In this document: in pieces, positions 1 to 64,000 of the stretch
Layout of the letters: the number at the start of each line of letters is the position of its first letter
Position numbering within the stretch: the stretch's first letter is position 1
Source of the DNA: Antedon mediterranea
Lineage: Eukaryota; Echinodermata; Crinoidea; Comatulida; Antedonidae
NCBI RefSeq assembly: GCF_964355755.1
Contig: NC_092674.1
Location: 29,562,001-29,626,000, forward strand
DNA length: 64,000 nt
Reading direction: 5' to 3'
Position numbers and translations under genes: made by a program
The notes under the pieces: model-generated
Database searches by the model: none
The model's input: only the letters and a program-made list of their open reading frames with translations
What the model was told of the DNA's origin: nothing

Positions 1-268
1 TAGAACCATTAAACGTCTACATCATAGGGTAAACCATTACATAATTTCTTACTAATTGCTGGCTTATAAACAGCTAGCCTAGCTAGGCCTACTATTTCTA
101 GGCCTAGTCAGAACTAAATACATCGGCGGTGTCGGGGGCCCTTTCCCAGGCGGATCTTACTCTTACGTTAAGCTAGATCTGTGTTAGGCCTAGAATCTAT
201 ATATCATGTCTTAACGAAACTTTTGGTTTTCATTCACGGTGATTAATTTATTATTATTTTATTTAAAG

Positions 269-1063
269 GTAGAAAAAATATCACAAAGTCATTATGCTGC
301 AGTGATTACATTCACAAGTGGAAAGTATGAGGTTGCAGGTACGTATGGAGTGCTGATGCAGACAAAAACGAATTTTTATTGTGAAACATATTCAAGCTCA
401 TCTAATTAAGGCTGACAATTAAATCAATTTGCTACATATATTTCTGGATCCTTTAATTAAAAATGTCAGAAAGTTTACTGCTTCCAAGTATCTATCTATT
501 CAATAATGGTGTTAAGAAGTTTTAATAAATTATTTTTTTAGGGTCACCAATACTATGTGAAATATTGTCTAAACCGGAGATAAGGGATAGCATACAAGCG
601 TCTATCAACACAGAAATTGCCAGGACATACTTGAAGTTTCCAGGTAAAAACATTCTTTAACACAGTTTAACATGCACATATATTCTTTTAAAATTCACAG
701 AATGGATTTTTGTTTAGAACTTGGACAGCGATCATATTTATTATATTGATCATTACGTGTGTTAATATTAATAATAATAATAGTTCATTCTTATATAGCA
801 CATATAAGCAAGCTCTCAATGCACTGCACAAATATTACCCAGGCCATTTTGGATCAAACACGTATGGAATCATACACCCATAATAATAATGTCATACATT
901 GTCTTGTGGAAATTGTAACAATTTATTAAAATATGTTTTAATACTAATAGGTAGAATTGAAGAATCAAAAACAGAGAATAAAAACGAGAGGAGCAGTACA
1001 AGCGAAGGCGATCAAGCGGCAGAGAATGTTGAAACACTCATGCAAGACGTACAAAGCAAGTGA
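269..1063 (+). CDS. 3' end of an unrecognised gene (last three coding exons)
   Basis: Three exons join in frame: 269-338, 542-643 and 951-1063, each with AG acceptor, GT donor and matching phase (1,1). The peptide starts VEKISQSHYAAV, continues with a compact stretch containing GSPILCEILSKPEIRDSI and INTEIARTYLKFPG, and ends in a polar acidic tail (...GDQAAENVETLMQDVQSK, stop TGA at 1061). The rest of the gene lies left of the window. I do not recognise the family. The first two exons look like a folded domain and the last like a disordered tail. Intron 2 contains a SINE fragment. AATAAA-type signals follow near 1570 and 1735. The exon chain is well supported by phase; the function is unknown. 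Confidence 0.7.
775..890. repeat. SINE fragment in an intron
   Basis: A stretch with TTATATAGCACATATAAGC, ATTACCCAGGCCATTTTGGATC and AAACACGTATGGAATCATACACCCATAAT. It matches the body of the better preserved tRNA-derived SINE at 12850-13115, so it is a truncated copy of the same family without the tRNA-like head. Confidence 0.6.
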
Positions 1064-1147
1064 CAATAACATTGAAATAATCGGCAGATTAAAAAACGTG
1101 GGGGCGATGTGAATAAGAAAACAACATCAGCAAACTTTATGTGTTAA

Positions 1148-1275
1148 AAAATGTGATGTACCCATATATGGATTATGATGATGTCATATCACTACCATAT
1201 TTGGGCATATCACTACCATATTTGGGCACATCACATTTTTTTGTCAAACTAGTTTGATAGTGTACACAGAGCTTA
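1148..1275. mobile_element. MITE (TA-flanked palindromic family), truncated
   Basis: Copy of a short palindromic element found about 11 times in the window. Full copies run from AAGCTCTGTCTACACTATCA to its inverse. This one keeps ATGTGATG..CCCATATATGGA, a doubled CACTACCATATTTGGGCA block and the right end TTTGATAGTGTACACAGAGC; the left terminus is missing. Confidence 0.75.
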
Positions 1276-1764
1276 AGAAAACATCATCTTTGTGACATTA
1301 ATCGAAGATTGATTTGGCTTCTTTTTAAAGAATAGAGACACCTGTTTTTGTACACCATCTTCTGAGGATTAAACTACTCCATGTGTGGAAAATGTTTGTG
1401 ATAGCAAAATCTAATGAAAAGCATTTTTTAACAGTATGGGGATAACTGTTAAGACACACATTTCGCATGATGAAGGAGTCGCTTTTATATTGTGTATAAA
1501 CAATATCAATTATAGATAGGATTTAATTAGATAAATCTTTTTTGTTTTGTGTACAGTGAATCAATTTTTAAAATAAACTAAAAGAGGATTTCTAAATGTG
1601 TGTTTTTGTATTGAGCATGGTCCTATAATTAATGTATAGGTCCATGTATGTATAGTTAATTTTTATTAATGATGCGACAATTTGTAATGGCTACCAAATG
1701 AAACTTAATGGATGAAATGAATGAAACATTTCGAAATAAAAAAAGAATTGTGTTACTTTAACTG

Positions 1765-1820
1765 GACCATTTTGGAAAGCGGTAATACGTTAGACCATTT
1801 TGGAAAGCGGTAATACGTTA
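1765..1820. repeat. 28-bp perfect tandem duplication
   Basis: Two identical 28-bp units back to back (GACCATTTTGGAAAGCGGTA plus 8 more bases). It lies between the 3' end of the first gene and FB1. Confidence 0.95.
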
Positions 1821-1866
1821 GTGAAAATGCAAGCCAGTCAAAAAAGAAATAATTTATTGTATCATA

Positions 1867-1874
1867 GTCAATAG
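1867..1874. other. FB1 target-site duplication, left
   Basis: GTCAATAG directly before the GAGCTATAT end of FB1. The same 8 bp follow the other end at 9118-9125. Confidence 0.9.
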
Positions 1875-2244
1875 GAGCTATATTTCCTATACCATCCTGG
1901 CTAGTTGAGAATTCTCAACTATTTTATGTTTTTTTCTACCTTTCTGGGAAATGATATAATCCAAATTGTATTAATACTACCAGTAGTAAACATTTAGAAA
2001 CACTTGCATACCTTCACTAATTTTAGTTGTTTGTAGTTTAAGACAATCTTAGTGATATTTAAATGAAAACAATACCATAAAAACTATTGTGTCTGTATTT
2101 TACAAGACTATGACTTCCGTATAACGTGCATTGTGGGTACTTCAATTTTTATAGAAAAGCTAGGGAATCCTAATTTAGTAGGTAGCATATGGGGGCGGGG
2201 CAACCAAACTTGCTTATCAAATCAAAGCACAGTAAAGCAAAGGA

Positions 2245-3710
2245 TAAAATTAATGCACGATCCAGTTTACCACTGTTCTCAACTATAGTCATTTTAGTAT
2301 ACTTGAGCACAGTGATAAAGAATAGGATAAACTTAACAATATACAACAAATAGCATTAATGTACGATCCAGTTTAACACTGTTCTCAACTATAGACATTT
2401 TGGTATACTTGAGCACAGTGATAAAGAATAGGATAAACTTAACAATATACAACAAAAAACATTAATGTACGATCCAGTTTAACACTGTTCTCAACTATAG
2501 TCATTTTGGTATACTTGAGAACAGTGATAAAGAATAGGATAAACTTAACAATATACAACAAATAACATTAATGTATGATCCCGTTTAACACTATTCTCAA
2601 CTATAGTCATTTTGGTATACTTGAGCACAGTGATAAAGAATAGGATAAACTTAACAATATACAACAAATAACATTAATGTATGATCCCGTTTAACACTGT
2701 TCTCGACTATAGTCATTTTGGTATATACTTGAGCACAGTGATAAAGAATGGGATAAACTTAACAATATACAACAAATAACATTAATGTACGATCCCGTTT
2801 AACACTGTTCTCAACTATAGTCATTTTGGTATACTTGAGCACAGTGATAAAGAATAGGATAAACTTAATAATATACAACAAATAACATTAATGTACGATC
2901 CCGTTTAACATTGTTCTCAACTATAGTCATTTTGGTATACTTGAGCACAGTGATAAAGAATAGGATAAACTTAATAATATACAACAAATAGCATTAATGT
3001 ACGATCCCGTTTAACACTGTTCTCAACTATAGTCATTTTGGTATACTTGAGCACAGTGATAAAGAATAGGATAAACTTAATAATATACAACAAATAGCAT
3101 TAAGGTATGATCCCGTTTAACACTGTTCTCGACTATAGTCATTTTGGTATGAGCACAGTGATAAAGAATAGGATAAACTTAACAATATACAACAAATAAC
3201 ATCAATGTACGATGTAGTTTAACACTGTTCTCAACTATAGTCATTTTGGTATACTTGAGCACAGTGATAAAGAATAGGATAAACTTAATAATATACAACA
3301 AATAAAATTAATGTATGATCCCGTTTAACACTGTTCTCAACTATAGTCATTTTGGTATACTTGAGCACAGTGATAAAGTATAGGATAAACTTAACAATAT
3401 ACAACAAATAACATTAATGTATGATCCCGTTTAACACTGTTCTCAACTATAGTCATTTTGGTATACTTGAGCACAGTGATAAAGAATAGGATAAACTTAA
3501 CAATATACAACAAATAACATTAATGTATGATCCCGTTTAACACTGTTCTCGACTATAGTCATTTTGGTATACTTGAGCACAGTGATAAAGAATAGGATAA
3601 ACTTAACAATATACAACAAATAACATTAATGTACGATCCCGTTTAACACTGTTCTAACTATAGTCATTTTGGTATACTTGAGCACAGTGATAAAGAATAG
3701 GATAAACTTA
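2245..3710 (+). repeat. FB1 left array, ~106-bp monomer A, + orientation, ~14 copies
   Basis: Monomer A holds a hairpin: left arm CACTGTTCTCAACTATA, 10-base loop, right arm TATACTTGAGCACAGTG (15 of 17 positions pair). Then comes the linker TGATAAAGAATAGGA and an AT-rich spacer ending in ACATTAATGTACGATCCCG. Copies differ by a few substitutions and short indels. Confidence 0.95.
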
Positions 3711-5544
3711 TTGCAACTTGTCCATGTCGTATTCATCTACAAATAAAGTGTCTATTACCGTACTTTTAAAAATCTATTTATATCAATACCTATCAACGTA
3801 TGTACGTGTGCATATTATATTATACAAAAATATATACATCAACATAAATGTCATATCATCTACAGTCATTAGTGTTATTTCACCTTTAATATTAGTAAAT
3901 CCAAAGGCAAAATACTTAAATAATAACAATGCTGTGGTCTCAATGGAGATACAAAAAAAGAAGCGAGAAGCTAAATCAAAACGAAATGTGCTAATGCGTA
4001 TAGATATGCTGAGTGGTTTCCGAGAAATATGATTACGCATAATATGGCCTTACGGAAAAGTAATACATACCAGGTCCCCAAAAATAAGACAAATAGATAT
4101 GGAAACAGTGCAATCCCGTTTCTCACTCGCTGCCTCAACAGTATTGATTAAATAATAAAAGAAAATAAATGTATAATGTAACCAGATATTAATTAATTTG
4201 ACATATAGGCCTAGTAGAAATTTCTTGAATTTGACTCAATTTATTCTTAATTCTCATTTAATTTTGTATTTAATGTTTTTGTAAATGTATAATTGTAATT
4301 ATTTAATTGTCTGAAGTCGACTTTAATTAAGAAACCAATGTAAATACTGCAACTTAAATTTAAGATTATATTTTTATACTGTAATTAAGCATGGACTATT
4401 CTTTAATCCATGAATTAAGTAATAATGTATATACTATATCCTTGCAATAAGACTATATGTTTTTAACTTTATGTTTACATTTACATATATTTTGTAATTG
4501 CGATAATTTTGTTTAATGATGACTATTACTTTACTTGTCTTTTGAATGTATATTGTCCCTTACCATGCAATTCAGTAGATTTGCTGCCAATTGGTTTGTT
4601 TTTAATAAAGAAAGAAAGAAAGACAGATAAAGTAAAACAGCCAGAACAAGTTAGCAGAGTTTCGGGCAACACTAGCCCTTCATCAGTGCAAGTGAGGGTA
4701 CCTGTACAAGATAGTGTTATTTAACGTTTAGTCGATTTATATCAATACACTCATCAACATATGTACATGTAATTCACGTCTACAATCAATAGTGTTAATT
4801 CCACTTTTAAAAGTCGATTTATATCAATATACTCATCAACATATGTACGTGTCCATGTCATATTCATCTATAAATATTAGTGTTATTTCACTTTTAAAAG
4901 TCGATTTATCAATATACTCATCAATATAATGTACTTGTCCACGTCATATTCATTTACAAATCAGTGTTATTTCACTTTTCGAAGTCAATTATATCAATAT
5001 AGGCCTACTCATCAACATATGTACGTGCAATTCACGTCATATTCATATATGATCAATAGTGTACAACTAATAGTGTTATTTCACTTTTAAAAGTCGATTT
5101 ATATCAATATAATCATCAACATTATGTACCGTACGTGTCCACGTCATATTCATCTACAAATATTAGTGTTATTTCACTTTTAAAAGTCGATTTATATCAA
5201 TATACTCATCAACATATGTAAATCGTGTCCAAGTCATATTCATCTACAAATATTGGTGTTAATTTGACTTTTAAAAGTCGATTTATATCAATATACTAAT
5301 CAATATATGTACGTGTCCACGTCATATTCATCTACAAATATTAGTGTTATTTCACTGTTCAAAGTCGATTTATATAAATATACTACTCATCAACATAATG
5401 TACGTGCAATTCACGTCATATTTATCTACAATCATTTGTGTTAATTCCACTTTTAAAAGTCAATTTATATCAATTACTTATGAACATATGTACGTGTCCG
5501 CGTCATTCATCTACAAATATTATAGTGTTATTATGTTTTTCATA
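3711..5544. repeat. FB1 centre with ~86-bp tandem repeat and retroelement-like motif
   Basis: From 4735 to 5530 about nine copies of an 86-bp unit (AAGTCGATTTATATCAATAT, CATCAACATATGTACGTGTC, CATCTACAAATATTAGTG) run in tandem; one more decayed unit lies at 3715-3890. Between them, 3900-4730 is mostly unique. It includes a (GAAA)n tract near 4610 and, inverted, the CTGATGAAGG...GCCCGAAA-type motif also found at 58327. Short ORFs here follow the repeats and are not credible genes. Confidence 0.8.
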
Positions 5545-8500
5545 TTATCACTGTGCTCAAGTATATGAAAATAACTATAGTTGAGAAAAGTGTTAAACAG
5601 GATCGTGTACATCAATGGTATTTGTTGTATATTGTGCTCAAGTATACCAAATGACTATAGTTGAGAACAGTGGTAAACGGGATCGTACATTAATGTTTTT
5701 TGTTGTATATTATTAAGTTTATCTTATTCTTTATCACTGTGCTCAAGTATACCAAAATGACTATAGTTGAGAACAGTGGTAAACTGGATCGTACATTAAT
5801 GTTATTTGTTGTATATTATTAAGTTTATCCTATTCTTTATCACTGTGCTCAAGTATACCAAAATGACTATAGTTGAGAATAGTGTTAAACGGGATCATAC
5901 ATTAATGTTATTTGTTGTATATTGTTAAGTTTATCCTATTCTTTATCACTGTGCTCAAGTATACCAAAATGACTATAGTTGAGAACAGTGGTAAACTGGA
6001 TCGTACATTAATGTTATTTGTTGTATATTATTAAGTTTATCCTATTCTTTATCACTGTGCTCAAGTATACCAAAATGACTATAGTTGAGAACAGTGTAAA
6101 CAGGATCGTACATTAATGTTTTTTGTTGTATATTGTTAAGTTTATCCTATTCTTTATCACTGTTCTCAAGTATACCAAAATGACTATAGTTGAGAACAGT
6201 GTTAAACTGGATCGTACATTAATGTTTTTTGTTGTATATTTTTAAGTTTATCCTATTCTTTATCACTGTGCTCAAGTATATACCAAAATGACTATAGTCG
6301 AGAACAGTGTTAAACGGGATCATACATTAATGTTATTTGTTGTATATTGTTAAGTTTATCCTATTCTTTATCACTGTGCTCAAGTATACCAAAATGACTA
6401 TAGTTGAGAACAGTGTTAAACGGGATCGTACATTGATGTTATTTGTTGTATATTGTTAAGTTTATCCTATTCTTTATCACTGTGCTCAAGTATACCAAAA
6501 TGACTAAAGTTGAGAACAGTGTTAAACGGGATCATACATTAATGTTATTTGTTGTATATTGTTAAGTTTATCCTATTCTTTATCACTGTGCTCAAGTATA
6601 CCAAAATGACTATAGTCGAAAATAGTGTTAAACGGGATCATACATTAATGTTATTTGTTGTATATTGTTAAGTTTATCCTATTCTTTATCACTGTGCTCA
6701 AGTATACCAAAATGATTATAGTTGAGAACAGTGTTAAACGGGATCATACATTAATGTTATTTGTTGTATATTGTTAAGTTTATCCTATTCTTTATCACTG
6801 TGCTCAAGTATACCAAAATGACTATAGTTGAGAACAGTGTTAAACGGGATCGTACATTAATGTTATTTGTTGTATATTGTTAAGTTTATCCTATTCTTTA
6901 TCACTGTGCTCAAGTATACCAAAATGACAATAGTTGAGAACAGTGTTAAACGGGATCGTACATTGATGTTATTTGTTGTATATTATTAAGTTTATCCTAT
7001 TCTTTATCACTGTGCTCAAGTATACCAAAATGACTAAAGTTGAGAACAGTGTTAAACGGGATCATATACATTGATGTTATTTGTTGTATATTGTTAAGTT
7101 TATCCTATTCTTTATCACTGTGCTCAAGTATACCAAAATGACTATAGTTGAGAACAGTGTTAAACGGGATCGTACATTGATGTTATTTGTTGTATATTGT
7201 TAAGTTTATCCTATTCTTTATCACTGTGCTCAAGTATACCAAAATGATTATAGTTGAGAACAGTGTTAAACGGGATCATACATTAATGTTATTTGTTGTA
7301 TATTGTTAAGTTTATCCTATTCTTTATCACTGTGCTCAAGTATACCAAAATAACTATAGTTGAGAACAGTGTTAAACGGGATCGTACATTGTTGTTGTAT
7401 ATTGTTAAGTTTATCCTATTCTTTATCACTGTTCTCAAGTATACCAAAATGACTATAGTTGAGAACAGTGTTAAACTGGATCGTACATTAATGTTTTTTG
7501 TTGTATATTTTTAAGTTTATCCTATTCTTTATCACTGTGCTCAAGTATATACCAAAATGACTACAGTCGAGAACAGTGTTAAACGGGATCATACATTAAT
7601 GTTATTTGTTGTATATTGTTAAGTTTATCCTATTCTTTATCACTGTGCTCAAGTATACCAAAATGACTATAGTTGAGAACAGTGTTAAACGGGATCGTAC
7701 ATTGATGTTATTTGTTGTATATTGTTAAGTTTATCCTATTCTTTATTACTGTGCTCAAGTATACCAAAATGACTAAAGTTGAGAACAGTGTTAAACGGGA
7801 TCATACATTAATGTTATTTGTTGTATATTGTTAAGTTTATCCTATTCTTTATCACTGTGCTCAAGTATACCAAAATGACTATAGTCGAAAATAGTGTTAA
7901 ACGGGATCATACATTAATGTTATTTGTTGTATATTGTTAAGTTTATCCTATTCTTTATCACTGTGCTCAAGTATACCAAAATGACTATAGTTGAGAACAG
8001 TGTTAAACGGGATCGTACATTAATGTTATTTGTTGTATATTGTTAAGTTTATCCTATTCTTTATCACTGTGCTCAAGTATACCAAAATGACTATAGTTGA
8101 GAACAGTGTTAAACGGGATCGTACATTGATGTTATTTGTTGTATATTGTTAAGTTTATCCTATTCTTTATCACTGTGCTCAACTATACCAAAATGACTAT
8201 AGTTGAGAACAGTGTTAAACGGGATCGTACATTGATGTTATTTGTTGTATATTGTTAAGTTTATCCTATTCTTTATCACTGTGCTCAAGTATACCAAAAT
8301 GACTATAGTTGAGAACAGTGTTAAACGGAATCATACATTAATGTTATTTGTTGTATATTGTTAAGTTTATCCTATTCTTTATCACTGTGCTCAAGTATAC
8401 CAAAATGATTATAGTTGAGAACAGTGTTAAACGGGATCATACATTAATGTTATTTGTTGTATATTGTTAAGTTTATCCTATTCTTTATCACTGTGCTCAA

Positions 8501-8790
8501 GTATACCAAAATGACTATAGTTGAGAACAGTGTTAAACGGGATCGTACATTGTTGTTGTATATTGTTAAGTTTATCCTATTCTTTATCACTGTGCTCAAG
8601 TACACCAAAATGGCTATAGTTGAGAACAGTGTTAAACGGGATCGTACATTAATGTTATTGGTTGTATATTGATAAGTTTATCCTATTCTTTATCAATGTG
8701 CTCAAGTATACCAAAATGACTATAGTTGAGAACAGTGTTAAACTACATCGTACATTAATGTTATTTGTTGTATATTGTTAAGTGTATTCT
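5545..8790 (-). repeat. FB1 right array, monomer A, - orientation, ~30 copies
   Basis: Same 106-bp monomer as 2245-3710 but reversed. A few copies are shortened in the spacer (for example near 7390 and 8550). ORFs that repeat at about 1.16-kb offset (7293, 8454) show block copying of several monomers. Confidence 0.95.
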
Positions 8791-9072
8791 TTATTCTTAT
8801 TAATTGTACTAAATTATTAAAAGAAACAGTAGTAAGCATAACATTTCCCCACTCCTACATTAACATGGTAGGACATTGTAATGGTCGCAGGTGGCTCAAC
8901 TTTATTACTGCAATGGGATGGACATGGTCCTACTACCACCTTACCATCCAATAGGATTCCAGTAAATTTCCTTTACTACCAATCATAATTTAAATGACCC
9001 CTTAAGTTAACAAGGAAATCAGCCTATCCCATTATGCCGGTAGGCTTCGTCGTACAGGCGTACTGCGGTAAT
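8791..9072. other. FB1 right subterminal unique region
   Basis: About 280 bp of non-repeated DNA (GGTAGGACATTGTAATGGTC, CCATTATGCCGGTAGGCTTC). It recurs reversed and almost unchanged at 29120-29420 in FB2, so it belongs to the element. Confidence 0.85.
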
Positions 9073-9117
9073 AGTTGAGAATTCTCAACTAGCCAATTTG
9101 GTATATTTTATATACCT

Positions 9118-9125
9118 GTCAATAG
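9118..9125. other. FB1 target-site duplication, right
   Basis: GTCAATAG immediately after the ATATACCT end, identical to 1867-1874. Confidence 0.9.
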
Positions 9126-9294
9126 TCGACTATGATTGTATGCAAGATAAATAAATGGTCATAGCGCCACCAATATGTAACCGACATGGTTACGCTCGAG
9201 TGAGTCTATAGATAAACAAAAACTGTCTTCCTGTTTCCTCTTTTACAACAACAACTGGGTGAAATATGGTTTTTAGCCTATATTGCTGACAATC

Positions 9295-12200
9295 ATGTTT
9301 CTTCTTACATTGTTATGTAGTCTTCTGTGTTCTAGGCAAATCTTAGCTCTTTCAGAAGTTGACAATTTTAATAGTTTTATTATGAAATTCAATAGATCTT
9401 ATGAAATTGGTTCAGAAGAGTACAACAAACGACTTTCTATTTTCAAGGTAGCTGCCAGCACCACTACTTGTAGTAACTAGCCATATTTTAACAGGGGGTT
9501 TTGTTGGGAGGGGAAGAGGTTAATATTATAGTTTATACTGCAATATTAAATATTTAAACACAATTGATTTTGCAGGAAAGCATTGAAAGACAGAGACGGT
9601 TAAACAATGGAAGAAAGGATCCGGATGATGCCAAATATGGCATTAACGATTTTTCCGATTTAACTCCGGAAGAGTTCACACACAAATATCTTGGAGGTTA
9701 TCGGCCAGAACAAATTACTCACCTAGTTGATATACAATTTAAACAGAATTATAATAAAATACCATCTAAATTTACATTGTAAGTTAAAGTCAAAGTAATC
9801 AATTTTATCAATAGAACCGAACCTCTTTCATCAAGGAAGTAATACCTCCAACAAAATTCCCCCCTTGATAAAATGTCCCCTTAATAAAAATGTCCTCTTA
9901 ATAGAAATATCCCTTTTATAGCAGTGTCCTGTGTTAAAGGAGGGGGTACTGGTGTACGTACATAAACACGTAGTATATAATATTATAACACAAACCCTTA
10001 TATTATAATGAAAATTATATAACCACAGATTGGTGTTGGATAATATAAATCTTCTTACGCTAATATTCTCTTAAATATTTATGGTATATATAAAAAGTCA
10101 AAAATAAGTTAATAAAATAAATATTAATATCGTTTGAGAGTATTAATAAATAATAATTCTTTTGAATATAAAATGGGCTAAAAAGAAGAATTGAAATATA
10201 CCAAATTAACATAAACACTACAATTATTACAAATCAAAACACAGTTTGGCCAATAAAACAGCTATCAAATTTAAATTGTTTTTCAGACAAGGTAAAGGAG
10301 TTTTAACATCTGTACGTGACCAAGGGAAGGTAATTAAACTAAATGTTTTAAACACGTAGATAACCATCCGGCTTCTTCTAAGCTCATGTGATGTGATATG
10401 CCCATATATGGACATGATGATGTTATATTACTATCATATTTGAGTGTGTCCCTACCAAATTTGGGGCATATCACATCTTTTGTCAAACTAGTTTGATAGT
10501 GTAGACAGAACTTAAGTCTCTTTCCATTGTTAAATTTTATGGAAGACATGATGTGTTATTATAACTAACAATATGTCATTCATTAAAGATAGTTATTTAT
10601 CATACAGTGTCTGTGACAAAAAGCACACTTCTACCAGTACACTATAGCACTCCCTTAATGTACACCAAGTACCTATAAGTACTGAACAATTATCAGTGTT
10701 AATTAATTGTCTTAAGGTTAAGTACCAGTAGTTTTATTTTATCTATTTGATATCCTTCTTTTTCATTTTAACAGTGCGGAGGTTGCTGGTAAGTAAATAT
10801 AACAACAATTTTATTGGCCAGATGATTGACGTACTCTGACGTAAATCTCACCTTATACTTATTGGTGCAGAATCTAACCCTAACCCTGGCCCTGGGTGCA
10901 AGCTTGTTGGTCTAGAGGTATGAACACCACGCTAGTGATCTGGAGGTCGTGGGTTCCAGTCCGAGATGCAAAGCTACTTAGCTAGTAGTTCACCAATTCC
11001 TCTTCTCCCGGAGATTAGATCTATGTGACTTGTAGATGTTGATGATTCCTAGAAACTATATTTACAGTTTTTTTCATATCACAAACCCCTTGTCAAATCA
11101 CTTGGATAGTACTAGTGTCCATATTGTCACAGGCCTTTCCAATCACAGAGTATGATTCCTACTGGATAAAAATCAATACGCTAACAAATTTCAACAATTT
11201 GTTAAAGATATATTGTCCCCCGGAAAAAATGTTTTTGTTGAAAATACCATTTTAATATCACATAAAATTATTCACTTTTACCAAAAATTTGATAGAAAAA
11301 AATAATTCTTTACCTGAAAAAATATTTTTTTTTAAATGTTTTTATTGAATATGCCATTTTAATATCACATAATAATTATTTAGTTTGACCAAAAACTGGA
11401 TAAAAAAAAAAAATTCTTTACCTGAAAAATTTAACTGAAAAATAATCAAACTGCGAAATGACCTATTCAAAGCCTTTTTTTATTCATCTTTTATTTTTTT
11501 CATCTTTTTATTCTTCTTTTATTCTTCATCTTTTCATGTTTTTTTCGTGACAATACATCTAATATAAAAATCATTTTCCAACAGGGCGTTCAGCATTATT
11601 GAATGTATGGAGACCCAGAGTGCATTAAAAAGTAAGAAGCTTCCTACGTTAAGCCCACAGCAGTTGATTGACTGCGCACAAGGCGGTGGGGATGCGGGTT
11701 GCCATGGCGGAAATGTATGCAATACATTGATGTGGATGAACACAACTGGTTTCAAAGCTGTACATGATAAGGAGTATCCATTCAAAGAAACAACTGGAGC
11801 GTGTAAAAAGATGAGGTTAGAATTTTAAAATGATTTGAAGACAGGCACCATGAGATTAGTTAGCAAGCACCATGCACGATTATTTTTAAAATGCAACCCT
11901 AAAAAATGAATACTTTCTTTCAGTACTGGAATCCTCTCAATCACTGACTACTGGTGCAAAAAGTAAGTAAGCCAGTTATTTTGTAGACATTTTAATTGTA
12001 CACAACCATAGAGATAATCACTATAATATCTCTATGACATAAGACACAGACGTGTCACAGGTGTGACCATATGCTAATTTTGTTTTACCAGTAAGCCAAT
12101 AATAGGCTTTTATAATTTATTTATTATTTATTTCTTTTATGATTTTGATTAGTATGACGGGTAAAGAAGATGCAATGGTGGCTAGCGTATACAACCACGG

Positions 12201-12713
12201 GCCATTGGCTGTGGCAGTAGATGCCTCAACATGGCAAGATTACATAGAGGGCGTTATCCAACATCACTGTTCGCCGAAATTTACCAACCATGCTGTGCAG
12301 ATTGTTGGCTATGACATATCAGGTGAAAATACTACCTTATATCCTCGGGTATAATCCCACTTCGGGTATAATCCCACCCCTACTTTATGTCTGATTTCAC
12401 AACAAACCAATCATTTTTTTCCTGAACCCGGGTATAGTCCCACCACACAAAGTCAGCCCAATTTTGTGTTGGAATATACCAGAGGATATACGGTATATTA
12501 ATATGTGTGTATTAGTATGAGTAAAACTGTATACATTAAACAAACAGCTAGCATTGCAATGTATATTATTTTTGTTTTTCTCTAGGTGGTACACCATACT
12601 ATATTGTTCGGAACTCATGGGGTAAAGACTGGGGGTTAGATGGCTATGTCAAAATCAAGATTGGTGCAAATATGTGTGGCATTGCTACGATAGTAGGCTC
12701 CTTGGATGTGTGA
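9295..12713 (+). CDS. CTSO: Cathepsin O (papain-family cysteine protease), complete
   Basis: Eight exons: 9295-9447, 9576-9778, 10287-10329, 10775-10788, 11585-11815, 11924-11962, 12153-12322, 12586-12713. All phases agree and give 326 aa, close to human cathepsin O (about 321). Residues 1-18 ([18 protein letters not shown]) are a signal peptide; ATG 9295 was chosen because the upstream in-frame TTG follows a stop. The propeptide keeps [13 protein letters not shown]. The active site reads CGGCWAFS (catalytic Cys137), His274 is in [11 protein letters not shown] and Asn294 in RNSWG. Cathepsin O hallmarks include [14 protein letters not shown] and the C-terminus [15 protein letters not shown]. 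Expected to be a lysosomal or secreted endopeptidase made as a zymogen. Exon 4 is only 14 nt and carries the catalytic Cys. Introns hold a MITE and other repeats. The gene is convergent with TDO. Confidence 0.93.
9800..9960. repeat. Degenerate element in cathepsin O intron 2
   Basis: Several near-repeats of AATGTCCCCTTAATAAAAA and an AGGAGGGGGTACTGGTG end. It resembles the TA-flanked element at 24630 (GTCCCCTTATTAGAGG) but is too decayed to bound. Confidence 0.4.
10380..10515. mobile_element. MITE (TA-flanked palindromic family) in cathepsin O intron 3
   Basis: Contains TGCCCATATATGGACATGAT, GGGGCATATCACATCTTTTG and the right terminus TTTGATAGTGTAGACAGAAC. The left terminus is damaged. Confidence 0.75.
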
Positions 12714-12849
12714 TATTATGCACAAGGTGACACCAACAGTACTATGTTCTAATATAACAAAAGCATTTTATCAACCTGGTGCCAACGTTTTCTTTCTAGA
12801 GATGAAGTTAGTAGATTTAGTTTCTGGCCCTTTAATAATAAATAATATC

Positions 12850-13115
12850 CTGGATTTATATAGAGCGCATAATGTTGTGAAACCTCTAAGCGCTGAACAT
12901 TATTACCCCGGTCATTTTTGCATCAAACACGTATGGAAACATACACCCATAATGCAGCTAGTAATCAGCGCAAAGTTGTGTCTTGACCTACCCATTTATA
13001 CACCTGGGTGGAGAGAGTATCTTGCCTAAGGATATAAGCAATGCGGCAGAGTTGGATTCGAACCGCGATCTCACGATCAGTAATCCAACGTCCAACACAC
13101 TGCGCCACACACCCT
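12850..13115 (-). mobile_element. tRNA-derived SINE
   Basis: On the minus strand 13112-13042 is a tRNA-like head with an A-box-like TGGCGCAGTGTGTTGG and a perfect B box GGTTCGAATCC (13064-13054). The body follows (GCGCTGATTACTAGCTGCAT, CCATACGTGTTTGATGC). There is no good cloverleaf anticodon arm, so this is a SINE and not a tRNA gene. A body fragment recurs at 775-890. It sits directly downstream of cathepsin O. Confidence 0.75.
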
Positions 13116-14160
13116 TACACCTTTAAACATTATAGGTCATAAGCACTATATTCATTAAGAGTGTGTACCTACCCATGAGTAGAGTAAAGTGACACGTAAT
13201 AGAGTGTAGCCAGTCAAGTTTTACAGCTTGGTGTTTAACAAATGAAAATAAAAATAGATTATATTATAGCGGTAGAACTTCCAGTTAGACAACATTAATT
13301 ATTGATGCAATTGTGAAGGTACACAACTGAAACTAATATTACTTAAAGCCAATTTACACAGACAAGCGGTAACGGTCATAAAAATATGTTATGTTATTCC
13401 TTATGACCATTTACACAAAGTGCGAGTAGTAAATTGAAAAGAAAAATTATAGTAACCAGAATTATAATGTAAATATACAGTATTAGTAGACAGAAAGATG
13501 AGGGGAAAAAAGTGAAAAGTTTCCAATATTTTAAAATTGGACATGATATATTTGATAATTTCTTATTGAAATCATTTTTTAGTCACATAGTGAGTTGTCA
13601 CATATAAAGATTTACAATTAAAATTGTCAAAAATACCGTATTTATTCAAAATAAAGGTAGTAAAGGTATAGACTTTTTTTTGTACACCATAACCACTTTT
13701 TTGATACAATATTTAACCCAGTTTGATACAAGGCAAGCATGTTAACCTCTATCAAATTTGGTTATTCCTATATGATAAATATGAACAATGAAAACATGAA
13801 ACATCACCACAAAATCTCTATGAGAATACAATGTGTTATTATTTATTAAGGCCACTTGTAGGACCAAAATATTATTTTGACCCAGTACAAAAAACAATGT
13901 TCAAAGTGTTCGAATTAACTAGAAAGTGCATCAATGATTATGCACTTCTTTAAAATTAAATTTTCCATTAAACAAGCACTAAGGTATTATAATTACAGTA
14001 TTCCCTTACTACTGTATAACAAGCCAAATATACAAATATAATGGTAAAGTTAAACCCTGTTCTCCTACACTAGTACTGTAAATTAGAAATGCATACAAAA
14101 CAAACAAAATATTTACAATCTATAGGTCTCTATACAAAGATCTTTTAAATTACATATAAT
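13116..14160. other. Intergenic, nothing recognised
   Basis: AT-rich DNA between the convergent cathepsin O and TDO genes. It probably includes the cathepsin O 3' flank. No ORF, RNA gene or element could be supported. Confidence 0.6.
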
Positions 14161-14164
14161 TTAA

Positions 14165-14445
14165 TATATTTTTTTACACAATAATGACTTGTTTTTTACA
14201 TGATGACCTTTTTTGCATGACGACCTGTTTACATGATGACCTTTTCTTTACACAATGACTTGTTTTTACATGATGACCTTTTCTTTGCATGATGACCTGT
14301 TTTTACATGACTTTTTCTTTACACAATAACTTGTTTTTTACATGACATGTTTTTACATGTTGACCTTTTATTTACACAATGACTTGTTTATACATGATGA
14401 CCTTTTCTATACATGATGACCTGTTTTTACATGTTTTACTTGATG
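14165..14445. repeat. Minisatellite, ~37-bp unit
   Basis: Irregular tandem copies alternating ACATGATGACCTTTTCTTT and ACACAATGACTTGTTTTT, about 7 units with indels. Confidence 0.85.
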
Positions 14446-15520
14446 GCCTAACACAATACAAGAGGCAACTAAATCAAAAATTGTAACTACCTAATTCAGG
14501 AGCTGCAGAAAGGCTGCAGTCTAAATAGAAATTGACGTTAACAACGGCAACTAAATTGCATTTATAACAGTCCTTGTACTGTGTGTTTATTTGCTACAAT
14601 GATCTCTGTACAACTTACATAATTACAACTACATAAATTAACACAGCACAGAACAAATTTTAAACTGCCCAGTGATATACTAATTCAGAACCTATCTCCT
14701 TGATATGTAAATGTCCAAATCATTAGACCAATTGGATAGCGACCTTATATATTTGCAACTGAATTAAACGTAGATCTTCAGGCTACTTGTACTTTGGTAC
14801 TTTTTCAACCTAGTCTAAAGATATATGGCGATCGAGCCTTTGTGGTTGCAGCTCCGAAACTCTAGAAAAATATTCTTAATTTTATTAAAAGTCACCTTCA
14901 ATCAAAGTTTTTAAAAATCTTTTAAAAACACACCTTTTTTTTTCTTTGTATTCAATCCGATATCTCTTAATCTCATTAAATAAAAAATCTAATTGCTTTC
15001 GGACAATATGCTGATTGATAAAAGTGCTATATAAATATGATAATAACTCTATCTAAAATAAATAATGAAATAAAAAATTAGGAACAACAAATATATATTG
15101 TTTCCTCGATATAAAAACTAGAATACAACCAACTAAAATCTGGACACCCATATTTGGAAAAAAGTTTTATTTTATTTAAAACTTTCTTTGATTATCCTGA
15201 TTCAATTATGTAGTTTTATATTTGTGTGTCATTTTGTTTATATTTTGAACCACATAAATCAAATATAAAATCAAATATATTTATTTTCTATTGCTGGTAC
15301 ACATTAAAAGTAAGTGGCTGGCTAAACTGTATTTTAGATGAGATTGCATAAATGTCACATAAATTGTGCCCTAATTACCATTAATATTAACATATATGTT
15401 TAGGGTCTCGCAGTAAATTAGGTTCGATAAAAGGCAACGACTAATTTATAGTTTAAATACACAATTCATTTTTTTTTATATACACAATGTATGACAATCC
15501 ATTAATGGATCAGTGGAGTG
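14446..15520. other. Intergenic / TDO 3' flank with a retroelement tail
   Basis: 14860-15055 reads like the degraded 3' end of a non-LTR element: a decoded FKxxLKTHLF-like stretch followed by GTGCTATATAAATATGATAA. The remainder is AT-rich without recognisable content and includes the TDO 3' UTR. Confidence 0.35.
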
Positions 15521-22246
<6,726 letters not shown>

Positions 22247-23293
22247 ATTAAAATGTGTGTTTTAATTTAGCGAAGTTTTTTCTTGTTGCCCCTTGTTGTC
22301 GGATCAATACTCAATGAATGAATGGCGTATGAAAAATACGATATGTTTATTCATGTCGAACAATTGGACATTGGCCAATAAAATTCCTTTATTTAGCCGC
22401 GCCTCCAAATGGGACCCAGTGAAGCATGGAGGTATAAAATAGCTATTTTTATACCTTACACCTTACTCCATGAATGAAGCGTTTCATATAAACATTTGAT
22501 TTTATTTCAATATTTTAATTTGCAGCTTGTACTTTATTTTATTACTATCACAAAATACGGGTATAACTTTATGATTTAAGATTTAGGGCGATAGTATGGT
22601 AGTGACCGAAAAAAGATATTGGAATGACTGAAACCATACAAAAGACAACGCAGTTTGCGTTTTATATCCCAAATAGAAACGAATGACGCGTTTCAGGTAC
22701 ACATGGAAGAAGCTCTCTAAAATTATTACGACGACAAAACAAAAGTCCACCTTGAAAACGAGAGGGAAACGATATTTTGTTTATTTATAATACTATGTAC
22801 TTAAAGGTATATTATACAAATGTTAAATATATATACATCGAATTGCTACTTTAAACTGTTTACAGTAGCAAAGTTTAGGCCCACCCAATCTAACAGGCAG
22901 AAAGGGATAGCTCATCCGCCTATTATGCCCTACTACTAGCTAGGCCGCACTTGCCTAAATTTTAGGCTAAAGTCTTAGTTAGGGCCTACTCCACAAAATT
23001 CAAATTTACCGCCTCGCTGCGGCCAATCGACTCCTAATACAGTACTGCAGTAAAAAAGCTGCTTAGGCCTAGCATTTCGTTAACTAGGTCTAGGCCTAGA
23101 AAGATAATTGTGGGTAAAAAATAAAATAGAAAAATATTAATTTTCTTTTTTTAAATAATTGTACATAAAAATCGTGATTTTATTTAAATTTGTTTATGTT
23201 ATGACTTTTTAATTTTAAAGTTCTAATAATAAATCTAGGCCTATCTACAACTTTATTATAGGGAACAGCGGATAATCAGTGTTTTTGTATTCA
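22247..23293. promoter_or_regulatory. Shared upstream interval between divergent TDO and DDIAS
   Basis: The two start codons face away from each other 1,047 bp apart, so this interval must hold both 5' UTRs and promoters. No clear TATA box or CpG-island signature was identified. It includes several TAGGCCTA words (about 23065-23095 and 23235). Confidence 0.5.
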
Positions 23294-26200
23294 ATGGGTG
23301 AAGGACGTTGCATCATATTGGCTACGGTCCTAAAGGTTCATAATGCTGTTCCGTTGTATCCTTACTGTCAACGGTGCTACTCAAAACTGGAATTGAAATC
23401 AAAGAAAATATTGTAAGATATAAAAAGAGCAGCAGACTATACACATGTACTTGTTATGTGCGTAAGCTATCAAGTTAGATAGCTCCATGCTTCTTATACT
23501 CAATTGAATAATATACAAATAATGAATGTTTATGAGTGCAATGGTACAAATAATGGCACGAGGTGAATGATGAAAGGTTATATCAACGAGGCAAAGCCGA
23601 GTTGATATAACCTTTCATCATTCACCAAGTGCCATTATTTGTACCATTACACGAATACAAAACATTCATTATTTGTTTTATATAACATCTAGACGTTTTT
23701 TTTTCGTACACAAAAATGTTTCAAAAAGTACTATTTAACGATCGTTGAATAGTGCGTACTATTGCACGCCATGTGACCCACATTCGTCCAATCAAATGAC
23801 AGGAATTTATATAGGTGTTATATAACATTCAACATTTTACACTGTATTTTTAAAATATTTAATCATGTCAGATCATGCAGGGGATTACTCCATTCCAAAG
23901 TTAAAACAAATGGATATCAAAACACATACAGTCCATCAGCTATCTGATTACCATTACATAGCAATACCAATTGGGAACCGAAACAACAAAAATAACACTG
24001 TACAAATCATTATAGAAATACCCTATGCAGAGCTAGGTTATGTATTATCATTGTATCATACTGAATACTGAAATGCTTTATTTAGTGTCCATCATCATCA
24101 TAAAATAACAACAGAAATTCTTCTTGAAGATTGACAATTATTAGTACAATAATAAATAAATATATAATATAATATATTACAGTAAGTACACACACATAAT
24201 TGCACAAAAAATATAAGTTATGAAACACGGTGTGAAAAAAGACTAAAGGTATTAAAATTGAATAGGATTCAGGAGATTAGATTCATACTTAAAATATTTG
24301 CATATAAATGAAAATTAGAACATGTAGCAAGTCCCTTGCCTTCCATAACAAATCATAACTCTTCCCACAATTCTTATTTAAGGTGGCAGTGTAACCAGTG
24401 TTCAAATAAGGTGAAAGACGCGGAAGTTAACTATCGTTTTCGTCTTTCCATGACAATTGGAGATACGCAGGGTGTAGCAGACTTGTGTGTATTTGGACAG
24501 CACTTGCATTCTATATTTGGATCAACTGCGAATACATTTCAAAAGTAATAGTTATAGATTTAAATTTGTTAATATTCATTATATTATCCAACTGTTGTAG
24601 TTGACTCTAGCTGTTGTAACACTGTAATACAGTAGAACCCATTTCTAATAAGGTTCCATTTTTCCTGTAAATCGAACAAGGAGGATATAATGTTTTAACA
24701 CTACATGTAAAACTCATATTCAGTGGGCAGCCATATTAAGGGGACACTTTTTTGGGTCGTGAATGTGTCCCCTTATTAGAGGTTCTACTTTAAAACTCCA
24801 TTTCTAGCCAGCGATTCGGTGCGCGTATAAAATAAATAATTATTTTACATTTTATTCATCCACAGATATTTGAAACACGTTGAAGATTCGCATCTTGATA
24901 TCGATATCAACTCTCTTCTTCAAGCAGCAGAATCTAACAGCCTAATTGGAAATCAATTCTACTTTGGTATTAATATTGCTCAAAAGTATTCTAAATATCA
25001 AATCAAAGGGCTTAACGATCTTGTTGAACATTATTCAAAAGTTAATAAAAGTATTGTAGCTTGCCAAGCTATAGAGCCATTTCAAAGCTCACAAAATATG
25101 AACATCTTGCAATATCTAAAACACAGTATCCATTGTCTTACAAAAGCTATCATAGCGCCCTCATGTTCATCAGCTTTGTGCTTCTGTAAGTGCAGTGAAG
25201 AGACTCGTAGAAAGCAATCTTTTAGGAAAAGTAATTCTTTCATCTGTAGCGCAGAATCCACACGATCAAACACGCAACAAAAACTATCAAACAAAAAAAC
25301 AAACTCGCTTGCAATTAGTTATGAAGAATCTTTTCAAAAGACTCTTAGCCAGCAATCAACAGCATCAAATGCCGTTCACCAAAGTTTCATAAAAGGTATA
25401 CATGTACAACCTGATGATGAACTTTGTACCCAATCTTTTAAAAATGATAATATCGAAACTGTTAATTTAACCGACAATGATGAAAATAAATATTTCAACA
25501 AAGACAGAACAGTTGAAACTTGCATAGATGTACACCAGGATTGTGAACCTGCCATCTTCCCAAATGACCTGCCATTCTCTGAAGATCTTGAGATGTTTCT
25601 GCAGAAGGTTGATGCCAAGCATGCACTAGAGAATGCACAGAGTCACGTTCAAAGATCAATAAAAAAGATAAAACCAAATCAAAAGCTTTCAAACGCTTCA
25701 ATAAGTGAAGACAAAGATCAAAACAAAACATCGGACAATTTATCGAAACATCATTCAAAAGATTCTAAAGAAGAGCATGTTGATCTTCTTCCTGTTAATG
25801 TTTCTCCGATTAAGAATTCTGACCCCACTAACGAAAGTTATCTTAATGAATTACCATTTTCAGAAGAATTAGAGTTATATTTTCAGGATTTAGAAAATAC
25901 TGAATCTCCTCTTCCTGTCAAAGTCTTGTCTAAATGTACTACAGAATATGTTGATTTAGCTGGAAGGGAAAACCAGCAAACATGCAGTAGTAAACCAGTA
26001 TCGATTGGACATGTATCAAATCTGAAAAGAAGATTAAGTAGTTATAGGATGGTAGAGCCATGTGGTTACTCTACACCTATACATCCTGGTTCGCCAAAAT
26101 ATAAAGATATACTTAGAAAGACCTCGTTGAAAGATTGCCATAAGATTAATTTAAATACAAAAGCAAACCAAATTGGTGATAATAAGGTTGGTGGGAATTT

Positions 26201-26822
26201 AAGTTTTACCTCAGAGGGCGACGTTCGGATGCGCACGCCTGCAGATTGTTCTCCAGATTTGTTCTCATCACAGAATAGTAGCGTGTTTGCGTCGGGTAGC
26301 AAATCTGTAAAGAAAACTAGATCCCTATCAAAAGACCTAATGGAGAAGATGTTGAAATTAAAACAAACTGAAACTCACAGACACGATAGCAAAATGAAAC
26401 CTAATTCTTTACCCCAAAAAACTGATGGTATGAACAACTCCGATATCTTCACCCAACCATTATTTGATTCCCCTAATGAGATCTGCTCCATTTCCTTTGG
26501 AACCAATAAAATTCCAACAAACTTGAAAAGGAATCTATCAATACACAACTTTCCAAAAGAAGAACATAGTCTCAAAGAAGTAAAACATTCTAGCCAAAGA
26601 GAGGTTCTAGAACCTTTATCTAATCAGCTGTCTACCCCAGATCTTTTTTCACAATCATTTTGCCATAGTAAGTCTAGAATTTTTAATAACTTTGATGGAA
26701 GTCCAGATTTATTTTCTTCATGGTGTGAGACTAGTGAGGCAATTGACAATAATAGTTTGGTGAAATATTTTAAAACCGATAATTCCTTAAGCATACAGTT
26801 GTTTTCGGAGGATAGCGATTAA
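23294..26822 (+). CDS. DDIAS: DDIAS (DNA damage-induced apoptosis suppressor, noxin) homologue, complete
   Basis: Three exons, 23294-23412, 24383-24544 and 24866-26822, join in phase to give 745 aa. The N-terminus (MGEGRCIILATVLKVHNAVP) and a zinc ribbon CxxC-X14-CxxC (Cys25, 28, 43, 46) are followed by an RPA1-C-like OB-fold (YRFRLSMTIGD, VADLCVFGQHLHSIFG, FYFGIN, SIVACQAIEP), as in vertebrate DDIAS. The long last exon is disordered. It carries two LPFSE motifs (DLPFSEDLEMFLQKV, ELPFSEELELYFQDL; human has one recognisable copy) and repeated S/TPDLFS motifs. Known role of the family: supports survival after DNA damage, probably through single-strand DNA or replication-linked functions. An AATAAATAAAG near 27193 is a candidate poly(A) signal, and the end of this 3' region begins the duplicated unit. 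Confidence 0.88.
23515..23676. mobile_element. Long palindromic MITE in DDIAS intron 1
   Basis: Arms of about 70 bp (CAAATAATGAATGTTTATGA.. and its inverse) with the central GTGAATGATGAAAGGTTATA pairing almost perfectly around a 13-base loop (GAGGCAAAGCCGA). Non-coding. Confidence 0.85.
23865..24071 (+). other. 68-codon intronic ORF of uncertain status
   Basis: ATG-initiated ORF (MSDHAGDYSIPKLKQ...) inside DDIAS intron 1, downstream of a TATATAACATTCAACA sequence. There is no recognisable domain, and the surrounding sequence looks repeat-derived. It may be a decayed element ORF or chance; it is not part of DDIAS by phase. Confidence 0.2.
24630..24790. mobile_element. Short TIR element, TA target site (DDIAS intron 2)
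   Basis: CAGTAGAACCCATTTCTAAT at the left and CCTTATTAGAGGTTCTACT at the right are inverted repeats, with TA flanking both. About 160 bp, Tc1/mariner-like MITE. Confidence 0.75.
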
Positions 26823-27330
26823 ATCGTTTGCCATAATTTTGAGAATAATGCTAGGCTAGTGCCAAAAGATCCAAATATTGTGCCTATCTTCCGGGGGGTG
26901 GGTGTTAGGGGATCGTAATTTTTTTGCATAAAGAACATCACAAGTGGTATGGGTTCAATCAACAGTACACTTTATTGGCCAACTGGCCCATTGTACCCAT
27001 CTGGGGTTCTACTTTAGGTTCAGAAAGGGTATACTATGAGTTTACATAGGTGAAAGCTGATGAAGTCAGAAATATTTTGAAATTTATTTATATATAATAT
27101 GGTATAGCAATGTGAAAATGCAAATAATTTGTTTTTGTGAATACATTTCAATGTTACAATATGAATTATGTGTGTTTATGAATGTACTTTGGAATAAATA
27201 AAGATGTAATAATAAATATATTTTTGTTTAATTTATTTTACAGGTACGATGATGGTATTGAACAAAATATTGCAAATTGTAAACAAAATCTATAAAAGGT
27301 TCTTAACAATTATTCTAAGTTTCAGTTCTT

Positions 27331-27434
27331 AAGCTCTGTAATGTGTCCATGAACACGATGATGTCATATCACTACCATATTTGGGCACATCATACTTTTT
27401 TGTCACATAAAGTTTGATAGTGTAGACAGAGCTT
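27331..27434. mobile_element. MITE (TA-flanked palindromic family)
   Basis: Truncated copy: AAGCTCTGTAATGTGTCCAT at the left, AAAGTTTGATAGTGTAGACA at the right. Its duplication partner is at 51815-51923, so it predates the segmental duplication. Confidence 0.8.
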
Positions 27435-27640
27435 TACACATTTTATAAGCTAGAACTTAAAAACATGGGTTGAATGGATAAATACAAATTAATTAAATAA
27501 ATTTTAATAAAATATTACATAAATATATAGACATTACATATTTGCACAAATAATACTGAATATATAAAATTATTTGCCTTTATCAGAAACAAAACTGAAT
27601 GCAAGCAAACCTGTAATCATTGAGTTTTGAAAATAACATA

Positions 27641-28573
27641 GTCGAGAACGGTGTTAAACGGGATCGTACATTGATGTTATTTGTTGTATATTGTTAAGTT
27701 TATCCTATTCTTTATCCTCGACCCTCTTTTTAGTCCGAAAATCTATCACCATCTCTTTGGTTTTTGAAACGTTCAATTCCAAATAATTTAAATCACAATA
27801 TTCAACAAATCGTTTAATTTCTGAAATATAAAAATGAAAATCATCATCCCCCCTGATTAACCCAATGAGGAGGAGGTTTGGTCATTGGATTAAGTCAGCG
27901 GTATAGACTGAAAATAGAAATGGAGCCAACACCGTACCCTGGGGTGCGCCTGTGTTTGTAAAAATTAATTCCGAGATGGCTCCTGTACTTAACTTAACAT
28001 ATTGACTACGATTTACAAGAAAATTATATATAAAGAATATTAGTGAGCGCGGGAGTTCCATATTAAACAATTTATAAATTAGAAGGTGAGGTTGGATAGT
28101 GTTGAAGGCGGAGCTAAAGTCATAATACATGATTCTCACAGAGTGACCGAATTTAGCTACGCCTTCAAGATGAGAGTATATCTTTTCGAGTTTAAGCAAT
28201 ATAGCATCTTCAGTATTTCGTGAACTTCTGTACGCGAATTGCAGTGGGTCTAAATATTGGGAGATTAACGGCTTTAACTTATTGAGGACAATCCCTTTCA
28301 CACACTTTCATAACAAGAGGTTAAAGCAATTGGTCTGAGGTCGTTCACACATTTTACACTATTCTTTTTCGGGACAGGAACTATACATGATTTTTTCCAA
28401 ATGTCGGGCAGTAAATTATTTAAGAAACAAACATTAAAAATGGTAGTAAAGATTCCAGCTAACTGTGAGGAAGATGTTTTAATAACTTTTGATAAGATAA
28501 AGTCCGGGTCAGTTGCTTTAGAAGCTTTGTGGTAAGAATTCTCAATAGTCAATTTGGTATATTGTATATACCT
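27641..28573 (-). mobile_element. FB4 remnant: one monomer, a dead reverse transcriptase and an FB right end
   Basis: 27641-27713 is a single minus-oriented monomer A (ATAGTCGAGAACGGTGTTAA ...). 28535-28573 is an FB-type right terminus (TTCTCAATAGTCAATTTGG, TATATTGTATATACCT). Between them is a minus-strand non-LTR reverse transcriptase fragment. The left end of the element is missing. The remnant replaces RAB30 exons 3-4 in this copy and breaks into exon 2. Confidence 0.75.
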
Positions 28574-28585
28574 GTTTTTTATCAT
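27720..28585 (-). pseudogene. Non-LTR retrotransposon reverse transcriptase fragment
   Basis: Two overlapping frames encode consecutive pieces of an RVT_1 domain. The upstream one has VPVPKKNSVKCVNDLRPIAL (fingers motif) and the downstream one has LQFAYRSSRNTEDAILL, YYDFSSAFNTIQPHLL and GAPQGTVLAPFLFSVYTADL. These are typical of CR1/Rex-like elements. A frameshift near 28300 and the loss of a readable YxDD box make it inactive. Decayed downstream residues (LNVSKTKEMVIDF-like) are visible in another frame. There is no endonuclease domain or complete 3' end. Confidence 0.9.
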
Positions 28586-28630
28586 AAAATCTACTCCTAT
28601 TGTTGCCCCTTGACCTGGTGGAAATAAACC
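28574..28630 (-). pseudogene. RAB30: Truncated RAB30 exon 2 (left copy)
   Basis: Encodes GLFPPGQGATIGVDFMIK with its AG acceptor intact, then runs straight into the FB4 right end where the functional copy continues TLQIGGDKVK. Exons 3 and 4 are absent, so this RAB30 copy cannot make a GTPase. Confidence 0.9.
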
Positions 28631-29067
28631 CTAAAAACAAACAATAATTTGAATAATTATTCATATTTATTAAAGATGTATTGTCTCCCAAACATGAAAA
28701 ATGAAGATTAATAAAATCACACTTTAAATATGCCAGTTTGCAGTTTTAATAAAGTTATTCACTTCTGTAAAAAAAAAAAAAATAATTCACTTTTAAAAAG
28801 ACAAAAGAAAAGGTTAAAGACCCCTTCCCTGCAATTTTGGACGTTTTTTGGAAAATAATACATATATACATCACTTTAAAACATTAAACCATGTCATTCC
28901 TTGTCTTAAATGTACGTTTTATGGTAAATTATGATAAAAAGTGAGAAACAATGCACTACCTAAGTAGCTCGCGGCGATCGACCTCTCGTGGACGGTCTTA
29001 GGCCTAGCCTAGCTAGACTTAGTTTTGTAGGCCTAGCTGGTAAACATCGATAACGTACGAACATCGT

Positions 29068-29075
29068 ACGCTAGC
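29068..29075. other. FB2 target-site duplication, left
   Basis: ACGCTAGC before the AGGTATAT end; identical to 37608-37615. Confidence 0.9.
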
Positions 29076-29439
29076 AGGTATATAAAATATACCAAATTGG
29101 CTAGTTGAGAATTCTCAACTATTACCGCAGTACACCTGTACGACGAAGCCTACCGGCATAATGGGATAGGCTGATTTCCTTGTTAACTTAAGGGGTCATT
29201 TAATTACTGAATTATGATTGGTAGTAAAGGAAATTTACTGGAATCCTATTGGATGGTAAGGTGGTAGTAGGACCATGTCCATCCCATTGCAGTAATAAAG
29301 TTGAGCCACCTGCGACCATTACAATGTCCTACCATGTTAATGTAGGAGTGGGGAAATGTTATGCTTACTACTGTTTCTTTTAATAATTTAGTACAATTAA
29401 TAAGAATAAAGAATACACTTAACAACAGGGCCTATACAA

Positions 29440-32400
29440 CAAATAACATTAATGTACGATGTAGTTTAACACTGTTCTCAACTATAGTCATTTTGGTATA
29501 CTTGAGCACATTGATAAAGAATAGGATAAACTTATCAATATACAACAAATAACATTAATGTACGATCCCGTTTAACACTGTTCTCAACTAGACTATAGCC
29601 ATTTTGGTGTACTTGAGCACAGTGATAAAGAATAGGATAAACTTAACAATATACAACAACAATGTACGATCCCGTTTAACACTGTTCTCAACTATAGTCA
29701 TTTTGGTATACTAGAGCACAGTGATAAAGAATAGGATAAACTTAACAATATAGGCCTACAACAAATAACATTAATGTACGATCCAGTTTACCACTGTTCT
29801 CAACTATAGTCATTTTGGTATACTTGAGCACAGTGATAAAGAATAGGATAAACTTAACAATATACAACAAATAACATCAATGTACGATCCCGTTTAACAC
29901 TGTTCTCAACTATAGTCATTTTGGTATACTTGAGCACAGTGATAAAGAATAGGATAAACTTAACAATATACAACAAATAACATTAATGTATGATCCCGTT
30001 TAACACTGTTCTCAACTATAATCATTTTGGTATACTTGAGCACAGTGATAAAGAATAGGATAAACTTAACAATATACAACAAATAACATTAATGTATGAT
30101 TCCGTTTAACACTGTTCTCAACTATAGTCATTTTGGTATACTTGAGCACAGTGATAAAGAATAGGATAAACTTAACAATATACAACAAATAACATCAATG
30201 TACGATCCCGTTTAACACTGTTCTCAACTATAGTCATTTTGGTATACTTGAGCACAGTGATAAAGAATAGGATAAACTTAACAATATACAACAAATAACA
30301 TCAATGTACGATCCCGTTTAACACTGTTCTCAACTATAGTCATTTTGGTATACTTGAGCACAGTGATAAAGAATAGGATAAACTTAACAATATACAACAA
30401 CAATGTACGATCCCGTTTAACACTGTTCTCAACTATAGTCATTTTGGTATACTTGAGCACAGTGATAAAGAATAGGATAAACTTAACAATATACAACAAA
30501 TAACATCAATGTACGATCCCGTTTAACACTGTTCTCAACTATAGTCATTTTGGTATACTTGAGCACAGTGATAAAGAATAGGATAAACTTAACAATATAC
30601 AACAAATAACATGATCCCGTTTAACACTGTTCTCAACTTTAGTCATTTTGGTATACTTGAGCACAGTGATAAAGAATAGGATAAACTTAACAATATACAA
30701 CAAATAACATTAATGTACGATCCCGTTTAACACTGTTCTCAACTATAGTCATTTTGGTATACTTGAGCACAGTGATAAAGAATAGGATAAACTTAACAAT
30801 ATACAACAAATAACATCAATGTACGATCCTGTTTAACACTGTTCTCAACTATAGTCATTTTGGTATACTTGAGCACAGTGATAAAGAATAGGATAAACTT
30901 AACAATATACAACAAATAACATCAATGTACGATCCCGTTTAACACTGTTCTCAACTATAGTCATTTTGGTATACTTGAGCACAGTGATAAAGAATAGGAT
31001 AAACTTAACAATATACAACAAATAACATCAATGTACGATCCCGTTTAACACTGTTCTCAACTATAGTCATTTTGGTATACTTGAGCACAGTGATAAAGAA
31101 TAGGATAAACTTAACAATATACAACAAATAACATTAATGTATGATCCCGTTTAACACTGTTCTCAACTATAGTCATTTTGGTATACTTGAGCACAGTGAT
31201 AAAGAATAGGATAAACTTAACAATATACAACAAATAACATTAATGTATGATCCCGTTTAACACTGTTCTCAACTTTAGTCATTTTGGTATACTTGAGCAC
31301 AGTGATAAAGAATAGGATAAACTTAACAATATACAACAAATAACATTAATGTACGATCCCGTTTAACACTGTTCTCAACTATAGTCATTTTGGTATACTT
31401 GAGCACAGTGATAAAGAATAGGATAAACTTAACAATATACAACAAATAACATCAATGTACGATCCTGTTTAACACTGTTCTCAACTATAGTCATTTTGGT
31501 ATACTTGAGCACAGTGATAAAGAATAGGATAAACTTAACAATATACAACAAATAACATTAATGTATGATCCCGTTTAACACTGTTCTCGACTATAGTCAT
31601 TTTGGTATACTTGAGCACAGTGATAAAGAATAGGATAAACTTAACAATATACAACAAATAACATGATCCCGTTTAACACTGTTCTCAACTATAGTCATTT
31701 TGGTATACTTGAGCACAGTGATAAAGAATAGGATAAACTTAACAATATACAACAAATAACATTAATGTATGATCCCGTTTAACACTGTTCTCGACTATAG
31801 TCATTTTGGTATACTTGAGCACAGTGATAAAGAATAGGATAAACTTAACAATATACAACAAATAACATTAATGTATGATCCCGTTTAACACTGTTCTCAA
31901 CTTTAGTCATTTTGGTATACTTGAGCACAGTGATAAAGAATAGGATAAACTTAACAATATACAACAAATAACATCAATGTACGATCCCGTTTAACACTGT
32001 TCTCAACTATAGTCATTTTGGTATAGTTGAGCACAGTGATAAAGAATAGGATAAACTTAACAATATACAACAAATAACATCAATGTACGATCCCGTTTAA
32101 CACTGTTCTCAACTATAGTCATTTTGGTATACTTGAGCACAGTGATAAAGAATAGGATAAACTTAACAATATACAACAAATAACATTAATGTACGATCCA
32201 GTTTAACACTGTTCTCAACTATAGTCATTTTGGTATACTTGAGAACAGTGATAAAGAATAGGATAAACTTAACAATATACAACAAATAACATTAATGTAC
32301 GATCCTGTTTAACACTGTTCTCAACTATAGTCATTTTGGTATACTTGAGCACAGTGATAAAGAATAGGATAAACTTAATAATATACAACAAATAACATTA

Positions 32401-32570
32401 ATGTACGATCCAGTTTACCACTGTTCTCAACTATAGTCATTTTGGTATACTTGAGCACAGTGATAAAGAATAGGATAAACTTAACAATATACAACAAATA
32501 AAATTAATGTATGATCCCGTTTAACACTGTTCTCAACTATAGTTATTTTCATATACTTGAGCACAGTGAT
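29440..32570 (+). repeat. FB2 array, monomer A, + orientation, ~29 copies
   Basis: Same 106-bp hairpin monomer as in FB1. One copy near 29750 carries an extra AGGCCT inside the spacer (CAATAT-AGGCCT-ACAAC). Confidence 0.95.
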
Positions 32571-34390
32571 AATATGAAAAACATAATAACACTATAATAT
32601 TTGTAGATGAATGACGCGGACACGTACATATATGTTCATAAGTAATTGATATAAATTGACTTTTAAAAGTGGAATTAACACAAATGATTGTAGATAAATA
32701 TGACGTGAATTGCACGTACATTATGTTGATGAGTAGTATATTTATATAAATCGACTTTGAAAAGTGAAATAACACTAATATTTGTAGATGAATATGACGT
32801 GGACACGTACATATATTGATTAGTATATTGATATAAATCGACTTTTAAAAGTAAAATTAACACTAATATTTGTAGATGAATATGACTTGGACACGATTTA
32901 CATATGTTGATGAGTATATTGATATAAATCGACTTTTAAAAGTGAAATAACACTAATATTTGTAGATGAATATGACGTGGACACGTACGGTACATAATGT
33001 TGATGAGTATATTGATATAAATCGACTTTTAAAAGTGAAATAACACTATTAGTTGTACACTATTGATCATATATGAATATGACGTGAATTGCACGTACAT
33101 ATGTTGATGAGTAGGCCTATATTGATATAATTGACTTCGAAAAGTGAAATAACATTGATTTGTAAATGAATATGACGTGGACAAGTACATTTATTGATGA
33201 GTATATTGATAAATCGACTTTTAAAAGTGAAATAACACTAATATTTATAGATGAATATGACGTGGACACGTACATATGTTGATGAGTATATTGATATAAA
33301 TCGACTTTTAAAAGTGGAATTAACACTATTGATTGTAGACGTGAATTACATGTACATTATGTTGATGAGTGTATTGATATAAATCGACTAAACGTTAAAT
33401 AACACTATCTTGTACAGGTACCCTCACTTGCACTGATGAAGGACTAGTGTTGCCCGAAAACTCTGCTAACTTTTCTGGCTGTTTACTTTATCTTTCTTTC
33501 TTTCTTTCTTTATTAAAAACAAACCAATTGGCAGCAAATCTGCTGAATTGCATGGTAAGGGACAATATACATTCAAAAGACAAGTAAAGTAATAGTCATC
33601 ATTAAACAAAATTATCGCAATTACAAAATATATGTAAATGTAAACATAAAGTTAAAAAAATATAGTCTTATTGCAAGGATATAGTATATACATTATTACT
33701 TAATTCATGGATTAAAGAATAGTCCATGCTTAATTACAGTATAAAAATATAATCTTAAATTTAAGTTGCAGTATTTACATTGGTTTCTTAATTAAAGTCG
33801 ACTTCAGACAATTAAATAATTACAATTATACATTTACAAAAACATTAAATACAAAATTAAATGAGAATTAAGAATAAATTGAGTCAAATTCAAGAAATTT
33901 CTACTAGGCCTATATGTCAAATTAATTAATATCTGGTTACATTATACATTTATTTTCTTTTATTATTTAATCAATACTGTGGCAGCGAGTGAGAAACGGG
34001 ATTGCACTGTTTCCATATCTATTTGTCTTATTTTTGGGACCTGGTATGTATTACTTTTCCGTAAGGCCATATTATGCGTACTCATATTTCTCGGAAACCA
34101 CTCAGCATATCTATACGCATTAGCACATTTCGTTTTGATTTAGCTTTTCGCTTCTTTTTTTGTATCTCCATTGAGACCACAGCATTGTTATTATTTAAGT
34201 ATTTTGCCTTTGTTATTAAAGGTGAAATAACACTAATGACTGTAGATGATATGACATTTATGTTGATGTATATATTTTTGTATAATATAATATGCACACG
34301 TACATACGTTGATAGGTATTGATATAAATAGATTTTTTAAAGTACGGTAATAGACACTTTATTTGTAGATGAATACGACATGGACAAGTT
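32571..34390. repeat. FB2 centre with ~86-bp tandem repeat
   Basis: Reverse of FB1 3711-5544: about nine 86-bp units (32600-33400), the CTGATGAAGG...GCCCGAAA motif (33431-33470), a (CTTT)n tract, a unique block, and a decayed 86-bp unit near 34230-34380. Confidence 0.85.
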
Positions 34391-37240
34391 GCAATAAGTT
34401 TATCCTATTCTTTATCACTGTGCTCAAGTATACCAAAATGGCTATAGTTGAGAACAGTGTTAAACGGGATCGTACATTAATGTTATTTGTTGTATATTGT
34501 TAAGTTTATCCTATTCTTTATCACTGTGCTCAAGTATACCAAAATGACTATAGTTGAGAACAGTGTAAACGGGATCATACATTAATGTTATTTGTTGTAT
34601 ATTGTTAAGTTTATCCTATTCTTTATCACTGTGCTCAAGTATACCAAAATGACTATAGTCGAGAACAGTGTTAAACGGGATCATACATTAATGTTATTTG
34701 TTGTATATTATTAAGTTTATCCTATTCTTTATCACTGTGCTCAACTATACCAAAATGACTATAGTTGAGAACAGTGTTAAACGGGATCGTACATTGATGT
34801 TATTTGTTGTATATTGTTAAGTTTATCCTATTCTTTATCACTGTGCTCAAGTATACCAAAATGACTATAGTTGAGAACAGTGTTAAACGGGATCGTACAT
34901 TGATGTTATTTGTTGTATATTGTTAAGTTTATCCTATTCTTTATCACTGTGCTCAACTATACCAAAATGACTATAGGTGAGAACAGTGTTAAACGGGATC
35001 GTACATTGATGTTATTTGTTGTATATTGTTAAGTTTATCCTATTCTTTATCAATGTGCTCAAGTATACCAAAATGACTATAGTTGAGAACAGTGTTAAAC
35101 GGGATCATACATTAATGTTATTTGTTGTATATTGTTAAGTTTATCCTATTCTTTATCACTGTGCTCAAGTATACCAAAATGACTATAGTTGAGAACAGTG
35201 TAAACGGGATCATACATTAATGTTATTTGTTGTATATTGTTAAGTTTATCCTATTCTTTATCACTGTGCTCAAGTATACCAAAATGACTATAGTTGAGAA
35301 CAGTGTTAAACGGGATCATACATTAATGTTATTTGTTGTATATTATTAAGTTTATCCTATTCTTTATCACTGTGCTCAAGTATACCAAAATGACTATAGT
35401 TGAGAACAGTGTTAAACGGGATCGTACATTAATGTTATTTGTTGTATATTGTTAAGTTTATCCTATTCTTTATCACTGTGCTCAAGTATACCAAAATGAC
35501 TATAGTTAGAACAGTGTAAACGGGATCATACATTAATGTTATTTGTTGTATATTGTTAAGTTTATCCTATTCTTTATCACTGTGCTCAAGTATACCAAAA
35601 TGATTATAGTCGAGAACAGTGTTAAACGGGATCATACATTAATGTTATTTGTTGTATATTGTTAAGTTTATCCTATTCTTTATCACTGTGCTCAAGTATA
35701 CCAAAATGACTATAGTTTAGAACAGGGTTAAACTGGATCGTACATTAATGTTATTTGTTGTATATTGTTAAGTTTATCCTATTCTTTATCACTGTGCTCA
35801 AGTATACCAAAATGATTATAGTCGAGAACAGTGTTAAACGGGATCATACATTAATGTTATTTGTTGTATATTGTTAAGTTTATCCTATTCTTTATCACTG
35901 TGCTCAAGTATACCAAAATGACTATAGTCGAGAACAGTGTTAAACGGGATCGTACATTAATGTTATTTGTTGTATATTGTTAAGTTTATCCTATACTTTA
36001 TCACTGTGCTCAAGTATACCAAAATGACTATAGTTGAGAACAGTGTTAAACGGGATCATACATTAATTTTATTTGTTGTATATTATTAAGTTTATCCTAT
36101 TCTTTATCACTGTGCTCAAGTATACCAAAATGACTATAGTCGAGAACAGTGTTAAACGGGATCGTACATTAATGCTATTTGTTGTATATTATTAAGTTTA
36201 TCCTATTCTTTATCACTGTGCTCAAGTATACCAAAATGACTATAGTTGAGAACAGTGTTAAACGGGATCGTACATTAATGCTATTTGTTGTATATTATTA
36301 AGTTTATCCTATTCTTTATCACTGTGCTCAAGTATACCAAAATGACTATAGTTGAGAACAGTGTTAAACGGGATAGTACATTAATGTTATTTGTTGTATA
36401 TTATTAAGTTTATCCTATTCTTTATCACTGACGTGCTCAAGTATACCAACATGACTATAGTCGAGAACAGTGTTAAACGGGATCATACCTTAATGCTATT
36501 TGTTGTATTATTAAGTTTATCCTATTCTTTATCACTGTGCTTAAGTATACCAAAATGACTATAGTTGAGAACAGTGTTAAACTGGATGGTACATTAATGT
36601 TATTTGTTCTATATTATTAAGTTTATCCTATTCTTTATCACTGTGCTCAAGTATACCAAAATGACTATAGTTGAGAACAGTGTTAAACTGGATCGTACAT
36701 TAATGCTATTTGTTGTATATTATTAAGTTTATCCTATTCTTTATCACTGTGCTCAAGTATACCAAAATGACTATAGTTGAGAACAGTGTTAAACTACATC
36801 GTACATTAATGTTTTGTTGTATATTGTTAAGTTTATCCTATTCTTTATCACTGTGCTCAAGTATACCAAAATGACTATAGTTGAGAATAGTGTTAAACGG
36901 GATCATACATTAATGTTATTTGTTGTATATTGTTAAGTTTATCCTATTCTTTATCACTGTTCTCAAGTATACCAAAATGACTATAGTTGAGAACATGGGT
37001 TAAACTGGATCGTACATTAATGTTTTTTGTTGTATATTGTTAAGTTTATCCTATTCTTTATCACTGTGCTCAAGTATACCAAAATTTCTATAGTTGAGAA
37101 CAGTGTTAAACTGGATCGTACATTAATGCTATTTGTTGTATATTGTTAAGTTTATCCTATTCTTTATCACTGTGCTCAAGTATACTAAAATGACTATAGT
37201 TGAGAACAGTGGTAAACTGGATCGTACATTAATTTTATCC
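34391..37240 (-). repeat. FB2 array, monomer A, - orientation, ~27 copies
   Basis: Reverse-oriented 106-bp monomers facing the + array across the centre. Variants include CATACATTAATG and CGTACATTGATG spacers that recur in blocks. Confidence 0.95.
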
Positions 37241-37607
37241 TTTGCTTTACTGTGCTTTGATTTGATAAGCAAGTTTGGTTGCCCCGCCCCCATATGCTAC
37301 CTACTAAATTAGGATTCCCTAGCTTTTCTATAAAAATTGAAGTACCCACAATGCACGTTATACGGAAGTCATAGTCTTGTAAAATACAGACACAATAGTT
37401 TTTATGGTATTGTTTTCATTTAAATATCACTAAGATTGTCTTAAACTACAAACAACTAAAATTAGTGAAGGTATGCAAGTGTTTCTAAATGTTTACTACT
37501 GATAGTATTAATACAATTTGGATTATATCATTTTCCAGAAAGGTAGAAAAAAACATAAAATAGTTGAGAATTCTCAACTAGCCAGGATGGTATAGGAAAT
37601 ATAGCTC

Positions 37608-37615
37608 ACGCTAGC
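37608..37615. other. FB2 target-site duplication, right
   Basis: ACGCTAGC directly after the ATAGCTC end. Confidence 0.9.
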
Positions 37616-38084
37616 TATATACCTAGCCTCTAGCCTGACGTTGTATAGTTGCTGCATTAATTGTCTTTCTATTTTTGCCAGACTCCGGAGCTATATATCC
37701 AATACCAAATTGGCGAGTAAATCATGTTTTACTTTAAATTAAATTTATACGCTCTTCCACAAGGTCAATTGTTAGTTATACATACAGACTATATTAAAAC
37801 AATGATTTTGAACACGTAGGGCATTTCTTTAAATTCTTTCCTATTGTCGTTTTGTGGTAATTTACAGCTTTTTATATGTTTAACAAACGTACATAATCAA
37901 TTGCGTCTGCATCATGCTAGACTACAACTTCCGGTAGTGACGTAATCAGCATATTTTTGGTAATAAAACTTTTTCACTAAGCTAGGGAATCTTCTGATAT
38001 CAATATTCATTAGACCGTACTTTAGTTAGCCAATCAAAATAAACGTATAAACAATTTTGCGGCAATGTTACATGTTGTTGAGGT

Positions 38085-41000
38085 AAAATATACTGTGTTT
38101 TACAATAACCAATTTGGTTAGAGTAAAACACAATGATAAAGAATAGGAAACATTTAATAATATGATAAATGACATTTACGTAGCAATTTATCACTGTGTT
38201 TTACTATAACCAATTTGGTTAGAGTAAAACACAATGATAAAGAATAGGAAACGTTTAATAATATGATAAATGTCATTACATAGCAATTTATCATTGTGTT
38301 TTACTATAACCAATTTGGTTAGAGTAAAACACAATGATATAGAATAGGCAACATTTAATAATATGATAAATGACATTTACATAGCAATTTAGCACTGTGT
38401 TTTACTATAACCAATTTGGTTAGAGTAAAACACAATGATATAGAATAGGAAACATTTAATAATTTGATAAATGACATTTACATAGCAATTTTAGCACTGT
38501 GTTTTACTATAACCAATTTGGTTAGAGTAAAACACAATGATAAAGAATAGGAAACATTTAATAATAATGATTATTTACATAGCAATTTAGCACTGTGTTT
38601 TACTATAACCAATTTGGTTATAGTAAAACACAATGATAAAGAATAGGAAACATTTAATAATATGATATATGACATTCACATAGCAATTTATCACTGTGTT
38701 TTACTATAACCAATTTGGTTAAAGTAAAACACAATGATATAGAATAGGAAACATTTAATAATAATGATTATTTACATAGCAATTTAGCACTGTGTTTTAC
38801 TATAACCAATTTGGTTATAGTAAAACACAATGATAAAGAATAGGAAACATTTAATAATATGATATATGACATTCACATAGCAATTTATCACTGTGTTTTA
38901 CTATAACCAATTTGGTTAAAGTAAAACACAATGATATAGAATAGGAAACATTTAACAATTTGATAAATGACATTTACGTAGCAATTTATCACTGTGTTTT
39001 ACTATAACCAATTTGGTTAGAGTAAAACACAATGATAAAGAATAGGAAACGTTTAATAATATGATAAATGTCATTACATAGCAATTTATCACTGTGTTTT
39101 ACTATAACCAATTTGGTTAGAGTAAAACACAATGATATAGAATAGGCAACATTTAATAATATGATAAATGACATTTACATAGCAATTTAGCACTGTGTTT
39201 TACTATAACCAATTTGGTTAGAGTAAAACACAATGATATAGAATAGGAAACATTTAATAATTTGATAAATGACATTTACTTAGCAATTTTAGCACTGTGT
39301 TTTACTATAACCAATTTGGTTAGAGTAAAACACAATGATAAAGAATAGGAAACATTTAATAATAATGATTATTTACATAGCAATTTAGCACTGTGTTTTA
39401 CTATAACCAATTTGGTTAGAGTAAAACACAATGATAAAGAATAGGAAACATTTAATAATAATGATTATTTACATAGCAATTTAGCACTGTGTTTTACTAT
39501 AACCAATTTGGTTATAGTAAAACACAATGATAAAGAATAGGAAACATTTAATAATATGATATATGACATTCACATAGCAATTTATCACTGTGTTTTACTA
39601 TAACCAATTTGGTTAAAGTAAAACACAATGATATAGAATAGGAAACATTTAATAATATGATAAATGACATTTACATAGCAATTTAGCACTGTGTTTTACT
39701 ATAAACAATTTGGTTTAAGTAAAGCAGAATGATAAAGAATAGGAATTTAATAATATGATATATGACATTTACATAGCAATTTAGCACTGTGTTTTACTAT
39801 AACCAATTTGGTTAGAGTAAAACACAATGATAAAGAATAGGAAACATTTAATAATATGATATATGACATTCACATAGCAATTTAGCACTGTGTTTTACTA
39901 TAACCAATTTGGTTAGAGTAAAACACAATGATATAGAATAGGAAACATTTAATAATTTGATAAATGACATTTACATAGCAATTTAGCACTGTGTTTTACT
40001 ATAACCAATTTGGTTAAAGTAAAACACAATGATAAAGAATAGGAAACATTTAATAATATGATAAATGACATTTACATAGCAATTTAGCACTGTGTTTTAC
40101 TATAACCAATTTGGTTAAAGTAAAACACAATGATAAAGAATAGGAAACATTTAATAATATGATAAATGACATTTACATAGCAATTTAGCACTGTGTTTTA
40201 CTATAACCAATTTGGTTAAAGTAAAGCAGAATGATAAAGAATAGGAATTTAATAATATGATATATGACATTTACATAGCAATTTAGCACTGTGTTTTACT
40301 ATAACCAATTTGGTTATGGTAAAACACAATGATATAGAATAGGAAACATTTAATAATATTGATTATTTACATAGCAATTTAGCACTGTGTTTTACTATAA
40401 CCAATTTGGTTATAGTAAAACACAATGATATAGAATAGGAAACATTTAATAATATGATAAATGACATTTACATAGCAATTTATCACTGTGTTTTACTATA
40501 ACCAATTTGGTTATGGTAAAGCACAATGATATAGAATAGGAAACATTTAATAATATGATAAATGACATTTACATAGCAATTTATCACTGTGTTTTACTAT
40601 AACCAATTTGGTTATGGTAAAGCACAATGATATAGAATAGGAAACATTTAATAATATGATAAATGACATTTACATAGCAATTTATCACTGTGTTTTACTA
40701 TAACCAATTTGGTTAAAGTAAAACATAATGATAAAGAATAGGAAACATTTAATAATTTGATAAATGACATTTACATAGCAATTTAGCACTGTGTTTTACT
40801 ATAATCAATTTGGTTATGGTAAAGCACAATGATATAGAATAGGAAACATTTAATAATATGATAAATGACTTACATAGCAATTTAGCACTGTGTTTTACTA
40901 TAAACAATTTGGTTAAAGTAAAACACAATGATAAAGAATATGAAACATTTAATAATTTGATAAATGACATTCACATAGCAATTTAGCACTGTGTTTTACT

Positions 41001-42320
41001 ATAACCAATTTGGTTATGGTAAAGCACAATGATATAGAATAGGAAACATTTAATAATATGATAAATGACATTTACATAGCAATTTAGCACTGTGTTTTAC
41101 TATAACCAATTCGGTTATGGTAAAGCACAATGATATAGAATAGGAAACATTTAATAATAATGATTATTTACATAGCAATTTATCACTGTGTTTTACTATA
41201 ACCAATTTGATTAGAGTAAAACACAATGATATAGTATAGGAACATTTAATAACATGATAAATGACATTTACATAGCAATTTATCACTGTGTTTTACTATA
41301 ACCAATTTGGTTATGGTAAAGCACAATGATATAGAATAGGAAACATTTAATAATATGATAAATGACATTTACATAGCAATTTATCACTGTGTTTTACTAT
41401 AACCAATTTGGTTAAAGTAAAACATAATGATAAAGAATAGGAAACATTTAATAATTTGATAAATGACATTTACATAGCAATTTAGCACTGTGTTTTACTA
41501 TAATCAATTTGGTTATGGTAAAGCACAATGATATAGAATAGGAAACATTTAATAATATGATAAATGACTTACATAGCAATTTAGCACTGTGTTTTACTAT
41601 AAACAATTTGGTTAAAGTAAAACACAATGATAAAGAATATGAAACATTTAATAATTTGATAAATGACATTCACATAGCAATTTAGCACTGTGTTTTACTA
41701 TAACCAATTTGGTTATGGTAAAGCACAATGATATAGAATAGGAAACATTTAATAATATGATAAATGACATTTACATAGCAATTTAGCACTGTGTTTTACT
41801 ATAACCAATTCGGTTATGGTAAAGCACAATGATATAGAATAGGAAACATTTAATAATAATGATTATTTACATAGCAATTTATCACTGTGTTTTACTATAA
41901 CCAATTTGATTAGAGTAAAACACAATGATATAGTATAGGAACATTTAATAACATGATAAATGACATTCACATAGAAATTTAGCACTGTGTTTTACTATAA
42001 CCAATTTGATTAGAGTAAAGCACAATGATAAAGAATAGGAAACATTTAATAATATGATAAATGACATTTACATAGTAATTTATCACTGTGTTTTACTATA
42101 ACCAATTTGGTTAGAGTAAAACATTTTAACTATGATAAATGATATTTAGCACTGTGCTGGATAAAGTAAAACACAAATAAAGAATAGGAAACATATAATA
42201 ATGTGATACATTTACAAACAAATTTAGTATTGTGTTTTACTATAGCCAATTTGGTTACAGTAAAACACAATGATAATGAAACATTTATTATATGATGTTA
42301 TTTACATAGCAAAATATTAT
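38085..42320 (+). repeat. FB3 left array, ~101-bp monomer B, + orientation, ~40 copies
   Basis: Monomer B has arms CACTGTGTTTTACTATAACC and GGTTATAGTAAAACACAATG (19 of 20 pair) around AATTT. The linker TGATAAAGAATAGGA is shared with monomer A, followed by a spacer with ATGACATTTACATAGCAATT. Blocks of 7 and 8 monomers are themselves repeated (offset about 699 bp at 40480/41180; about 798 bp at 38190/38990). Confidence 0.95.
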
Positions 42321-43610
42321 ATTAAACATATCTTATTATCTAAACGTTATGATAAAGAATAGGATACATATAATGTAATAATATAATAAATACAAGTTAC
42401 ATAGTTTATCATCTTGTTTTACAGAACCAATTTGGTGACACAGTTAAACACAGTGATAAAGAATAGATACTGTTTTAGGTTATATAACCCTAACCCTAGT
42501 TTGAAGCGACATAATAAATTCATCGCGAAAAAGTACGTATCGTATTCAGAAACTTTTGAAATTTGTTAGATATGTTTAATAGGTTCTTACGTCTATAAAA
42601 CAAACAAAAAATATAAATTTCACGAAAAATTCGTGATTTTAATAATTTGCATTTCTAAAAATGTACACTTATGAAATACCATACATTTTCCAACACATTT
42701 TTACTTCATTGATGATTCCCAGAAATCAAATTAAAACAAATTATGATATTTCTTTTACATTATAGATGTAAGAACCTATATTGAACATGTACCAAATTTC
42801 AAACGTTTTTTAAGACGATACGTATTTTTATCGATGAATTAAGTATGTGATCGCTTCAAACTAGGGTTAGGGTTAAATAACCTAACAGTTCCATTCTTTA
42901 ACACTGTGTTTAACTTTTAACCAAATTGGTTTTAGTACAACACAAGGATAAACTATGTACATTTTATTTTTCATATTACATTATAGGATACATATAATGT
43001 AATAATAATAAATACAAGTTACATAGTTTATCATCTTGTTTTACAGAACCAATTTGGTTACCCAGTTAAACACAGTGATAAAGAATAGACACTGTTTTAG
43101 GTTATATAACTCTAACCCTAGTTTGAAACGATCACATACTTAATTCATCGCGAAAAAATACGTATCGTATTCAGAAACATTTGAAATTTGGTAAATATGT
43201 TCAATAGGTTCTTACGTCTATAAAACAAACAAAAAATAAAAGTTTCAAGACAAATTCGTGATTTTAATAATTTGCATTTCTAAACATTTACACTTATGAA
43301 AGACAATACATTTCCAACACATTTTTACTTCATTGATGATTCCCAGAAATCAAAATAAAACTATTAGGATATTTCTTTTGCATTATAGATGTAAGAACCT
43401 ATATTGGACATATCTACCAAATATCAAACGTTTTTCAAGACGATACGTATTTTTAGCGATGAATATTAAATATGTGATCGCTTCAAACTAGGGTTAGGGT
43501 TAAATAAACTAAAACAGTTATATTCTTTATCACTCACTGTGTTTAACTTTTAACCAAAATGGTTATAGTAAAACACAATGATAAACTTATATGTAAATTT
43601 TATTTTTCAT
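42321..43610. repeat. FB3 centre: two ~615-bp modules with telomere-like AACCCTAACCCTA flanks
   Basis: Each module contains a degenerate monomer B followed by an inverted-repeat unit (about 42480-42890 and 43098-43510). The unit is bounded by AACCCTAACCCTAGTTTGAA and its inverse TTCAAACTAGGGTTAGGGTT, with arms carrying CGTATCGTATTCAGAAAC and TAGGTTCTTACGTCTATAAA. A third partial arm lies at 43840-44110. The telomere-like motif is only two repeats long. Probably a MITE captured and duplicated together with the satellite. Confidence 0.75.
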
Positions 43611-44524
43611 AACATAAAATGTTTGATATTCTTTATAATATTTAATATTATATTTTAGGCCTACTATTAATGACGTATAAATGCACACTACATCTGAAAT
43701 AACTTTCTACTTCATTGGCGATTCTTACCAAAAAAAAAGAACTAATTTTGTTATGTATATAGAGCAACCTATTATAACATGTCTTGTATGATTTTTATCT
43801 CGTTTCAATGACATTTTATACTACAATTCAAATGAAAAAGCATCACAAAATACGTCTGGTATTCAAAAAGTTTCTAAACTCGGTACACAGAAAAAACGAA
43901 TATGTTGAAAATGTATGGTCTTTCATAAGTGTGAATTTTTAGAAATGCAAATAATGGAAGTCATCGATTTGTCTTGAAATTTATAATTTGTTTCGTCTTA
44001 TTGAATATATCTATACAAAATGTCAAACGTTTCTGAATACGATACGTTTTTTTTCTCGATGAATTTATAATGTCGCTTCAAACTAGAGGGTAGGGTAGTA
44101 ACCTAACAAGTATCTATTCTTTATCACTATGTTTAACTGTGTAACCATATTGGTTCTAATAAAAAACAATGATAAACTATGTAAATTGTATGTTTCATAT
44201 ATTACATTTTTGCCAAAAAAAATTATTGGGAATGTCAAATTTCTTTTTCATGACATATATCTACAAATTTCAGAAGCTTTTGAATACGAGTATTTTACGC
44301 AATGTTTTTTTATCCTCATTTTAATATTTTGGTAATGTAATTCACATGCATAAAGTTTTGTATCCAAAAATTGTTTATTCTTGGGTAGAAATGAGGAAAT
44401 AAATAGTATTCCTGTATAATATAATAATCACTAATAAAGTATTTAAAAAAGTGTTGTGTAAACGAACGTTTTTTACACTTCGAATTTTCTGTTACATTAT
44501 GTTTGAATTGAAGCTACAGATATT

Positions 44525-44573
44525 GAATCATGGACCTATAAATTAGTAATTTATAGGTCCATGATTGAACATA
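44525..44573. mobile_element. Micro-palindrome insertion (CATGGACCTATAAATT family)
   Basis: CATGGACCTATAAATT, a 4-base loop, then AATTTATAGGTCCATG, flanked by ATTGAAT and ATTGAAC. Same unit as at 50759-50798. Confidence 0.65.
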
Positions 44574-44843
44574 TCGTCACTCACCACACATTTTTTGTTT
44601 TGTATTTCGAAAGTATTTATTCTAAAGAACAATTGATGCAAACATCAACTGCGTATCTTATTTCATTAATTAATTATATTAATTATAATTTGGCGATTAT
44701 TCGTCACACGAAGCGTCGAATATCGATTCGTCTCGTCATGGGAAGAAAACGTGCATTGCGCACACTGTTTACGCGTCTCAACAATAAACGGCGAATATGC
44801 GATTCGTCACTAATTATGGAACGCCGTTTTACACAAGTTTTTG

Positions 44844-45048
44844 GCGATGATAAAAATTGCGTCGATGATGAAATTGCGTCGATGAAAATTGCATCGACGC
44901 AATGTAGATTGCGTCGACGCAATTTACATTGCGTCGATGAAAATTGCATCGATGAAAATTGCGTCGATGAAAATTGCGTCGATGAAAACTGCATCGATGA
45001 AAATTGCGTCGATGAAAACTGCATCGATGAAAATTGATGTGATGAATT
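44844..45048 (+). repeat. 15-bp minisatellite, left block (FB3 centre)
   Basis: Tandem GATGAAAATTGCGTC / GATGAAAATTGCATC units. The ORF decoding to repeated DENC-V/I is a by-product of the 15-bp period. Confidence 0.9.
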
Positions 45049-45460
45049 TAATTGATTATGAAAATTCCAAATGGTTTTAATTCAATCAATGATGAAAATG
45101 ACTACTAGTAAAGTAAATGATGATGTTAATAATGATGTTAATAATGTTATTATGTTGCTAAAAATTGACGGTTTCTGAATATTTTGATATGATAAACATG
45201 TTTACCGCTTGCGCTAGCGCGCGTTATAGACAAGCGCACAGTGAGCGCGCACTAAAACAATGTTGAAATATATGCACTGATTAACATTTTAGTGATTTAT
45301 TGTCAACACATTTTAGCAATGGATCCATTATTGTCCTTTCGGACACATTATATCTTCTAGCTAATTGCTTCCGTTAATCCACCAGTTCAGTAGGCCTACA
45401 TAAAATTCAGATGTCCAGCATCCATGACATCATATTCAAATCATACCGGCAGGGAGATCG
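45049..45460. other. FB3 core between inverted minisatellites
   Basis: Unique DNA including GCGCTAGCGCGCGTTATAGA near 45213. It sits near the middle of the element, between oppositely oriented 15-bp arrays. No gene seen. Confidence 0.6.
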
Positions 45461-45690
45461 CAATTTTCATCGATGCAGTTTTCATCGATGCAGTTTTCAT
45501 CGACGCAATTTTCATCGACGCAATTTTCATCACATTAACGCAATTTTCATTACATCGACGCAATTTTCATCGACGCAATGTTCATCACATCGACTTATAT
45601 TTTCATTACATCAATACTATATTCATCGACACAATTTCATCACATCGACGCAATTTTCATTGCATCATCGACGCGATTTTATCATCGCCT
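45461..45690 (-). repeat. 15-bp minisatellite, right block (inverted)
   Basis: TTCATCGACGCAATT / TTCATCGATGCAGTT units, the reverse complement of 44844-45048, with some AC-ATC variants. Together the two blocks form a second, inner foldback. Confidence 0.9.
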
Positions 45691-46074
45691 AAACTGGCAT
45701 TCCATACTAATTGCGTGTGATCTGATTGGTGTATTATAAATAAATTCATCGCAATGAATTTTTCAGTAGATGTAATGAGACAGAGTTCAGTAGATGTAAT
45801 GACAGTTAATTTAATTGTTCTGCTCTTTTTGTACAAATCTATACTACTTTATATTATGGATTTTGTAGTACTGTTAAAATTATTAAATCTCTGGAAGTGT
45901 GTTTTACGAGTATGTCCGCAAATTTATGCGTTTACGGTTTTAAAATGTGAGTTTTAAATAGCGAACATGATCTTGTTAGGTGCACTACGCACGCAGTATT
46001 CCAAAATGTCTTACTAATTTGGAGAAAATCATATTGTATCATATCATATTATATCCATTCTTTAAATTCATATT
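45691..46074. other. FB3 segment without recognised content
   Basis: Includes a 67-codon ORF (45754-45957) with no recognisable domain. Otherwise AT-rich DNA leading into the right array. Confidence 0.4.
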
Positions 46075-47195
46075 CTTTATCCAAAACTAAATTGGTATAG
46101 TAAAACACAGTGCTAGCAATTTATCATATTATTAAATGTTTCATATTCTTTATCATTGTGTTTTACTCTAATCAAATTGGTATAGTAAAACACAGTGCTA
46201 AATTGCTATGTGAATGTCATTTATCATATTTTTAAATGTTTCCTATTCTTTATCATTGTGTTTAACTCTAACCAAATTGGTTATAGTAAAACACAGTGCT
46301 AAATTGCTATGTAAATGTTATATATCATATTATTAAATTCCTATTCTTTATCATTGTGTTTTACTCTAACCAAATTGGTTATAGTAAAACACAGTGATAA
46401 ATTGCTATGTAAATGTAATTTATCATATTATTAAATGTTTCCTATTCTTTATCATTGTGTTTTACTCTAACCAAATTGGTTATAGTAAAACACAGTGATA
46501 AATTGCTATGTAAATGTAATTTATCATGTTATTAAATGTTTCCTATTCTTTATCGTTGAGTTTTACTCTAATCAAATTGGTTATAGTAAAACACAGTGCT
46601 AAATTGCTATGTAAATGTTATATATCATATTATTAAATGTTTCCTATTCTTTATCATTGTGTTTTACTCTAATCTGATTGGTTATAGTAAAACACAGTGC
46701 TAAATTGCTATGTGAATGTCATTTATCATGTTATTAAATGTTTCCTATTCTTTATCATTGTGCTTTACTCTAACCAAATTGGTTATAGTAAAACACAGTG
46801 CTAAATTGCTATGTAAATGTCATTTATCATGTTATTAAATGTTTCTTATTCTTTATCATTTTGTTTTACTCTAACCAAATTGGTTATAGTAAAACACAGT
46901 GCTAAATTGCTATGTAAATGTAATTTATCATATTATTAAATGTTTCCTATTCTTTATCATTGTGCTTTACTCTAACCAAATTGGTTATAGTAAAACACAG
47001 TGCTAAATTGCTATGTAAATGTCATTTATCATGTTATTAAATGTTTCTTATTCTTTATCATTGTGTTTTACTCTAACCAAATTGGTTATAGTAAAACACA
47101 GTGCTAAATTGCTATGTAAATGTAATTTATCATATTATTAAATGTTTCCTATTCTTTATCATTGTGTTTTACTCTAACCAAATTGGTTATAATTT
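46075..47195 (-). repeat. FB3 right array, monomer B, - orientation, ~11 copies
   Basis: Reverse-oriented 101-bp monomers (TTTCCTATTCTTTATCATTG, GTTTTACTCTAACCAAATTG). About a quarter of the left array's length, so the foldback arms are unequal. Confidence 0.95.
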
Positions 47196-48159
47196 ATTTA
47201 ATTTCATTTCAAAAGACATTTACCTAAATTTCTATTTAAATGTCATTTATCAAATTATTAAATGTTTCCTATTATTTATCTGGTTATATAGTAAAACACT
47301 GTGCTAAATTGCTATTGTATTAAGGACGAGTTCCGAGAAGATGTATTCAAAGCTACAACCAATCAGAACAGTGTTAATCAATATAGTCCATGGCTACAGC
47401 CAATCAGAAACGTCCAAATCGCAATAACCCCTAGGCTAATAGAAATTATTGGTCCGAGTAGCCTTTTCAACCAGACGTTGCGAGGTTTAAAAAGTAAAAC
47501 ATGATTTACTCGCCAGTTTGGTATAGTTTATATACCTGGACTCCGTTGATACAAATTGGGGAAAACCCGGTATTTTCGTTGAAAAGTTAGGAGTCTTCCA
47601 TTTGTTTTGGCTTCACGATCGATCGAAAAGTGGGCGAATTACAGGTGAAAAACAAAAATATCAATCCGCGCGCAATGCATTTTGGGATTTATAGCGGGCC
47701 GCTATAATTATTAGAATCGATTTATTTTTCACATTTTTAACCGTTTAAAGACGAAAAAAGTTATCGCAATAGGACCATATAGTATTATTTTTACATTACA
47801 TATAGTTTGTGATCTTAAATTAGATCTAAAAAACGTAGGGAATGGGGCTTTAATTTTAACCCAAAAACCAGACAGACAATTTAAGCATTTTTTTGTTTTA
47901 AATTACATTTTTTCAGGTAAATATTTTATTTGATCCAGTTTTAATTCAAATGAATAATTATTACATGACATTAACATGACATATTCAAAAACAAAATTTG
48001 AAAATTATGAAAATTATAATGACAATATATCTTTAATATTAACAACATACAGCACTGCATATTTATTAATTTTAGTTTATTTTTTCTAGTTTGTACGTAC
48101 ATATTAATGCAGTTTGTAGTGTCACAGTGTCAAAGGTGAAGAAGCTCAAATTCATTGGA

Positions 48160-48259
48160 AAGGGATGCATACTAAAATGTTCCATTGTGAAACTGAACCT
48201 TGCACACAGTTTATTGTGTTGTTTTTAGCGTTCATATTTTATTGGGCAGATAATCTGAA
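48160..48259 (+). other. Candidate 5' UTR exon of the left cGAS-like gene
   Basis: The sequence ends TTGGGCAGATAATCTGAAC followed by a GTAAGT donor at 48260. The coding exon begins after a TTTTGCAG acceptor at 48504. The right copy keeps the same arrangement (donor near 54936). The upstream limit is unknown. Confidence 0.5.
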
Positions 48260-48513
48260 CGTAAGTACAAATTATGAATTACAAACAATATGTATTTGCA
48301 TGAAATTCTACTGAACATTGAAAAAAAAAATGTACAGTCTTATTAGAGATCTTTGGGAGTGGAGCTTGTGGGTTTTAAGACATGATTAAACAGTTTTATG
48401 GATTTCTTTGTTCTGTTTATGGGAGGTTTCAATTGGTACGATCGATATAATAGGCCTACTTTGATAGAATTATTTAAAAAACTACATTACATTATATTTT
48501 GCAGTATTTACTG

Positions 48514-50607
48514 ATGGCGGAATGTACGAGTGTTGAAGAAATGATGGATGATGTTGCAAATAGATTCATTGCATGGAAAACCAGTGGACGACTGGCGCAA
48601 ATGTCTTACTTGGCACTTAGGGAAGAAGCAAATAAAAGCTACTTGAACATAATAGGTGAAACTAACACTGACAGCCATTTTCAGAGTGTTCATTATGTTG
48701 GTAGTTATCATGGTGAAGGGATGCCAGAATTTGTCTGTGGCGATAAAGATATGATGGGAGTGTTTCCAACGTTTCCAATAGTATGTTGGAAGCGCTTGTC
48801 AACAAAATGTCAAGAAACAGGGTATGTTGTAGGTGAACAAATAAAAGATGATCCAGCTTATCTAAAGCTTAGGGTAATGGATGAAACATGTCTACACAAG
48901 GACTATCAATGCTTTGTTAACAATGGTTACTTAAAGAGTAGTGATTTCATGGAAAAGCGTTTAGAATTTATGAAGGAATATTCATCTGCATTTGAAATAC
49001 ATGGTCCATCAGTAACAATACCATCTGGTCATCAAGTACCACATACTCTCAAATACGAGCCCATGAATGATATTGTATTTTGCTTGTTGTGCCAATCATG
49101 GCCATCTATCAACTACTTTACAAGAAAGAGGCAAACTAACTGGCCATCAGAGAAGCTCTTACAGAAGATATCAGATGTTGATTGTCATATAGTTGCCGTT
49201 GGACGACCTAACAGTTTGTCAAAGATGAATGAATGGCGGTTGTCATTTTCACTTGCCGAGAAGATACTTTTCCGTGAAATTCCTGAGCAATTTGCTAACT
49301 GTTTGTTTGCATTGAAAGCAATAAAGAAAAAACACAAACTGTACGAGTCCAGGGAACAAAAACCGTTATGTTCATATTTCATCAAGACTGCTTGTCTTTG
49401 GATCTGTGAAAGAATGTCTTGTGGCAACACCATGAATTTAATCAGAAGCGTGTTAGACTGGCTGATAAATTGTTATGAAAACAGACATATGCCACACTAT
49501 TTTATTCCTGAACAAAATTTGATTGGTCATTTATCGAAAGAAAGTTGTGATGACGTGCGTACAACTTTGACAACGATTAAAAAACATCTTTGGACGGAAG
49601 TGATGTCGAGTATTGAAGGTGGGATAGTAGATTCAAGAAGAATAATCAATAAACATATTTGTGATGCATTAACGATAGAAAGAATCGGTCAATCTCATGA
49701 CTATGCAATGCTTGAGGTTAATCTTTTGAAACACCCAACAGCTACAACTAGATGTCTCAAAGGAGTGGTTAATGACTTAAAGAACTCCATAACAGATCAC
49801 ATGGTGTTTGAAATCAACAGATGGGTGTCATGTAGCATTCTGCCATTTGATAAAGCTGTGATTTACTGGATAAGAAATAGTACTAACATTGCAGAAATCG
49901 TCAGCAATATAGAGGGCCTTATATTACCAATTATTAAGAAACTCAAAGAGATTGTAATTGAAGGATATGAAGACATATTCAAGGCAAAATTACATCGACA
50001 TATAGGAGACTTATTGACTTCCACTTTGGTGTGCTTACGTGACAAATACTCATATGAAGACCGGACTAAGTATCAGAATAAAGCATTGCAGTACTACAAG
50101 TTAGGAGCTGAAATGATCTATCCTGATGGACTGTGCGATGACGGAGTGGGACATGAAGCTTATGTTGTAAAGTTTCATTATTTAATGGGTAATCATAAGG
50201 AATTAAAAGATGCAATTGATGATTTTCGGAATGCTTTCCGGTCTTTTGAGGATTATAAACTAAAGTGTATCCCGTTTATAAATATACACACAGGAGATGA
50301 AAGAGAAGATTTGACTTACAGAGAATGGGAGGTTGATAAGTCATTTCAGTGTTTTATCAAAAATCAAAGTAATACAGACTTTTCCTTTAGTTTAATTCCA
50401 ATAGTGTATTACATATATTTCAGAGTAAGACTTAATGATGGCAATGTAGAGTGTGCCTCTAAAATTGCAACCTTAATAGAGAATTTAAAAGAGCATGTCT
50501 ACACCAGCGATATTGAACTATTATTAGGCAATTTTGCTGAATGTTTAATTGGCCTGGTTAAAGTTATGCAAATGATATGTAATGGTACTATCTATCTAAT
50601 CAGGTAG
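48514..50607 (+). CDS. Mab-21/cGAS-like nucleotidyltransferase protein, left copy, intact
   Basis: Single long coding exon, 697 aa from ATG 48514. The upstream TTG-initiated reading belongs to the intron acceptor TTTTGCAG. Nucleotidyltransferase signature: GS..GEG (res 63-69), catalytic acidic pair Asp77 and Asp79 in CGDKDMM, third acid Asp186 in NDIVFCLLCQSWP. Then the Mab-21 C-terminal lobe (WRLSFSLAEKILF at 241, SYFIKTACLWICE, HYFIPEQNLIGHL). The last 250 residues form an additional helical region. The conserved triad suggests a cGAS-like receptor making a cyclic dinucleotide, or a relative; ligand and product cannot be inferred. It lies on the opposite strand within the original RAB30 intron 1. 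The stop overlaps a possible donor (AATCAG-GTAGGT), so a further 3' exon is possible. Confidence 0.85.
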   Translation: MAECTSVEEMMDDVANRFIAWKTSGRLAQMSYLALREEANKSYLNIIGETNTDSHFQSVHYVGSYHGEGMPEFVCGDKDMMGVFPTFPIVCWKRLSTKCQETGYVVGEQIKDDPAYLKLRVMDETCLHKDYQCFVNNGYLKSSDFMEKRLEFMKEYSSAFEIHGPSVTIPSGHQVPHTLKYEPMNDIVFCLLCQSWPSINYFTRKRQTNWPSEKLLQKISDVDCHIVAVGRPNSLSKMNEWRLSFSLAEKILFREIPEQFANCLFALKAIKKKHKLYESREQKPLCSYFIKTACLWICERMSCGNTMNLIRSVLDWLINCYENRHMPHYFIPEQNLIGHLSKESCDDVRTTLTTIKKHLWTEVMSSIEGGIVDSRRIINKHICDALTIERIGQSHDYAMLEVNLLKHPTATTRCLKGVVNDLKNSITDHMVFEINRWVSCSILPFDKAVIYWIRNSTNIAEIVSNIEGLILPIIKKLKEIVIEGYEDIFKAKLHRHIGDLLTSTLVCLRDKYSYEDRTKYQNKALQYYKLGAEMIYPDGLCDDGVGHEAYVVKFHYLMGNHKELKDAIDDFRNAFRSFEDYKLKCIPFINIHTGDEREDLTYREWEVDKSFQCFIKNQSNTDFSFSLIPIVYYIYFRVRLNDGNVECASKIATLIENLKEHVYTSDIELLLGNFAECLIGLVKVMQMICNGTIYLIR

Positions 50608-50758
50608 GTATACCTCCATGATCTAATACAGTACAGTAGTACAGTAGAATCTTTACACAGTCCCAGTTAACGCACATTAAGATAAGATAATTATTAATGA
50701 TCAATCATGATAAAATATAATGAGAGGAAGAAAACAATAGCAGAATGTTGATGAATGC

Positions 50759-50798
50759 ATGGACCTATAAATTAGATTATACAATTTATAGGTCCATG
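50759..50798. mobile_element. 40-bp palindromic insertion with 8-bp target duplication
   Basis: CATGGACCTATAAATT ... AATTTATAGGTCCAT between two copies of GATGAATG (50751-50758 and 50799-50806). The paralogous position in the right copy (about 57330) has a single GATGAATG directly followed by GAGGCAGC, an empty site. Relatives at 44525 and, decayed, at 1616-1655. Confidence 0.8.
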
Positions 50799-50873
50799 AT
50801 GAATGGAGGCAGCAAAAAGGAGGAGGTTGAAAAACATAGAAATGATCATCATGACGATGACCTCTGACCTCAC

Positions 50874-50960
50874 CTGCATGAACCTCCTCACTAAGCATGT
50901 TTTACCAACTCCAGCATTTCCAATGAGTACTATTTTGAATAGGTATTTGTAGTCCTCCAT
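50874..50960 (-). pseudogene. RAB30: Orphan RAB30 exon 1 (left copy)
   Basis: Encodes MEDYKYLFKIVLIGNAGVGK then TCLVRRFMQ, with its GTGAGG-type donor intact. It differs from the functional exon 1 by Thr to Met in RRFTQ. Its exon 2 partner lies 22 kb away, truncated, and exons 3-4 are gone. The exon could still be transcribed but cannot give a complete GTPase. Confidence 0.9.
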
Positions 50961-51814
50961 AGCCCGGCAGCGGCACCCCAAATTCAAGATGCTAGTAATA
51001 TTTTCACTAGCATAGATACTAATGTATTGCTGTTGAGTGGAGGTATTGTGTACTCGCTGATCTTCCTAAAAAACCAAGCCTATAAAAGTATAGAATTAAA
51101 TCATGCTGAAATCTTATAATATTCTTCATTCATTTTATATTCACATTCATGCCTGTATTCAATTTAGATGAGATGGATGGATAATTGATACCCTAATTTT
51201 GTCATCTACAAATAGACCTACCCTACATATACTGTTGTAATGTAAAATGGGTTGGGTTGGTGAATCAACCAATGCAAGTTAAAAACCATGCTGCATAGCT
51301 AGCTCAGCAAATGCTCATATCCAGGACATTCGTTTTAAATACTACTATATTTCATTCATCAAACTTACTATTGTATATGTCTATCTAGACACCATTCGAA
51401 ATTAATCGTAATTTGTTGCATAAAAAGCATTACCAGTGGTATGGGTTCAATCAACAGTACACTTTATTGGCCACTGGCCCATTGTACCCATCTGGGGCAT
51501 CTACTTAGGTGCAGAAAGTGTATACTATGTGTTTACATGGGCTAGGGCTGACGAAGTCAGAAATATTTTTGAAATCTATTTATACATGTGTATAATAGCA
51601 ATGTAAAAATGCAGTGCAAATCATTTATGCTAGTTTTTGAGAATACAAATCAAAGTTACAAAATGAATTTTGGACATGTATTATGTACTTTTGGAATAAA
51701 TAAAGATATGTAATAATAAATATATTTTTGTTTAATTTATTTTACAGGTACGATGATGGTATTGAACAAAATATTGCAAATTATAAAAGGTTCTTAACAA
51801 TTATTCTGTGTTTA

Positions 51815-51923
51815 AGTTCTTAAGATGATGTCATATCACTACCATATTTGGGCATATCACTACCATGTTTGGGCACATCATACTTTTTTTGTCACATAAA
51901 GTTTGATAGTGTAGACAGAGTTT
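51815..51923. mobile_element. MITE (TA-flanked palindromic family)
   Basis: Duplication partner of 27331-27434; a doubled CACTACCATATTTGGGCA-type block and AAAGTTTGATAGTGTAGACA right end. Confidence 0.8.
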
Positions 51924-52135
51924 TATACAGTACATTCCATAAGCTAGAACTTAATAATAACATGGGTTGAATGGATAAATACAAATTACTTAAATAAATT
52001 TAAATAAAATACATTACATAAATATATAGACATTACATATTTGCACAAATAATACTGAATATATAAAATTATTTGCCTTTATCAGAAACAAAACTGAATG
52101 TAAGCAAACCTGTAATCACTGAGTTTAGAAAATAA

Positions 52136-53424
52136 CTTGGCAAACATTTTAAATATTACACATCTTAATTTTAATATTTATTATACTATAGAATTTCCTA
52201 AATTTATTTGGAATTAAAAACACTTGTTTTCTTATCATATTAACATCTAAAATCGTAGTACTACTACAGTTACATGAAAAGTAGTATGATAAAAGTTACA
52301 GAATTTTAATACAGTATTACAATACCAACCTTATTTTTATTACTAACTCTTTAGTTACAACCATTTAAAGTTTCCTGGTAAAAATAATTCTATTATTTTT
52401 GTATTTATTCAAATAATTTTTAAATTACAATAGCAACCTTATTTTTATTACTATAGCTCTTATAAGTACAACCATTTAAAGTGTCCTGGTAAAAATAATT
52501 ATATTATTTTTGTATTCATTTAACTAACAACACAATAAAACTGAACAAAACATAGTTTGAATTAGTTCAATCAAGTACTTCATATCTTAACAGAGGCGGT
52601 CGGTCCCTTTTGACAGCAAAAATGAAATTATCTACTACCTACTTCTTGATATCCACTTCTGACAGATTATTAATATTATATGTTCGCATTAAAAAAAATG
52701 TTGGATCCTCCCCTGATACAGTATAAAATTTGATAAGCAGCCCTAATTAAAGCATTGTCATGAACACCAGTACAACATTACATAACAATTTGGGGCTGGA
52801 ATGTGTTTACTAACATTTGTAACAAATTAACTTATTAGAAATGTAACAAATGGTGACTTAAGTTTGGTGGGCAAATCTAGAAATTCTTGAACTTTGAAAG
52901 AGAAAAAATACATAATTCAACAAAACAACAAAATAATTCATGGAACCAAAATATTTGAAAGCAAAGTTTACAGAAAATTCAAAATTTAATAAATTAGGTT
53001 ATCTAATTACATAATTATTAAAGCTAGTTTTTCCGATGCTTAATATTTGGCAGTAAACTCTTATTTATTTTAATATCAACTATTGCAACATTTAACAGCT
53101 TTTCAGTTCATATGAAATAAATTACTAGAAACTAATGTAAAAGATTGCACCTCAAATAAATGTATAAAATCAACAAATTAGAAATTCATTTCAGAATTTA
53201 TTATTTAATTATTTTCCACAATATTATATGGCCTTATTGTCAAAGTAAACATAGTCCTGTTTTCATAGGAAGCTTTAAAATACAGTTTTCAATAAACTCA
53301 CAATAGCACAGCAAATGTAACAAACTTTGTAATATATAATTGGACGTATATAATTTACAATAGGATATATAGCAATATTACAAGGGAGCATTGTATTACC
53401 ATGGAAACAAGTTGAACTTTGACA
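52136..53424. other. RAB30 3' flank / 3' UTR with a ~113-bp tandem duplication
   Basis: AT-rich sequence downstream of the RAB30 stop. ACCTTATTTTTATTAC, CAACCATTTAAAGT and TCCTGGTAAAAATAATT occur twice in order (about 52325-52425 and 52430-52525). No other gene seen. Confidence 0.6.
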
Positions 53425-56400
53425 TCATTGCCTACAGCAGCCTGTGACACTGTGGTGCTCCTTGATTGGTACCTCTTCGGCATCTGTCTTTATTTCAACG
53501 TTCCTTACCGTGTTCGTCAATTCTACTGCGATATCAATGAAGAGTTTGTCTACGTTTTCAGCTTCTTTGGCCGACGTTTCCATAAACTGTATCGTCTTTT
53601 CATCTGCAAACGCTTGACCTTCTTCTGATTTGACCTCCCTCTCAGATGCGAGGTCAGTCTTATTACCTATAGAATCCAGAAATATGTAAATACAGATTTT
53701 TTGACAAATGGTTAGGTCAAGGTATAATATAATTATACACAACAGTGGTTAGGCCTATACACACATATATACACTACACAACAATTACTCTAATGTATGA
53801 GGTGGGCTTATATACCCCAAACTGGGCATATACCAGAATCATTACTACAGTATCACTGACCAACTAAAACTGTAACTATCTTTGGACTTGCATAAGTTTC
53901 AACTTCTTTCATCCAGTCTGGTAACGTGTTATAACTGTCTCGTGACGTGACATCATAGACCATAACAAGGGCGTCGGCACTATGATAATAACTCTGTGTG
54001 ATGGAGCGAAAGCGTTCCTGGCCCGCAGTATCCCAAACCTGAAGCTGGAAAATAACATTTTACAATTAAAGGAAAAATAAAATCCTTTAACCTAATATAC
54101 AAACACAAATAAGAATTATTGTTACCGTAATTATTATATGACCTGAAAATGACCTTACTTTGACCTTATCACCTCCAATCTGTAGTGTTTTTATCATAAA
54201 ATCTACTCCTATTGTTGCCCCTTGACCTGGTGGAAATAAACCCTAAAAACAAAAAACAATTTGAATAATTATTCATATTTATTAAAGATGTATTGTCCCC
54301 CAAAAACATGAACATTGAAGAGTATTAAAATCAGACTTTAAATAGGCCATTTTGCAGTTTTAATAAAGAATCACTTCTGTAAAAAAAAAATTTAAAAAAA
54401 GAATTATTTCACTTTAAAAAGACAAAACAAAGGGCTAATTTTAACCATTAAACATTTTTTTGCTTTACATTAGATTTTTTTCAGGTAAATCATTTTTACG
54501 ATCCAGTTTTTGGTCAAAATTACGTGACATTAAAATGGTATATTCAACAAAATAAAAAATAAATTTTTAGGGAGACAATATATCTTTAATATTGACAATA
54601 TACAGCACTGCAATATTAATTTTAGTTTAGTTTTCGCAGTTTGTAGTTCCACAGTGTCAAAGGTGACGGAGGCTCACATAAATTAAAAAACAAATACAGA
54701 CACTATCTTTTAGAAAAAGCATTATACTGTACTATCATACTGAAATGTTTCATTGTGAAACTGAACCTTGAACAGGGAGGGGCCAATTAACAGGGAGGGG
54801 CCAATTAACAGGGAGGGGCCAATTAACAGGGAGGGGCCAATTAAAGCAAGATATACAGGATACTGTGTAGGCTAGGTTTTTGTTTTTAGCTTTCACAAAA
54901 TAGTTTATTGGGCAGACAAGTAAATCTGAAGGTAGGTACAACATATAAATTACAATATGTTTGGGAGTGGAGTGGGAGTTATTTTGGGTTTTAAGACATG
55001 ATTAATGACAAGTAGTTTTGTGGATTTGTTGTTCATACTGTTTGTGGGAGGTTTCAATTGGTACGATAGGCCTACTTTATTTACAAAACTACATTACATT
55101 ATATTTTGCAGTATTCACTGATGGCGGAATGTACGAGTGCTGAAGAAATGATGGATGATGTTGCAAATGGATTCATTGCATTGAAAACCAGTGGACGATT
55201 GGCGCAAATATCTCACTTGGCGCTTATGGAAGAAGCAAATAAAAGCTTTTTTAACAAATTAGGTCAATCTTTGGATATTCGGGGTACTCATAATGTTGGT
55301 AGTTATCATGGTGAAGGGATGCCACTATTTGTCTGTGGCGATATGGATATGATGCTCGTGCTTGTAAAGTTTCCAATAGTATGTTGGAAGTCCTTGCCAA
55401 CAACATGTCAAGAAACAGGGTATGTTGTAGGTGAACAAATAAAAGATGATCCAGCTTATCTAAAGCTTAGGGTAATGGATGAAACATGTCTATACAAGGA
55501 CTATCAAGGTTACTTACAGAGTAGTAATTTTATGGAAAAGAATTTTTCAGAATTTATGAAGAATTTTGCATATGAATTTAAACCACATGGTCCATCATTA
55601 ACAATAACATCTGCTGCACCTCTTACGAATGATATTGTATTATGCTTTTTGTGCCAATCATGGCCATCTACCAACTACTTTACAAGAAAGAGGCAAACTA
55701 ACTGGCCATCAGAGAAGCTCTTACAGAAGATATCAGGTGTTGATTGTCATGTAGTTGCCATTGGACGACCTAACAGTTTGTCAAAGATGAATGAATGGCG
55801 GTTGTCATTTTCACTGGCCGAGAAGGTACTTTTCCATGAAATTCCTGAGCAATTTGCTAACTGTTTGTTTGCATTGAAAGCAATAAAGAAAAAACACAAA
55901 CTGTACGAGTCCAGTGAACAAAAACCGTTCTGTTCATATTTCATCAAGACTGCTTGTCTTTGGATCTGTGAAAGAATGTCTTGTGGCAACACCATGAATT
56001 TAATCAGAAGCGTGTTAGACTGGCTGATAAATTGTTATAAAAACAGACATATGCCACACTATTTTATTCCTGAACAAAATTTGATTGGTCATTTATCAAA
56101 AAAAAAAAATGATGACGTACGTAAAACTTTGACAACAATTCAAAGACACCTTTGGACTGAAGTGATGTCGAATATTGAAGGTGGGCTAATAGATTCAAGA
56201 AGCACAATCAATGAACATATTTGTGATGCATTAATGATAGAAAAAATCAGTCAATCTCATGACTATGCAATACTTGAGTTTAATCTTTTGAAACACCCAA
56301 AAGTCACAAGATGTCTCAAAAGAGTGGTAAATGACTTAAAGAATTTCAGAACAGATTACATGGTGTTTGAAATCAAAGGGTGGGTGGGTCTCACGTAGTA

Positions 56401-57493
56401 TTCTGCCATTTAATAAATCTGTGATTTACTGGGTGAGAAATAGCACTAACATTGCAGAAATCATCAGCAATATAGAGGGCCTTATATTACCAATTATTAA
56501 GAAACTCAAAGAGATTGTAATTGAAGGATATGAAGACATATTCAAGGCAAAATTACATCAACATATAGGAGACTTATTGACTTCCACTTTGGTGTGCTTA
56601 CGTGACAAATACTCATATGAAGACCGGACTAAGTATCAGAATAAAGCATTGCAGTACTACAAGTTAGGAGCTGAAATGATCTATCCTGATGGACTGTGCG
56701 ATGACGGAGTGGGACATCAAGCTTATGTTGTAAAGTTCCATTATTTAATGGGTAATCATAAGGAATTGAAAGATGCACTTACAGATTTTTGGAATGCTTT
56801 CCAGTCTTTTGAGCATTATAAACTAAAGTGTATCCCGTTTATAAATATACACACAGGAGATGAAAGAGAAGATTTGACTTACAGAGAATGGGAGGTTGAT
56901 AAGTCATTTCAGTGTTTTATCAAAAATCAAAGTAATACAGACTTTTCCTTTAATTTACTGTCAATAATACTTTACATACTTTTTAGAGTAACACTTAATG
57001 ATGGCAATGTAGAGGGTGCCTCTAAAATTGCACCCATTATAAAGTTTTTCAACACCAGCGATTTATAACTATTATTAGGCAATTTTGCTGAATGTTTAAT
57101 TGGCCTGGTTAAAGTTATGCAAATGATATGTAATGGTACTAAACTATCTAATCAGGTAGGTATACCTCCATGATCTAATACAGTACAGTAGTTTTGTAGA
57201 ATCTTTACACAGTCTGAGCATGGAGGTTTTTATAGCTTCATGCTCTAAATTATAACGCACAGTATACAGTACTGTATGTCATTAATGGTCATTAATGATC
57301 AATCATGATAAAAAACAAAAGCTGAATGTTGATGAATGGAGGCAGCAAAAAGGAGGAATGAAAAACATAGAAATGATCATCATGACGATGACCTCAGTGA
57401 CCTCACCTGCGTGAACCTCCTCACTAAGCATGTTTTACCAACTCCAGCATTTCCAATGAGTACTATTTTGAATAGGTATTTGTAGTCTTCCAT
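53425..57493 (-). CDS. RAB30: RAB30 small GTPase, complete
   Basis: Four exons (minus strand): 57493-57407, 54242-54159, 54044-53861, 53666-53425, in phase, 198 aa (human about 203). All G motifs are present: P-loop GNAGVGKT, switch I Thr in GATIGVDF, switch II WDTAGQE, GNKTD and ETSAK. GLFPPGQGATIGVDFMIK and the RRFTQ junction are typical of Rab30. The C-terminus VTGCCRQ carries the paired cysteines for geranylgeranylation. Known Rab30 role: Golgi integrity and membrane traffic. A cGAS-like gene copy lies on the other strand inside the 3.2-kb first intron. A damaged second copy lies to the left. DDIAS is the next conserved neighbour, convergent. Confidence 0.95.
54771..54843. repeat. 18-bp unit, four perfect tandem copies
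   Basis: AACAGGGAGGGGCCAATT x4. Unusually GC-rich for the region and absent from the paralogous left copy (about 48205). It lies just upstream of the candidate 5' exon of the right cGAS-like gene and contains CCAAT on one strand of each unit. Confidence 0.95.
55121..57068 (+). pseudogene. Mab-21/cGAS-like protein, right copy, frameshifted
   Basis: Paralogue of 48514-50607. ATG 55121 opens 425 codons ending at 56398, with the nucleotidyltransferase motifs intact (GS..GEG, CGDMDMM, NDIVLCFLCQSWP, WRLSFSLAEKVLF, HYFIPEQNLIGHL). Near 56378 a GGGTGGGTGGGT run gives a net 4-nt gain relative to the left copy, causing a TAG. The homologous remainder continues in another frame (about 56395-57068). 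The N-terminal half has diverged more than the rest (LGQSLDIRGTHNVGSYHGEG; loss of residues near 150-180), while 55650-56090 is almost identical to the left copy. It may be a pseudogene, or encode a shortened protein that still has the catalytic core. Confidence 0.85.
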
Positions 57494-58199
57494 AGCCAAA
57501 GGCCCGGTGGCGGCACCCCAAACTTCAAGATGCTAGTAATATTTTCACTAGCATAGATACTAATGTATTGCTGTTGAGTGGAGGTATTGTGTACTCGCTG
57601 ATCTTCCTAAAAAACCAAGCCTATAAAATTAAAAAGTATTATAGTATAGAGTTAAATCATCATGGTGAAATATTAATATTAATGTTACTGTGAAATAATA
57701 ATTCTTCATTCATTTTATCTTCACATTCATGCCTGTATTTAATTTAGATGAGATGGATAAATAATTGATACCCTAATTTTGATTCATTTTGTCATCTACA
57801 AATAAATAGGCCTACCCTACAACTGTTGTAATGTAAAATGGGTTGGGTGGGTTGGACCAACCAATGCAAGTAAAGAAACGTGCTGCATAGCTCAGGAGAC
57901 AGGCGCGGCATGGATATATCGTCTCGCTCGTCAAAATGCTCATATCCAGGACATTCGTTTAAAATACTACTATATTTCATCAAACTTACTATTGTAAATG
58001 TCTATTGGACACCATTCGAAATTAATTAGCAAACAAACATAAGGAAATCCGTCCAGTTTTACCAAATTAATTAGCTTAGTTTAGCCAGCCTCAGCGGCTG
58101 ATGTCAAATTATGAACAAAACAATCAATTGCGCCCTCTGGAAGTACAGATATTATCTCTATCTTTGGATATCTTTGATAATACCATGGAGTTAAACTCC

Positions 58200-58613
58200 A
58201 TGATTGTATACTGTATATATATATATAAACACATCAGGCATAGACCATTAATTCTAAATCGCCCGGTGATTTACTGAAATTGAATTAATCAATTTATATA
58301 TATATAATATAATTCCTTCACTTGCACTGATGAAGGGCTAGTGTTGCCCGAAAGCTCTGCTAACTTTTCTGGCTGTTTACTTTATCGTTTTGATTTAGCT
58401 TTTCGCTTTTTATTTTTGTATCTCCATTGAGATCCAGCCACTGATACCCACAGCATTGTCATTTTTTTCAGTAATTTGCCTTTGGATATATATATATATA
58501 TAAATCAAAGAGCTGCATAGGCAGGATATAGAAAAAAATCAAGATCAAATAAGTTAAAACTGCCTCAATATAAGTTTATTTTTACGACATGTTTCGGGCA
58601 TAGCCCACCACTC

Positions 58614-58645
<32 letters not shown>

Positions 58646-58650
58646 TGTAG
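58200..58650. repeat. TA microsatellites with retroelement-end motifs
   Basis: (TA)n tracts at about 58213, 58300, 58488 and 58615. 58311-58475 matches parts of the FB1/FB2 centres (CACTTGCACTGATGAAGGGC, TTTTGTATCTCCATTGAGA) but here the two parts are contiguous. 58575-58615 carries an inverted CGACATGTTTCGGGCATAGC motif. CTGATGA...GGGC..GCCC..GAAA resembles hammerhead-like motifs reported at Penelope-like element ends; this assignment is tentative. Confidence 0.5.
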
Positions 58651-59150
58651 AGTACTGTTGAGCTGTCAGTGTCAGTAAATAAAATTTAATTATGCAATGA
58701 ATTGAAAATCTCAGTTGTGCATTGTTTAAATGAAAAAAAAAACATTTATTTGCAAAAATATGTGAGTAGTCGTGCACAATTGTATATTTTTAAAAGAATC
58801 ATAGAAAAAAATTATTGAAACTTAAATGATTAGCACCTAGATAATAATTTTCATCAACTTTATCACAATAATCATTATTTCTTTGTTCAATTCATTACAT
58901 AAACATTTTTAAAATCTACAATCAGAAAAAAAAAATGGTAAAAAAATGTAAACCATACTAAAAGGTTGAAATCATCAATATGTTGAATAAAAAGTGCATA
59001 AACTTGATATTAATAATAAAAGTATATAATATTAATAATACATTTGCCATACAAAAGATAATATTGAAATGATTTAATATTATTGCTCTTAAGTTTAGTC
59101 ACCATATAACTACTAACTTATGCATTTTGTGTACTAATTACTAATTAAGC
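58651..59150. other. AT-rich intergenic DNA, nothing recognised
   Basis: No ORF, repeat family or RNA gene could be supported here. Confidence 0.6.
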
Positions 59151-59153
59151 ATT

Positions 59154-59291
59154 AAGCTCCGTCTATACTATCAAACTTTGTGACAAAAAAATGTGATGTG
59201 CCCATATATGAACATGATGTCATATCACTATCATATTTGGGCACATCACACTTTTTTTGTCAAACTAGTTTGTTAGGTGTAGACAAAGCTT
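59154..59291. mobile_element. MITE (TA-flanked palindromic family)
   Basis: Near full-length, AAGCTCCGTCTATACTATCA to TTGTTAGGTGTAGACAAAGC. Confidence 0.85.
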
Positions 59292-59348
59292 AGTTTATTC
59301 AATGTGTATCATTGTATATCATTAGTTGTCTATCCTATTCATTGAGTA

Positions 59349-59502
59349 AAGCTATCTACACTATCAAACTTTATGTGACAAAAAATGTGATGTGCCCATA
59401 TATGGACATGATGATGTCATATCACTACCATATTTGGGCATATCACTACCATATTTAGGCACATTTTTTGTCAAACTAGTTTGATAGTGTAGACAGAGCT
59501 TT
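59349..59502. mobile_element. MITE (TA-flanked palindromic family)
   Basis: AAGCTATCTACACTATCAAA to TTTGATAGTGTAGACAGAGC, with TA on both outer sides. Confidence 0.88.
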
Positions 59503-59648
59503 AGGTTCAGAACCTCTAATTATACCCAATTCACATGTACAAAAAACTTACAAAATGTTACCTTGATAAAAACATGTGAAAAAATATAAAAATGACATTC
59601 TCAAAACAATTTGAATCTTCACAGGTCTAAGTAGCAGCAAGGCATATA

Positions 59649-59748
59649 AAGCTCTGTCTACACTATCAAACTTTATGTGACAAAAAATGTGATGTGCCCA
59701 TATATGGACATGATGATGTCATATTAATACCATATTTGGGCACACACT
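59649..59748. mobile_element. MITE (TA-flanked palindromic family), right end missing
   Basis: AAGCTCTGTCTACACTATCA at the left, TGCCCATATATGGACATGAT inside; truncated after GGGCACA. Confidence 0.8.
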
Positions 59749-59782
59749 GTTTAGTATAACAGTTTTATTCTACACTGTACAT

Positions 59783-59848
59783 AAAGCTGTCTACATCCAT
59801 ATATGGACACAATGATGTCAAACTAGTTTGATAGTGTGGCCAGAGCCT
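59783..59848. mobile_element. MITE (TA-flanked palindromic family), internally deleted
   Basis: AAGCTGTCTACATCCATATA joined to ACTAGTTTGATAGTGTGGCC AGAGC; both ends present, centre reduced. Confidence 0.7.
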
Positions 59849-60741
59849 AAAGATTACATCAATCTAAACACAGCAGTATAATTGTTATGCACGCATTTAA
59901 TTTTAATAGTATGCTGCATGCTCAACTAGATCATATGTTCTGAAATGTTTCTTATACTACATTGCACCTTTTATAAACCATGTTTGCTATTTACATTATT
60001 TATGAATTTATCTGATTTTCAAAGTAATGCGCAGTTTAAAGACACACATACTGTATTTATCATTAAACATGTCTATTATCAAACCACACAAGATACTATT
60101 ATACCTGATGATGATGATGATTTGGATATAAGGCAGTGGAGATGAGACAGATAAGAAAGATAAATGGAGCTGGTAGTGCCCTTTCACGTGACCATGGTTT
60201 TGACATATATACAACACTACCTTTGTCAATGTTCACCAAATTGTATAAATGGGTACCAGATGCAGATTCATTTTTAAATTAAGGGCAATGGAGGGTAAGA
60301 GTGTGGGATGGGGTGCAGGGCCCAAAAACTTCACCCAAGCTTTTGCAATGTAATTCTTAAAAGTTAATTGGGGTCGGGATACACCTATCGGTCAAGCTAA
60401 TGTTGGATGATTTCTACCAACACACCACCCTACTAATTCCGCAACTAAGTACACATATTTACAACAGTACAGGATAAATTATTTAAAGATAAATGCATGT
60501 TATTCTATAATGCAATTAATATCATTATTAATTAAGCTTATACATTACGTTATTTTCTTGTACAATATACAATATTATGTATGTAATATAAAATGTACAC
60601 AAGCATCATAATTTAAACGTAAATATATTATTATACAATGTAATATAATATTACTGTTAATACATATAATATAATATAAAATAATTTGTAATAAAATATA
60701 TATTATGCACATGATTGTCAATAAGTTGTCAGTGAGTTGTC
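59849..60741. other. Intergenic / 3' flank of the SUSD2-like gene
   Basis: AT-rich. The 60-70 codon ORFs here lack support. Probably contains the 3' UTR of the minus-strand gene ending at 60742. Confidence 0.5.
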
Positions 60742-63700
60742 TTACTCAATCAGTTCCCTCTCTGCTTGATAATGTCCTGAAGTAAAACAAAAAAAAAGAA
60801 ATATATTTTAAAATATGGTAAACAAGAATCAGTAAACAATAGATTGTAAACAAGTATTTAAAGTAACTTACTCTTAATAGCAGTAATTTCATCTTCTGAA
60901 TCTGAATCTAAATGTTTTGCTGATCTGTAAAAAGATAACAAAATATTGAATGAATTGTGTATAATTAATCTCTTTTAACCTACATAAAGCTCTGTCTACA
61001 CTATCAAACTTTATGTGAAAAAAAGTGTGATGTGCCCAAATATAGTAGTGATATGACGTCATCGTCACCATATATGGGCACATCACACTTGGTTGTCACA
61101 TAAAGTTTGATAGAGTGAACAGAGCTTTAGGGTCTGTTCGGTTTCGATCCAAGTCGGCCCTAAACCGTCTCGGCCAAAGTCAAGTCGGCCTCAAGTCAAG
61201 TCGGCCTCAAGTCAACTCGGCCTCAAGTCAACTCGGCCTCACGTCAACTCGGCCAAAAAATAATCGGTCAACTCGGCCCCGTTGAAGTATGGAACGCAAA
61301 AAGTGCAAATGAAGGGGATTGATAAAATAATATTTCTTCACAATTTTTTAACTATAAATAATTCTGACTTTTAATGAATATTAATATTTAGACAATAATA
61401 TATTTAGCAAAAAAAATAGAAATGATTTCACCAACATTCCTTTATTAATACGTTTAATAAAATTTCAAATTGCACAATTGAAAACAATTCGTAGCTGCGC
61501 CTCCCTGCGCCTTTGGCAGCTTTTTCGATATCTACAACTGTTACGTGTTTTCACTGACTGGGGGATTCCCCTTTTTTTAAAACGCAAATCATGGACAATA
61601 TATCCATATTGACTTGCTCATTTATTATGCGCATAATTAAGTTATTATTGATGGACCGTAAACTTACTCTTTCTTTAAGTCTGGCTCTTCATCATCAATG
61701 CCCTTAGAAGGTCTAGCACCATTTCTCACTGACATGTAATCGTTGTCTATTCCCTTCTTCTTATTGTTGTCCAACGAGTACTCAGGATTGGACGTTGAGC
61801 AGATTGGTACAACCATACTATTTCTCGGAACTTCTGGTGGTGTCGGAGCCTCGTTGTCATATTCTGAGACTGGTATTACAGTACTATAACACAAATTTAA
61901 TAATTAAACTTTTTAATAATTATTAATATATACATCTATTTTGAAATCTTTATAAATCTATTTCTTAGTGGAAATTGCCTTAGTGTGACTCACATTTTTG
62001 GCTCTCTGAAAAACCTGAGCCCTCTCATGTATACAAACAAAAATCATGCAATAGACACACTGCAAACTTACCTAGGGCCCCTCTCGTGTGTAGGGTCCAT
62101 TTCAATATCTTCTTTATGTTTACTTGCTTTGCGGATTCTACAGTACATTATTAACAAAATTAAAAAGATAATCACAAATAGTGTCAAGGCTACAATTATT
62201 AGTGGAAAGATGAATTCCGATCTTGTCACACTCTCAGCTTCAGGGCCTGCAAAAGAAAAAAACAACAAGTACTTAATAACATATCAATTAATTAAGCCGT
62301 GTATGTAATATGCAATACTTTGCGATTTCATATTTTTTATAATAGTTTATAGACTTGAAAGGCATTCAGAGAGTGCAAACCTCTGCCTAGGCATATGAAA
62401 ATTGAATGACGTGTTCCCATATAGCTATGAAACCATCCTTTAAAATCTTATGAAAATCAGGCAATAACGTTTTGAGTAATCTTGCTAACAATAGAACGAA
62501 ACAAACACACCCGATTGACTACATAACATCGCCATTCTGGTGGATGTAATACATTTCTTCTTTCAACTTTATTCACATCATACATAAACAGTATAATATG
62601 TGAAAAGGAGCCAAGACGTTCGACGGTATAGTAAAAATATTATTGTAGAGAAAATTCAATGTAGCAGCCAATCAAAGACTCACCCTGGCAGTATGTTTCA
62701 TTCCCAGACCATGTCCCGTTGATACAGGTACGAGTCACAGAACCTTCAAGTGTGTGACCTTCTGGGCATGTAAAAGACACACTTTTACCAGACAAATACA
62801 TTGTGCCTGTCTTAGTGCCACCAGCTGGTGCATCTAGCCTTGTACAGGCGACAACTGTAAGAGGATTGAATTTTCAAGAAATTTGGTTGGTCCACTTAAA
62901 AATGGAAATTCGTTTTGCTTGGCATAATTAAGACAATAAAAAAAAAAAAAAATACATCAAATTTAAAGAACCCAGTTCATTATTCAAGATGAGTAGGGGG
63001 TTACCCTGGTGAACTGGTTTACAAATAGCACCTATCAAATTTGTGTTTACTATTGGTAATCCCTGGACACATTATGGTCTAAATACATAAAATAAATATT
63101 ATTTTAAGCATAGTGCAATATTAGAAATGAATAATTCCTGGATAATATAATATATCATACATAACGTTAAAAAAATATAGTTTTAATTTGTGGAGTAATT
63201 CATCTTCCAACTCACCATCTGTCGTATCGTTATCTGTATTATCGTAATCTTCTTCTGCTTCTCGCGTTCCTTTCCCGACGTTTGGATCGCCTGTTTTTTG
63301 ATAGTCGTAAGCGCAAGCCATGCTTCCCATGCACAGCTCTGTAATCTTATCTTCAGGGATGGTGGATGGTATAGTTGAGATGGGAACAAAACCGGGTTGA
63401 TTGTAAGTTGTGTAGTTAGACAATGCTTCATAGTGGAAATATGATTCAGACGCGGCAATAAGAACTGGAGGGAAAAAGAGGAAAACATTCTTATACTGTA
63501 TACTCTTTGTTTAAATTCTAAAGCTCTGTTTACACTATGAAATTAGTTTGACAAAAAAAGTGTGATGTTCCCAAATGTGGTAGTGATATGATGTCATCGT
63601 ATCCATATATAGGCACATCACATTTGTTGTCACATAAAGTTTGATAGTGTAGACAGAGCCTTAGTTTATGATAATTTGTGGAACATTGCTTGGAATAATA

Positions 63701-63937
63701 TATCTTAATATACATTCAAATCTTATTTGCACTTACATTCTGCAGCTGTTTTGTTATCATCATCAGGGTTATCATTCCACGATCCTAGCAGACCGGTCGT
63801 ATCGTACTTAAAGTTTGCTGGTGCTAAGACTAACAGCGCCATCGCAGTTGTGTTTGTATGAACTGTGACCTCGGCTGATATGCCATTGTCATATTGAATA
63901 AGGATTTTAGACGGAGTAGTGGAAGACACAGTAACTC
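60742..63937 (-). CDS. SUSD2-like VWD-sushi transmembrane protein, 3' part
   Basis: Seven in-phase exons (minus strand): 63937-63737, 63464-63216, 62854-62684, 62246-62072, 61883-61668, 60924-60872, 60776-60742. The 5' part lies beyond the right edge. Order: end of a von Willebrand D domain (TTGLLGSWNDNPDDDNKTAA), a linker with ESYFHYE and CMGSMACAYDYQKTGDPNVG, one sushi/CCP domain with four Cys (VVACTRL...CINGTWSGNETYCQ), a transmembrane helix (FIFPLIIVALTLFVIIFLIL), and a cytoplasmic tail of about 120 aa ending ERELIE. This is the SUSD2/mucin-4-like layout. The tail is longer than I expect for vertebrate SUSD2 and has an NPEY (NPxY) motif and YMSV (YxxPhi), suggesting endocytic or adaptor binding. 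Expected at the cell surface. Confidence 0.85.
60987..61127. mobile_element. MITE (TA-flanked palindromic family) in SUSD2-like intron
   Basis: AAGCTCTGTCTACACTATCA to TTTGATAGAGTGAACAGAGC, TA on both sides. Confidence 0.88.
61150..61285. repeat. AAGTCGGCC-type minisatellite
   Basis: Irregular tandem units such as TCAAGTCAAGTCGGCC and TCAAGTCAACTCGGCC, about 8 copies, GC-richer than its surroundings. In an intron of the SUSD2-like gene. Confidence 0.85.
63521..63661. mobile_element. MITE (TA-flanked palindromic family) in SUSD2-like intron
   Basis: AAGCTCTGTTTACACTATGA to AGTTTGATAGTGTAGACAGA, full length. Confidence 0.88.
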
Positions 63938-64000
63938 CTGAAAACATTAAAAAATAAATTTAACCTGAATCCTACAAAGGTCATTATTCTAAAATACAGT

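Follow-up and report, generated by a model that had tools for sequence, protein, structure and literature searches.

Foldback transposons of the crinoid Antedon mediterranea carry inverted arrays whose monomers have a homologous dyad-symmetric core

The TU elements of sea urchins and the FB elements of Drosophila are, like the elements described here, foldback elements with outer tandem repeats; TU elements have repeats of about 15 bp and 8-bp target duplications, and FB elements have repeats of 10-31 bp and 9-bp duplications. Tetris, a foldback element of Drosophila virilis, is a direct precedent for a repeat unit that shares sequence with the element end: its terminal domain and its repeat have 37 bp in common, at about 80% (PMC4079207). 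Tetris is, like the elements FB1, FB2 and FB3 of this study, a non-autonomous foldback with tandem repeats in long inverted ends and an autonomous partner that was not found, but its unit is 220 bp rather than 97-106 bp, its duplications are 8-10 bp rather than 7 bp, and its authors suggest a Mutator origin (PMC4079207). Our elements differ from Tetris also in having a dyad within the unit and several parallel families. Galileo, a Drosophila element of the P superfamily, makes 7-bp target duplications (PMC3573991) and has a binding site near the tip that is repeated in its tandem repeats, which in Galileo-G means two of the four long repeats per end (PMC3688188). A domain of the G subfamily bound D. 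ananassae ends, bound K ends weakly and did not bind N ends (PMC3688188). Galileo elements match ours in the 7-bp duplications, the long internally repetitive inverted ends, the many copies that consist of two ends only, the several subfamilies per genome and the chimeric copies; they differ in that transposase remnants are known for Galileo, whereas no coding copy was found among the copies examined here, and in that each side of our elements in the window holds 10-40 units. A binding role has been proposed for Drosophila foldbacks, and a few secondary sites have been demonstrated in Galileo. A third comparison comes from Arabidopsis, where the targets of VANC proteins are described as short motifs, often in tandem repeats, which vary from one related element to another and, inside a repeat, change in concert (PMC5735166). 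An earlier note on this DNA knew of no described element with the rule that it proposed for ends and monomers, but Tetris and Galileo are similar cases already described.

The window, the whole stretch of 64,000 nucleotides that was analyzed, contains three foldback elements with inverted arrays, as had been proposed; TRF confirms arrays of 106 bp in FB1 and FB2 and of 101 bp in FB3. FB1, FB2 and FB3 are thereby borne out as foldback DNA transposons; they are young, and no transposase was recognized in the copies and frames examined. Their parts are as follows (arrays from TRF).

1868..1874, target duplication TCAATAG, 7 bp, left of FB1
1875..9118, + strand, FB1, family A, with left-type end GAGCTATAT at 1875 and right-type end ATATACCTG at 9118
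1902..1921, left subterminal palindrome of FB1, TAGTTGAGAATTCTCAACTA
2244..3710, + strand, left array of FB1, 13.9 monomers of 106 bp
4730..5532, central second array of FB1, units of 82-91 bp
5552..8787, - strand, right array of FB1, inverted, 29.9 copies of 106-bp units
9072..9101, right subterminal palindrome of FB1 plus GCCAATTTGG
9119..9125, target duplication TCAATAG, 7 bp, right of FB1
29068..29074, target duplication ACGCTAG, 7 bp, left of FB2
29075..37607, - strand, FB2, family A, with right-type end at 29075 and left-type end at 37607
29433..32572, + strand, FB2 array adjoining the right-type end, 29.8 units of 106 bp
32585..33407, central second array of FB2
34395..37238, - strand, FB2 array adjoining the left-type end, inverted, 26.9 units of 106 bp
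37608..37614, target duplication ACGCTAG, 7 bp, right of FB2
37681..37687, target duplication GACTCCG, 7 bp, left of FB3
37688..47538, + strand, FB3, family B, with left-type end at 37688 and right-type end at 47538
38092..42123, + strand, left array of FB3, 40.4 monomers of 101 bp
46118..47191, - strand, right array of FB3, inverted, 10.7 units of 101 bp
47539..47545, target duplication GACTCCG, 7 bp, right of FB3

TRF also reports an extra short two-copy stretch adjoining the 106-bp arrays of FB1. By eye, the central units of FB2 (32585-33407) resemble those of FB1 (4730-5532) on the opposite strand.

The elements have common tips, GAGCTATAT on the left and CAGGTATAT on the right. With up to two mismatches allowed, CTCAACTAGCCAATTTGG has two matches in the window, both exact, one at the right-type end of FB1 and one at that of FB2, and no match in 100 shuffles; the left-type ends of FB1 and FB2 are CTCAACTAGCCAGGATGG, and the two ends of FB3 are TTTACTCGCCAATTTGG and TTTACTCGCCAGTTTGG. 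All of the words previously quoted for ends and monomers are present, and the monomer words are the commonest forms, but CCAATTTGG occurs at one end per element only. Inverted arrays together with 7-bp duplications in 20 of 23 elements place the group in the structural class of foldback DNA transposons. The duplications had been read as 8 bp; their actual length is 7 bp, perfect in the 20 elements and absent from the other three. An eighth base is rejected because it is the fixed C/G of the tip itself: in the 20 elements it is always G on the right-end side, and on the opposite side it is T in seven, G in five, C in four and A in four. The genome also contains a third family with arrays, E, in which two of three two-ended elements have a 7-bp duplication and one (L041) has none. 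L015, an L-L element that lacks an array and is bounded by two left ends of B type, shows a perfect target duplication of 7 bp. Elements of the hAT superfamily make 8-bp target duplications, and membership of hAT was rejected on the length of 7 bp found here, as was a Mutator-type foldback of the kind suggested for Tetris (8-10 bp). The length agrees with that of Galileo.

Ends and monomers keep to their families. At least 88 elements were paired across the genome (43 A, 45 B; a subset, drawn from the first 100 of 168 right-type and the first 100 of 117 left-type matches), and none is mixed. Among 67 ends in sampled loci, a count that leaves out the six of the window, 26 A ends face A monomers and 34 B ends face B monomers; one of the remainder is a mosaic, and for six no monomer was seen over the length covered, which was 560 bp at most and in one case 56 bp. 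The arm words of A and B differ in ends and in monomers alike, which bears out the proposed co-variation so far as a single A-B contrast can. The further proposal that end and array are forced to change together is not supported as a rule. The contrast is a single one because an older relative, C, has the B word, and the array-less families D and G, judged by eye, have differing arm words as well, so that a change of word needs no array. A search for other arm-word families used a pattern in which the arm begins with a purine; its 19 matches all look by eye like variants of B or E. The monomers of FB1 and FB2 are 95.2% alike, the same figure as within one arm, and 44 of 95 monomers recur without any difference in the partner element, which argues that the arrays were inherited.

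The central proposal of the earlier note was that each monomer is a reiterated copy of the terminal site. The first 60 bp of each end was compared with the monomer of its own family by local alignment and 10000 dinucleotide shuffles. The A right end matches the A monomer clearly above chance (1/10000 shuffles), the A left end is borderline (408/10000), and the B ends are at chance level (left 1723/10000, right 1193/10000). These alignments support the view that the subterminal site of the right end recurs, closely copied, in the A monomer, and the likeness in B rests on short words in AT-rich DNA. For family E, six ends from three two-ended loci, the right ends taken without their terminal C, gave no match to E monomers (400 shuffles), against a prediction recorded before the ends were read; L039, whose single complete tip has this sequence too, and L040, with no complete tip, were left out. 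The general rule that the monomer copies the end was dropped after this mismatch: the proposal, and with it a Tetris-like sharing of sequence between unit and end, holds at the A right end, is borderline at the A left end, and finds no support in B or E.

On several contigs, E monomers sit no more than about 100 kb from the contig start. It is possible, although we think it doubtful, that the arrays are an ordinary satellite that grew in an ancestral element, the dyad core being baggage and the end likeness a one-off in A together with AT-rich coincidence. The failed prediction for E, the chance-level match in B and the satellite-like position of E monomers near contig starts agree with such an origin, as do the insertion of L015 without an array and the second central array of FB1 and FB2, whose unit is by eye unlike the ends. 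The match of the A right end, reached in one shuffle of 10000, does not, and neither does the organization of the monomers themselves. Monomers of A, B and E have in common a 45-bp dyad-symmetric core, homologous between each pair of families (0/500 shuffles for each), whereas the spacers of E are unrelated to those of A and B (397/500 and 451/500 shuffles); those of A and B are related to each other (2/500). It is the core alone that is common to three families, one of them with an unrelated spacer, and its changes compensate on both sides. The dyad pairs in 16, 20 and 18 of 22 positions in A, B and E (0/2000 shuffles each), and in five of the 22 pairs both partners are altered from family to family (11/500 shuffles), a count that falls to 0-2 when the core is slid by 1-3 columns and that derives from three sequences, the same ones from which the dyad was chosen. 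When core and spacer are compared inside arrays, uniformity is only weakly higher in the core for A (279/10000) and B (588/10000), and for E it is lower (9796/10000). Stronger constraint on the core than on the spacer was rejected as giving no consistent result across the three families, a point in favor of the satellite.

Dyads in all three cores, compensated arm changes and inverted arrays would also be expected if the arrays work by DNA structure, forming hairpins or bringing about end synapsis with no sequence-specific protein. We consider this quite improbable, since 26 of the 45 core columns, including CACTGT and most of the center, are identical in all three families, which would be beyond what pairing alone needs.

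Relatives without arrays are also present. No core-like monomer was found in the approximately 3 kb read at five loci with D ends, and when one D end was used as a DNA query, the matches were that end itself and one other. Family G, with the tip GAGCTATATTATC, accounts for about 270 of 384 matches after subtraction of 117 left-type ends; in five of five sampled copies the tip is embedded in a larger repeat and its flank is constant, and no array was seen. The G tip is a fossil end, and G therefore gives no second test of ends against monomers.

No partner gene emerged from 16 A/B elements (L001-L005, L090-L100): in 11, the middle or whole length searched contains no frame of at least 110 aa from stop to stop, a search in which intron-split genes could be missed. 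The largest frame of L002 is a nested retrotransposon (RVT_1), its frames of 302 and 390 aa look by eye like more of that retrotransposon, two frames of L097 have no Pfam match over the cut-off, and the frames of L002, L005, L093, L097 and L098 beyond those scanned are largely repetitive. VANC-type coding sequence was likewise not recognized in the copies examined, and VANDAL elements are described from Arabidopsis; we regard it as very unlikely that the protein bound by the arrays is an anti-silencing or regulatory factor encoded by the element, after the manner of VANC and VANDAL, instead of a catalytic transposase. What commends the comparison is that here too tandem repeats reiterate a family-specific motif and their units change in step, a motif which in the published VANDAL account is bound by the element's own anti-silencing protein (PMC5735166).

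P-type transposases do occur in this genome, with at least 35 PF21787 matches in a search that scored the best candidates only and may miss split exons. None of the 35 listed matches lies inside the 88 paired A/B intervals, the nearest being 17.7 kb from a listed end. Eight P-type loci (7 kb each) contain no exact [CG]AG[GC]TATAT tip and several near-matches of 9 bp, and no element joining a P-type gene to FB-type tips was found among the listed matches and these eight loci. P1 was read in two copies, both with 7-bp duplications, and its tips are unlike those of the FB elements. Even so, the 7-bp duplication and the long repetitive inverted ends make the P/Galileo superfamily the likeliest origin of the transposase.

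We propose, at about an even chance, that FB1-FB3 are non-autonomous foldbacks moved in trans and that the monomer core is a reiterated putative binding site for a dimer. A transposase making 7-bp target duplications would mobilize the elements in trans, and each core would be a palindromic site at which a dimer binds, either of that transposase or of some other DNA-binding protein specific to the element; in family A the core site would be related to a site that lies some 20-50 bp in from the right tip. The arrays would have expanded by unequal exchange in an ancestral element and later spread along with it, and a long array would raise the chance that the protein finds the element among many short sites. 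The family-specific part would be the arm within the dyad, and the shared parts CACTGT, the CCA..TTGG-like center and the tip. This model draws on the 7-bp duplications (20 of 23 A/B elements, two of three two-ended E elements, and L015), on the absence of mixed families among at least 88 end pairs, on the homologous cores with their dyads, both-side changes and unrelated E spacer, on the match of the A right end, and on the inherited arrays, the P-type transposases of the genome and the 7-bp duplications of P1. Galileo likewise combines 7-bp duplications with binding sites in tandem repeats. Against the model are the E ends unlike E monomers and the chance-level match in B, the lack of a consistent excess of uniformity in the core over the spacer (weak in A and B, the reverse in E), the lack of a listed PF21787 match inside A/B intervals, the different tips of P1, and an arm co-variation that rests on the three sequences that also defined the dyad. 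Arrays are not needed for every insertion, because the array-less L015 has a perfect duplication.

A bolder version, which we think unlikely, is a recognition code in the arrays. A protein would contact a dyad with fixed CACTGT and CCA..TTGG and a family-specific arm word, and A (CTCAACT) and B (TTTTACT) would be two settled states of one lock. After a new arm preference arose, gene conversion and unequal exchange would rewrite dozens of monomers and selection would rewrite both end palindromes; in E, where the array starts about 105 bp from the tip, the first unit would serve as the end site.

This one genome contains parallel foldback families with related tips, equal duplication length, homologous dyad cores and different arms, and relatives with no array or with one or two units complete a natural series. 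The series lets one ask why foldback arrays exist, whether for transposase binding, for escape from silencing, or for nothing. With about 40-55 dyad sites per element and two arm words, these elements would make the question of the arrays testable.

The three foldback elements of the window belong to two array families, A and B, named by their monomer (the array unit) and end type; the assembly comprises 354 Mb in 18 contigs, with the window at C5:29562001-29626000.

FB1, 1875-9118: family A, inverted arrays of 106-bp units
FB2, 29075-37607: family A, inverted arrays of 106-bp units
FB3, 37688-47538: family B, inverted arrays of 101-bp units

Their tips are of two kinds, left-type GAGCTATAT and right-type CAGGTATAT. 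Among 23 elements (20 fetched plus FB1, FB2 and FB3) the 7-bp flanks are identical in 20 and not in 3. The eighth base is G adjoining the right tip in 20/20 and T, G, C or A at the opposite side, so it is part of the tip, and the 8-bp duplication of the earlier note is corrected to 7 bp. FB3, with GACTCCG at both sides, fits a 7-bp duplication exactly. Neither FB1 nor FB2 holds an ATG-, GTG- or TTG-started ORF of at least 150 aa and FB3 holds a single, repetitive one of 158 aa, from which we infer movement in trans.

A genome-wide scan allowing up to three mismatches matched right-type ends at 168 places and left-type ends at 117; reversed-pattern controls matched at 13 and 1, respectively. 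Pairing of the first 100 listed matches of each type yielded at least 88 end pairs, 43 A-A and 45 B-B (B sub-variants included), with 0/88 mixed A/B pairs among the matches listed; these elements span 2.7-22.8 kb, with a median of 8.2 kb. The 363-bp A right end has 40 scored matches at 97-100% identity, and the family is therefore young. Of 67 ends in fetched loci, 26 are A ends facing A monomers and 34 are B ends facing B monomers; the monomer is absent from the stretch read at six, and one (L017) is a mosaic, in which an A end with a single A monomer continues through a B right-end region into a B array. Beyond that array lie a third array and then what by eye resembles a host gene (L027). 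Because no second tip was seen in L027, the mosaic looks like a rearrangement rather than a mobile unit.

At four places (C1:15791976/15791984; C7:4710397/4710409; C2:14556331/14556349; window 37607/37688) two elements are neighbours, their left-type ends separated by 7 to 80 bp, as if one insertion attracts the next. One B element (C4:25254219-25264641) has about 1.95 kb mid-element without FB3 match (L097:1-1949), partly coding-like, two frames of which gave no Pfam family over the cut-off; it is possibly a captured gene fragment or partner remnant. A dispersed repeat with a fossil GAGCTATATTATC tip and a GGTCGAGTCGACC palindrome (L101-L105; about 270 tip matches by subtraction) is, by eye, inserted into an A element at L028. 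A 21-bp unit, CATATCACTACCATATTTGGG, stands in two or three copies at unrelated places (window 1185-1234, 51832-51880 and 59418-59461; L021:665-731), and inverted 10-bp arrays ACCGAAAACA / TTGTTTTCGG, about 1 kb apart (L021:1375-1508 and 2345-2437; L027:1617-1689 and 2493-2565), are probably a further small foldback family. Two Mab-21 family (cGAS-like) genes lie downstream of FB3 (48499-50607 and 55106-56398; PF03281, PF20266), and just right of FB1, at about 9290-9448, a frame resembles a cathepsin-type proenzyme start, by eye only.

The earlier note proposed that array monomers copy their element's own ends, both changing together. The arm words, family-specific 7-mers, that it gave for A and B are indeed present in ends and monomers alike: CTCAACT in A ends with CTCAACT/CTCAAGT in the monomer, and TTTTACT/ATTTACT in B ends with TTTTACT in both monomer arms. 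When 60-bp ends were scored against their own-family monomer, with 10000 dinucleotide shuffles, the A right end scored 32 (1/10000), the A left end 22 (408/10000), the B left end 21 (1723/10000) and the B right end 20 (1193/10000); for own-minus-best-other score the values were 18, 555, 2183 and 4756 per 10000, respectively. An old 1.4-kb B relative, C (L006), with by eye one or two units per arm, shares 67% identity with B across the left subterminal region and is the sole copy among scored matches; it keeps B's word in ends and units, and so is no independent event. In Tetris, the repeat is reported to share 37 bp at about 80% with the end and suggested to derive from the terminal domain (PMC4079207), the kind of unit-to-end likeness scored for the A right end. 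The motifs targeted by VANC differ by family and lie in tandem repeats, where they change in concert (PMC5735166). Searches of open-access literature do not establish dyad-core foldbacks with paired arm words as unpublished.

A third array family, E, came to light through the mosaic; it has a 97-bp unit and 1113 monomer matches at up to three mismatches (control 0). The rule's prediction and failure criteria, including absence of CCAAWTTGG, were fixed before any E end was fetched. Of five E loci fetched, three have two ends, and these six ends were scored. E ends read GAGGTATATTCAGAGCGTCATTTCGACGATCGAGCATTCTC..., lack CCAAWTTGG in their first 60 bp and hold no good copy of the E monomer arm; all six score 14 against every monomer, close to the shuffle average (13.3-13.7). 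A weak CTCTACT stands at the corresponding place, matching the E and A words at 6/7 and the B word at 5/7, and the opposite arm matches no word (2/7). We score the prediction as failed. The degenerate first E unit starts about 105 bp from the tip, versus about 330-405 bp for A and B arrays. The 7-bp duplications at two of the three two-ended loci place E in the same group as A and B. E-type monomers also lie within about 100 kb of several contig starts (C1:28724-34183; C2:23284; C4:50566; C7:102582; C11:33479), perhaps as subtelomeric arrays.

The combination of 7-bp duplication and long repetitive inverted ends, which FB1-FB3 have in common with Galileo, is described in two papers (PMC3573991; PMC3688188). 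The latter reports that the domain from one subfamily showed weak binding to the ends of a second and none to those of a third, but did bind D. ananassae ends. There are 35 matches to PF21787 (P-type) in the genome, some in near-identical copies with long open frames, and one such element, P1 (PF21787 and PF21788), has 7-bp duplications in both copies read. P1 tips, however, are unlike those of FB1-FB3, and 0/35 P-type matches fall inside A/B intervals from the 88 pairs listed; on balance, a P-type partner is a tentative proposal, somewhat less probable than its converse. Among P-superfamily loci (L082, L083 on C1 and C8, L084, L085, L089), two copy pairs exceed 99% identity; these have a transposase frame of 794 or 617 aa and a second frame, of about 330-340 aa, on the opposite strand. 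P-type proteins of 617 and 590 aa have an N-terminal zf-AD-like domain at 25.8 and 25.3 bits, under the 28-bit cut-off; no THAP match was listed in P-type proteins.

What A, B and E have in common is the 45-bp monomer core, homologous together with its following 13 bases (0/500 shuffles per pair); of the spacers, those of A and B are related (2/500), and those of E are unrelated to A's (397/500) and B's (451/500). The cores form dyads of 16, 20 and 18 of 22 pairs in A, B and E (0/2000 each). Both sides changed with pairing kept between families at 5/22 pairs (11/500 shuffles; 0-2 in slid versions), in a test on three sequences from which the dyad itself was picked. An element of 553 bp with two left-type B ends and a 7-bp duplication is array-less (L015, C10:7470327-7470879), which counts against a need for arrays and suggests that they are unnecessary for some insertions. 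Inside the arrays of A (279/10000; 95 monomers, no segments dropped for length) and B (588/10000; 45 monomers, 2 dropped), monomers vary a little less in the core than in the spacer, which is not so in E (9796/10000; 95 monomers, 42 dropped). FB1 and FB2 monomers resemble one another as closely across elements as within one arm, and for 44 of 95 an identical monomer exists in the other element. As there is no consistent excess of core uniformity, homogenisation, not site-by-site selection, seems dominant within arrays. It is an even call that the cores are reiterated protein-binding dyads.
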